Shown here: in pieces, positions 1-64,000 of the stretch
Layout of the letters: each line of letters opens with the position of its first letter
How positions within the stretch are numbered: position 1 is the first letter of the stretch
NCBI GenBank assembly: GCA_030144725.1
Contig: JASKMD010000005.1
Location: forward strand, 3,633,404-3,697,403
DNA length: 64,000 bases
Direction: 5' to 3'
Source of the DNA: Haematococcus lacustris
Lineage: Eukaryota > Chlorophyta > Chlorophyceae > Chlamydomonadales > Haematococcaceae
Translations under genes and position numbers: made by a program
Notes under the pieces: model-generated
Database searches by the model: none
Seen by the model: the letters and a program-made list of their open reading frames with translations, nothing else
What the model was told of the DNA's origin: nothing

Positions 1-375
1 TTAACCGTATAAGCGTTTTTTCGAAAATGGCTTTGTATTTTTCGTTTATAGACCGGCCTGTTGCGGCACAAAGCGATGTCTCTACCCAAGGAGCTACATA
101 AAGCTGTACATGATCCTTATCAACAACTTCAGCAAGATAGTGGGTCCCCGAGGTTCCAGTGTCGAAACTGCAACTTGCAAGTTACAAGAGCTGGTGTGCA
201 TAAGTAGCTTGGGACTGCCAAAGCCAAGCCAGCACCACAGCCAGGCAAATGGCTGGGTAGGGACTGCAATGCTGCATTGAACATGCAGCGCATTGGGGAG
301 AGCAGGTGCTGGCCGCTGGAGCTGTGCTACTGGCCAGACCAGGGAGCTCTACCAGCCAAGGGCAAGGAATACCCT

Positions 376-676
376 GGCCTGGGCTACAAGCGGCTGCGAG
401 ACAAGCCTCCCTAGGCCCAGCAGCAGCAGCAGGAGCCTGCTGTGGCACAGCAATGTGTGCCCCCTTTGTTAAGATGTCAATAGCTTACAATTAGTGCATG
501 CAGGCCATGCCAACTCTACATTATAGCCCTCGGGTCGGGTGGGCTCATGTGCCATGTGCACTGGGTTTACTCCACACAACCCAATAACACTGTTTGAGTC
601 GGATCTAATTAGTGGCTGCTAGTGGCTGCTAGTGGGTACTACTAATCCGGCTCAAATGGAGGCCCTAGTGAGGGAC
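376..676 (+). repeat. Dispersed repeat family A, copy 1
   Basis: About 300 bp that recurs at 8,985-9,325. Both copies share, in order, a segment starting near ggcctgggctacaagcgg, a CAG-rich run, a segment containing cttacaattagtgcatg, a segment ending at cactgggtttactccacaca, and a 3' end at ggaggccctagtgagggac. Small indels separate the copies. No coding capacity is evident, so it is probably a non-autonomous mobile element or its relic. The class is not recognised. Confidence 0.7.
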
Positions 677-977
677 AAAGGGGCTGTCTTGCCTTGCCCC
701 TGCCTGGCGTATGCTGCCCTGCTTAGATAATTAAAAACTTTAGGCCGTAGCCCTGTCAAAGGGGTCAGGCGATAGTGTAGGTGGAAGACACCCATGCCTG
801 CCTTGCCCCTGCCCGACCATTCAGCAGCAACAAATTTTACCTTCCTACTGCTCCCTTGCTGCCGCCCTTGCTGTTGTGTGTTCATGCACCTCCACCTCAG
901 TTCCACTGTGGGCACTGCCTGCAGCCCTACGTTCAGGGAGGCCGGCAGAAGTGAAGGGCTTGGCAGTCTTTTTTTGA

Positions 978-1020
978 ATTACCTTCACTGGTGGAACAGG
1001 TCGCACTATAGTTCAAGTTA
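978..1020 (+). repeat. About 40-bp direct repeat, copy 1
   Basis: The motif reads accttcact(g/a)gtggaacag, then (g/a)tcgcactata and a ttcaggttag-like end. It recurs at 2,340-2,384. The two copies bracket the gag-like ORF at 1,018-1,855, so they could be remnants of terminal or internal repeats of one retroelement. The short length prevents a firm LTR call. Confidence 0.5.
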
Positions 1021-1855
1021 GTGAGTGGTGTAAGTGTCTTTTTCATCGGCTGTCATAGCCTTGCCCTGGCTGTGGGCTTGGCTCACCTTGACACCAACCA
1101 CCTTGCGCAGGTCATCTGTTGTGTGGAACATGAGGGTTTCAGTGAGCTCCTGGTTCAAGGCGGACGCATAGCGTCGTATGTCAATGACAAACATATCGAA
1201 GTCCCTGCCCTCTAGCAAGTCCTTGCTGCTCCATTTCTTGATTACAGGCAATGTAACTCTAACATTGCTTCTGGCCACTTGTGTGGACTCTACATGCAAA
1301 GCTGCTGCTGATTCTGCACGGCTCACCGGCTCTATAGCGTGGAGACGTCCAGCTGCAGCTAGAAGCTGTTGAGCTGAGCTTGTGAAGGCATTGATCGCAG
1401 CTGTTTTGGCCTCTCCTGGCCCGGCCGCTGCGACCACTCTCGCTGCAGTTGCGACCTCTTGGGCCAGTTGCTGTACAGGCTGAGGCTAAGGTTGAGCCTG
1501 TGGTTGTGGCTGAAACTGGGGTGCACTGGGCACTGCGGTCGGCACCGCGGTCGATAAGTGAAAGGTGTTATCATTTGCAGGTGTTGTTTCGCATTGCATA
1601 CCCATTTGCGATATTGGCATACCTGCAGTGGGCGTGAAATTGAACAGCGGAACGCTGCTGGCAGCATTTTGCTGCCCCGCGCCTATGGCCGCGTTACTGG
1701 GTTGTTGGGCTGCTACATTCTGCTGCCCCGCGCCTAAGGCCGCGACATTTTGCTGCTCAGCTGCTTGCGCGCCATGGGCAGCAACATTTTGCTGTGGTAC
1801 AGTGCTCAGGTTTGCTAACCTTTGACGAACGGCTATGAAAAGGCAGACGAACGGC
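1018..1855 (-). pseudogene. gag-like retroelement ORF fragment with internal stop
   Basis: Read on the minus strand, the frame is open from about 1,855 to a stop at 1,018, except for one TAG at 1,486-1,488. The first part is Gln/Ala-rich with repeated QQNVAA and GAGQQN motifs. The second part, after the TAG, holds a charged segment (VIKKWSSKDLLEGRDFDMFV...) of the kind seen near the start of retrotransposon capsid domains. Neighbouring codons are CAG/CAA, so the TAG probably arose from a glutamine codon by a single C-to-T change. No zinc knuckle, protease or reverse transcriptase follows in any frame nearby. The gag assignment is inference from composition and repeat context. A decayed low-complexity host exon is the alternative. 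Confidence 0.4.
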
Positions 1856-2303
1856 TATTGAAGCGCTCACTTACCCATTTGATGTTTCCACCAATCCCAC
1901 AGTTGCTCGCGATAATGCCTAAGAATTAGCTCCAGATGCGGCTCCCACAGAAAACTGAGTTTACCGCGGCAGTTTGCGAGCCAATTATGCTGCTCCACAC
2001 GGCTGAAATACTTGGGGTATTCCGAGCAAGCGGTTTTTACCACGAAACTCTCGAAGTCGAATTTTGATAACCAGAGGCGTCAGCCTCGGTCGGAAAGCAT
2101 TGTTACGTGCAAACCAGCAATCAATAGGAGGTGTGGCTTAAGACCTCAGGGCGTAGACGAAGGTCAGGTCTCCGGGAGTCGAACCCGGCTTTTGACACCG
2201 GTCACCACACTTCCTACATCACACTGGTCATCAGAGGGTATATGAATGGTCGGCCTTATTGGCATATTAGCCGGGCGCATTACCACGTTACATTCCCACT
2301 CGC
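1856..2303. other. Unassigned stretch
   Basis: No ORF with recognisable content. It contains the Pol III B-box-like hairpin described separately at 2,172-2,188. Confidence 0.5.
2172..2188 (-). other. tRNA T-arm/B-box-like hairpin (tRNA-related relic)
   Basis: On the minus strand a CCGGG/CCCGG stem closes a TTCGACT loop, and GGTTCGACTCC matches the Pol III B-box consensus exactly. A convincing acceptor stem, anticodon arm and correctly spaced A-box were not found. A degenerate tRNA or a tRNA-derived SINE fragment is more likely than a functional tRNA. Confidence 0.3.
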
Positions 2304-2305
2304 AT

Positions 2306-2334
2306 AAAGAGATCTCTTTTAGAAGAGATCTCTT
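2306..2334. repeat. Paired perfect palindromes AAAGAGATCTCTTT
   Basis: A 14-bp perfect palindrome (2,306-2,319) is followed after 3 bp by a 12-bp version of the same palindrome (2,323-2,334). Together they also form a larger hairpin. They lie just before the second copy of the 40-bp direct repeat. Confidence 0.7.
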
Positions 2335-2339
2335 TTTGA

Positions 2340-2384
2340 CGTACCTTCACTAGTGGAACAGATCGCACTATAATTCAGGTTAGG
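2340..2384 (+). repeat. About 40-bp direct repeat, copy 2
   Basis: Matches 978-1,020 with a few transitions. A further shared motif, gtgtaagtgtc, follows in both places (near 1,028 and 2,431), so the homology extends past the core. Confidence 0.5.
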
Positions 2385-3171
2385 GAGGAAACTTTGGAAT
2401 TAGTTTAGTATTGACCGAGGATAGGCCCAGGGTGTAAGTGTCATTTTCTGAACCGTTACGCCTATTACGTTTTGAGCCTCAAGGTGTGACCAGAGAATGA
2501 AATAGAGCACTACGCGTGTGCAAAACATGCTCGCTCCTGCAATGTCGGATTCCCCGCACCACCAACCCGTGGTTCTATGCATATACCTCGACATATCCGC
2601 AGCCAGCCAGCCAGCATGGTGGTCGACCGCAACACAACATCCCACCTCCCGGCTCGTTAGGCTACCCTGTTGAATGTGTGCTTAGCATACAGATGCGTCC
2701 GCACAGACGCTCGTCGTGCCAGGACATCGCAGGCATATGCTGGTGTAGTGCGCTCAGGGCCCCGGCACCTCACATCCGGCCAGCTGCCATCGTCCTCTCG
2801 TAAGCTCACCCTTCCCCTAACCCTAGCCCTGCCATCCCTGCCTGTCTGCCTGCAAACCCCCTCATGCCCAGGCCAGCACATCTACCACTGCCCTTCCACT
2901 GAGCGATGTTGCCTCATGCCTTCAACCCACCCTGCCTGGTGCAGCCCTGCGGCCCCTGATGCTGGCCTGGCCCTGTTTGCCGTTGGCTGCAGACAGTCAT
3001 AGACAGGCTCTGGCAGTGAGCTGGCAGCTGACACCCCAACGGCCAGGCTCTAGCTGGGCCTGTCTGCCACCCGCCCACCTGCTGCCCCCCACCCTCCCCC
3101 CAACTGGTTGCCCCACTACCTCTCTACCCAGCCACTCAGCTGCCCTGCCTACTCCCAGGACCCCCCCTGGC
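2385..3171. other. Intergenic, 3' flank of the FtsZ2 gene
   Basis: No supported gene. Open frames here are short and lack recognisable domains. The stretch just below the FtsZ2 stop is C-rich on the plus strand and probably holds the FtsZ2 3' UTR. No TGTAA signal was spotted on the minus strand. Confidence 0.5.
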
Positions 3172-6100
3172 CTACTTGCCCTGCAGCCTACGGCGCTTCA
3201 GGAAGGCAGGGATCTCGATGCCACCCGTCCCCACTACCTCCGCCGCTTCTGCACTGGCTGGCTGGGGCAGGCGCTGCGAGGAGCCTGGGGGGCTGGACCG
3301 CTCCCCCCCTGCTGCTGCTTGGCCTGCCCTGCTGCTGCCCTGGACCCCTCGCGGCTCCGGGTCGGGGGCTGAGAAGCCGGTTGCGATGATGGTGATGCTC
3401 ACCTCCTCACCCGCCTCTGGGTCAACCACTGCGGGCAGACAGGCGACGCGGTCACAAGCAGACAGTCAAGTCAGTTGCAGCCATGCAGCCAGCCAGGCAG
3501 CCAGCCATAGACTTTGAGCCATCAGCCAGCTGGCCAGCTCAGCGGTGGGGAGGTGCTTGCATTGCCCGATACAATATTGAGGTCAAGGGAAGTCCATTCT
3601 TGAGTCTGACACCCGCGAGGTTTACTGCTTCAGAGAATGGGTTGCAAACAGGGTAGGCAGCCCACATGACATGGCAGGACATGGCAGGACATGGCGGTAC
3701 CGGGATGTGCTGGGCTGTGATTTGCTGGGTAGCGCGAGGGACTGACCTGCCCCAAAGATGAGGTTGGCGTTCGGGTCCACCATGTCATATATGACTTCCG
3801 CAGCTTGGTTGACCTGTGAGTACACACAGAGGCAGCCCAGGGGAGAGGGACAGGCAACTCCTCATCCATAGGCCGTGGGTGGGGTTAGGGGGATAGGGGG
3901 GGAGCCAGGGGGATAGGGGGGGAGCCAGGATGAGGGCCAGCGGGAGGGCCAGGTGCCTTGAGGGCATGTCTTGCATGGCTGGCTGGTCCTCAGATTGACC
4001 ATGACTGATGATGTGGTGGGTGCAGTGCGTGACCCAACAACACTGAACAATACGGTGGGTGGGTGGGTGGGTCCTGCTCACCTCGAACAGGGTCATGCCG
4101 GGTGGCCCAGTGATGTTCCACACCACGCCCGTGGCCTTCTCAATACCCACATCCAGCAGGGGCGAGGAGACGGCCATGAGGGCAGCGGCGCGCGCTCGGT
4201 CCTTGCCTGTGCCGTACCCCTGGCCCATGAGGGAGGAGCCGGCGTTGCTCATGATGGCGCGCACGTCCGCAAAGTCAACGTTGACCAGGCCAGGCACCTG
4301 AAGCACAGAAGCAGGCGATGACATTGGCTCAGGGACGTGTCGTCACTGCATAGCGACTACCTCATCATCTCCTTTCAACAGCCTGCAACAAGCACCTGCC
4401 CCTACCCTACCCTACCCGCAGCCGCACTGCCTGTCGGTCCTGGGCTCTGCTGATGCAGCTGCTGCTGCTGCTGCTGCGTTGACGCACTGTGATGATGTCG
4501 CTGATGCCGCGCACGCCCTGGCGCAGCACATCGTCTGCCATCTTGAAGGCGTCCCGGATGGGCACGTTGCTGTCCATGGCTGCAGTGGGGGCACAAGGGG
4601 GGTGGGTAGTGTGAGACCAGGCAGGGGTGCAGGCAGGGAGGCAAGGAGGAGGGCAGGCAAGCAGTTGGGCAGGCAGGGGGTGACCAGGCAGGCAGGGTGC
4701 AGGGGGAGTGGGTGACACAACCTTGCGTAGTCATTGGTTTTAGAGGGAAAAATTAGCCGCAACAGACTACTTGGCAGCAACAGCCTGACAACATGCGTCA
4801 GCGGTGGGAAGGCGCTTGCTGATGATGCCCTGTGCTACCCAGCTGGTCTCAGTTGGCCTGCTCAGTGCAGCTCTGCCTGGCAGCAGGTGTGGCAGGGGTC
4901 TGGCAGCAGGCCCACCAGTGAGCAGGCGGTCGTTGGGGATGACGATCAGGGTGTCCACAGACGCTTTCAACTGGGCCAGGGCGGTGCGAGCCTGCGGGGC
5001 AAGGTTGGGTCCAGGCAAACCAGGCATGGCTGCTTGCATGGCTGCAGTGCGTGCTGCCACAGGCCACCTGGCACCTTGCCTGCCCTGATACCTCCATCCC
5101 AGCACCACCCCCTCACAGCTCCTCCCCTGCTCTGCTGCCAGCCTTGCATCTTGCAAACCAGCTGCTGGCTGCTGCCCAGCCTTATCCTGCCCTTCTGGTC
5201 CTGCCGACCAGACCGAGAACTCGAGACCCTGCCTCACCCGCCATAACATGTTTACAGCCGGCACCCTACATGCCCCTCACCCAGGGCTGGCTGCCCACGT
5301 GCCCCACACCAGTTCCTACAAACACCTTGCTATGGTTGGCAGCTGCAGGTGAGATGAGCCTGCCTGCAGCGAGCCTGCCCAGGCACTGGCTCGTTTTCTC
5401 CCTTCACACCGCAAGCCCTGGTCAGAGGCCCACCCCTCCCAGACGCAGGCAGAGAGCACTGGGCTTGACTGCTGCTGCACTGGTTCAGCACTTGCAGTAA
5501 TGCCAGACTAGCGCCCTTCCCCTTGTCCCCTGCAGCCCCACCTGATCAGGCTGCTGCTACAACACACTGCCCAATGCTGGCCAGAAGCAGGCTAGTGGGA
5601 TGGAGCAGGTTATGCAAGGGAAAGCTGTTGGTACTTGAGACTTCAAAAGACAATGCTGTGGCTACAACACACAGCCAGGCCTCGATAGTGCGCTGCCGCC
5701 CTTCCCACCCGCTGGTCAGAGGCTGGCTTTTTTATGAGGCCCCCTAAAGATGTGAGGCAGGCTGCTGCCGCTGCCACACGCATGGTGGCTCATGTGCTCC
5801 CCCACCGGCCTCACTGTGGCCCTGCACTGTGACAGCAGCCTGCACTGTGTGACAGCAGCCTGCACTGTGTGACAGCAGCCTGCACTGTGTGACAGCAGCC
5901 TGCACTGTGTGACAGCAGCCTGCACTGTGTGACAGCAGCCTGCACTGTGTGACAGCAGCCTGCACTGTGACACAGCAGCCTGCACTGTGTGACAGCAGCC
6001 TGCACTGTGTGACAGCAGCCTGCGCTGTGTGACAGCAGCCTGCGCTGTGTGACAGCAGCCTGCGCTGTGTGACAGCAGCCTGCACTGTGTGACAGCAGCC

Positions 6101-8432
6101 TGCACTGTGTGACAGCAGCCTGCACTGTGTGACAGCAGCCTGCACTGTGTGACAGCAGCCTGCACTGTGTGACAGCAGCCTGCACTGTGTGACAGCAGCC
6201 TGCACTGTGTGACAGCAGCCTGCACTGTGTGACAGCAGCCTGCACTGTGTGACAGCAGCCTGCACTGTGTGACAGCAGCCTGCACTGTGTGACAGCAGCC
6301 TGCACTGTGTGACAGCAGCCTGCACTGTGTGACAGCAGCCTGCACTGTGACACAGCAGCCTGCACTGTGTGACAGCAGCCTGCACTGTGTGACAGCAGCC
6401 TGCACTGTGTGACAGCAGCCTGCACTGTGTGACAGCAGCCTGCACTGTGTGACAGCAGCCTGCACTGTGTGACAGCAGCCTGCACTGTGTGACAGCAGCC
6501 TGCACTGTGTGACAGCAGCCTGCACTGTGTGACAGCAGCCTGCACTGTGTGACAGCAGCCTGCACTGTGTGACAGCAGCCTGCACTGTGTGACAGCAGCC
6601 TGCACTGTGTGACAGCAGCCTGCTGATCAGAGGCTGGTCTGGTGGAGCCTCTCACCTGGTTGGAGCGCTGCCGCCCCTCGAACATGAAGGGCATGGTGAC
6701 GATGCCGACTGTGAGGATGCCCAGCTCCTTGGCCACAGCAGCCACCACGGGCGCTGCGCCGCTGCCAGTGCCACCACCCATGCCTGCCTGCAGCAGCAGC
6801 AGCAGGAGCATGGGGCGCCGTCAGCACGCCACGACAAGGTGTGGAAGACAATCAGGCAGAGGGTGAGGCAGGCAGAAGAGGGAAGGCAGGGGTCCAGCAA
6901 GGGGACAGCGGGGCAGGACATCAAACAGACTGGCGGTCACAGGGGTCACAGGGGCAGGGCAGCGAGGGCAAGGGAGTACAAGGCGGCTAGGGCCAGGCGG
7001 CAAGGGGGTGTGAGAGGGTGCTCACCGTCACAAACACCATGTCGGAGCCTTGCAGCGCATCAGCAATGGCCTGGCTGCTCTCCTGGGCGGCACGCTGCAC
7101 AGTGGGCATGGCAGCAGGGGGCTTGACTGCTGATCACACTGCTCTGCGCCTTAATTTCCCTGGTCGAGCTCACAAACACTCTATCATGTAGAGGGGACAG
7201 GGTGCTGCTGGACACCCAGTGGTGAGCCATGGGGCAGAGATCTGCATGGGCCGCATGGGCTGCATGGGCTGTGGCATGACTGGGTAGACCGGGTCCCCAT
7301 GGGGCGCACACACATGGCCAGCACCTGCTCCCTTCTCAAGAGCCCCCTTGAGGTCTAAGGCAGGCTGCTGCCGCTACGACACATGCCATGAACTCCCCAC
7401 CAGCATCACTGTGGCACTGCACTGAGCTGCAAGCTACACAGGGCAGCACTGCAGGCATTCCACAAGAACAGCATTGCTGCTCCTGAGGCGGCTTCCCACA
7501 TCGTGCTACCAGGTGTGCTGAATGCTGGCTTCAGGGTCGCAGGCATTGGGATGACCAGGAGCTGGCCCACTGCTGGCCAGCAGCTGGCTGGTGGGATGGA
7601 GCAGCAGGTAATGCAAGGGAAAGCTGTTGGCCCTTGAGACTTCTGCAGCTGTGGCTGCTGCTCCTGCTGGCCCTGCTGCTGGCCCTGCAGCTGACCCTGG
7701 TGCATTGCGGTTGCGCTGCTACCCTCAGGGCTAGCTCTGCAGGTGCTGGCTACCTTCATGGCATTTTCATGTGGGCAGGTCTTGGCTTACCCACCATGCC
7801 AACCTCAGGGTTGCCTCCCGCACCCAGACCACGTGTCAGCTTGCTGCCAATCTGAACTTTGTGGGCATCTGGCACTGGGGAGGTTTGGAGGGCCTGCATG
7901 GAGCAGCCATGGGGCATGCGGTGTGTGCATGTGTGTTGGGTGAGCAAATGCCCAGTGCTAGGAGCATTGAACGATGCATGGAAGCAGAAGGTGCAAAGGG
8001 GGCTGCTTACCTGGGCATCTGTGTTGGCCACCCAGAACTCGATACCATGGATGTCACTGTTGACCATGTTGTTCACTGCGTTACTGCCACCCCCGCCAAC
8101 TCCAAACACCTGCAGCGATGTTGCAAGCAACATACACTTCATGAAAATACACTTCATTATCGATGGTTGCTGTGGTGGTTACGTGCAAGCTATTGCACGG
8201 GGTATCAATCGTTTGGGCTCAGCAGCACAGCACCTCAACAGAACATAATGCGGTACATCACCTTGATGACTGCTTCCTCGCTGTTGCGCAAGAGGTTGCC
8301 ATTAGAAGCGGCAGCCGCACTGATTCGCCTGTGCAGTTGGAGCGCCTGCACCTGTGCTTGTTGTAGCTGTGGGGCACCGTAACATCGCTGCGCGACTCTT
8401 GACGTCGGTGCGAACCGGGCTTGACCCAGCAT
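3172..8432 (-). CDS. FTSZ2: Plastid division GTPase FtsZ2 (ten exons)
   Basis: Tubulin-like GTPase that forms the plastid division ring. Exons in coding order: 8432-8262, 8109-8011, 7893-7795, 7094-7026, 6787-6656, 4991-4916, 4579-4488, 4297-4082, 3813-3747, 3428-3172. Every junction is GT...AG with consistent phase, giving 425 aa. Residues 1-50 look like a plastid transit peptide (basic, Ala/Gln-rich). The GTPase domain starts at [12 protein letters not shown] (58 on). The tubulin signature GGGTGSG lies at 150-156, and the synergy loop NVDFAD with its catalytic acidic residues at 252-257. The C-terminal peptide IEIPAFLK (411-418) is the ARC6-binding core peptide of FtsZ2 and is absent from FtsZ1, which decides the subclass. 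All conserved blocks are intact, so the gene is probably functional. Exon 3 ends in ATG|GTGGGT, chosen over a stronger GTAAGC nearby because only it keeps frame and family length. The next gene upstream lies on the same strand 1.5 kb away. Confidence 0.93.
5823..6620. repeat. 20-bp minisatellite in FtsZ2 intron 5
   Basis: Thirty-nine uninterrupted copies of tgcactgtgtgacagcagcc (5,841-6,620), preceded by one 18-bp copy. Variants are few: a shuffled tgacacag form at 5,961 and 6,341 (380 bp apart) and three adjacent tgcgctg units at 6,021-6,080. The tract fills half of the 1,664-bp intron between the exons ending at 6,656 and starting at 4,991. The unit has no stop in any minus-strand frame, which creates long artefactual ORFs. 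Confidence 0.97.
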
Positions 8433-8948
8433 CTTTAGCTGATATCAAGGTTGGTGCGGGGTTATATTCAGGTGTTTAGACGAACGAATGCTCGACGACC
8501 GGTAGAAATGATGGTTGAAATTCATTATTTTGTCAAGGTCAGCCATGTCGAGAAAGGGCACTGTCTACCTGGTCTACCCAAAGCGAGCCAAGTCTACCTG
8601 GTGTGCGTTACAAGCTACACTTATAGCAACGCGTCGATTGGGGCAACCTAAGCAATGACACAGAGGCATCTGGAGGTGAACATGTGATTTCAATACATGT
8701 TTGCTTATCGGAGTGGCCTACAATTCTTGCATTGCAAGGTTGAGTTGTCCTGCTGCGAGCCTAGACCTTACAGAGAGCCCTGCATGTTCGGCAATGACAC
8801 TCGCTTACACGTCGCGCTAACGTGCTGTTACCAGGGTGGCCCGCATTAACTGTTGATTGTAATCTGTGACAGGGCTACAGGCTGTAGTACAGCTCGGGGT
8901 ATGCTTGTGAGGTTGTATGACGCTGATGTGGTGTCATACACAATGCTA
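8433..8948. promoter_or_regulatory. 5' flank of FtsZ2, presumptive promoter region
   Basis: AT-richer than the neighbouring DNA and without a supported ORF. It lies immediately upstream of the FtsZ2 start at 8,432 on the minus strand. No clear TATA box or named motif was recognised, so the assignment rests on position only. Confidence 0.35.
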
Positions 8949-9381
8949 GGAAATTAGGTATTGGTGCCGGCTGTTCTAGGAAGTGGCCTGGGCTACAAGC
9001 GGCTGCGAGACCAGCCACCGAAGGCCCAGCAGCAGCAGCAGCAGCAGCAGCCTGCTGAGGCACAGTAGTGTGTGCCCCCCCCATCTGAGCTGTCATCAGC
9101 TTACAATTAGTGCATGTTTTGTCATGCCAAGTCTACACGATAGCCCTAACGGGTCAGGCAACAATGTAGGTGGTAGGCGGCTCATGTGCCATGTGCACTG
9201 GGTTTACTCCACACAGCCCAATAACACCATTTGAGTCGGGCCACTATTGCCCACTAGTATATTCCCGCTAGTGCCTGCTAGTGGCTACTACTGGTCCGGC
9301 TCAAATGGAGGCCCTAGTGAGGGACCGACAGTTCGGATTACATATAACGCATCTCCTAGTAGTAGGGGAGCTATGCGCTGA
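8949..9381 (+). repeat. Nested repeats: family A copy 2 inserted in family B
   Basis: The outer ends (8,949-8,980 and about 9,338-9,381) match the contiguous family B copy at 17,055-17,129. The inner part (8,985-9,325) matches family A at 376-676. Family B is uninterrupted at 17.06 kb, so family A appears to have inserted into family B here. A (CAG)n run lies near 9,030. Confidence 0.65.
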
Positions 9382-9918
9382 ATGCTGCAACCATGGCTAC
9401 AACCATGACTGGCCTACAACCATGACTGGCATGCACTGACACAAACTGCCACAGCTCAAAGGGGGGCCTGAAGCACACTACTGTGCCACAAGCTGCTGAG
9501 GATGCTGCTGCTGCTGAGCCTTGCTGTGGGGCTCGTCCATAGCCGCCGCCTTCCCGGCTGTGGTCCCAGCGGGGTGGAGGGAGAGCGCTGGCGCCAGGGA
9601 GGCTGCTGTGGGCGCTGCCTTGCTGCCTTGGGCATGCAGGAGCTTGCATGGAGCACCACGTTGGCCCCATACTATCCCATCCGTCATACCTCTGGCTCCA
9701 TGCTGCAAGAATAGCAACAGGCGGGGGTCCACCTCATCTGCAAGAGGCCTCCTGCTTGTGGGCATGGTGGGCTGTCCGCAGTCCAGCTGTTCTTTCCATC
9801 CTGCACCTGGTCATTCACTGCCCAGTTGACGTGCCTGGTGTGCTGCTTAGCCACCAACACTACCCGACATGGCTGCACAGTGTGATGCATGGCCCCGGCA
9901 GAGTGAGGGCCGGGGGGC
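9382..9918. other. Intergenic, 3' flank of the RFWD3-like gene
   Basis: No supported gene. Short open frames here are CAG/CTG-rich and lack recognisable domains. The 3' UTR of the minus-strand gene above probably lies here. Confidence 0.45.
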
Positions 9919-12900
9919 CTAGTGGGCCAGCGTGTATACGTCAAGGTAGGAGGCGCTGCACACCACCAGCACACTGCCCAGGCCCGGGCACCACCCTGCT
10001 CTCAGACTCAGGATGGGCGAGTTGTGGGGCTCCAGCACCTGCGCCCGGCAGAGATCACTTTGCTGACTTGCAAACAGATAGAGCCCCAGCATGGTATGCA
10101 TGTGTTGCCTTGGCCTGGAGTCACCCGTGGCTGCATGCCACACTGAAGACAGTGTCTAGGCACCTTGCCGCAAGCATCACACATGGAGAAATCTACAGGG
10201 ATACAGGCCATGCACTTGAACCCCACTGACGCCATGGTGCAGCTCCTGCAGCTACAGCGGGGATTACATGCTATGGACCTAACGCCATGTTACAACACCC
10301 ACTCAACGAGCAACAGGAGACTCCTAGAACCTCTTTGAGCCATCAATGAAGTGTACTTAAATCGCCTGGCGGGCAAAGAAGGTGGCAGCGCGAGGGGGTG
10401 TGCGGTGCTGCTGCTGCCACTCACCTGCAGCACGGCCCCTGTCCTCAGGCACCACACCCAGGGCCTGCAGCTGTCCTCGTCAGCCGCCACAAACACAGGC
10501 GGCGGCAGAGAGCGGGCAGCTGCCTGCAGCCCATGCCATGCAGGCAGGCAAGCAGCAAGGTGACAAACAAGCAAGGAAGTGGGCAAACAGGCATGACATC
10601 GTGTTTGCTGGGCTAACTCCGTCTCGTCACTACCAGCCCTGCCCTGTGAGTAGATGCTTAATTTGCCGGCAGCCAGCCAGCTAGCCCTGCAGGTTAGATG
10701 CCCAGGGCAGAGTCCTGGCTGTGGGGGGCCTGAAGGCTGCGTGCTCATCGTCACTGCAGCCCGGCTGACTCTGCCATTACCTCCTCCCCAGCGGCCCTAG
10801 CAGGATGCGGCCCCAGCAGGAGGCCCAGGGCAGTGTCCTGGCTGGGCCCATGAGAGGCCTGATGTGGAGCCACTGGGCGCAAGCGTGCCCTCTCTTGCTG
10901 TGGTGGCAACCTCAGCGACTAAGGCTGCTGCCAAGGCAAGGCGTACCCTGGGCTTAATCCTGGGGCTATAAGCTGGACTGGGGCAGGACTAGGGCAGGAG
11001 CAGATGGAGCCAGGAGGGGCAGGAGGGACAGGGCCAGCAGGGAAAGGGCCAGGAGGGCCAGGAGGGTTGACCCAGACCTAGGCTGCAAGTGACTTGATGC
11101 CCAGAAGCAGCAGCCTGAGACACAGGGACTGGTCTGTCCCGGGAAAGTGCCATCTTCGTGGGGTTGGCAGTCATCAAGGGTGCGACCGAGGATGCTACAA
11201 CGTGTTTGTAGTAGCTGAGTGGGATTACCCACAGGCCGACATGTTGTTCCTTGTTGAACAAGTTTTGTTGGTCTGAGACACAGGGACAGTCCGTGTAATT
11301 GTTGATTTATTGCAACACGTCCGTGCTAGTCACTAGCCAAGCTGGGTCGGCCAACACAGCTGTCCACCCCTGAGACGTGGATCTGAGACCCCTGAGACCT
11401 CAGACTCAGACTCAGGCTGCAGAGGCAGGCGGAGGTTGAGGGAGGTGCTGGGCCCCTCCAGGGGTGGGCATGTAGCACCCACCGTGCCTGCTGTTTCGTG
11501 AATTGCAGATGACGGCAGGGGGTCCGGCTGCTGCTGTGGGAGGGGTGACAGGAAGGTAGCCCGCGTGAACACCATCTTGCTGGTATGGCCCCACAAGGTG
11601 TCGCACTCAGCCAGCTGGGAGGGGAGAGCAACATGCAGGTGAACAGACACACAGGGTAGGCAGAGGAGCTGTAGGCGTACTGTAGGAGAGTGGGCGGCCG
11701 TGCAGGCCTGGCCAGGGGCAAAGGGGCGGGCAGCTAGGCACATCCTGAGCGCTAGAGGGGGTTTGGGCTATGGTACCAGTCAGTAGCAGACAGAAGGTCA
11801 CCTGGAGGGGGGGCTCGGAGGCTGCATGCTCATCGTCACTGCTGCCCGGCTGACTCTGGCGTACCCCCCTGCTCCCCTGCGGCCCCAGTAGGTTGGGAGC
11901 TGGAGAAGCAGGCGGTGCCCTGGGTACATACACGCGGTGGTGGGCAGCAACCCTGGGCCCAGGACCCACCCCGACACCTGACCCTGAGAGCCCGGCCCCG
12001 TGCCCTGGCTCTGCTGGCCAAGCTCTTGCCACGCCTTGCCACTGCCCTGCACCCACCCCCTGCCCCGGTCTCTGCCCAGATGCCTGGCCCTCGCCACCCC
12101 AGCCTGGCTGTGGCCCACAGGCCCCTGGGCCTTGACCGCCAGCAGCCAGGCGCCAAGATACCGCCAGCGCCCCAGAGCCCATATCGCAGGCAATGGATCC
12201 GCATGTGTACCTGGCTGCTGTGTGACCTTCAGTGTGACACGGGGAGTGACCTTGCACCTGGCTTGGCGGGAGGCCCACCCCACCTTGCCTGAGGCTGGCT
12301 TGCCCAAGGACAGGGGCCTGGGATGGAGGCTGCTGCTGGGGGAGAGTGGGGCCAGAGCGGGGCGGGGTCAGGGGCCGCAGGTAGGCATGAGCCTGGCAGA
12401 GGTCAGGGAGAGCCAGGGGACCAGAGGACGAGGCTGAACCCGGGCCAGAGCTAGGGTCAGGGGCGCTGTGTGTAGGCAGCAGGAAGCCCAGGCCCCACAC
12501 TCCCGCCCCTGTGGCCACCAGCAACTGGGTGGGGCCCCTGGCTGCCTGCCTGCTGTATGTGTGAGTCGATGCAGCTGGCGGAGCACCAGGCACGAGGAGG
12601 GGGGCTGGGGAGGTGGGCGTGGAGCTCAGCGGTGAAGCAGCAGCATGAGCACCACCACCCCCACCATCGTCGCCAGCTCTAGTCTCTGTGGGAGGGCCGT
12701 GGGATGGGTAGGGGCTGGCAGGCAAGGTAGGGGGAGGGGGAGGGGGAGGGGCGGGTAAGCAGCAGGCAGCCAGGGAGTGGATGGGCAGGCTGGGCTGCAC
12801 GCAGGCCAGCAGGCGGGTGCCGGAGGCCTCCGGCAGCCGCATGTCCACCAGCGCTACCCAGCCATTGTGCAGGCCCACAAACAGCTGCGGCAGGGGGAAG

Positions 12901-15900
12901 GCAGGGGCGGGCTGAAGGTGGGATGCTCACATTCCCGCTGGGCTCATGAGGGAGTGATGCTGGAGTGTCAGGGTCAATGCTAGGGTCAGGGTCAACGTCA
13001 GGGGTTGGGGCAAGGGTTGGGGCAAGGGTTGGGCTATTGCAGCTATGGCGTGGGTGCTCAAATGGGTACAGCAAGAGCGCTGGGTTTGTAGGTTTGTGAT
13101 GAATGAGGTGGTTGATGTGGACAGGATGGCGGTGGCGACAAAGCCCATGGTCTACATGACATACTGCATCAGCTGGCCTGCTGACCTGGTGGCAGGGGGG
13201 CCGACACACACAGGTCGCCTTGAACACGCTGCAGCGGGTGCTGAACCATGATGCCGTGCAGGGTGTACAACAGCAGTGGTGGAGAAGACGCTGGGACTCT
13301 ACTGAGACTGTGTGTATGTGTGTAGCAGCAAGTTGATGAGGCGGATGCCATGTAATGCTGATCCTGGCGTAGAGGGGTGGGAGGAGGAGTGGTGTCATGC
13401 TCACCTGGTGCTGGTTGGTTGTGCTCCATGCACAGCTCCATGCAGGTGAGGGCAGGGTGTAGCTGGCCACCACGCGGCTGCTCTGGCCAGACAATACCAG
13501 CAGCCCCGCGCCCTTGGTGGCCAGGGCAACATGGAGTGGGCGGCTGCTGCCTTTGCTGCTGCTGCCTTTGCTGCTGCTGTGCTCGCCAGGGGGTGGGGAG
13601 AAGCAGATGTCCCGCACAAGGCCCACGTGCCTAGGCAGGGGATCGACTCTGCTGGTCTGGCACGTGGCAGATCAGCAGGGCAGGGTCAGGGCAGGGGAGG
13701 GGTGTGTGGAGGGATAGGCAAAGGGTGAGTTGGGGTGAGTTTAAGTCGTGGGTGTGATGTCACGGGCTGGGCACAGGCCTAAAGCAGCAGTGCAAGGAGC
13801 TGGACCTGCTCTTGTCCTGCTGGTCTGCATGCTGTCATGTTAGCATTAGTAGGCTCGCATGTGTCTTTGCTGACTAGCATCCATCCCGCTGTCCCGCCTA
13901 CCCCACTTGGACAGGAGCAGCCCCAGCCCCAGCACCAGCACCTGCCCCCCAACACCAACACCAGCGCCTGAACCGGAGCAGCCCCAGCACCAGCACCACC
14001 TGCCTCAGGTAAATGAAGGGACACCTTGCGCAGCACCTGCTCGCCGTGCCTGCCCTCCTCAGCCAGGAGCAGTACCCCTAATGGCAGGTGCTGCGCAGCA
14101 CACAAGCAGCAGGGGCTGGGGCAGGCCACTAGGGCAACTCAGTGGGCGCCCGGGCAGTGGTGTTGTGTCCGGCCACCACCCTACAATCCTAGCTCCGGCC
14201 CCTCCCGACAGCCCCTTCCACTCCCATTGGGCTCGATGACACGTCTTAGAGCAGCACCCTGCAAGGCTCACCGCCCCGCCCTTGCCATCGCTGGCAAAAG
14301 CACGATGACACAGCATGATACAGCCAGCCAGGAGCCAGCAGCACAGTGCAGGCACAACACAGCAGCCATGTCAGCACCACTCCCCATGTGACAGGCGCCC
14401 TGACATGTGCCCCACCCTCCATGTCACCCTGGGTGCTCATGCTCGTGGCCCATGCCAGCGTGGGGTGCACCACCCACCCACCATGTCAAAGCAACGGCCT
14501 CGGTTGATGGGCAGCCTGTGCAGCTGCTTGAGGCGCAGCTGAGGCACAAGGCTGCTGGGACAACCCCACGGCCCTGGAGGCTGCTGCTGTGTGCTGCTGC
14601 CGCTGTGTATGGGGGGGTGAGGTGGTATGGGGGGGTGAGGGAGGAAGCTGGCTGGGTGGGCAGGGCAGTCATTGAGGGGAGCATCCAGTGCAGTCAGGGG
14701 CACAGGAGCTGCAGCTGCTGCTGTGGCAGAGCCACTGCTCCTACTTGTGGCCTCATGGACACCAGCTGCAGCCGACCCAGGCTGGGGAGCCTGCTGCTGA
14801 GCAGCTAAAAGGTGATAGTTTGCTGTGTGCATGGGGTTTGGGAGCTGCAGTGGTGGCTGCCTCTGCCCATATTGTTGCAGTGGCTGCTGCTGCCATCCAG
14901 CTTGCTGTGCACCCCTCGCCTGGGTCTGAGCTGCGTAGGCTCCTCCAGACCCTTGGGGGCCGCCTGACGGCAGCTGCCACGCAGGCTGTGAGTGGTGGGC
15001 GGCCCAGAGACCCGGCTGCCCCTGGCTCTGCCAGCCACCCTGCTGCAGGGGCTGCTGCGCCTGGTGGTGGGGGTGGGCGTGCCGGGCCAGCAGGTTACGG
15101 GACGCCTCTGCAAAGGGCCGGGTGCCAGGTCCACTCAGCCCCACACCTGATGGGCCTGAGGCTAGGGGTCCCAGCTGCTGCTGCTGGGGGCCAGGCTGCT
15201 GGCTGCAGGCCTGCAACTGCAGCTGCTGCTTCTGCTGCTTCAATTCCTGGAGCTCTTTCCTGCGGTCACCAAGTCACACTGGGTAGGGCTCAGCACAAGA
15301 TGCGCCGTGACATGTAGCCACCAATGATGAACACGGGGCCATACGGCACAGCATGCCATGCTGCAGACGACCAATCCTGAAGACCCTGAGGACCCTGATG
15401 TTGGTCAAGCAACCATCAGTGCAATCAGTACAATACACAAAACCCCACCAAACACATGCTTAGGCAGGCTGCAGCTGAGGAGTGCATGTAGTCGTGTCAG
15501 CAAAACTGCCATGGCTGCCTAAATGCATGTATCCTGGCTGTTTTAGGCCGTGCCATTTGCCCCTAGCTAAGCCATGTGTGCTACCTCATGCGCTCCATCT
15601 CCTTGTCCTTCTCTGCCAGCTTAGCGGCAAGCTCCTGGCGCTCCGCAGCATCTGAGGAGACCACGGTGGGCAGGTTGAACAGTGGTGTCACATCTGAGAG
15701 CTTGCACCTGTGCAGGAGACACGCACAAGGACATGGCACCGACTGCTGTGGGCCCCACCATCTTTAATGTTGAACACCAGGCGCCATGTGATCCTCACAC
15801 TGCTTCAAACACCTCCGCTGCAACCCTGGCATGCGGACATGACAGGCATAAGCACAGGCAGAAAACCTGCACCTTACTTTTTGTTGCATTGTGGACAACT

Positions 15901-16382
15901 TGCTGCTACTTTCTGCTCCTTCTTGCATGCGATCCACTTCTGGATGCATTCCTTGCCAAAAATGTGGCCGCATTTCAGATTAGCTGGGCCATGGGGGCCA
16001 CTGGATTCAATCGGCTCGAGGCAGATTGTGCAAGCCGCGCCCTTGTCCTCAGGTTCTTCTGCAAAATATGCACAAGTTCTGATTCAGGGATAGTAACCCT
16101 AGTGTTGGGAGGGGGAATTGTGGTTAGGTGGTCGGGGTGCACGTCCAGCTGCTGTTGGCGGGGTGGCCAACCTCATCGGGTACAGCTGTCGGTCATGTAC
16201 AGCTGTCGGTCACCTGGGGCGGCACGCTTGCTCCCAGCCTCTGCCTTGGCGTCAGTGCTGGCTGCCGCAGCGGCATTGTGTGCGCTCCTAGCGGTGTTGA
16301 CCGGCACTGCAACTTTTTTCTCCTCATCATCGGAGTCGTCTATAACTACGGTGACTGGCATTGCCGCAGCTAAGCATCGCAA
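9919..16382 (-). CDS. RFWD3-type RING and WD40 E3 ubiquitin ligase (ten exons)
   Basis: Predicted ubiquitin ligase of the RFWD3 family, which in animals ubiquitinates RPA at stalled forks and crosslinks. Exons: 16382-16214, 16058-15878, 15707-15585, 15259-14482, 14090-14000, 13646-13405, 12884-11802, 11614-11483, 10523-10425, 10038-9919. Phases are consistent, giving about 1,005 aa. The N-terminus has an acidic DDSDDEE patch. The RING begins CTIC (66-69), continues CGHIFGKEC (86-94) and ends CPQC (111-114). It has the family's unusual Gly at the usual second Cys after His. A Glu/Lys-rich segment (AAKLAEKDKEMERM) and a long Gln/Pro-rich linker follow. WD40 blocks include RDICFSP, SPAWSCAW, FVGLHNGWVALVDMR and the last strand SASYLDVYTLAH. 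Exon 7 (361 codons) contains long Pro/Gly-rich insertions, so an unrecognised intron there is possible. The 13,646 acceptor is the least certain. Human and plant relatives are shorter; the excess is low complexity. Confidence 0.85.
10733..10800 (-). repeat. Duplicated fragment of RFWD3-like exon 7 in a downstream intron
   Basis: Closely matches 11,818-11,890, the 3' end of exon 7, including the segment encoding SDDEHAA. It lies in the intron between the exons ending at 11,483 and starting at 10,523. The copy lacks the exon's donor context, so it is probably a non-functional local duplication. Confidence 0.55.
12955..13035 (+). repeat. G-rich ggggttggggcaaggg minisatellite, copy 1
   Basis: Imperfect G-run repeats of agggtca and ggggcaagggttgg lie in an intron of the RFWD3-like gene. 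A near-identical stretch is at 18,296-18,350 in an intron of the parvulin-rhodanese gene. The spaced runs of three or more G could form a G-quadruplex on the plus strand. Confidence 0.6.
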
Positions 16383-16763
16383 TCTGCTATCATTGCATTG
16401 AAATGCTGGCGGAAAAAGACCGGCACCTGGCCATGTTCAAAGGAACAGCCCGGGGTTTGGACTGTTTAGCGGCGCAGTCTTATAGCAAGGCAAGCTTGCA
16501 GAAGGACAGCATGTACCCATGACCATTGTGCTCTGATGCTTGTACACAGGCTGGTGAGTGTCGTATTGCTGAAGCCTTTAAGCTGCAGGAGCTTTGCTGG
16601 AAGGTCTCGACTCCCTTGGGGACACCTGAAAGGATACATCAACCATGCTGTATCCCTATCCTGTATCCCTATCCTGTATCTCCACAGCAGTGAAGGTACT
16701 GCTGGTCAGCCGCATGAGTTTCACCTGCGAATGACTTGCGATCATAAGGTTCTAAAGGATCGC
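16383..16763. promoter_or_regulatory. Divergent promoter region
   Basis: This 381-bp interval separates the start codons of the minus-strand RFWD3-like gene (16,382) and the plus-strand parvulin-rhodanese gene (16,764). Both 5' UTRs and promoters must fit here unless unseen upstream exons exist. A short duplication (cctgtatccctat twice, near 16,660-16,680) is visible. No named element was recognised. Confidence 0.5.
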
Positions 16764-19700
16764 ATGCTGAGCACCTGCAGGGCAGCAGCCCTTTGGCCGC
16801 GAGCCGTGTTGTCATTAAGCCGAAATGCTCATGCTGGCAGAGCTGCTGCAGCCCCGGCGACGCGTTGTATCCAAGTCAGCCATATTCTGGTTAAAGAGGA
16901 TGAAGCACCCAAGCTGGATGAAGCAGAAGAGGCCCTAAAGGGCGGCAAGCCGTTTGCTGAGGTGTGCACCAGGCAATGCTTAAGCTGTTGCTTTCATCAG
17001 AGCATGTGTATCATGCCATCATCTATTGCCCCACCCTCGTAAGGGGGTGGGGTAGGAAAATAGGTATTGGTGCCGGCTGTTCTAGGTACAGATCACGCAT
17101 CTCGTAGGAGTAGGGGACCTATGCGCTGAGGTGAGCATGTTCGCAATAGATATTCCACTGTTAGTCAGCAGTAAAGCAGGGCAGCTTGGGCAATGTGCAA
17201 ACACTTGAACTCCACTCTACTTATCATAAACATATCTGCCAAGGCGGTGTAGCAGCCGGTTGTGTTTGGCTGTGTGGAGCTATGTTCCCATATGTGCCTA
17301 CCACCTTCACTATTGCCTGACCCCTGTGACAGGGCTTTAGTCTAGTTGGGACTCCAGTATTGACGCATGAGCACATGAGCACTGACCCTGATGCACTATC
17401 TCGTATGGCAACGCTGCAGCGGCTGTGTCGCAACCCATTGCAGTCCAGGTCCCCAGCGCATCTACACTCTTCCCCATGCACTCCATGTCTGCTTTTGCGT
17501 TGCACTCACGATCCTTACCCTTGCCTTCGCCCCTTGCACTGCCTTGCCAATGCCAACAGCCTTGCCTTATCCAGCCTTGTTGACCTGCTAAGCCTTGGCA
17601 GCCTTGGTGAGTCAATTGGCAGAGGGGTACTGGCTGTGATACTGGGAGCTCCACTCACCCAGCAACACCGTTATGCTTAACCACCAAGGGGCTAAGTGCA
17701 GGCTGGTAGGACCCAGTGGCAGCACAGCCGGTGAACAGGTGCAGCGGCTGCCAATGATCGCATGTGGCTCCTCACAGGCCTGACCAGGTACTGCCACACA
17801 GATAAGCACCAGAGCAGGGATTGGGAAGATATGGCATGGCTAGCATGTCTTATGCTGCTGTTATGCTGCTGTATAACACATGTGGCTCCAATGCCTTAGG
17901 CACTCTCAACACCACACTGTCAACACTGTCTGGTCCCCTTTGAGAACTTCTGCACTAGCACCCCACTTCTGAACATGCACGCACGCGGGCCTTGCAGGTA
18001 GCGGCACAGTTTTCCCGCTGCTCGTCAGCAAAGCGAGGGGGCCAGCTGGGCTGGTTGCAGCCGGGCGACTTCTTCCCAGAGTTTGAGGCCACCGCGTTTG
18101 CCACGCCAGTGGGGTGTGTGGCCCGGGCGCGCTCACCTAGGGGCCTGCACCTGCTGCGTGTGGAGGAGGAGCGGATGCGCAGGGACGTGCAGCAGGTACC
18201 CGCACACATGGTACTGCAGCTGCTGGCAGACCCTGACCAGGTGCGGCAGGTGTGGGAGGGATGCTGTAGGTCAGGGCTGGGGCCAGGGTAAAGGGCTAGG
18301 GTGAGGGTCAATGCCAGGGGTTGGGGCAAGGGTTGGGGTTGGGTCAGGGTCAGGGCCCTAGCTTTGTTGAGATCCTACCTGATGCAGCTACCTAGCCAAC
18401 AGGCCCTGCACTGGACGCTGTAGCACGAAGGCTATGTACCTGGCCCTACCAGACAGCCACGCCCCTGTAGCCCTGTCACAGCAATCAGGCACTAGTGTAG
18501 GTGGTAGGTCCTCCACACAGACAAACCACCCGTGGTATTTGTTGCCCGCTGGGCTTGTGGGGGAGGTGCTGTAGCATGTACATCAGATGAGCAAGGAATG
18601 CATTGAAGTCAGGCAAGGGTTGCTAGGCCAGCCGTGAGCAGCTTACGACAGCGGCATCACCTGGCATCATCAAGTCTGGCACTGCCTGCATGGAGGTGTA
18701 GGTCAGCATGCGGCAGGGGTGATACCCGGCATGTCAAGCTGCATGCGGCCCGCTAGATGGACAGGCGAGGCTGCAGTGTGGCCGACTGTCCAGGCTGTGA
18801 GGGAGAGGGAGGGGTAGAGGGTGTGAGGGAAAGGGGGAGAGGGAGAGAGAGAGGGGGGCACACCGCCTGCCTGGCTGAAACCGGGGTGCTGTCCGCCTGC
18901 CTGACTACAGGTGTGTGAGGTGCAGCTGGTGGATGTACGTGAGCCCTGGGAGGCGGAGCTGGCCAGCCTGCCGGGCTTCAGGCTGCTGCCCCTGTCACGC
19001 TTCCAGGAGTGGTGAGCAGGGGCCAGATGGCCCAAGGCGGCAGGCTGCTGCTGGGCTGCCCCAGGGCTGTGCTGTCTAGCGCCCAGATGTCCTGGCAGAT
19101 GGGATTGGGAGGCAGTCGCAGCAGCACAGTCAAGCACATGTTCATCACTTCCTGAAAGTCAGCCGTGAAAGCCTGAAATCACAGACGTCACAGGAGTGGC
19201 ATGAAGGGCATGCTCTGTTGCAGGTTGAGTTTGCCTAATGAAAGGAGGCGATAGGCAATAGGCGATAAGAATACCATTGTTACTGACCTGCCATGACCCT
19301 TCCACTCTGCAAGTGTCAGGGCTGCTGCAACAGGGGCAACGCGCTGTTGAGGTGTCTTGATCCTGCTTTGGCACTGATGCGTGTTGCCCGCTGGGGCTCA
19401 TGAGGGAGGTGCGGTGTTGAGGAGCAGGGCGCAGTGGGGATGGGTGGTCGGCAGTAGGCCAGAGTTTACCTGTCGTGGGAGCCCGCCGCACTGGGTGGAC
19501 CATGTCAAACAGTGTTGGTGCTGTGGCCGCGGCTGCGCCGGCTGCGCTGTGCTGATGTCAAGCGCTGGTGATGTGTGCACATCAGGGAGGGGGGTTTGAC
19601 TGACGAGTGTGCTGCGCTGCGCAGGTCTGGCAGCCTGCAGGAGGTGCTGGACCCTCACAAACGCACCCTGGTGCTGTGCCACCATGGAATTCGCTCCATG

Positions 19701-19808
19701 AACATGGCCACCTACCTGGTGCAGCAGGCGGGCTTCACAGACGTCTGCAACATCACCGGCGGCATTGATGCGGTGGCAGACACTGACCCCTCCGTGCCGC
19801 GCTACTGA
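16764..19808 (+). CDS. Parvulin (PpiC) plus rhodanese domain protein, STR12-like (four exons)
   Basis: Fusion of a peptidyl-prolyl isomerase domain and a rhodanese-like sulfurtransferase domain. The architecture matches the plant plastid Rhodanese/PpiC protein 12. Exons: 16764-16961, 17998-18249, 18911-19011, 19625-19808. All junctions are GT...AG and phases agree, giving 244 aa. Residues 1-33 are basic and Ala-rich, consistent with an organelle transit peptide. Parvulin motifs are SHILVKED (39-46), LGWLQPGDFFPEFEATAF and GLHLLRV. The rhodanese part reads VQLVDVREPWEAELASLPGF, then LVLCHHGIRSMNMA with the active-site Cys at 202, then CNITGGIDA. The C-terminus DPSVPRY parallels the plant protein. 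An in-frame upstream Met at 16,731 is an alternative start. The protein is shorter than plant homologues mainly at the N-terminus and in the inter-domain linker. The folding or sulfur substrates cannot be told from sequence. Confidence 0.9.
17055..17129 (+). repeat. Dispersed repeat family B, uninterrupted copy
   Basis: Runs from ggtattggtgccggctgttc to a taggggacctatgcgctgag end. It matches the two outer flanks of the nested repeat at 8,949-9,381. It lies in intron 1 of the parvulin-rhodanese gene. Confidence 0.6.
18296..18350 (+). repeat. G-rich ggggttggggcaaggg minisatellite, copy 2
   Basis: Same sequence family as 12,955-13,035. It lies in intron 2 of the parvulin-rhodanese gene. Confidence 0.6.
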
Positions 19809-20048
19809 TGGCCGCAATCGATAGATGCTATGACTATTGTGTAGCAGGATGTCTTGGGAGTGGGAGTGAGAGGCCTTGGGTGAGATTGGCTGTTGCTGCC
19901 GCCCAGCTTGCTGCCGGCTGGTTTGCGGTGGATGCGCCTGTTTTGAGGAGGGTGTGGGGCTGTTGCGTCATAATGGATGTTGCTGCCACCCAGCTTGCTG
20001 CAGGGTTTTCTGCGGTAGGTGCGCTGCATAGCCTCACCCACTCCCTGG

Positions 20049-20053
20049 TGTAA
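20049..20053 (+). terminator. TGTAA polyadenylation signal
   Basis: TGTAA is the standard poly(A) signal of chlorophycean algae such as Chlamydomonas. This copy lies about 240 bp after the parvulin-rhodanese stop codon, a normal 3' UTR distance. Confidence 0.5.
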
Positions 20054-20299
20054 GGCTGCCGACAGCTGCTGCTTCCCAGCTCTTGCAGCTCTGTCCCGTA
20101 CACCGGGAGAGGAATGCAGGAGCAGCAGACGTCGCAGTTGTGCGCATCCCTCAGCGTTCCAGTAGCTCAGCTCAGAGTTTTTGTTTTTTCATTATGCTAT
20201 GCTTTAAGATGGTGCTTGTACTGTCGTTCATTCCATCGTGTGTCATGTTAACTCTGTCGGCTTGCATCGTGACAAAACATCAGACATACAATACTTGTA

Positions 20300-23200
20300 T
20301 TGGCGGCAAACCTCAGCGGCACGGATGCATCACACGTTACATTTCACCCGGAAAGCAACCGCAGCGGTGTCTTCGGCCTGGTCGGCCCACCATTTGCGCC
20401 CATGCAGCTTCGCCCGCTGGCCACAAGACAGCTCAGAGCCCCACCGGCACCCCCTGCCCGCAACACACGTGCTGTGTGCCGGGCCGTGACCACCCCTGAC
20501 GCGGCACTGGCATATGTTCAGGCTACACCACAGTTGCTAGCCCACCTTCGCTGCAGCAGTCGCGAAGACCCAACAGTGTGGCATGTTGAGGAGCTTGCAC
20601 ATGGGAAGATCAACCACGTGTTCCTGGTCCAATGCCTGGACCCGGGCAGCAGTCAAGGTGGAGGACACACGTCAACTACCATATGGTGAAATGTCTAGCC
20701 TGTCATCCTGGCTTGGCATGACACAGCTTCATCCCACTGCCTCTCCCCCTACCTACTTACTACGCTCTCCCTTCCCCCTCCCTCCCGCTCTGCACTCAGG
20801 CCAATGGCGGCACCATGTGACGCACCCCTGCAGGCGCTGCCACCGGCCTGGTGCTGAAGCACGCCCCGCCCTACGTCAAGTCAGCTGGGCCCTGCTTTCC
20901 CCTGAGCCAGGTGTGCCCCTCCCTCCCCCTCCTCCCTTTTGCCAGCCATGCCACCTGCTGCCAGGCGCACCCACCCCCGCAGCACCCTGTGCAGCCCACA
21001 CTCATTGTCTGAGTGAGCAGTGCCAGCTCCATCCCTAGCTTTAACGGGAAATTAATCTTATCATGATAGACTTCTGTGCAAGTCCTTTATTCGATCGATG
21101 GTTTACAGCACTACATTTCCACTGAAGTTCATCAGGTTACTATTGGAGCTGGAGTAACTACTTCCCGCCCTTGAGCCTTGCAGGACCGTATCCATGTGGA
21201 GCAGCAGGCCATGCGCATCATGCACAGCCACTGCCCCAACCACGTGCCCGCCCTCCTCCATTTTGACCCCCACCGCCATGTCATCGCAATGCAATGGTTG
21301 CAACCACCACATGACAAGGTGCGGCCTGCTGGCATGTAGTCTGCAGCATGTGGCACCCAGGTCACTCAATGAGCTACCCCTGTCAGGCCCATAAGCAACA
21401 GCATGTAGCCTGCAGAGCTAGACGAAGTAACCTCACCATGCAAGTAACCCCATGGGAGAAGCCTCCATGACATGCCACACCTGCCCTGCTGACCGCAGCC
21501 TAAGCACCCCCTGAGACAGGGTACTGCCCCTGCTGCCTATACAGCCTATAGGGCTAGGGTTAGGGTTAGGGTTAGGGTTAGGGTTAGGGTTAGGGTTAGG
21601 GTTAGGGTTAGGGTTAGGGTTAGGGTTAGGGTTAGGGTTAGGGATAACCCTAACCCTACCTATACAGCCTTGCTCTTGACCTCCAGAGCTCCATCACCCA
21701 GCAGTGCCAAGCCAGCCTTCCACCGCTCTGATCCACTCCCACGCAGGCCACCCACAGCCCTGTCGCTTCACGCCCTGCCGCCCGCTCCCAGCGGCTGCTG
21801 CTGTCCTGCCAGGCACTGTGTTGTTGACTGGCGCTGGCCGCAGCTGTTGACGCTGTTGCATGACGGGGCAGCTCTGCCCCCGCACCTGGGCAGCCAGCTG
21901 GCGTCACTGCTGGCCGCGCAGCTGCTGCACACATCAGTCGGAGCGCTGACGCCAGGTGGGGAAGGCGAGGGAGGCCCGTTGAAGGAGTAGAGGGGATAGA
22001 GTGCTGCCAGTTGCAGCTGGCCATAACCGCACCACGGCACTTCTCTGCGCAGAGCAACACGCCGATCACACCTGCGCCACACCACACGTCACACCTGCGC
22101 AGAGCAACACACCGGTCAGGTGGCGGCCTTTGCCAACCCTGGCGTAGAGGCAGCCAACCTGATGGTGGTGCTGTACGAACCCCTGGACCCTGCCTGCCTC
22201 ACCAACAGGCTGCTGCAGGGAGGGCCATGCACCCCGCCCTGCACCCAGCCCCACCCATCTGACCTAGCGGCCCAGATCAGGTCAGCTGCGGCCGGGCTGG
22301 GTGTCAGCTCCTGCAGGGTGTGTGGAGGGGCTGAGCTGGGCCGGGCCAGCAGTGCAGTGCACCTCCACACCATTGCATGGCGCTATTTTGAAAAACAACA
22401 GAGTGACATGCCAGGGTGGGGTCACACTTGAGATCTCAAGCTGCGTCAAGGCAGGGAGGTGAACTAGGGGTAGGAGATGTAGGGAGTCCTCGCCTTCTAG
22501 TGCCTTGAGAGCTGCTGGTCCTGCAAGATCAGTGTGAAGATGCATGCGGTGGCGTGTGGCCGGGTCTGCAGGGGCAGCGCAGCGGTGCAAGATGCGGTGG
22601 CGGAGCTGGCTGAGGGCTACTGCAGCCACAAGCAGTGCCTCATACACAATGACCTGCACACCGGTGGGTGTGGTGCAGGACCGCCCTGGCTGCGTTGGCT
22701 GCCCTGGCTGTCAGTGTGTGAGCATTGACCACATGTGCTGACATGCATATCCTCGACGCTCAATGTTTAATGCTTCACCAGGACACGGATCATAGTGATC
22801 ATGGGGTAGCAGCAGTCCAGGAAGAACAAGAGGACTACTTCTCCGGTGAGACCGGCGTGCAACCAGGTCAGAGCTCCTGCCTGGGCGCAGCCTGCTCCCA
22901 CCCCTCAACAGTCTAGCAAGCCTGACGAAAGCAATGGGAACCATAGGGGCATGACCGAGGGGCATGGCTACACTGGTAACCTGCATTGATGGCACGCAAG
23001 ACGATGACACATGTTTCAGAGTGTGACACCGTGATGATGAAGGCAAGGGTTCATCATCACAGTGTTACACCCTGGCCATCACGTGCAATACAACCTTGGC
23101 CAAGTGTGACCGTCGTGATAGTGTGGCAGCTGGCTGCCAGCAGTGAGCACTGGTGCCAGCCTGGGGTGCGCAGGTAATGATGGTACTGTGCCTTGCTTAT

Positions 23201-24048
23201 GTGCCATATCCTCCCTCCATCCCATACGCTGGCTCCCTTCCCTCATGTGGTGGTCTGCCTCTGCCCTCTTGAAGGTCGGGCTCTGCCCCTGCTGCTGCGC
23301 CCCTGCCCTCACAGGCAACCTGCTGCTGAGCCCCAAAGACTGCGCCCCAGCAATTTCCTGCATTGACTGGGAGTTTGCCGCCTATGGCCCCATCGCATTC
23401 GACCTGGGCTGCCTGGTGGGCGTGCTGCTGCTGGCGCACCTCGTGTTGCAGCAGCAGCGCAAGCAACATCAGCCCACGCATATACACCGACAGCCCAAGG
23501 AAAGAGAAGAAGGGGAAGGCAAAGTGGAGAAGGAGGTGGGGCAGCAGGAACAGGATGACGGAGAAGGAGCGGCAGCGACAGGCTCACCCGCTGTAGAGGA
23601 GGATGTTGCCCGAGGTGTTGATGAGGGAGGTGTCATGGAGGAGGTCCTGGGCGAGTGCCCACACTGTCGTCAGACAGCCTGGGTCGAGTCTACCCTGTGC
23701 CTGCTGTGGGTGCAGCTGCTGCAGCTGGTGGCGCTCGCCCCTGGCCTCACACTAGCCCCAGCCAGTCGAGGGCCTCAGGGGAGCATGGACAGTCTGGTGG
23801 ACAGCTCAGTGTGTGGTGATGTGGCCGGGTATGCGGCCACCACTCTCATGCGGCTCACCATGGGCCGCCATGCCTACCCCGGCTATGAGCGGCTGCGCCC
23901 TGGGCCCCACCTAGCAGCGGCAGAGGCCCAGGCGCTGCTGCTGGCGCTGCGTTTGCTGGAGCTGAGGCGAGCATGGCGGGGGGGAAGGAAGGGACCTGAT
24001 GGTCTCATGGAAGAGATAGTGGGGTTGGTGAGGGAGATGCACCACTAA
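20300..24048 (+). CDS. MTK: 5-methylthioribose kinase (seven exons)
   Basis: Phosphorylates 5-methylthioribose with ATP in the methionine salvage (Yang) cycle. Exons: 20300-20657, 20834-20910, 21184-21318, 21844-21955, 22103-22280, 22572-22663, 23315-24048. All introns are GT...AG and the phases fit, giving 561 aa, or 527 aa from the Met at 20,402. Conserved blocks: VWHVEELAHGKINHVFLVQ (nucleotide-binding loop region), GLVLKHAPPYVKSAG with the ATP-binding Lys, PNHVPALLHFD, the catalytic loop HNDLHTGN (312-319) and the metal-binding IDWEFAAYGPIAFDLG (Asp335, Glu337). Plant enzymes are about 420 aa. The extra length is a leader that could target an organelle and an acidic Glu/Lys/Gln-rich insertion (about 365-430) after the metal site. 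Intron 3 carries a telomeric repeat tract. Degenerate copies of the exon 3-4 region occur near 51, 55.5 and 56.7 kb. Confidence 0.88.
21548..21658 (+). repeat. Interstitial telomeric tract (TTAGGG)n with inverted end
   Basis: About 15 perfect or near-perfect GGGTTA units from 21,550 to 21,643, ending in a short inverted stretch ataaccctaaccctac. The tract is bracketed by identical 12-bp copies of cctatacagcct (21,536-21,547 and 21,659-21,670). It lies in intron 3 of the methylthioribose kinase gene. Confidence 0.95.
22046..22110 (+). repeat. Duplicated 3' splice site in MTK intron 4
   Basis: The 15-mer tgcgcagagcaacac occurs at 22,046-22,060 and again at 22,096-22,110. Exon 5 needs the second copy (AG at 22,101-22,102) to keep frame. 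Use of the first would add 50 nt and shift the frame. Confidence 0.6.
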
Positions 24049-25748
24049 AAGGTATGTGAGCTGTAGCATGAACATGTAGAGGGGCAGGCAAGCAGGCGAA
24101 AGAAGGGAATGTACGGAGAAGCCACACATAGACAATCCAAAACACACAGGGAGTTTCATGCTGGCCATAAGACTGTTGTAGGTGGATTGGTCCAGAGCAG
24201 AGTGGGATGGAGTGTGGCTGCCACAGCGCCGCTGAAGTTGCAGCTCCCCGACACTCAGACCCTTTGGCTGCGATAAAGAATTGTTGTGCATGGTCCCTCA
24301 TGCATGTGTGACAAGCAAACATAGCAGTCGCGCCTAGCAAACTAGTCAGTCAGGATGCCTCGCAGTGCCCACACGTGTCTTGTGCATCATTGTCAGGGCA
24401 GCCTTAGGACTATTTTGTTATATAAGAAGCATTCACGTCGCTCGGTGGCCTAGCATGACGCACTTCTGGCAGGCAGGCAGGGAGGCCGGCATGACCAGGG
24501 TCATCAACACCTTCCGCTTTTGCCTTGGCCCGTCCCGTCCTTATCGACACGGCCCCTTACAGTCTCCTTCACACGCGGCACCAGCATAACGCAGCAGGCA
24601 GGCAGATGCGCCTAGGGTCAATAGCTTCGAAGCACCAGGTTCGCCACGCTTCCTGCACCGCACGGTGAGTGCCATTTTGCTACGCTGTCTCCCAAAGAGT
24701 TATCGCTATTCGTTCAGCTCCTGCATGGTGCTTAGCTCGCTTATGACAGCTCCTTCTGCTAACGCTGCACCTGTGCTAGCGCTGTTCGTTTCCTATCGTT
24801 GTGCAGGAACACTGCCTTGCGTTGAACCTGTAGGGTCTTGCGTTGCCGTACGTGCTGCTCGTTTGTGTCAACTCGCACGCTCTAGCAGGTCAGCACCCAT
24901 GGTATGGGATTGTACGTAGCTGTCATCGACGCAGGCAGGCGCAGCAGGTATGTGAAATGGGGCACTGTCGCCTGTCTGTGATGACGTTTCTTGTGTACAC
25001 GTGGGCTGAGTGTCTACTGCTGGGGCCTTGCTGCAGGTGTGTTCTTGGCTCTGTCATAGCTGCTGCCATGCTCTTGGATCTTCCCTGGGGTGTCACCAAC
25101 CAACCCTGTCTGCTCTACACCCCGGCTTGGTGCCTGGCCATCGTCCTATGCTGGGGCAAGTCCACTCCTCCTACAGTCAGTCTTGAGGCTTCGCTGCTGC
25201 CACTGACGTCAATGGGTGCAAAGACGGGTTTGAAGGGACGATAGGCTACGGGATGGCTGGCTGGCAGAGACTGGCAGAGCTGTGGAGCACATCCCCGGCA
25301 CATCACAAGCATATCCCCTCATCTGGGATGTGACCACAGCTCATCACTGCCCATGGTTGACGAGGCCGGCTGCTGTGGCTCTCCACTGGCTCCCTGCTTC
25401 ACTCCTGGATGCTGGTGGCCTCTTTCTTCATAGATTGGCAGGCCAGCGTAGCACTGCATGATGGCAATGTTCACTGTCCCAGCCAAAGCTGCATGCTGCC
25501 GTCACAGCATTGTCCGAGGAGTCAGCTAAACAGTGATGCGTAGGAATCAATCAAGATGGTTGTGTATCACCACTCCCTGCACTGGGCCAACTGTCGACTC
25601 ATTGACCTCACACATATGCCATTGTATATGCCATTGTATATTCATGAACCTTATCCTATGTGGTGTTGGCGGCTGAGAGTATTCTGCTGGGAGGTTGTCA
25701 ATGAATGTCTCCCTGGTTCCTAATGGCTCCTCCCTAGTTTGCTGTCTT
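24049..25748. other. Unassigned stretch between MTK and the satellite
   Basis: No gene can be supported. A possible plus-strand first exon starts with ATG at 24,605 and reaches a good donor at 24,664 (CACG|GTGAGT), but no continuing coding exon was recognised. Other donor-like sites (GCAG|GTATGTG near 24,948, GCAG|GTGTG near 25,036) hint at a spliced non-coding or highly diverged transcript. The last 200 bp before the satellite are AT-richer. Confidence 0.3.
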
Positions 25749-28700
25749 CCCAGCAGCTGCTGCCACAGGCGGAGCTCCACCAGGCCTGCTGTGCACCACG
25801 CTGAAAGAGGGCTGTGTGCCCGCCTTGCATCGCCGCACCGCACCTGGAAGATGAGGCCCCCCTGCACATGCGCCTGACACGAGCCAAACAAGCAAACCAG
25901 GCAACCCTCACATGCAAAGGCAACACAACCCAGGCAGACAGGCAGCATGTAGCGTGTGTGTGTGTACTCGCGAATAGCATCAGCTAGGCAAGCATCACAT
26001 CCACGCATGCATGCATGCGTTGCAACAGTGCTCTCTTGGGTTGCGGTGGTGTACTCTGCTGTTGCTGTTTGGGGGCTCTGGGGCTGCCTGCCTGCCTGTT
26101 TGCGCGTTGGGCTGCTGTCCCTTTGCTGCTTCACAGGCTGTGGGCGCATGTGCTTGGGCGGGCTGGGCTGCCACCTCTTGTTCGCTTGCCTCTTGCGCAT
26201 GGGCAAGTCCAGTTTCATGTCTGTGCATGGCCTGGCTGCCTGCAATCTGGGGTGGGGCAGCTGGTTGGCAGGGTTGGCGGGCGGGTATGATGGTGCCTGC
26301 GGTATAGGCTAGGCAGTAGGGACTGCACTGCCTGCTGCCTGTGCGGCCTGTGTTGCCCAGCAGCTGCTGCCACAGGCGGAGCTCCACCAGGCCTGCTGTG
26401 CACCACGCTTGAAGAGGGCTGTGTGCCCGCCTTGCATCGCCGCACCGCACCTGGAAGATGAGGCCCCCCTGCACATGCGCCTGACACGAGCCAAACAAGC
26501 AAACCAGGCAACCCTCACATGCAAAGGCAACACAACCCAGGCAGACAGGCAGCATGTAGCGTGTGTTTGTGTACTCGCGAATAGCATCAGCTAGGCAAGC
26601 ATCACATCCACGCATGCATGCGTTGCAACAGTGCTCTCTTGGGTTGCGGTGGTGTACTCTGCTGTTGCTGTTTGGGGGCTCTGGGGCTGCCTGCCTGCCT
26701 GTTTGCGCGTTGGGCTGCTGTCCCTTTGCTGCTTCACAGGCTGTGGGCGCATGTGCTTGGGCGGGCTGGGCTGCCACCTCTTGTTCGCTTGCCTCTTGCG
26801 CATGGGCAAGTCCAGTTTCATGTCTGTGCATGGCCTGGCTGCCTGCAATCTGGGGTGGGGCAGCTGGTTGGCAGGGTTGGCGGGCGGGTATGATGGTGCC
26901 TGCGGTATAGGCTAGGCAGTAGGGACTGCACTGCCTGCTGCCTGTGCGGCCTGTTTTGCCCAGCAGCTGCTGCCACAGGCGGAGCTCCACCAGGCCTGCT
27001 GTGCACCACGCTTGAAGAGGGCTGTGTGCCCGCCTTGCATCGCCGCACCGCACCTGGAAGATGAGGCCCCCCTGCACATGCGCCTGACACGAGCCAAACA
27101 AGCAAACCAGGCAACCCTCACATGCAAAGGCAACACAACCCAGGCAGACAGGCAGCATGTAGCGTGTGTTTGTGTACTCGCGAATAGCATCAGCTAGGCA
27201 AGCATCACATCCACGCATGCATGCATGCGTTGCAACAGTGCTCTCTTGTGTTGCGGTGGTGTACTCTGCTGTTGCTGTTTGGGGGCTCTGGGGCTGCCTG
27301 CCTGCCTGTTTGCGCGTTGGGCTGCTGTCCCTTTGCTGCTTCACAGGCTGTGGGCGCATGTTCTTGGGCGGGCTGGGCTGCCACCTCTTGTTCGCTTGCC
27401 TCTTGCGCATGGGCAAGTCCAGTTTCATGTCTGTGCATGGCCTGGCTGCCTGCAATCTGGGGTGGGGCAGCTGGTTGGCAGGGTTGGCGGGCGGGTATGA
27501 TGGTGCCTGCGGTATAGGCTAGGCAGTAGGGACTGCACTGCCTGCTGCCTGTGCGGCCTGTGTTGCCCAGCAGCTGCTGCCACAGGCGGAGCTCCACCAG
27601 GCCTGCTGTGCACCACGCTTGAAGAGGGCTGTGTGCCCGCCTTGCATCGCCGCACCGCACCTGGAAGATGAGGCCCCCCTGCACATGCGCCTGACACGAG
27701 CCAAACAAGCAAACCAGGCAACCCTCACATGCAAAGGCAACACAACCCAGGCAGACAGGCAGCATGTAGCGTGTGTTTGTGTACTCGCGAATAGCATCAG
27801 CTAGGCAAGCATCACATCCACGCATGCATGCATGCGTTGCAACAGTGCTCTCTTGGGTTGCGGTGGTGTACTCTGCTGTTGCTGTTTGGGGGCTCTGGGG
27901 CTGCCTGCCTGCCTGTTTGCGCGTTGGGCTGCTGTCCCTTTGCTGCTTCACAGGCTGTGGGCGCATGTTCTTGGGCGGGCTGGGCTGCCACCTCTTGTTC
28001 GCTTGCCTCTTGCGCATGGGCAAGTCCAGTTTCATGTCTGTGCATGGCCTGGCTGCCTGCAATCTGGGGTGGGGCAGCTGGTTGGCAGGGTTGGCGGGCG
28101 GGTATGATGGTGCCTGCGGTATAGGCTAGGCAGTAGGGACTGCACTGCCTGCTGCCTGTGCGGCCTGTGTTGCCCAGCAGCTGCTGCCACAGGCGGAGCT
28201 CCACCAGGCCTGCTGTGCACCACGCTGAAAGAGGGCTGTGTGCCCGCCTTGCATCGCCGCACCGCACCTGGAAGATGAGGCCCCCCTGCTCATGCGCCTG
28301 ACACGAGCCAAACAAGCAAACCAGGCAACCCTCACATGCAAAGGCAACACAACCCAGGCAGACAGGCAGCATGTAGCGTGTGTTTGTGTACTCGCGAATA
28401 GCATCAGCTAGGCAAGCATCACATCCACGCATGCATGCATGCGTTGCAACAGTGCTCTCTTGTGTTGCGGTGGTGTACTCTGCTGTTGCTGTTTGGGGGC
28501 TCTGGGGCTGCCTGCCTGCCTGTTTGCGCGTTGGGCTGCTGTCCCTTTGCTGCTTCACAGGCTGTGGGCGCATGTGCTTGGGCGGGCTGGGCTGCCACCT
28601 CTTGTTCGCTTGCCTCTTGCGCATGGGCAAGTCCAGTTTCATGTCTGTGCATGGCCTGGCTGCCTGCAATCTGGGGTGGGGCAGCTGGTTGGCAGGGTTG

Positions 28701-31700
28701 GCGGGCGGGTATGATGGTGCCTGCGGTATAGGCTAGGCAGTAGGGACTGCACTGCCTGCTGCCTGTGCGGCCTGTGTTGCCCAGCAGCTGCTGCCACAGG
28801 CGGAGCTCCACCAGGCCTGCTGTGCACCACGCTGAAAGAGGGCTGTGTGCCCGCCTTGCATCGCCGCACCGCACCTGGAAGATGAGGCCCCCCTGCTCAT
28901 GCGCCTGACACGAGCCAAACAAGCAAACCAGGCAACCCTCACATGCAAAGGCAACACAACCCAGGCAGACAGGCAGCATGTAGCGTGTGTTTGTGTACTC
29001 GCGAATAGCATCAGCTAGGCAAGCATCACATCCACGCATGCATGCATGCGTTGCAACAGTGCTCTCTTGTGTTGCGGTGGTGTACTCTGCTGTTGCTGTT
29101 TGGGGGCTCTGGGGCTGCCTGCCTGCCTGTTTGCGCGTTGGGCTGCTGTCCCTTTGCTGCTTCACAGGCTGTGGGCGCATGTGCTTGGGCGGGCTGGGCT
29201 GCCACCTCTTGTTCGCTTGCCTCTTGCGCATGGGCAAGTCCAGTTTCATGTCTGTGCATGGCCTGGCTGCCTGCAATCTGGGGTGGGGCAGCTGGTTGGC
29301 AGGGTTGGCGGGCGGGTATGATGGTGCCTGCGGTATAGGCTAGGCAGTAGGGACTGCACTGCCTGCTGCCTGTGCGGCCTGTGTTGCCCAGCAGCTGCTG
29401 CCACAGGCGGAGCTCCACCAGGCCTGCTGTGCACCACGCTTGAAGAGGGCTGTGTGCCCGCCTTGCATCGCCGCACCGCACCTGGAAGATGAGGCCCCCC
29501 TGCACATGCGCCTGACACGAGCCAAACAAGCAAACCAGGCAACCCTCACATGCAAAGGCAACACAACCCAGGCAGACAGGCAGCATGTAGCGTGTGTTTG
29601 TGTACTCGCGAATAGCATCAGCTAGGCAAGCATCACATCCACGCATGCATGCATGCGTTGCAACAGTGCTCTCTTGGGTTGCGGTGGTGTACTCTGCTGT
29701 TGCTGTTTGGGGGCTCTGGGGCTGCCTGCCTGCCTGTTTGCGCGTTGGGCTGCTGTCCCTTTGCTGCTTCACAGGCTGTGGGCGCATGTTCTTGGGCGGG
29801 CTGGGCTGCCACCTCTTGTTCGCTTGCCTCTTGCGCATGGGCAAGTCCAGTTTCATGTCTGTGCATGGCCTGGCTGCCTGCAATCTGGGGTGGGGCAGCT
29901 GGTTGGCAGGGTTGGCGGGCGGGTATGATGGTGCCTGCGGTATAGGCTAGGCAGTAGGGACTGCACTGCCTGCTGCCTGTGCGGCCTGTGTTGCCCAGCA
30001 GCTGCTGCCACAGGCGGAGCTCCACCAGGCCTGCTGTGCACCACGCTGAAAGAGGGCTGTGTGCCCGCCTTGCATCGCCGCACCGCACCTGGAAGATGAG
30101 GCCCCCCTGCTCATGCGCCTGACACGAGCCAAACAAGCAAACCAGGCAACCCTCACATGCAAAGGCAACATAACCCAGGCAGACAGGCAGCATGTAGCGT
30201 GTGTTTGTGTACTCGCGAATAGCATCAGCTAGGCAAGCATCACATCCACGCATGCATGCATGCGTTGCAACAGTGCTCTCTTGGGTTGCGGTGGTGTACT
30301 CTGCTGTTGCTGTTTGGGGGCTCTGGGGCTGCCTGCCTGCCTGTTTGCGCGTTGGGCTGCTGTCCCTTTGCTGCTTCACAGGCTGTGGGCGCATGTGCTT
30401 GGGCGGGCTGGGCTGCCACCTCTTGTTCGCTTGCCTCTTGCGCATGGGCAAGTCCAGTTTCATGTCTGTGCATGGCCTGGCTGCCTGCAATCTGGGGTGG
30501 GGCAGCTGGTTGGCAGGGTTGGCGGGCGGGTATGATGGTGCCTGCGGTATAGGCTAGGCAGTAGGGACTGCACTGCCTGCTGCCTGTGCGGCCTGTGTTG
30601 CCCAGCAGCTGCTGCCACAGGCGGAGCTCCACCAGGCCTGCTGTGCACCACGCTGAAAGAGGGCTGTGTGCCCGCCTTGCATCGCCGCACCGCACCTGGA
30701 AGATGAGGCCCCCCTGCTCATGCGCCTGACACGAGCCAAACAAGCAAACCAGGCAACCCTCACATGCAAAGGCAACACAACCCAGGCAGACAGGCAGCAT
30801 GTAGCGTGTGTTTGTGTACTCATGAATAGCATCAGCTAGGCAAGCATCACATCCACGCATGCATGCATGCATGCGTTGCAACAGTGCTCTCTTGTGTTGC
30901 GGTGGTGTACTCTGCTGTTGCTGTTTGGGGGCTCTGGGGCTGCCTGCCTGCCTGTTTGCGCGTTGGGCTGCTGTCCCTTTGCTGCTTCACAGGCTGTGGG
31001 CGCATGTTCTTGGGCGGGCTGGGCTGCCACCTCTTGTTCGCTTGCCTCTTGCGCATGGGCAAGTCCAGTTTCATGTCTGTGCATGGCCTGGCTGCCTGCA
31101 ATCTGGGGTGGGGCAGCTGGTTGGAAGGGTTGGCGGGCGGGTATGATGGTGCCTGCGGTATAGGCTAGGCAGTAGGGACTGCACTGCCTGCTGCCTGTGC
31201 GGCCTGTGTTGCCCAGCAGCTGCTGCCACAGGCGGAGCTCCACCAGGCCTGCTGTGCACCACGCTGAAAGAGGGCTGTGTGCCCGCCTTGCATCGCCGCA
31301 CCGCACCTGGAAGATGAGGCCCCCCTGCTCATGCGCCTGACACGAGCCAAACAAGCAAACCAGGCAACCCTCACATGCAAAGGCAACACAACCCAGGCAG
31401 ACAGGCAGCATGTAGCGTGTGTTTGTGTACTCGCGAATAGCATCAGCTAGGCAAGCATCACATCCACGCATGCATGCATGCGTTGCAACAGTGCTCTCTT
31501 GTGTTGCGGTGGTGTACTCTGCTGTTGCTGTTTGGGGGCTCTGGGGCTGCCTGCCTGCCTGTTTGCGCGTTGGGCTGCTGTCCCTTTGCTGCTTCACAGG
31601 CTGTGGGCGCATGTGCTTGGGCGGGCTGGGCTGCCACCTCTTGTTCGCTTGCCTCTTGCGCATGGGCAAGTCCAGTTTCATGTCTGTGCATGGCCTGGCT

Positions 31701-33278
31701 GCCTGCAATCTGGGGTGGGGCAGCTGGTTGGCAGGGTTGGCGGGCGGGTATGATGGTGCCTGCGGTATAGGCTAGGCAGTAGGGACTGCACTGCCTGCTG
31801 CCTGTGCGGCCTGTGTTGCCCAGCAGCTGCTGCCACAGGCGGAGCTCCACCAGGCCTGCTGTGCACCACGCTGAAAGAGGGCTGTGTGCCCGCCTTGCAT
31901 CGCCGCACCGCACCTGGAAGATGAGGCCCCCCTGCTCATGCGCCTGACACGAGCCAAACAAGCAAACCAGGCAACCCTCACATGCAAAGGCAACACAACC
32001 CAGGCAGACAGGCAGCATGTAGCGTGTGTGTGTGTACTCGCGAATAGCATCAGCTAGGCAAGCATCACATCCACGCATGCATGCATGCGTTGCAACAGTG
32101 CTCTCTTGTGTTGCGGTGGTGTACTCTGCTGTTGCTGTTTGGGGGCTCTGGGGCTGCCTGCCTGCCTGTTTGCGCGTTGGGCTGCTGTCCCTTTGCTGCT
32201 TCACAGGCTGTGGGCGCATGTGCTTGGGCGGGCTGGGCTGCCACCTCTTGTTCGCTTGCCTCTTGCGCATGGGCAAGTCCAGTTTCATGTCTGTGCATGG
32301 CCTGGCTGCCTGCAATCTGGGGTGGGGCAGCTGGTTGGCAGGGTTGGCGGGCGGGTATGATGGTGCCTGCGGTATAGGCCAGGCAGTAGGGACTGCACTG
32401 CCTGCTGCCTGTGCGGCCTGTGTTGCCCAGCAGCTGCTGCCACAGGCGGAGCTCCACCAGGCCTGCTGTGCACCACGCTGAAAGAGGCCTGTGTGCCCGC
32501 CTTGCATCGCCGCACCGCACCTGGAAGATGAGGCCCCCCTGCTCATGCGCCTGACACGAGCCAAACAAGCAAACCAGGCAACCCTCACATGCAAAGGCAA
32601 CATAACCCAGGCAGACAGGCAGCATGTAGCGTGTGTGTGTGTACTCGCGAATAGCATCAGCTAGGCAAGCATCACATCCACGCATGCATGCATGCGTTGC
32701 AACAGTGCTCTCTTGGGTTGCGGTGGTGTACTCTGCTGTTGCTGTTTGGGGGCTCTGGGGCTGCCTGCCTGCCTGTTTGCGCGTTGGGCTGCTGTCCCTT
32801 TGCTGCTTCACAGGCTGTGGGCGCATGTGCTTGGGCGGGCTGGGCTGCCACCTCTTGTTCGCGTGCCTCTTGCGCATGGGCAAGTCCAGTTTCATGTCTG
32901 TGCATGGCCTGGCTGCCTGCTATCTGGGGTGGGGCAGCTGGTTGGCAGGGTTGGCGGGCGGGTATGATGGTGCCTGCGGTATAGGCTAGGCAGTAGGGAC
33001 TGCACTGCCTGCTGCCTGTGCGGCCTGTGTTGCCCAGCAGCTGCTGCCACAGGCGGAGCTCCACCAGGCCTGCTGTGCACCACGCTGAAAGAGGCCTGTG
33101 TGCCCGCCTTGCATCGCCGCACCGCACCTGGAAGATGAGGCCCCCCTGCTCATGCGCCTGACACGAGCCAAACAAGCAAACCAGGCAACCCTCACATGCA
33201 AAGGCAACATAACCCAGGCAGACAGGCAGCATGTAGCGTGTGTGTGTGTACTCGCGAATAGCATCAGCTAGGCAAGCA

Positions 33279-36200
33279 TCACATCCACGCATGCATGCAT
33301 GCGTTGCAACAGTGCTCTCTTGTGTTGCGGTGGTGTACCCTGCTGTTGCTGTTTGGGGGCTCTGGGGCTGCCTGCCTGCCTGTTTGCGCGTTGGGCTGCT
33401 GTCCCTTTGCTGCTTCACAGGCTGTGGGCGCATGTGCTTGGGCGGGCTGGGCTGCCACCTCTTGTTCGCTTGCCTCTTGCGCATGGGCAAGTCCAGTTTC
33501 ATGTCTGTGCATGGCCTGGCTGCCTGCAATCTGGGGTGGGGCAGCTGGTTGGCAGGGTTGGCGGGCGGGTATGATGGTGCCTGCGGTATAGGCTAGGCAG
33601 TAGGGACTGCACTGCCTGCTGCCTGTGCGGCCTGTGTTGCCCAGCAGCTGCTGCCACAGGCGGAGCTCCACCAGGCCTGCTGTGCACCACGCTGAAAGAG
33701 GGCTGTGTGCCCGCCTTGCATCGCCGCACCGCACCTGGAAGATGAGGCCCCCCTGCTCATGCGCCTGACACGAGCCAAACAAGCAAACCAGGCAACCCTC
33801 ACATGCAAAGGCAACACAACCCAGGCAGACAGGCAGCATGTAGCGTGTGTTTGTGTACTCGCGAATAGCATCAGCTAGGCAAGCATCACATCCACGCATG
33901 CATGCATGCGTTGCAACAGTGCTCTCTTGTGTTGCGGTGGTGTACCCTGCTGTTGCTGTTTGGGGGCTCTGGGGCTGCCTGCCTGCCTGTTTGCGCGTTG
34001 GGCTGCTGTCCCTTTGCTGCTTCACAGGCTGTGGGCGCATGTGCTTGGGCGGGCTGGGCTGCCACCTCTTGTTCGCGTGCCTCTTGCGCATGGGCAAGTC
34101 CAGTTTCATGTCTGTGCATGGCCTGGCTTGCCTGCCTGCTATCTGGGGTGGGGCAGCTGGTTGGCAGGGTTGGCGGGCGGGTATGATGGTGCCTGCGGTA
34201 TAGGCTAGGCAGTAGGGACTGCACTGCCTGCTGCCTGTGCGGCCTGTGTTGCCCAGCAGCTGCTGCCACAGGCGGAGCTCCACCAGGCCTGCTGTGCACC
34301 ACGCTGAAAGAGGCCTGTGTGCCCGCCTTGCATCGCCGCACCGCACCTGGAAGATGAGGCCCCCCTGCTCATGCGCCTGACACGAGCCAAACAAGCAAAC
34401 CAGGCAACCCTCACATGCAAAGGCAACATAACCCAGGCAGACAGGCAGCATGTAGCGTGTGTGTGTGTACTCGCGAATAGCATCAGCTAGGCAAGCATCA
34501 CATCCACGCATGCATGCATGCGTTGCAACAGTGCTCTCTTGGGTTGCGGTGGTGTACTCTGCTGTTGCTGTTTGGGGGCTCTGGGGCTGCCTGCCTGCCT
34601 GTTTGCGCGTTGGGCTGCTGTCCCTTTGCTGCTTCACAGGCTGTGGGCGCATGTGCTTGGGCGGGCTGGGCTGCCACCTCTTGTTCGCTTGCCTCTTGCG
34701 CATGGGCAAGTCCAGTTTCATGTCTGTGCATGGCCTGGCTGCCTGCAATCTGGGGTGGGGCAGCTGGTTGGCAGGGTTGGCGGGCAGGTATGATGGTGCC
34801 TGCGGTATAGGCTAGGCAGTAGGGACTGCACTGCCTGCTGCCTGTGCGGCCTGTGTTGCCCAGCAGCTGCTGCCACAGGCGGAGCTCCACCAGGCCTGCT
34901 GTGCACCACGCTGAAAGAGGCCTGTGTGCCCGCCTTGCATCGCCGCACCGCACCTGGAAGATGAGGCCCCCCTGCTCATGCGCCTGACACGAGCCAAACA
35001 AGCAAACCAGGCAACCCTCACATGCAAAGGCAACACAACCCAGGCAGACAGGCAGCATGTAGCGTGTGTTTGTGTACTCGCGAATAGCATCAGCTAGGCA
35101 AGCATCACATCCACGCATGCATGCATGCGTTGCAACAGTGCTCTCTTGTGTTGCGGTGGTGTACCCTGCTGTTGCTGTTTGGGGGCTCTGGGGCTGCCTG
35201 CCTGCCTGTTTGCGCGTTGGGCTGCTGTCCCTTTGCTGCTTCACAGGCTGTGGGCGCATGTGCTTGGGCGGGCTGGGCTGCCACCTCTTGTTCGCTTGCC
35301 TCTTGCGCATGGGCAAGTCCAGTTTCATGTCTGTGCATGGCCTGGCTGCCTGCAATCTGGGGTGGGGCAGCTGGTTGGCAGGGTTGGCGGGCGGGTATGA
35401 TGGTGCCTGCGGTATAGGCTAGGCAGTAGGGACTGCACTGCCTGCTGCCTGTGCGGCCTGTGTTGCCCAGCAGCTGCTGCCACAGGCGGAGCTCCACCAG
35501 GCCTGCTGTGCACCACGCTGAAAGAGGGCTGTGTGCCTGCCTTGCATCGCCGCACCGCACCTGGAAGATGAGGCCCCCCTGCTCATGCGCCTGACACGAG
35601 CCAAACAAGCAAACCAGGCAACCCTCACATGCAAAGGCAACATAACCCAGGCAGACAGGCAGCATGTAGCGTGTGTGTGTGTACTCGCGAATAGCATCAG
35701 CTAGGCAAGCATCACATCCACGCATGCATGCATGCGTTGCAACAGTGCTCTCTTGGGTTGCGGTGGTGTACTCTGCTGTTGCTGTTTGGGGGCTCTGGGG
35801 CTGCCTGCCTGCCTGTTTGCGCGTTGGGCTGCTGTCCCTTTGCTGCTTCACAGGCTGTGGGCGCATGTGCTTGGGCGGGCTGGGCTGCCACCTCTTGTTC
35901 GCGTGCCTCTTGCGCATGGGCAAGTCCAGTTTCATGTCTGTGCATGGCCTGGCTTGCCTGCCTGCTATCTGGGGTGGGGCAGCTGGTTGGCAGGGTTGGC
36001 GGGCGGGTATGATGGTGCCTGCGGTATAGGCTAGGCAGTAGGGACTGCACTGCCTGCTGCCTGTGCGGCCTGTGTTGCCCAGCAGCTGCTGCCACAGGCG
36101 GAGCTCCACCAGGCCTGCTGTGCACCACGCTGAAAGAGGCCTGTGTGCCCGCCTTGCATCGCCGCACCGCACCTGGAAGATGAGGCCCCCCTGCTCATGC

Positions 36201-38757
36201 GCCTGACACGAGCCAAACAAGCAAACCAGGCAACCCTCACATGCAAAGGCAACATAACCCAGGCAGACAGGCAGCATGTAGCGTGTGTGTGTGTACTCGC
36301 GAATAGCATCAGCTAGGCAAGCATCACATCCACGCATGCATGCATGCGTTGCAACAGTGCTCTCTTGGGTTGCGGTGGTGTACTCTGCTGTTGCTGTTTG
36401 GGGGCTCTGGGGCTGCCTGCCTGCCTGTTTGCGCGTTGGGCTGCTGTCCCTTTGCTGCTTCACAGGCTGTGGGCGCATGTGCTTGGGCGGGCTGGGCTGC
36501 CACCTCTTGTTCGCTTGCCTCTTGCGCATGGGCAAGTCCAGTTTCATGTCTGTGCATGGCCTGGCTGCCTGCAATCTGGGGTGGGGCAGCTGGTTGGCAG
36601 GGTTGGCGGGCAGGTATGATGGTGCCTGCGGTATAGGCTAGGCAGTAGGGACTGCACTGCCTGCTGCCTGTGCGGCCTGTGTTGCCCAGCAGCTGCTGCC
36701 ACAGGCGGAGCTCCACCAGGCCTGCTGTGCACCACGCTGAAAGAGGCCTGTGTGCCCGCCTTGCATCGCCGCACCGCACCTGGAAGATGAGGCCCCCCTG
36801 CTCATGCGCCTGACACGAGCCAAACAAGCAAACCAGGCAACCCTCACATGCAAAGGCAACACAACCCAGGCAGACAGGCAGCATGTAGCGTGTGTTTGTG
36901 TACTCGCGAATAGCATCAGCTAGGCAAGCATCACATCCACGCATGCATGCATGCGTTGCAACAGTGCTCTCTTGTGTTGCGGTGGTGTACCCTGCTGTTG
37001 CTGTTTGGGGGCTCTGGGGCTGCCTGCCTGCCTGTTTGCGCGTTGGGCTGCTGTCCCTTTGCTGCTTCACAGGCTGTGGGCGCATGTGCTTGGGCGGGCT
37101 GGGCTGCCACCTCTTGTTCGCTTGCCTCTTGCGCATGGGCAAGTCCAGTTTCATGTCTGTGCATGGCCTGGCTGCCTGCAATCTGGGGTGGGGCAGCTGG
37201 TTGGCAGGGTTGGCGGGCGGGTATGATGGTGCCTGCGGTATAGGCTAGGCAGTAGGGACTGCACTGCCTGCTGCCTGTGCGGCCTGTGTTGCCCAGCAGC
37301 TGCTGCCACAGGCGGAGCTCCACCAGGCCTGCTGTGCACCACGCTGAAAGAGGGCTGTGTGCCTGCCTTGCATCGCCGCACCGCACCTGGAAGATGAGGC
37401 CCCCCTGCTCATGCGCCTGACACGAGCCAAACAAGCAAACCAGGCAACCCTCACATGCAAAGGCAACATAACCCAGGCAGACAGGCAGCATGTAGCGTGT
37501 GTGTGTGTACTCGCGAATAGCATCAGCTAGGCAAGCATCACATCCACGCATGCATGCATGCGTTGCAACAGTGCTCTCTTGGGTTGCGGTGGTGTACTCT
37601 GCTGTTGCTGTTTGGGGGCTCTGGGGCTGCCTGCCTGCCTGTTTGCGCGTTGGGCTGCTGTCCCTTTGCTGCTTCACAGGCTGTGGGCGCATGTGCTTGG
37701 GCGGGCTGGGCTGCCACCTCTTGTTCGCGTGCCTCTTGCGCATGGGCAAGTCCAGTTTCATGTCTGTGCATGGCCTGGCTTGCCTGCCTGCTATCTGGGG
37801 TGGGGCAGCTGGTTGGCAGGGTTGGCGGGCGGGTATGATGGTGCCTGCGGTATAGGCTAGGCAGTAGGGACTGCACTGCCTGCTGCCTGTGCGGCCTGTG
37901 TTGCCCAGCAGCTGCTGCCACAGGCGGAGCTCCACCAGGCCTGCTGTGCACCACGCTGAAAGAGGCCTGTGTGCCCGCCTTGCATCGCCGCACCGCACCT
38001 GGAAGATGAGGCCCCCCTGCTCATGCGCCTGACACGAGCCAAACAAGCAAACCAGGCAACCCTCACATGCAAAGGCAACATAACCCAGGCAGACAGGCAG
38101 CATGTAGCGTGTGTGTGTGTACTCGCGAATAGCATCAGCTAGGCAAGCATCACATCCACGCATGCATGCATGCGTTGCAACAGTGCTCTCTTGTGTTGCG
38201 GTGGTGTACCCTGCTGTTGCTGTTTGGGGGCTCTGGGGCTGCCTGCCTGCCTGTTTGCGCGTTGGGCTGCTGTCCCTTTGCTGCTTCACAGGCTGTGGGC
38301 GCATGTGCTTGGGCGGGCTGGGCTGCCACCTCTTGTTCGCTTGCCTCTTGCGCATGGGCAAGTCCAGTTTCATGTCTGTGCATGGCCTGGCTGCCTGCAA
38401 TCTGGGGTGGGGCAGCTGGTTGGCAGGGTTGGCGGGCGGGTATGATGGTGCCTGCGGTATAGGCTAGGCAGTAGGGACTGCACTGCCTGCTGCCTGTGCG
38501 GCCTGTGTTGCCCAGCAGCTGCTGCCACAGGCGGAGCTCCACCAGGCCTGCTGTGCACCACGCTGAAAGAGGGCTGTGTGCCCGCCTTGCATCGCCGCAC
38601 CGCACCTGGAAGATGAGGCCCCCCTGCTCATGCGCCTGACACGAGCCAAACAAGCAAACCAGGCAACCCTCACATGCAAAGGCAACACAACCCAGGCAGA
38701 CAGGCAGCATGTAGCGTGTGTTTGTGTACTCGCGAATAGCATCAGCTAGGCAAGCAT
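33279..38757 (-). repeat. Higher-order repeat of 1,826 bp (three monomers)
   Basis: The variant pattern 607+607+612 bp repeats exactly: identical landmarks occur at 33,279, 35,105 and 36,931. The 612-bp unit carries the extra ttgcctgcctgc step and the g in ttcgcgtgcc. A shorter echo of the pattern continues to about 39.4 kb. Confidence 0.85.
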
Positions 38758-40571
38758 CACATCCACGCATGCATGCATGCGTTGCAACAGTGCTCTCTTG
38801 TGTTGCGGTGGTGTACCCTGCTGTTGCTGTTTGGGGGCTCTGGGGCTGCCTGCCTGCCTGTTTGCGCGTTGGGCTGCTGTCCCTTTGCTGCTTCACAGGC
38901 TGTGGGCGCATGTGCTTGGGCGGGCTGGGCTGCCACCTCTTGTTCGCGTGCCTCTTGCGCATGGGCAAGTCCAGTTTCATGTCTGTGCATGGCCTGGCTT
39001 GCCTGCCTGCTATCTGGGGTGGGGCAGCTGGTTGGCAGGGTTGGCGGGCGGGTATGATGGTGCCTGCGGTATAGGCTAGGCAGTAGGGACTGCACTGCCT
39101 GCTGCCTGTGCGGCCTGTGTTGCCCAGCAGCTGCTGCCACAGGCGGAGCTCCACCAGGCCTGCTGTGCACCACGCTGAAAGAGGCCTGTGTGCCCGCCTT
39201 GCATCGCCGCACCGCACCTGGAAGATGAGGCCCCCCTGCTCATGCGCCTGACACGAGCCAAACAAGCAAACCAGGCAACCCTCACATGCAAAGGCAACAT
39301 AACCCAGGCAGACAGGCAGCATGTAGCGTGTGTGTGTGTACTCGCGAATAGCATCAGCTAGGCAAGCATCACATCCACGCATGCATGCATGCGTTGCAAC
39401 AGTGCTCTCTTGGGTTGCGGTGGTGTACTCTGCTGTTGCTGTTTGGGGGCTCTGGGGCTGCCTGCCTGCCTGTTTGCGCGTTGGGCTGCTGTCCCTTTGC
39501 TGCTTCACAGGCTGTGGGCGCATGTGCTTGGGCGGGCTGGGCTGCCACCTCTTGTTCGCTTGCCTCTTGCGCATGGGCAAGTCCAGTTTCATGTCTGTGC
39601 ATGGCCTGGCTGCCTGCAATCTGGGGTGGGGCAGCTGGTTGGCAGGGTTGGCGGGCAGGTATGATGGTGCCTGCGGTATAGGCTAGGCAGTAGGGACTGC
39701 ACTGCCTGCTGCCTGTGCGGCCTGTGTTGCCCAGCAGCTGCTGCCACAGGCGGAGCTCCACCAGGCCTGCTGTGCACCACGCTGAAAGAGGCCTGTGTGC
39801 CCGCCTTGCATCGCCGCACCGCACCTGGAAGATGAGGCCCCCCTGCTCATGCGCCTGACACGAGCCAAACAAGCAAACCAGGCAACCCTCACATGCAAAG
39901 GCAACACAACCCAGGCAGACAGGCAGCATGTAGCGTGTGTTTGTGTACTCGCGAATAGCATCAGCTAGGCAAGCATCACATCCACGCATGCATGCATGCG
40001 TTGCAACAGTGCTCTCTTGTGTTGCGGTGGTGTACCCTGCTGTTGCTGTTTGGGGGCTCTGGGGCTGCCTGCCTGCCTGTTTGCGCGTTGGGCTGCTGTC
40101 CCTTTGCTGCTTCACAGGCTGTGGGCGCATGTGCTTGGGCGGGCTGGGCTGCCACCTCTTGTTCGCTTGCCTCTTGCGCATGGGCAAGTCCAGTTTCATG
40201 TCTGTGCATGGCCTGGCTGCCTGCAATCTGGGGTGGGGCAGCTGGTTGGCAGGGTTGGCGGGCGGGTATGATGGTGCCTGCGGTATAGGCTAGGCAGTAG
40301 GGACTGCACTGCCTGCTGCCTGTGCGGCCTGTGTTGCCCAGCAGCTGCTGCCACAGGCGGAGCTCCACCAGGCCTGCTGTGCACCACGCTGAAAGAGGGC
40401 TGTGTGCCTGCCTTGCATCGCCGCACCGCACCTGGAAGATGAGGCCCCCCTGCTCATGCGCCTGACACGAGCCAAACAAGCAAACCAGGCAACCCTCACA
40501 TGCAAAGGCAACACAACCCAGGCAGACAGGCAGCATGTAGCGTGTGTTTGTGTACTCACGAATAGCATCAG

Positions 40572-43500
40572 CTAGGCAAGCATCACATCCACGCATGCAT
40601 GCATGCATGCGTTGCAACAGTGCTCTCTTGGGTTGCGGTGGTGTACTCTGCTGTTGCTGTTTGGGGGCTCTGGGGCTGCCTGCCTGCCTGTTTGCGCGTT
40701 GGGCTGCTGTCCCTTTGCTGCTTCACAGGCTGTGGGCGCATGTTCTTGGGCGGGCTGGGCTGCCACCTCTTGTTCGCTTGCCTCTTGCGCATGGGCAAGT
40801 CCAGTTTCATGTCTGTGCATGGCCTGGCTGCCTGCAATCTGGGGTGGGGCAGCTGGTTGGAAGGGTTGGCGGGCGGGTATGATGGTGCCTGCGGTATAGG
40901 CTAGGCAGTAGGGACTGCACTGCCTGCTGCCTGTGCGGCCTGTGTTGCCCAGCAGCTGCTGCCACAGGCGGAGCTCCACCAGGCCTGCTGTGCACCACGC
41001 TGAAAGAGGGCTGTGTGCCCGCCTTGCATCGCCGCACCGCACCTGGAAGATGAGGTCCCCCTGCACATGCGCCTGACACGAGCCAAACAAGCAAACCAGG
41101 CAACCCTCACATGCAAAGGCAACACAACCCAGGCAGACAGGCAGCATGTAGCGTGTGTGTGTGTACTCGCGAATAGCATCAGCTAGGCAAGCATCACATC
41201 CACGCATGCATGCATGAGTTGCAACAGTGCTCTCTTGGGTTGCGGTGGTGTACTCTGCTGTTGCTGTTTGGGGGCTCTGGGGCTGCCTGCCTGCCTGTTT
41301 GCGCGTTGGGCTGCTGTCCCTTTGCTGCTTCACAGGCTGTGGGTGCATGTGCTTGGGCGGGCTGGGCTGCCACCTCTTGTTCGCTTGCCTCTTGCGCATG
41401 GGCAAGTCCAGTTTCATGTCTGTGCATGGCCTGGCTGCCTGCAATCTGGGGTGGGGCAGCTGGTTGGCATGGTTGGCGGGCGGGTATGATGGTGCCTGCG
41501 GTATAGGCTAGGCAGTAGGGACTGCACTGCCTGCTGCCTGTGCGGCCTGTGTTGCCCAGCAGCTGCTGCCACAGGCGGAGCTCCACCAGGCCTGCTGTGC
41601 ACCACGCTGAAAGAGGGCTGTGTGCCCGCCTTGCATCGCCGCACCGCACCTGGAAGATGAGGCCCCCCTGCTCATGCGCCTGACACGAGCCAAACAAGCA
41701 AACCAGGCAACCCTCACATGCAAAGGCAACACAACCCAGGCAGACAGGCAGCATGTAGCGTGTGTGTGTGTACTCGCGAATAGCATCAGCTAGGCAAGCA
41801 TCACATCCACGCATGCATGCATGCGTTGCAACAGTGCTCTCTTGTGTTGCGGTGGTGTACCCTGCTGTTGCTGTTTGGGGGCTCTGGGGCTGCCTGCCTG
41901 CCTGTTTGCGCGTTGGGCTGCTGTCCCTTTGCTGCTTCACAGGCTGTGGGCGCATGTGCTTGGGCGGGCTGGGCTGCCACCTCTTGTTCGCTTGCCTCTT
42001 GCGCATGGGCAAGTCCAGTTTCATGTCTGTGCATGGCCTGGCTGCCTGCAATCTGGGGTGGGGCAGCTGGTTGGCAGGGTTGGCGGGCGGGTATGATGGT
42101 GCCTGCGGTATAGGCTAGGCAGTAGGGACTGCACTGCCTGCTGCCTGTGCGGCCTGTGTTGCCCAGCAGCTGCTGCCACAGGCGGAGCTCCACCAGGCCT
42201 GCTGTGCACCACGCTGAAAGAGGGCTGTGTGCCCGCCTTGCATCGCCGCACCGCACCTGGAAGATGAGGCCCCCCTGCTCATGCGCCTGACACGAGCCAA
42301 ACAAGCAAACCAGGCAACCCTCACATGCAAAGGCAACACAACCCAGGCAGACAGGCAGCATGTAGCGTGTGTTTGTGTACTCGCGAATAGCATCAGCTAG
42401 GCAAGCATCACATCCACGCATGCATGCATGCGTTGCAACAGTGCTCTCTTGTGTTGCGGTGGTGTACCCTGCTGTTGCTGTTTGGGGGCTCTGGGGCTGC
42501 CTGCCTGCCTGTTTGCGCGTTGGGCTGCTGTCCCTTTGCTGCTTCACAGGCTGTGGGCGCATGTGCTTGGGCGGGCTGGGCTGCCACCTCTTGTTCGCGT
42601 GCCTCTTGCGCATGGGCAAGTCCAGTTTCATGTCTGTGCATGGCCTGGCTGCCTGCAATCTGGGGTGGGGCAGCTGGTTGGCAGGGTTGGCGGGCGGGTA
42701 TGATGGTGCCTGCGGTATAGGCTAGGCAGTAGGGACTGCACTGCCTGCTGCCTGTGCGGCCTGTGTTGCCCAGCAGCTGCTGCCACAGGCGGAGCTCCAC
42801 CAGGCCTGCTGTGCACCACGCTGAAAGAGGGCTGTGTGCCTGCCTTGCATCGCCGCACCGCACCTGGAAGATGAGGCCCCCCTGCTCATGCGCCTGACAC
42901 GAGCCAAACAAGCAAACCAGGCAACCCTCACATGCAAAGGCAACACAACCCAGGCAGACAGGCAGCATGTAGCGTGTGTTTGTGTACTCACGAATAGCAT
43001 CAGCTAGGCAAGCATCACATCCACGCATGCATGCATGCATGCGTTGCAACAGTGCTCTCTTGGGTTGCGGTGGTGTACTCTGCTGTTGCTGTTTGGGGGC
43101 TCTGGGGCTGCCTGCCTGCCTGTTTGCGCGTTGGGCTGCTGTCCCTTTGCTGCTTCACAGGCTGTGGGCGCATGTTCTTGGGCGGGCTGGGCTGCCACCT
43201 CTTGTTCGCTTGCCTCTTGCGCATGGGCAAGTCCAGTTTCATGTCTGTGCATGGCCTGGCTGCCTGCAATCTGGGGTGGGGCAGCTGGTTGGAAGGGTTG
43301 GCGGGCGGGTATGATGGTGCCTGCGGTATAGGCTAGGCAGTAGGGACTGCACTGCCTGCTGCCTGTGCGGCCTGTGTTGCCCAGCAGCTGCTGCCACAGG
43401 CGGAGCTCCACCAGGCCTGCTGTGCACCACGCTGAAAGAGGGCTGTGTGCCCGCCTTGCATCGCCGCACCGCACCTGGAAGATGAGGTCCCCCTGCACAT

Positions 43501-45447
43501 GCGCCTGACACGAGCCAAACAAGCAAACCAGGCAACCCTCACATGCAAAGGCAACACAACCCAGGCAGACAGGCAGCATGTAGCGTGTGTGTGTGTACTC
43601 GCGAATAGCATCAGCTAGGCAAGCATCACATCCACGCATGCATGCATGAGTTGCAACAGTGCTCTCTTGGGTTGCGGTGGTGTACTCTGCTGTTGCTGTT
43701 TGGGGGCTCTGGGGCTGCCTGCCTGCCTGTTTGCGCGTTGGGCTGCTGTCCCTTTGCTGCTTCACAGGCTGTGGGTGCATGTGCTTGGGCGGGCTGGGCT
43801 GCCACCTCTTGTTCGCTTGCCTCTTGCGCATGGGCAAGTCCAGTTTCATGTCTGTGCATGGCCTGGCTGCCTGCAATCTGGGGTGGGGCAGCTGGTTGGC
43901 ATGGTTGGCGGGCGGGTATGATGGTGCCTGCGGTATAGGCTAGGCAGTAGGGACTGCACTGCCTGCTGCCTGTGCGGCCTGTGTTGCCCAGCAGCTGCTG
44001 CCACAGGCGGAGCTCCACCAGGCCTGCTGTGCACCACGCTGAAAGAGGGCTGTGTGCCCGCCTTGCATCGCCGCACCGCACCTGGAAGATGAGGCCCCCC
44101 TGCTCATGCGCCTGACACGAGCCAAACAAGCAAACCAGGCAACCCTCACATGCAAAGGCAACACAACCCAGGCAGACAGGCAGCATGTAGCGTGTGTGTG
44201 TGTACTCGCGAATAGCATCAGCTAGGCAAGCATCACATCCACGCATGCATGCATGCGTTGCAACAGTGCTCTCTTGTGTTGCGGTGGTGTACCCTGCTGT
44301 TGCTGTTTGGGGGCTCTGGGGCTGCCTGCCTGCCTGTTTGCGCGTTGGGCTGCTGTCCCTTTGCTGCTTCACAGGCTGTGGGCGCATGTGCTTGGGCGGG
44401 CTGGGCTGCCACCTCTTGTTCGCTTGCCTCTTGCGCATGGGCAAGTCCAGTTTCATGTCTGTGCATGGCCTGGCTGCCTGCAATCTGGGGTGGGGCAGCT
44501 GGTTGGCAGGGTTGGCGGGCGGGTATGATGGTGCCTGCGGTATAGGCTAGGCAGTAGGGACTGCACTGCCTGCTGCCTGTGCGGCCTGTGTTGCCCAGCA
44601 GCTGCTGCCACAGGCGGAGCTCCACCAGGCCTGCTGTGCACCACGCTGAAAGAGGGCTGTGTGCCCGCCTTGCATCGCCGCACCGCACCTGGAAGATGAG
44701 GCCCCCCTGCACATGCGCCTGACACGAGCCAAACAAGCAAACCAGGCAACCCTCACATGCAAAGGCAACACAACCCAGGCAGACAGGCAGCATGTAGCGT
44801 GTGTGTGTGTACTCGCGAATAGCATCAGCTAGGCAAGCATCACATCCACGCATGCATGCATGAGTTGCAACAGTGCTCTCTTGGGTTGCGGTGGTGTACT
44901 CTGCTGTTGCTGTTTGGGGGCTCTGGGGCTGCCTGCCTGCCTGTTTGCGCGTTGGGCTGCTGTCCCTTTGCTGCTTCACAGGCTGTGGGTGCATGTGCTT
45001 GGGCGGGCTGGGCTGCCACCTCTTGTTCGCTTGCCTCTTGCGCATGGGCAAGTCCAGTTTCATGTCTGTGCATGGCCTGGCTGCCTGCAATCTGGGGTGG
45101 GGCAGCTGGTTGGCATGGTTGGCGGGCGGGTATGATGGTGCCTGCGGTATAGGCTAGGCAGTAGGGACTGCACTGCCTGCTGCCTGTGCGGCCTGTGTTG
45201 CCCAGCAGCTGCTGCCACAGGCGGAGCTCCACCAGGCCTGCTGTGCACCACGCTGAAAGAGGGCTGTGTGCCCGCCTTGCATCGCCGCACCGCACCTGGA
45301 AGATGAGGCCCCCCTGCTCATGCGCCTGACACGAGCCAAACAAGCAAACCAGGCAACCCTCACATGCAAAGGCAACACAACCCAGGCAGACAGGCAGCAT
45401 GTAGCGTGTGTGTGTGTACTCGCGAATAGCATCAGCTAGGCAAGCAT
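40572..45447 (-). repeat. Higher-order repeat of 2,432 bp (four monomers)
   Basis: Landmarks at 40,572 and 43,004, and again at 41,194 and 43,626, are 2,432 bp apart. They share private variants: a fourth CATG step, gaggtcccc in place of gaggcccccc, and catgagttgc in place of catgcgttgc. Partial copies follow at 44.84 and 46.67 kb. Confidence 0.85.
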
Positions 45448-48098
45448 CACATCCACGCATGCATGCATGCGTTGCAACAGTGCTCTCTTGTGTTGCGGTG
45501 GTGTACCCTGCTGTTGCTGTTTGGGGGCTCTGGGGCTGCCTGCCTGCCTGTTTGCGCGTTGGGCTGCTGTCCCTTTGCTGCTTCACAGGCTGTGGGCGCA
45601 TGTGCTTGGGCGGGCTGGGCTGCCACCTCTTGTTCGCTTGCCTCTTGCGCATGGGCAAGTCCAGTTTCATGTCTGTGCATGGCCTGGCTGCCTGCAATCT
45701 GGGGTGGGGCAGCTGGTTGGCAGGGTTGGCGGGCGGGTATGATGGTGCCTGCGGTATAGGCTAGGCAGTAGGGACTGCACTGCCTGCTGCCTGTGCGGCC
45801 TGTGTTGCCCAGCAGCTGCTGCCACAGGCGGAGCTCCACCAGGCCTGCTGTGCACCACGCTGAAAGAGGGCTGTGTGCCCGCCTTGCATCGCCGCACCGC
45901 ACCTGGAAGATGAGGCCCCCCTGCACATGCGCCTGACACGAGCCAAACAAGCAAACCAGGCAACCCTCACATGCAAAGGCAACACAACCCAGGCAGACAG
46001 GCAGCATGTAGCGTGTGTTTGTGTACTCGTGAATAGCATCAGCTAGGCAAGCATCACATCCACGCATGCATGCATGCGTTGCAACAGTGCTCTCTTGGGT
46101 TGCGGTGGTGTACTCTGCTGTTGCTGTTTGGGGGCTCTGGGGCTGCCTGCCTGCCTGCTTGCGCGTTGGGCTGCTGTCCCTTTGCTGCTTCACAGGCTGT
46201 GGGCGCATGTGCTTGGGCGGGCTGGGCTGCCACCTCTTGTTCGCGTGCCTCTTGCGCATGGGCAAGTCCAGTTTCATGTCTGTGCATGGCCTGGCTGCCT
46301 GCCTGCAATCTGGGGTGGGGCAGCTGGTTGGCAGGGTTGGCGGGCGGGTATGATGGTGCCTGCGGTATAGGCTAGGCAGTAGGGACTGCACTGCCTGCTG
46401 CCTGTGCGGCCTGTGTTGCCCAGCAGCTGCTGCCACAGGCGGAGCTCCACCAGGCCTGCTGTGCACCACGCTGAAAGAGGGCTGTGTGCCCGCCTTGCAT
46501 CGCCGCACCGCACCTGGAAGATGAGGTCCCCCTGCACATGCGCCTGACACGAGCCAAACAAGCAAACCAGGCAACCCTCACATGCAAAGGCAACACAACC
46601 CAGGCAGACAGGCAGCATGTAGCGTGTGTGTGTGTACTCGCGAATAGCATCAGCTAGGCAAGCATCACATCCACGCATGCATGCATGAGTTGCAACAGTG
46701 CTCTCTTGGGTTGCGGTGGTGTACTCTGCTGTTGCTGTTTGGGGGCTCTGGGGCTGCCTGCCTGCCTGTTTGCGCGTTGGGCTGCTGTCCCTTTGCTGCT
46801 TCACAGGCTGTGGGTGCATGTGCTTGGGCGGGCTGGGCTGCCACCTCTTGTTCGCTTGCCTCTTGCGCATGGGCAAGTCCAGTTTCATGTCTGTGCATGG
46901 CCTGGCTGCCTGCAATCTGGGGTGGGGCAGCTGGTTGGCATGGTTGGCGGGCGGGTATGATGGTGCCTGCGGTATAGGCTAGGCAGTAGGGACTGCACTG
47001 CCTGCTGCCTGTGCGGCCTGTGTTGCCCAGCAGCTGCTGCCACAGGCGGAGCTCCACCAGGCCTGCTGTGCACCACGCTGAAAGAGGGCTGTGTGCCCGC
47101 CTTGCATCGCCGCACCGCACCTGGAAGATGAGGCCCCCCTGCTCATGCGCCTGACACGAGCCAAACAAGCAAACCAGGCAACCCTCACATGCAAAGGCAA
47201 CACAACCCAGGCAGACAGGCAGCATGTAGCGTGTGTGTGTGTACTCGCGAATAGCATCAGCTAGGCAAGCATCACATCCACGCATGCATGCATGCGTTGC
47301 AACAGTGCTCTCTTGTGTTGCGGTGGTGTACCCTGCTGTTGCTGTTTGGGGGCTCTGGGGCTGCCTGCCTGCCTGTTTGCGCGTTGGGCTGCTGTCCCTT
47401 TGCTGCTTCACAGGCTGTGGGCGCATGTGCTTGGGCGGGCTGGGCTGCCACCTCTTGTTCGCTTGCCTCTTGCGCATGGGCAAGTCCAGTTTCATGTCTG
47501 TGCATGGCCTGGCTGCCTGCAATCTGGGGTGGGGCAGCTGGTTGGCAGGGTTGGCGGGCGGGTATGATGGTGCCTGCGGTATAGGCTAGGCAGTAGGGAC
47601 TGCACTGCCTGCTGCCTGTGCGGCCTGTGTTGCCCAGCAGCTGCTGCCACAGGCGGAGCTCCACCAGGCCTGCTGTGCACCACGCTGAAAGAGGCCTGTG
47701 TGCCCGCCTTGCATCGCCGCACCGCACCTGGAAGATGAGGCCCCCCTGCTCATGCGCCTGACACGAGCCAAACAAGCAAACCAGGCAACCCTCACATGCA
47801 AAGGCAACACAACCCAGGCAGACAGGCAGCATGTAGCGTGTGTTTGTGTACTTGCGAATAGCATCAGCTAGGCAAGCATCACATCCACGCATGCATGCAT
47901 GCGTTGCAACAGTGCTCTCTTGGGTTGCGGTGGTGTACCCTGCTGTTGCTGTTTGGGGGCTCTGGGGCTGCCTGCCTGCCTGTTTGCGCGTTGGGCTGCT
48001 GTCCCTTTGCTGCTTCACAGGCTGTGGGCGCATGTGCTTGGGCGGGCTGGGCTGCCACCTCTTGTTCGCTTGCCTCTTGCGCATGGGCAAGTCCAGTT

Positions 48099-50640
48099 TC
48101 ATGTCTGTGCATGGCCTGGCTGCCTGCCTGCAATCTGGGGTGGGGCAGCTGGTTGGCAGGGTTGGCGGGCGGGTATGATGGTGCCTGCGGTATAGGCTAG
48201 GCAGTAGGGACTGCACTGCCTGCTGCCTGTGCGGCCTGTGTTGCCCAGCAGCTGCTGCCACAGGCGGAGCTCCACCAGGCCTGCTGTGCACCACGCTGAA
48301 AGAGGCCTGTGTGCCCGCCTTGCATCGCCGCACCGCACCTGGAAGATGAGGCCCCCCTGCTCATGCGCCTGACACGAGCCAAACAAGCAAACCAGGCAAC
48401 CCTCACATGCAAAGGCAACACAACCCAGGCAGACAGGCAGCATGTAGCGTGTGTGTGTGTACTTGCGAATAGCATCAGCTAGGCAAGCATCACATCCACG
48501 CATGCATGCATGCGTTGCAACAGTGCTCTCTTGGGTTGCGGTGGTGTACTCTGCTGTTGCTGTTTGGGGGCTCTGGGGCTGCCTGCCTGCCTGCTTGCGC
48601 GTTGGGCTGCTGTCCCTTTGCTGCTTCACAGGCTGTGGGCGCATGTGCTTGGGCGGGCTGGGCTGCCACCTCTTGTTCGCGTGCCTCTTGCGCATGGGCA
48701 AGTCCAGTTTCATGTCTGTGCATGGCCTGGCTGCCTGCCTGCAATCTGGGGTGGGGCAGCTGGTTGGCAGGGTTGGCGGGCGGGTATGATGGTGCCTGCG
48801 GTATAGGCTAGGCAGTAGGGACTGCACTGCCTGCTGCCTGTGCGGCCTGTGTTGCCCAGCAGCTGCTGCCACAGGCGGAGCTCCACCAGGCCTGCTGTGC
48901 ACCACGCTGAAAGAGGGCTGTGTGCCCGCCTTGCATCGCCGCACCGCACCTGGAAGATGAGGCCCCCCTGCTCATGCGCCTGACACGAGCCAAACAAGCA
49001 AACCAGGCAACCCTCACATGCAAAGGCAACTCAACCCAGGCAGACAGGCAGCATGTAGCGTGTGTGTGTGTACTCGCGAATAGCATCAGCTAGGCAAGCA
49101 TCACATCCACGCATGCATGCATGCGTTGCAACAGTGCTCTCTTGGGTTGCGGTGGTGTACTCTGCTGTTGCTGTTTGGGGGCTCTGGGGCTGCCTGCCTG
49201 CCTGCTTGCGCGTTGGGCTGCTGTCCCTTTGCTGCTTCACAGGCTGTGGGCGCATGTGCTTGGGCGGGCTGGGCTGCCACCTCTTGTTCGCGTGCCTCTT
49301 GCGCATGGGCAAGTCCAGTTTCATGTCTGTGCATGGCCTGGCTGCCTGCCTGCAATCTGGGGTGGGGCAGCTGGTTGGCAGGGTTGGCGGGCGGGTATGA
49401 TGGTGCCTGCGGTATAGGCTAGGCAGTAGGGACTGCACTGCCTGCTGCCTGTGCGGCCTGTGTTGCCCAGCAGCTGCTGCCACAGGCGGAGCTCCACCAG
49501 GCCTGCTGTGCACCACGCTGAAAGAGGCCTGTGTGCCCGCCTTGCATCGCCGCACCGCACCTGGAAGATGAGGCCCCCCTGCTCATGCGCCTGACACGAG
49601 CCAAACAAGCAAACCAGGCAACCCTCACATGCAAAGGCAACACAACCCAGGCAGACAGGCAGCATGTAGCGTGTGTGTGTGTACTTGCGAATAGCATCAG
49701 CTAGGCAAGCATCACATCCACGCATGCATGCATGCGTTGCAACAGTGCTCTCTTGGGTTGCGGTGGTGTACTCTGCTGTTGCTGTTTGGGGGCTCTGGGG
49801 CTGCCTGCCTGCCTGCTTGCGCGTTGGGCTGCTGTCCCTTTGCTGCTTCACAGGCTGTGGGCGCATGTGCTTGGGCGGGCTGGGCTGCCACCTCTTGTTC
49901 GCGTGCCTCTTGCGCATGGGCAAGTCCAGTTTCATGTCTGTGCATGGCCTGGCTGCCTGCCTGCAATCTGGGGTGGGGCAGCTGGTTGGCAGGGTTGGCG
50001 GGCGGGTATGATGGTGCCTGCGGTATAGGCTAGGCAGTAGGGACTGCACTGCCTGCTGCCTGTGCGGCCTGTGTTGCCCAGCAGCTGCTGCCACAGGCGG
50101 AGCTCCACCAGGCCTGCTGTGCACCACGCTGAAAGAGGGCTGTGTGCCCGCCTTGCATCGCCGCACCGCACCTGGAAGATGAGGCCCCCCTGCTCATGCG
50201 CCTGACACGAGCCAAACAAGCAAACCAGGCAACCCTCACATGCAAAGGCAACTCAACCCAGGCAGACAGGCAGCATGTAGCGTGTGTGTGTGTACTCGCG
50301 AATAGCATCAGCTAGGCAAGCATCACATCCACGCATGCATGCATGCGTTGCAACAGTGCTCTCTTGGGTTGCGGTGGTGTACTCTGCTGTTGCTGTTTGG
50401 GGGCTCTGGGGCTGCCTGCCTGCCTGCTTGCGCGTTGGGCTGCTGTCCCTTTGCTGCTTCACAGGCTGTGGGCGCATGTGCTTGGGCGGGCTGGGCTGCC
50501 ACCTCTTGTTCGCGTGCCTCTTGCGCATGGGCAAGTCCAGTTTCATGTCTGTGCATGGCCTGGCTGCCTGCCTGCAATCTGGGGTGGGGCAGCTGGTTGG
50601 CAGGGTTGGCGGGCGGGTATGATGGTGCCTGCGGTATAGG
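48099..50640 (-). repeat. Higher-order repeat of 1,222 bp (two monomers)
   Basis: Four 611-bp monomers at the inner end of the left array alternate in pairs. Landmarks at 48,099 and 49,321 are 1,222 bp apart and share the same alternating variants, for example acttgcgaat against actcgcgaat, and aggcctgtg against agggctgtg. Confidence 0.8.
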
Positions 50641-50663
50641 CTAGGCAGTAGGGACTGCACTGC

Positions 50664-51445
50664 ATGTTGCCTGTGCTGTGTCTGGTGCAGTGTGGCTGTT
50701 GCCTCGCAGGTGGAAGGCCTGGCCAGCAGCCCTCGGTGCTGCTGGCAGGTAGGCTCTGCTCTTTTGAGAGGTGCCCATGCTCTCACGAGCAGAGGCATGG
50801 GGTTCATAGCCCCCGGAGCCTGGTTTGAGACTGGAGCTTGGTGGTAGTTTCTTTGGGAGTGTTGATCAGCAATGTTCCATGCATGATGAACAGTTGGACC
50901 TGACTTCTTGTGATGAATCTTATGCTGTAAGATTTGTGATGACGATGACGGTTTATATCACTACATCTCCGAAGATCATCAAGTCATTAGGGCGTGGGTA
51001 AGTACCAACCGCCCCTGGGCCTTGCTGGGCCGTGTCCATGTGAATGGCGATGCGTATCATACAAAGCTATTGCCCCAACCATGTGCCCGTCATGTTTTAC
51101 TGTGACTTACTCCGCCATATCATCGACATGCCATGGTCATAACCACCACACCCTCACCCTAACCCCATGTCCCTCTCCGACAAAGCGACTGTGGCCCCTT
51201 GCTTCTCCTCAGCTCCGGCAACACGTGGAACACATCACCAATTACTTCTCGACATCGTAACTCAACAACACAGCTGCTCGAATAGAAAGCACATCAATTC
51301 ATCAATCAGGCCTGCTGAAAATGACTTGCATCGGACCGTGCCCCATCACACCCCCTCTTAACCCTTTTCAACCCCACCATCTCCCAGCCCCCAGCTCCCT
51401 GGCCTCCCACCCCCTCCCAGCCCCTCCCAGCCCCTCCCAGCTCCC
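50664..51445 (+). repeat. Left arm of inverted repeat flanking the satellites
   Basis: Reverse-complementary, with moderate divergence, to about 56,340-57,100. It contains a degenerate copy of MTK exon 3 and its upstream intron (50,952-51,150). A possible degenerate exon 4 follows after cttctcctcag (51,210 on). Matching landmarks include gagcctggtttgagactgga and gtgttgatcagcaatgttcc. Confidence 0.9.
50952..51150 (+). pseudogene. Degenerate MTK exon 3 fragment (left arm)
   Basis: Aligns by eye with 21,102-21,320. Shared landmarks in order are actacat, aagttcatca/agatcatcaa, ccttgc, ccgtgtccatgtg, attgccccaacca, gtgcccg, ccatatcatcg and taaccaccaca. Frameshifts and a TAA destroy the coding frame. 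Confidence 0.65.
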
Positions 51446-52072
51446 AGCCCCAGCCCCAGCCCCAGCCCCAGCCCCAGCCCCAGCCCCAGCCCCAGCCCCA
51501 GCCCCAGCCCCAGCCCCAGCCCCAGCCCCAGCCCCAGCCCCAGCCCCAGCCCCAGCCCCAGCCCCAGCCCCAGCCCCAGCCCCAGCCCCAGCCCCAGCCC
51601 CAGCCCCAGCCCCAGCCCCAGCCCCAGCCCCAGCCCCAGCCCCAGCCCCAGCCCCAGCCCCAGCCCCAGCCCCAGCCCCAGCCCCAGCCCCAGCCCCAGC
51701 CCCAGCCCCAGCCCCAGCCCCAGCCCCAGCCCCAGCCCCAGCCCCAGCCCCAGCCCCAGCCCCAGCCCCAGCCCCAGCCCCAGCCCCAGCCCCAGCCCCA
51801 GCCCCAGCCCCAGCCCCAGCCCCAGCCCCAGCCCCAGCCCCAGCCCCAGCCCCAGCCCCAGCCCCAGCCCCAGCCCCAGCCCCAGCCCCAGCCCCAGCCC
51901 CAGCCCCAGCCCCAGCCCCAGCCCCAGCCCCAGCCCCAGCCCCAGCCCCAGCCCCAGCCCCAGCCCCAGCCCCAGCCCCAGCCCCAGCCCCAGCCCCAGC
52001 CCCAGCCCCAGCCCCAGCCCCAGCCCCAGCCCCAGCCCCAGCCCCAGCCCCAGCCCCAGCCCCAGCCCCAGC
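51446..52072 (+). repeat. (CAGCCC)n hexanucleotide tract, left arm
   Basis: About 104 uninterrupted 6-bp units, flanked on the left by imperfect cctcccagcc repeats. The G-rich strand is the minus strand (GGGGCT)n. It translates as Pro-Ala or Gly-Leu dipeptides in long artefactual ORFs. Confidence 0.97.
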
Positions 52073-52600
52073 CTCAGCCAGTCAGTTGCATCTGTTTGGC
52101 ATGAGGCTGCTGGCGCCAAGCCTGTGCGTGGGGTAGCGGGCATACATGGCAGCAGGCTGGTGGGCAGGCAAGCAGGCTGATGGGCAGGCAGACAGGCGGG
52201 CGGCAGGCGGGCGGGCGGGGTGACCTGTGCCGTTGTTGTTACTGTCATTGTTGTTGCTACTGCCATGGTTTCAAGACCCCCCCCACCGCCAACAAGTTGG
52301 TGATGGAGGCAGCGAGTGTGTGATGCTGGACGCCAAGCCCACCATGGTGGCTGACCCCAACAGTCGATGAGCACAGCTCCACCGGGCGCCACCTGCGTTG
52401 CATGTTCCATGCTGCACTGCAGTCCCTGTTTACCCACCTGCCTAGCTGTGCTGCTGGTTTGGCTGTGGCAACCTTGCCCTTGCCATGACCTGCGCCCTGG
52501 TGGGCTGGTTAGGCTCAGCTGCCTGCTCAGCCTTGGTGCGCTTGGCTGGCGGGGGAGCACTGGGCCCAGGCCCTAAGGCTGCTGCCTGTGTTACTTCCAG
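52073..52600. other. Repeat-derived spacer inside the inverted repeat
   Basis: The segment 52,080-52,195 has a near-identical direct copy at 55,273-55,390, starting at cagttgcatctgtttggcat. The rest is GC-rich with ggcaggcgggcgg steps. No supported gene. Confidence 0.6.
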
Positions 52601-53010
52601 GCTGTGGTGCTGACAATGCCCAGAGCCATATTTGAGGTGTAGGGAAAAATATAGGCGTCAATATTTTTCCATAACTCAGGTCAGTTTACCAAGGCCGCAA
52701 AGTGCTAGCAGCCAGATCCGCGTGTTCCGCAAGTGAGGCGCAAGTCGCGAGTGTGCTAGTTGCATGTATGGCTTGTACGTCGCAACTTGCAAGTCGCGAG
52801 TTATTCAAAAACAACTTCCTACCGCTACCTCAACGTAGCCATGCGACGCTACGCGATAGCTTATCGAACATATTGCCAGGCTGGCATGTTTACTTATAAG
52901 TGCCAGGCTGGCATGTAGACTAGAAGCTACGTCTTTCGTCGTTTTTCAGGTCGGAGTAAGCCGCTGAGGAGAGGGATGAGGTTATAGGCTAGTTGAGGCA
53001 GTCGATATGT

Positions 53011-53143
53011 ATCGACCGGCAACGCATAATGGTCGAGCGGCAAAGCATAATGGTCGAGCGGCAACGCATAATGGTCGAGCGGCAAAGTGCACTTTTTGAT
53101 AATGGTCGAGCGGCAATTGATAATGGTCGAGCGGCAAAGTACG
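53011..53143 (+). repeat. 21-bp minisatellite (gagcggcaaagcataatggt)
   Basis: Six or seven imperfect units of cgagcggcaa(a/c)gcataatggt, the last ones altered to ttgataatggt. No coding meaning was recognised. Confidence 0.85.
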
Positions 53144-53344
53144 ATTCTCGCAATCAGTGTCGGGAAGCCTTTATAGAGCGGCTGAGTTGAGAAGGGTTGG
53201 TGAAAGCGTTGGTCAACGGGATATACGGTGTTGGTCAACGGGGGATGGGGGCGGTTACGGGATTGGGGAACCTCAAATATACTAGATAACCGCCTTGACC
53301 TCGCGCATTATGCGAACTAATGGTGTCGTCCTCGGCTCTGCTAC

Positions 53345-53377
53345 CATACATCCCTCGGCTGCGCCTCGGGATGTATG
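53345..53377. repeat. Short hairpin catacatccc...gggatgtatg
   Basis: Perfect 10-bp arms (53,345-53,354 and 53,368-53,377) around a 13-nt loop. A second GC hairpin with arms gcgcggc/gccgcgc lies at 53,560-53,576. Confidence 0.8.
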
Positions 53378-53612
53378 TCCGCGCCACCTCGGCCTCGGCC
53401 ATTATTTTCGCGTAATTGAGTTTTACTCAGTTGTAATCGTTAATAGACCTCGTTTTAAGAAGCGTTAACTGCAGCGACCTGGTGTATTAACAAAAAGTGC
53501 TCCCAACGAACACGTAACAGCCGGCCAGCACCATCGCAGGTGACAAGAAGCATCACATTGCGCGGCTTCGCCGCGCCAATAGAGCTTCGCCTACGTAAAA
53601 CTCAATTACACT

Positions 53613-53811
53613 AGATAATGGAGTCGCCTGGGTCGTTTCAGGTGGTTGAAAAAGGCTCGGTCTCGGCCCTGGCGCGGGACAGCTCTCGACCTCAGCCAGC
53701 GGCCACGTCGCTACGCTCCGTGTCCGCTGGCTTCGGTCTCGAGCTGCCCCGCGCCAGGGCCTCGACCTCGCCTTTTTAAACCACCTAAAACGACCCGCGA
53801 CACCATTATCT
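53613..53811. repeat. 199-bp near-palindrome
   Basis: The outer arms agataatgg and ccattatct match perfectly. Inside are paired ggtcgttt/aaacgacc, aggtggtt/aaccacct, aaaaaggc/gccttttt, ccctggcgcggg/ccgcgccaggg and ccagcgg/ccgctgg. The loop is about 20 nt around 53,712. Flanking gtaaaactcaatta (53,596 on) is also inverted relative to taattgagttttac at 53,415. Confidence 0.9.
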
Positions 53812-53880
53812 ACTACATAATGCTCTCGGACCGCCAATTATCTACTACATACCCTGCCGGGCATTCATTTAAAGGTAAAA

Positions 53881-54250
53881 TAGCATGCAGTCATGGCATA
53901 CAGCTAACAACAGATTGCAATGCCGTGGAAGATGTCACTGCCCAACAACTCACCACATGCAGTACATTATACATGCACATTGCAGGTGCATGCTAGCGTT
54001 ACCACATCCCAACAAAGGGAGGGTCGCGAAGTTGGAAGGCACTGTGGTCAAGTTGGACTGATGTGTTCTCTGCACCGTGGCTAACATGGAGACGGCAAGC
54101 ATGGGCAATTGTGCGCATGACATCCAGTTATGACAAGACAGACAATGTCCAGAAAGTATTGCGTGATGCTTTCAACTCCAACTTCAGCGACCAGACGGTC
54201 CATGTGCATCTGCTGTGTGCACGGCTTGCGCATCATAATATATTGTATGA
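53881..54250. other. Unassigned stretch beside the central block
   Basis: Contains a 63-codon open frame on the plus strand (54,063-54,254) of ordinary composition but no recognised domain. No RNA gene or repeat was identified. Confidence 0.3.
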
Positions 54251-54553
54251 CTAATGTAATCGGTGCTGGTTTGCATTCTTGAAGGGGCGTATATCATGCG
54301 TAACAGCATGGTTCATGGTATGCTGAAGTTGATGGACTTGGTAGAGCAACGGCAGAACTAGCTGGCATTGAGTTTTTGTTAAGCGTGAAGCAACAATTTC
54401 TTCCCACTGCGTCGCCCAAATTCTCTGGCCTAGTTCATTTGGGTTGTCATGTTGTTGGAAGTCACCATGGTTCTTGTTGACCTTAACAAAGGGTCCATGG
54501 AGCGCCACACGCCCATCACCAAGAATAACAGCACCAGCACCAAAAAAAGACAT
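54251..54553 (-). CDS. Hypothetical ORF, 100 aa
   Basis: An open frame with balanced amino-acid composition (MSFFGAGAVILGDGRVALHG...), unlike the low-complexity ORFs around it. It could be one exon of a larger minus-strand gene. A polyglutamine-encoding (CTG)9 tract lies upstream at about 54,768-54,794, in an open frame reaching 54,971. No domain, transit peptide or clear splice partners were recognised. It may equally be part of a mobile element. Confidence 0.25.
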   Translation of the reverse strand: MSFFGAGAVILGDGRVALHGPFVKVNKNHGDFQQHDNPNELGQRIWATQWEEIVASRLTKTQCQLVLPLLYQVHQLQHTMNHAVTHDIRPFKNANQHRLH

Positions 54554-55188
54554 AATTCATGCAACCATTCCTTAGACACCATCTTGCCATGACGCTTGGA
54601 AGAGCACAGGTTATGATTGACGCACTGTGCAACCTGCACGCCTGCCAGCGCCCTTCAGCTCTGCTGGCCTCCAAAGCAGCAGCAGGGGAGACAGCGTGGT
54701 GCGGGGGGGTGGTGTCAGGGGCGTACTGGCTAGGGAGGACTTGCTGTTGGGTAGGCCCCCGCACGTGCTGCTGCTGCTGCTGCTGCTGCTGCTGTGGCGG
54801 CTGTGGTTTGGGGGCTGGCTGGGGAAGGTGGAAGGCGGAGCTGTCCAGGGTGAGGTGACAATGTGGGGTAGGGGGGGAGGAAGCGGCTGCGGCAGCTTGT
54901 AGGGGGTCATAGGGCCGAGGAGGGCAGGCTGGTGTGCCGCAGCATGAAGCCAGGTGGTGACATGGTGACATGGTGACATGGTGTGCAGCTGGGTCAGCTG
55001 GGCAAAGGCCTAGACAGAGCTGGCCACAACGGGAGCAACGTGGAGGTGCATGGACACAGCAGCAGGGGCAGCTGCAGCAAGGTCATTACAGCAGGGGAGG
55101 GGCAGCAGCAGGGCCGCCACGCTGGACCCAGCGGTGCTAGTACTACATGTTGAGATGGGTTGTACGCGATACACGGGTGTGCTGCAGC
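54554..55188. other. Unassigned GC-rich stretch with (CTG)9
   Basis: Holds the (CTG)9 run at about 54,768-54,794, a ggtgacat trimer near 54,955-54,980, and CAG-rich segments. No gene was supported. Confidence 0.4.
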
Positions 55189-55820
55189 TGCGCGGCCAGC
55201 AATGACGCCAAGCAAGGTAGTATGGCCTTCACACCTTGTTAGGCCTTGCAGAGTGGCTAGGCAATCCGTACTGCTCAGTTGCATCTGTTTGGCATGAGGC
55301 TGCTGGCGCCAAGCCTGTGCGTGGGGTAGCGGGCATACATGGCAGCAGGCTGGTGGGCAGGCAAGCAGGCTGATGGGTAGGCAGACAGGCCAGCAATGAC
55401 GCCAGCTATGACGCCAGTGGGCTGTCCCGTCATGCATGCGTCAGCGGCTGCGGCCAGCGCCAAGCAACAACACAGTGCCTGGCAGGACAGCAGCAGCCGC
55501 TGGGAGCGAGCGGCAGAGCGTGAAGCGGCAGGGCTGTGGGTGGCCTGCTCGGGAATGGATCAGAGCAGTGGAAGGCTGGCTAGGCGCTACCTCTGGCGGG
55601 GTGGTTGTGACCATGGCGACGATATGGCGGTGGAAGTCACAGTAAAAGGCGGGCTATGTCCGCTACCCCTTGTATGCCCGCTACCCCACGCACCCGCTTG
55701 GCGCCAGCAGCCTCATGCCAAACAGATGCAACTGAGCAGTACGGATTGCCTAGCCACTCTGCAAGGCCTAACAAGGTGTGAAGGCCATACTACCTTGCTT
55801 GGCGTCATTGCTGGCCGCGG
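55189..55820. repeat. Local inverted repeat, about 120-bp arms
   Basis: The segment 55,197-55,312 (cagcaatgacgccaagcaag to ctgctggcgcc) is reverse-complementary to about 55,703-55,818 with almost no mismatch. The roughly 390-bp loop contains the MTK exon 4-region fragment. Confidence 0.85.
55432..55596 (-). pseudogene. MTK intron 3/exon 4 fragment, duplicated
   Basis: On the minus strand it closely matches 21,697-21,863, including the exon 4 acceptor region (ctggccgcag) and the first exon 4 codons ending at tgcatgacggg. Similarity looks near 90% by eye. Only the beginning of the exon is present, so it is non-functional. Confidence 0.8.
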
Positions 55821-55928
55821 GTCACACACTGGCAGCCGCTGCCCTGTCTTCTTCTGCTGCTGGCCCTCCATGTGTTGGCCTTCCTGCTGTTGTTGCATGG
55901 ATACCACTTCACTGGCAGCCACTGAAGG

Positions 55929-56318
55929 GCTGGGGCTGGGGCTGGGGCTGGGGCTGGGGCTGGGGCTGGGGCTGGGGCTGGGGCTGGGGCTGGGGCTGGG
56001 GCTGGGGCTGGGGCTGGGGCTGGGGCTGGGGCTGGGGCTGGGGCTGGGGCTGGGGCTGGGGCTGGGGCTGGGGCTGGGGCTGGGGCTGGGGCTGGGGCTG
56101 GGGCTGGGGCTGGGGCTGGGGCTGGGGCTGGGGCTGGGGCTGGGGCTGGGGCTGGGGCTGGGGCTGGGGCTGGGGCTGGGGCTGGGGCTGGGGCTGGGGC
56201 TGGGGCTGGGGCTGGGGCTGGGGCTGGGGCTGGGGCTGGGGCTGGGGCTGGGGCTGGGGCTGGGGCTGGGGCTGGGGCTGGGGCTGGGGCTGGGGCTGGG
56301 GCTGGGGCTGGGGCTGGG
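55929..56318 (+). repeat. (GGGGCT)n hexanucleotide tract, right arm
   Basis: About 65 uninterrupted units, followed by imperfect gggagctggg steps. It is the inverted counterpart of the tract at 51,446-52,072 but clearly shorter. Runs of four G every six bases make the plus strand strongly prone to G-quadruplex formation. Confidence 0.97.
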
Positions 56319-56339
56319 AGCTGGGGCTGGGGCTGGGAG

Positions 56340-57100
56340 CTGGGAGGGGGTGGGAGGGGCTGGGAGGCCAGGGCTGGGGCTGGGAGGGGGTGGGAAGGGG
56401 TGTGAGGGGGCACGGTCCGATGCAAGGCCGGGTCACGCACAAGTCATTTTCAGCAGGCCTGATTGATGAATTAATGTGCTTTCTATTCGAGCAGCTGTGT
56501 TGTTGAGTTACGATGTCGAGAAGTAATTAGTGATGTGTTCCACGTGTTGCCGGAGCTGAGGAGAAGCAAGGGGCCACAGTCGCTTTGTCGAAGAGGGACA
56601 CGGGGTTAGGGTGTGGTGGTTGTGATCATGGCATGTCGATGATATGGCGGTGGAAGTCACAGTAAAACAAGACGGGGACATGGTTGGGGCAATAGCATTG
56701 TATGATACGCCCGCTGCTTCACATGGACACGGCCCAGCAAGGCCCAGGGGCGGTTGGTTCTTACCCACGCCCTAATGACTTGATGATCTTCGGAAATGTA
56801 GTGATATAAACCGTCATCGTCATCACAAATCTTACAGCATAAGATTCATCACAAGAAGTCAGGTCCAACTGTTCATCATGCATGGAACATTGCTGATCAA
56901 CACTCCCATGGACACTACCACTACTTTTGACCAAGCTCCAGTCTCAAACCAGGCTCCGGGGGCTATGAACCCCATGCCTCAGCTCGTGAGAACATGGGCA
57001 CCTCTCAAAAGAGCAGAGCCTACCTGCCAGCAGCACCGAGGGCTGCTGGCCAGGCCTTCCACCTGCGAGGCAACAGCCACACTGCACCAGACACAGCACA
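56340..57100 (-). repeat. Right arm of inverted repeat flanking the satellites
   Basis: Mirror of 50,664-51,445. It shares the junction with the satellite at the same monomer position (ggcagtgcagtccctactgcc). Point differences and small indels show that the two arms are not an exact copy. Confidence 0.9.
56610..56817 (-). pseudogene. Degenerate MTK exon 3 fragment (right arm)
   Basis: Mirror copy of 50,952-51,150, and therefore also related to 21,102-21,320. On the minus strand it reads ccgtgtccatgtg, attgccccaaccatgtcccc and ccatatcatcgacatgccat. The frame is broken. Confidence 0.65.
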
Positions 57101-60100
57101 GGCAGCAGGCAGTGCAGTCCCTACTGCCTAGCCAATGCCGCAGGCACCATCATACCCGCCCGCCAACCCTGCCAACCAGCTGCCCCACCCCAGATAGCAG
57201 GCAGGCAAGCCAGGCCATGCACAGACATGAAACTGGACTTGCCCATGCGCAAGAGGCACGCGAACAAGAGGTGGCAGCCCAGCCCGCCCAAGCACATGCG
57301 CCCACAGCCTGTGAAGCAGCAAAGGGACAGCAGCCCAACGCGCAAACAGGCAGCCCCAGAGCCCCAGGCAGCAACAGCAGAGCACACCACCGCAACCCAA
57401 GAGAGTACTGGTGCGACGCATGCATACGAAGATGTGATGCTTGCCTAACTGATGCAATGCGCAATCACACACACGCTACATGCTGCCTGTCTGCCTGGGT
57501 TGTGTTGCCTTTGCATGTGAGGGTTGCCTGCTTTGCTTGTTTGGCTCGTGTCAGGCGCATGTGCAGGGGGGCCTCATCTTCCAGGTGCGGTGCGGCGATG
57601 CAAGGCGGGCACACAGCCCTCTTTCAGCTTGGTGCACAGCAGGCCTGGTGGAGCTCCGCCTGTGGCAGCAGCTGCTGGGCAACACAGGCCGCACAGGCAG
57701 CAGGCAGTGCAGTCCCTACTGCCTAGCCTATGCCGCAGCCACCATCATACCCGCCCGCCAACCCTGCCAACCAGCTGCCCCACCCCAGATTGCAGGCAGG
57801 CAGCCAGGCCATGCACAGACATGAAACTGGACTTGCCCATGCGCATGAGGCACGCGAACAAGAGGTGGCAGCCCAGCCCGCCCAAGCACATGCGCCCACA
57901 GCCTGTGAAGCAGCAAAGAGACAGCAGCCCAACGCGCAAACAGGCAGCCCCAGAGCCCCAGGCAGCAACAGCAGAGCACACCACCGCAACCCAAGAGAGT
58001 ACTGGTGCGACGCATGCATACGAAGATGTGATGCTTGCCTAACTGATGCAATGCGCAATCACACACACGCTACATGCTGCCTGTCTGCCTGGGTTGTGTT
58101 GCCTTTGCATGTGAGGGTTGCCTGCTTTGCTTGTTTGGCTCGTGTCAGGCGCATGTGCAGGGGGGGCCTCATCTTCCAGGTGCGGTGCGGCGATGCAAGG
58201 CGGGCACACAGCCCTCTTTCAGCGTGGTGCACAGCAGGCCTGGTGGAGCTCCGCCTGTGGCAGCAGCTGCTGGGCAACACAGGCCGCACAGGCAGCAGGC
58301 AGTGCAGTCCCTACTGCCTAGCCTATACCGCAGGCACCATCATACCCGCCCGCCAACCCTGCCAACCAGCTGCCCCACCCCAGATTGCAGGCAGGCAAGC
58401 CGGGCCATGCACAGACATGAAACTGGACTTGCCCATGCGCAAGAGGCACGCGAACAAGAGGTGGCAGCCCAGCCCGCCCAAGCACATGCGCCCACAGCCT
58501 GTGAAGCAGCAAAGGGACAGCAGCCCAACGCGCAAACAGGCAGCCCCAGAGCCCCAGGCAGCAACAGCAGAGCACACCACCGCAACCCAAGAGAGTACTG
58601 GTGCGACGCATGCATACGAAGATGTGATGCTTGCCTAACTGATGCAATGCGCAATCACACACACGCTACATGCTGCCTGTCTGCCTGGATTGTGTTGCCT
58701 TTGCATGTGAGGGTTGCCTGCTTTGCTTGTTTGGCTCGTGTCAGGCGCATGTGCAGGGGGGGCCTCATCTTCCAGGTGCGGTGCGGCGATGCAAGGCGGG
58801 CACACAGCCCTCTTTCAGCGTGGTGCACAGCAGGCCTGGTGGAGCTCCGCCTGTGGCAGCAGCTGCTGGGCAACACAGGCCGCACAGGCAGCAGGCAGTG
58901 CAGTCCCTACTGCCTAGCCTATGCCGCAGCCACCATCATACCCGCCCGCCAACCCTGCCAACCAGCTGCCCCACCCCAGATTGCAGGCAGGCAGCCAGGC
59001 CATGCACAGACATGAAACTGGACTTGCCCATGCGCATGAGGCACGCGAACAAGAGGTGGCAGCCCAGCCCGCCCAAGCACATGCGCCCACAGCCTGTGAA
59101 GCAGCAAAGGGACAGCAGCCCAACGCGCAAACAGGCAGCCCCAGAGCCCCAGGCAGCAACAGCAGAGCACACCACCGCAACCCAAGAGAGTACTGGTGCG
59201 ACGCATGCATACGAAGATGTGATGCTTGCCTAACTGATGCAATGCGCAACCACACACACGCTACATGCTGCCTGTCTGCCTGGGTTGTGTTGCCTTTGCA
59301 TGTGAGGGTTGCCTGCTTTGCTTGTTTGGCTCGTGTCAGGCGCATGTGCAGGGGGGGGCCTCATCTTCCAGGTGCGGTGCGGCGATGCAAGGCGGGCACA
59401 CAGCCCTCTTTCAGCGTGGTGCACAGCAGGCCTGGTGGAGCTCCGCCTGTGGCAGCAGCTGCTGGGCAACACAGGCCGCACAGGCAGCAGGCAGTGCAGT
59501 CCCTACTGCCTAGCCTATGCCGCAGCCACCATCATACCCGCCCGCCAACCCTGCCAACCAGCTGCCCCACCCCAGATTGCAGGCAGGCAAGCCAGGCCAT
59601 GCACAGACATGAAACTGGACTTGCCCATGCGCAAGAGGCACGCGAACAAGAGGTGGCAGCCCAGCCCGCCCAAGCACATGCGCCCACAGCCTGTGAAGCA
59701 GCAAAGGGACAGCAGCCCAACGCGCAAACAGGCAGCCCCAGAGCCCCAGGCAGCAACAGCAGAGCACACCACCGCAACCCAAGAGAGTACTGGTGCGACG
59801 CATGCATACGAAGATGTGATGCTTGCCTAACTGATGCAATGCGCAACCACACACACGCTACATGCTGCCTGTCTGCCTGGATTGTGTTGCCTTTGCATGT
59901 GAGGGTTGCCTGCTTTGCTTGTTTGGCTCGTGTCAGGCGCATGTGCAGGGGGGCCTCATCTTCCAGGTGCGGTGAGGCGATGCAAGGCGGGCACACAGCC
60001 CTCTTTCAGCTTGGTGCACAGCAGGCCTGGTGGAGCTCCGCCTGTGGCAGCAGCTGCTGGGCAACACAGGCCGCACAGGCAGCAGGCAGTGCAGTCCCTA

Positions 60101-63100
60101 CTGCCTAGCCTATGCCGCAGCCACCATCATACCCGCCCGCCAACCCTGCCAACCAGCTGCCCCACCCCAGATTGCAGGCAGGCAAGCCAGGCCATGCACA
60201 GACATGAAACTGGACTTGCCCATGCGCAAGAGGCACGCGAACAAGAGGTGGCAGCCCAGCCCGCCCAAGCACATGCGCCCACAGCCTGTGAAGCAGCAAA
60301 GGGACAGCAGCCCAACGCACAAACAGGCAGCCCCAGAGCCCCAGGCAGCAACAGCAGAGCACACCACCGCAACCCAAGAGAGTACTGGTGCGACGCATGC
60401 ATACGAAGATGTGATGCTTGCCTAACTGATGCAATGCGCAACCACACACACGCTACATGCTGCCTGTCTGCCTGGGTTGTGTTGCCTTTGCATGTGAGGG
60501 TTGCCTGCTTTGCTTGTTTGGCTCGTGTCAGGCGCATGTGCAGGGGGGGCCTCATCTTCCAGGTGCGGTGCGGCGATGCAAGGCGGGCACACAGCCCTCT
60601 TTCAGCGTGGTGCACAGCAGGCCTGGTGGAGCTCCGCCTGTGGCAGCAGCTGCTGGGCAACACAGGCCGCACAGGCAGCAGGCAGTGCAGTCCCTACTGC
60701 CTAGCCTATGCCGCAGCCACCATCATACCCGCCCGCCAACCCTGCCAACCAGCTGCCCCACCCCAGATTGCAGGCAGGCAGCCAGGCCATGCACAGACAT
60801 GAAACTGGACTTGCCCATGCGCAAGAGGCACGCGAACAAGAGGTGGCAGCCCAGCCCGCCCAAGCACATGCGCCCACAGCCTGTGAAGCAGCAAAGAGAC
60901 AGCAGCCCAACGCGCAAACAGGCAGCCCCAGAGCCCCAGGCAGCAACAGCAGAGCACACCACCGCAACCCAAGAGAGTACTGGTGCGACGCATGCATACG
61001 AAGATGTGATGCTTGCCTAACTGATGCAATGCGCAATCACACACACGCTACATGCTGCCTGTCTGCCTGGGTTGTGTTGCCTTTGCATGTGAGGGTTGCC
61101 TGCTTTGCTTGTTTGGCTCGTGTCAGGCGCATGTGCAGGGGGGGCCTCATCTTCCAGGTGCGGTGCGGCGATGCAAGGCGGGCACACAGCCCTCTTTCAG
61201 CGTGGTGCACAGCAGGCCTGGTGGAGCTCCGCCTGTGGCAGCAGCTGCTGGGCAACACAGGCCGCACAGGCAGCAGGCAGTGCAGTCCCTACTGCCTAGC
61301 CTATGCCGCAGCCACCATCATACCCGCCCGCCAACCCTGCCAACCAGCTGCCCCACCCCAGATTGCAGGCAGGCAAGCCAGGCCATGCACAGACATGAAA
61401 CTGGACTTGCCCATGCGCAAGAGGCACGCGAACAAGAGGTGGCAGCCCAGCCCGCCCAAGCACATGCGCCCACAGCCTGTGAAGCAGCAAAGGGACAGCA
61501 GCCCAACGCGCAAACAGGCAGCCCCAGAGCCCCAGGCAGCAACAGCAGAGCACACCACCGCAACCCAAGAGAGTACTGGTGCGACGCATGCATACGAAGA
61601 TGTGATGCTTGCCTAACTGATGCAATGCGCAACCACACACACGCTACATGCTGCCTGTCTGCCTGGATTGTGTTGCCTTTGCATGTGAGGGTTGCCTGCT
61701 TTGCTTGTTTGGCTCGTGTCAGGCGCATGTGCAGGGGGGCCTCATCTTCCAGGTGCGGTGAGGCGATGCAAGGCGGGCACACAGCCCTCTTTCAGCTTGG
61801 TGCACAGCAGGCCTGGTGGAGCTCCGCCTGTGGCAGCAGCTGCTGGGCAACACAGGCCGCACAGGCAGCAGGCAGTGCAGTCCCTACTGCCTAGCCTATG
61901 CCGCAGCCACCATCATACCCGCCCGCCAACCCTGCCAACCAGCTGCCCCACCCCAGATTGCAGGCAGGCAAGCCAGGCCATGCACAGACATGAAACTGGA
62001 CTTGCCCATGCGCAAGAGGCACGCGAACAAGAGGTGGCAGCCCAGCCCGCCCAAGCACATGCGCCCACAGCCTGTGAAGCAGCAAAGGGACAGCAGCCCA
62101 ACGCACAAACAGGCAGCCCCAGAGCCCCAGGCAGCAACAGCAGAGCACACCACCGCAACCCAAGAGAGTACTGGTGCGACGCATGCATACGAAGATGTGA
62201 TGCTTGCCTAACTGATGCAATGCGCAACCACACACACGCTACATGCTGCCTGTCTGCCTGGGTTGTGTTGCCTTTGCATGTGAGGGTTGCCTGCTTTGCT
62301 TGTTTGGCTCGTGTCAGGCGCATGTGCAGGGGGGGCCTCATCTTCCAGGTGCGGTGCGGCGATGCAAGGCGGGCACACAGCCCTCTTTCAGCGTGGTGCA
62401 CAGCAGGCCTGGTGGAGCTCCGCCTGTGGCAGCAGCTGCTGGGCAACACAGGCCGCACAGGCAGCAGGCAGTGCAGTCCCTACTGCCTAGCCTATGCCGC
62501 AGCCACCATCATACCCGCCCGCCAACCCTGCCAACCAGCTGCCCCACCCCAGATTGCAGGCAGGCAGCCAGGCCATGCACAGACATGAAACTGGACTTGC
62601 CCATGCGCAAGAGGCACGCGAACAAGAGGTGGCAGCCCAGCCCGCCCAAGCACATGCGCCCACAGCCTGTGAAGCAGCAAAGAGACAGCAGCCCAACGCG
62701 CAAACAGGCAGCCCCAGAGCCCCAGGCAGCAACAGCAGAGCACACCACCGCAACCCAAGAGAGTACTGGTGCGACGCATGCATACGAAGATGTGATGCTT
62801 GCCTAACTGATGCAATGCGCAATCACACACACGCTACATGCTGCCTGTCTGCCTGGGTTGTGTTGCCTTTGCATGTGAGGGTTGCCTGCTTTGCTTGTTT
62901 GGCTCGTGTCAGGCGCATGTGCAGGGGGGGCCTCATCTTCCAGGTGCGGTGCGGCGATGCAAGGCGGGCACACAGCCCTCTTTCAGCGTGGTGCACAGCA
63001 GGCCTGGTGGAGCTCCGCCTGTGGCAGCAGCTGCTGGGCAACACAGGCCGCACAGGCAGCAGGCAGTGCAGTCCCTACTGCCTAGCCTATGCCGCAGCCA

Positions 63101-64000
63101 CCATCATACCCGCCCGCCAACCCTGCCAACCAGCTGCCCCACCCCAGATTGCAGGCAGGCAAGCCAGGCCATGCACAGACATGAAACTGGACTTGCCCAT
63201 GCGCAAGAGGCACGCGAACAAGAGGTGGCAGCCCAGCCCGCCCAAGCACATGCGCCCACAGCCTGTGAAGCAGCAAAGGGACAGCAGCCCAACGCGCAAA
63301 CAGGCAGCCCCAGAGCCCCAGGCAGCAACAGCAGAGCACACCACCGCAACCCAAGAGAGTACTGGTGCGACGCATGCATACGAAGATGTGATGCTTGCCT
63401 AACTGATGCAATGCGCAACCACACACACGCTACATGCTGCCTGTCTGCCTGGATTGTGTTGCCTTTGCATGTGAGGGTTGCCTGCTTTGCTTGTTTGGCT
63501 CGTGTCAGGCGCATGTGCAGGGGGGCCTCATCTTCCAGGTGCGGTGAGGCGATGCAAGGCGGGCACACAGCCCTCTTTCAGCTTGGTGCACAGCAGGCCT
63601 GGTGGAGCTCCGCCTGTGGCAGCAGCTGCTGGGCAACACAGGCCGCACAGGCAGCAGGCAGTGCAGTCCCTACTGCCTAGCCTATGCCGCAGCCACCATC
63701 ATACCCGCCCGCCAACCCTGCCAACCAGCTGCCCCACCCCAGATTGCAGGCAGGCAAGCCAGGCCATGCACAGACATGAAACTGGACTTGCCCATGCGCA
63801 AGAGGCACGCGAACAAGAGGTGGCAGCCCAGCCCGCCCAAGCACATGCGCCCACAGCCTGTGAAGCAGCAAAGGGACAGCAGCCCAACGCACAAACAGGC
63901 AGCCCCAGAGCCCCAGGCAGCAACAGCAGAGCACACCACCGCAACCCAAGAGAGTACTGGTGCGACGCATGCATACGAAGATGTGATGCTTGCCTAACTG
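57101..64000 (+). repeat. Right satellite array, about 11.6 monomers of about 595 bp, continuing past the window
   Basis: Same family as the left array but in inverted orientation. Units are 595-596 bp and about 12 bp shorter than the left ones, through a compacted caggcagccccagagcccc segment and a single gcatgcatacgaagatg in place of the repeated CATG steps. A 1,786-bp higher-order repeat (three monomers) is visible: landmarks at 59,906/61,692, 60,457/62,243 and 61,052/62,838. Frames are open on the plus strand but shift between monomers, so coding is unlikely. Confidence 0.97.

Follow-up and report, generated by a model that had tools for sequence, protein, structure and literature searches.

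Opposed satellite arrays form a palindrome of about 49 kb on chromosome 5 of Haematococcus lacustris, with outer arms most alike within each of two assembled copies

Two opposed arrays of one satellite family form a mirror structure on Chr5 of Haematococcus lacustris SAG 192.80, inside the scaffold (3.63 of 6.57 Mb) and in an ordinary gene-bearing part of the chromosome. We have analysed it in a window of 64,000 nucleotides and in the sequence downstream. The structure is real and larger than first described, spanning ~49 kb around a 3.85-kb core (Table 1). Because the flanks of its two halves were most alike within each of two assembled copies of the locus, it looks like a repeat maintained by recombination rather than a centromere or a chromosome end. 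Probably, a satellite array together with the 3' end of a choline-kinase-like gene was duplicated long ago in inverted orientation, with breakage or switching at G-rich tracts; the arms would since have been renewed by conversion or break-induced copying and the arrays by unequal exchange.

Table 1. Features of the mirror structure and its left flank (window positions)
Feature	Positions	Strand	Remarks
Kinase-like gene (choline/ethanolamine kinase/APH type)	20402..24048	+	tblastn with H. lacustris protein P0003 (531 aa, PF01633/PF01636)
Interstitial TTAGGG repeat	21549..21643	+	between kinase coding matches (intron), outside palindrome
Left outer arm	23492..25748	+	kinase 3' end + 1.7 kb; inverted copy 70277-72554 (C312:3703680-3705957)
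Left satellite array	25748..50676	+	41 units; first unit begins at position 1, last one breaks at 597
Left inner tail	50677..51435	+	inverted copy in right tail
(CCCCAG)n tract	51436..52079	+	104 perfect units at 51448-52071; inner limit of left arm
Central spacer	52080..55926	.	3.85 kb, collinear piecewise with second copy
1.2-kb insert in spacer	52631..53847	.	absent from second copy; lower GC
(CTGGGG)n tract	55927..56384	-	64 perfect units at 55930-56313; inner limit of right arm
Right inner tail	56385..57095	-	inverted copy of left tail
Right satellite array	57096..64000 in window	-	11 full units + partial; continues past window end

Alignment of the units confirmed what a sequence-only reading had described, namely two opposed arrays of one family with 41 units of ~607 bp on the left and at least 11 inverted units of ~595 bp on the right. 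The left units measured 607 bp, some 611 or 612 and one 603 bp, the last (601 bp) being cut by the array edge; those on the right measured 595 or 596 bp, the first (585 bp) being cut likewise. With the downstream sequence the right array comprised 22 units and ended at about 70187-70245 (~6.2 kb past the window end), with short remnants to 70277. The same reading had both inner edges broken at one monomer position, which we located at unit position 597, and the two subfamilies separated by fixed indels; we found fixed differences between them in 31 columns, gaps counted. Mean distances were 0.29-1.00% within arrays and 1.92-5.78% between them, and the strings of unit types contained recurring blocks (LMNLMN, JKLM twice, EFGEFG). 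This head-to-tail arrangement with local homogenisation is that of satellite DNA.

A unit probe found the family at few other places in the genome among the matches listed, a lower bound, with the window's own array absent from the list. One solo unit, at C136:3.641 Mb, started at unit position 284 and came back to the same position, one complete circuit of the unit. Two other identities of the units were considered. Against an array of non-coding RNA genes, there was no Rfam match at the gathering score in the window, none at E up to 0.5 in 49400-57800, and no tRNA. A protein-coding tandem repeat is less firmly rejected: the unit lengths (607, 611 and 595 bp) are not multiples of 3 and neither of two unit ORFs had a Pfam match, but ORFs of this kind have been annotated elsewhere.

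The mirror symmetry extended on both sides of the arrays. A single inverted alignment of 2118 columns (93.7% match) took in the array edge, the tail and some of the tract, which is not chance. The flanking ~0.8 kb and the hexanucleotide tracts are inverted, as had been proposed: 50622-51357 matched 57150-56394 at 91.9% over 764 columns, and the inner tails differed by 27 substitutions in 675 positions (4.0%). The symmetry also reached 2.3 kb outside both arrays, with 23492-25749 matching downstream 72554-70277 at 95.8% over 2280 columns. By alignment, the structure is thus a palindrome with long inverted arms (23492-52079 and 55927-72554) around a spacer. Since the outer flanks are also mirrored, its span is about 49 kb rather than the at least 38 kb first given, the palindromic nature itself being upheld. 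The 6-kb inverted spacer of the earlier description was correct only for the outer parts of what is a 6.4-kb gap between the arrays; the central 3.85 kb had no arm-to-arm inverted repeat.

The palindrome contains pieces of its neighbour. Coding matches of the kinase-like gene lay at 20402-20659, 20833-20910, 21181-21321, ~21850-22290, ~22584-22683 and 23311-24045 (tblastn), with a weak PF01636 match (E 0.00067, below the cut-off), and the outer edge of the palindrome falls within the last exon of the gene. A degenerate copy of kinase exon 3 occurs in the left tail (51017-51124), and an inverted kinase-gene fragment in the central spacer (55421-55588), which also holds small local inverted repeats. 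Within the 1.2-kb insert there are tandem repeats of 21 bp and, at 53612-53812, a palindrome of 200 bp.

A second copy of the locus was present on the same scaffold 2.3 Mb away (C312:1368000-1437999), inverted and collinear with the window copy over more than 70 kb, extended to window position 9421. A 42-residue piece of FtsZ, which is encoded at window 6.7 kb and thus outside this range, had no match there. Its architecture is the same: the two arrays, of 25 and at least 26 units, are opposed, and one of them has a gap of 500 N at its outer edge. Five spacer pieces were collinear between the copies (52193-52630, 53848-54384, 54386-54511, 54577-55207 and 55401-55654). Of three mirror comparisons, two (the window palindrome and the inner second-copy palindrome) had arm limits at the (CCCCAG)n/(CTGGGG)n tracts. 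The array-side tail symmetry of the second copy (27016-28127 vs 42622-41511) ended ~270 bp short of the tract at 28401; arm limits thus do not always coincide with a tract.

We have then compared the four outer arms, left and right in the window copy (WL, WR) and in the second copy (SL, SR), over 2237 ungapped columns with 159 variable sites. The grouping (WL,WR)|(SL,SR) was supported by 69 sites, whereas the allelic pairing (WL,SR)|(WR,SL) and the third pairing (WL,SL)|(WR,SR) were supported by none. Substitutions within copies amounted to 72/2255 (3.19%) for WL-WR and 0.79% for SL-SR, against 4.61% (WL-SR) and 5.75% (WR-SL) between copies. Hence, the outer arms are more alike within a copy than to their counterparts in the other copy, as in palindromes that undergo gene conversion. 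Among 20 indels, eight fitted the same grouping, one the allelic and one the third pairing, and 10 were confined to a single arm. The window arrays did not share this within-copy agreement (WL-WR 5.08% vs WL-SL 4.52%). In both window tails, a stretch at the same place was nearer the B-type of the second copy (90.7 and 89.6%) than its array-side T-type (81.1 and 80.0%), the T-type figures being over a longer alignment and with one of four T copies; these four agreed pairwise at 99.2-99.6% over a shared 1112 bp, where listed.

These observations can be accommodated by the following model. The satellite array, with the kinase 3' end outside and the kinase-derived tail and (CCCCAG)n inside, would have given rise to an adjacent inverted copy. 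The hexanucleotide tract, prone to G-quadruplex formation, would be the likely site of replication stalling or breakage and strand switching. The arm flanks in one chromosome copy may then convert each other or be re-copied by break-induced replication, which would make them similar within a copy and different between copies. Each array would be homogenised separately by unequal sister exchange or block duplication, and some units may be excised as circles that integrate at other sites. The model assigns no dedicated cellular function to the structure. Of the origins first suggested, a breakage-fusion product is supported in a loose sense, as an ancestral inverted duplication; arms from a breakage-fusion-bridge event would meet with little or no spacer and start identical. 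An asymmetric 3.85-kb spacer separates them today, but this may be a later addition.

The 69:0:0 site pattern would equally fit a history without arm-to-arm conversion, in which each chromosome copy made its own inverted duplication at one unstable site after the copies had split. The spacers differ structurally between copies, and so do the outer arm limits, which lie at the 23492-equivalent in the window copy, abutting a dispersed repeat, and at the 23216-equivalent in the second copy, after ~730 bp of other sequence. Nevertheless, we regard independent origin as unlikely, because all the shared edges, modules and placement would need chance repetition: each of the four inner array edges leads into the same tail (break at 597 in the window copy, and at 589 for the second copy aligned to the window unit), spacer modules are common to both copies, and in both the far arm is bordered by the spacer on one side and by the same combination of dispersed repeat and right flank on the other. 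The shared inner edge and spacer modules favour a palindrome older than the split of the copies; the outer limits differ.

Several observations do not sit easily with an old, renewed inverted duplication. The differing outer limits, which independent origin would also explain, are one; the others are the second-copy tail limit lacking a tract, the two of 20 indels off the grouping, the distances of the window arrays and the 500-N gap.

The second copy most probably represents the other allele, put in the wrong place during scaffolding, judging from unique flanks that differ by only 1.1-3.5% in six blocks. A segmental duplication, making it a true paralogous Chr5 locus, would agree with the placement of both copies on one scaffold and with a palindrome divergence (~5%) above the 1.5% heterozygosity reported for H. 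lacustris K-0084 (PMC7617258). Against this quite improbable reading stand, besides the similar flanks, a flank probe that matched in full length at these two places only (40 of 130 candidates scored), an assembly about twice the 151 Mb given for K-0084 (PMC7617258), and another pair, on C136, with the same inverted, same-scaffold layout and 102/7230 substitutions (1.41%). Both outer arms and two of three spacer pieces differed between the copies more than all six flank blocks. We do not claim that divergence rises toward the palindrome: the Spearman coefficient was -0.60 (p 0.005) on the left, where the windows included the outer arm itself, and +0.29 (p 0.32) on the right, with a joint p of 0.11.

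The inverted-repeat regional centromeres of fission yeast and some Candida consist of a core, inverted inner repeats and outer tandem arrays. The palindrome resembles them in this order, which is present in both copies of the locus, and a centromere core had been among the roles first proposed. A regional centromere of this kind with chromosome-specific sequence seems very unlikely here, all the same. Unlike in those centromeres, genes are close by (the kinase gene 1.7 kb and an FtsZ exon, at window 6.7 kb, ~19 kb from the left array), and a tail probe found the full tail only at this locus and its second copy, not on other scaffolds (40 of 438 candidates scored). Satellite units occurred at few other places (a lower bound), GC is ordinary, and green-algal centromeres have been described as transposon-rich (PMC11005252). 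We would give slightly less credence still to a combination in which arm-to-arm copying from the G-quadruplex tracts might renew a fission-yeast-like, chromosome-specific centromere on each homologue.

A false mirror join is highly implausible. The contig N50 (304.8 kb), the average HiFi read length (16.6 kb) and the coincidence of an array edge with the gap in the second copy would allow for one, but the arms are 3-5% different, unlike a read chimera, there is no N in 1-129076 of the window and downstream sequence, and the second copy has the same architecture. Moreover, two satellite-unit ORFs are annotated as hypothetical proteins in H. lacustris V8C86DRAFT entries, each on one 146,447-bp contig, with their top second-copy matches in the left and right array, respectively. 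The earlier statement that this is not one locus assembled twice therefore holds, the outer arms being 3.2% and the arrays 5.1% different.

The evidence against a centromere is weaker than that against head-to-head fused subtelomeres or telomeres, a suggestion that found no support and has next to no likelihood. The arrays are opposed, and 4 kb outside the left one there is a TTAGGG tract, but this tract is intronic to the kinase gene, outside the palindrome and variable in length between copies (84 bp of perfect repeat in the window, 36 bp in the second copy). The locus is internal to the scaffold and flanked by genes, and the G-strands of the hexanucleotide tracts point outward, away from the centre (in the left tract the minus strand is G-rich and its 3' end faces the left array). 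No TTAGGG run of at least four units occurred between the arrays, and adjacency to telomeric repeats at a chromosome end or fusion point was not found. Neither satellite nor TTAGGG run was present in four scaffold-end tiles (three starts, one end), a weak test with ends that are not telomeric. In the subtelomeric Sultan arrays of Chlamydomonas, a satellite array is bordered by a specific spacer, as here; the internal position, gene flanks, lack of a telomere and mirror pair are different. PMC8226300 credits Chaux-Jukic et al. with a description of subtelomeres.

The putatively recombination-maintained palindrome shares features with two other known systems. Palindromes with mutually converting arms are best known from mammalian sex chromosomes, and the algal structure would work like these, with large inverted arms round a spacer and flanks more alike within a chromosome copy. 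It is set apart from them by its outer-arm identity (96.8 and 99.2% within copies), its ordinary algal scaffold, arms that are mainly satellite, and no amplified gene family kept intact. Like satellite DNA under concerted evolution, it has head-to-tail units, array-specific subfamilies, block duplications and private fixed differences; unlike usual satellite DNA, it occupies one locus, a second copy and few solo units (a lower bound), in mirror arrays with shared flanks. In H. lacustris, Marcolungo et al. reported short tandem repeats in complex patterns of tens of kb, the longest stretch by manual inspection being 34 kbp, and their description of these stretches mentions no mirror arrays, palindrome or allele comparison (PMC7617258). 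We found no account of the present structure among the literature titles and abstracts that were listed.

The locus is a satellite-bearing palindrome at an ordinary site in a diploid alga; both of its copies seem to have been assembled, and the outer arms agree within a copy. If confirmed, it would offer a tractable case for inverted duplications that start at repeat tracts and for mirror satellite arrays that diverge while their flanks are homogenised. A further suggestion is that both alleles of a single locus can be present in the published H. lacustris pseudo-chromosomes; copy numbers and gene-family sizes counted from the assembly of this industrial alga would then be misleading.

The locus in the window (W, the window plus 80 kb downstream, with coordinates running on past 64000) had zero N within positions 1-129076. 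A 20-bp minisatellite of ~40 copies (window 5821-6630) adjoined the FtsZ exon.

Features of the window locus W
Feature	Position	Orientation or strand	Remark
FtsZ exon	window ~6650-6800	minus	Pfam PF00091 match
Kinase gene	20402-24048		
Left outer arm	ends 25748		
Left array	ends 50676		41 units
Left inner tail	between left array and (CCCCAG)n		
(CCCCAG)n tract	ends 52079		
Central spacer	ends 55926		
(CTGGGG)n tract	ends 56384		
Right inner tail	ends 57095		
Right array	ends 70245	inverted	22 units
Right outer arm	ends 72554	inverted	

A second locus on the same scaffold (S, C312:1368000-1437999) was inverted and collinear with W from 9421 to 82851, insertions and internal differences excepted. 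Substitutions between W and S amounted to 1.14, 2.40, 3.49, 2.09, 1.58 and 3.36% in six unique flank blocks, to 3.45, 5.46 and 6.14% in three spacer pieces, and to 4.61 and 5.75% in the outer arms. The probe from the flank (window 18000-19200), for which 40 of 130 candidates were scored, was matched at full length only at W and S, the remaining 75 of its 77 matches being short. The window has one copy of a 1.7-kb stretch (9421-11129), to which the second copy, in the tile beside S (C312:1438000-1447999), had two full matches and one partial match, a tandem duplication.

The alignment of the four outer arms (left and right arms of each locus: WL, WR, SL and SR) contained 2237 gapless columns, of which 159 were variable. 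W was separated from S at 69 sites, with zero sites for either other pairing, and single-arm states were found at 42 (WR), 25 (WL), 12 (SL) and 7 (SR) sites, with three states at 4. The 20 indel events comprised eight W|S, one supporting the allelic pairing, one the third pairing and ten confined to a single arm. WL and WR differed at 72/2255 positions, SL and SR at 20/2534. The stretch common to both W tails (positions 203-549 and 213-553) was nearer to the B-type of S (90.7 and 89.6%) than to its array-side T-type (81.1 and 80.0%). Of the 43 variable sites in the array consensus, 8 separated W from S, none followed the allelic pairing, 1 followed the third pairing and 34 were private or three-state. 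The S arrays agreed within their copy (SL-SR 1.92%), while the W arrays lacked such agreement (WL-WR 5.08%, WL-SL 4.52%, WL-SR 4.58%). Together, the outer-arm pattern and the array distances indicate that the outer flanks would have been homogenised across arms, with the W arrays following a separate course. The mean difference within arrays was 0.97 (WL), 0.68 (WR), 1.00 (SL) and 0.29% (SR), and block duplications were visible in the unit-type strings.

Of the opposed S arrays, one contained 25 full units and the other, which reached a 500-N gap, at least 26. Between them lay additional single or partial units as well as an inner palindrome (31244-34723 vs. 40708-37244, 97.7%), whose arms ended at hexanucleotide tracts, with 99.3% agreement over 599 bp outside the tracts and zero match in the 600 bp inside them. 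The 600-bp stretches on the inner side of the W tracts had only a 68-bp piece in common, displaced by 190 bp. A third comparison did not fit, the S array-side tails being 99.2% alike over 1112 bp and their agreement stopping ~270 bp short of the 28401 tract. A satellite unit directly abutted two of the three S tracts, and at one such junction the unit itself read GGGCTGGGCTG. Since arm limits fell at tracts and tracts abutted units, the hexanucleotide tract was taken as a switch or break point, a correlation and not a proof. The W spacer carried a 1.2-kb insert (window 52631-53847) that the second copy lacked. The GC of this insert was lower, it contained a 200-bp palindrome as well as a 21-bp tandem repeat, and it looks like organelle-type repeat DNA.

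Most of the 531 residues of P0003, an H. lacustris choline-kinase-like protein, were matched in order on the left side, and the right arm held only the last 188 (344-531). Both W inner tails contained decayed copies of kinase exon 3, and the spacer an inverted kinase fragment (55421-55588 vs. 21703-21872, 90%). The presence of kinase pieces in arms, tails and spacer indicated that the satellite is embedded in material from one gene neighbourhood. A kinase intron held a TTAGGG tract (window 21549-21643), which is a length-variable interstitial telomeric repeat (perfect repeat over 84 bp in W against 36 bp in S).

The data are best explained by an inverted duplication whose breakpoints lay at G-rich tracts and whose arms would afterwards have been renewed by arm-to-arm conversion or break-induced copying, with unequal exchange acting on each array separately. 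The differing outer limits of W and S are consistent with an S arm having been re-copied recently, read from the 0.8% divergence, the longer arm and the truncated dispersed repeat. They would also fit independent origins of the two palindromes, which we consider unlikely. The sequence gave no sign of a dedicated function of the palindrome.

The satellite unit had a conserved core of 39 bp: across 116 sequences, made up of 115 units in place and one solo unit brought into phase, every column was conserved in at least 99%. A unit probe, with 5/9 candidates scored, gave at least eight matches, which lay in S, on scaffold C136 (two places) and on scaffold C476 (one place). The window's own array was missing from these matches, so common units were skipped and arrays elsewhere could be missed; satellite counts beyond the fetched loci are lower bounds. 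The flanks of the C136 solo units at 3.641 and 4.705 Mb, inverted on one scaffold, differed by 1.41% (102/7230). The unit at 3.641 Mb (C136:3641255-3641860) began and ended at unit position 284, making up exactly one unit in circularly permuted form, as would be expected of a reinserted one-unit circle; alternatively, an old array may have contracted there. A near-repeat of ~20 bp, read by eye, flanked the partial unit C476:18545646-18545912. Of the 42 tail-probe matches (40 of 438 candidates scored), the 10 that exceeded 100 bp all lay at W and S, and 32 were 67-73 bp pieces on many scaffolds (85-90% identity); the tail piece at window 51255-51327 (up to 73 bp) is probably part of a dispersed element.

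Two H. lacustris hypothetical proteins, V8C86DRAFT_1381989 and V8C86DRAFT_1381945, were satellite-unit translations, and both were placed on a contig of the same length (146,447 bp), thus presumably the same contig. Among their top eight S matches, one protein fell in the left array (91-93%) and the other in the right (96-97%); a mirror pair on this contig too is suggested. P0003 was listed on a contig of 585,050 bp.

The SAG 192.80 H. pluvialis (lacustris) assembly is described as 316 Mb with Hi-C scaffolding, built from HiFi reads with a mean of 16.6 kb and a contig N50 of 304.8 kb (PMC10400597). Strain K-0084 is described as diploid, with a 151-Mb assembly, 1.5% heterozygosity and the telomere motif AACCCT, and for the Bian et al. 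assembly, with which it made a comparison, the same source proposes that the doubled size reflects two genome copies (PMC7617258). The window occupies 3633404-3697403 of the C312 scaffold (Chr5), which measures 6,569,691 bp; two other scaffold lengths, 8,590,500 and 21,499,393 bp, are those of Chr25 and Chr8 in the SAG 192.80 assembly. A telomeric repeat run was absent from four of four scaffold-end tiles (first 10 kb of C312, C136 and C476, last 10 kb of C312), so those ends are probably not chromosome ends. The paired loci were inverted and 1-2.3 Mb apart, on C312 (window and 1.368-1.448 Mb) and on C136 (3.64 and 4.70 Mb). We infer that the W/S and C136 pairs are alleles put on one scaffold by Hi-C. 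In both pairs examined, the two alleles of one locus seem to lie within published pseudo-chromosomes. If pseudo-chromosomes carry both alleles, gene and repeat counts would be inflated.
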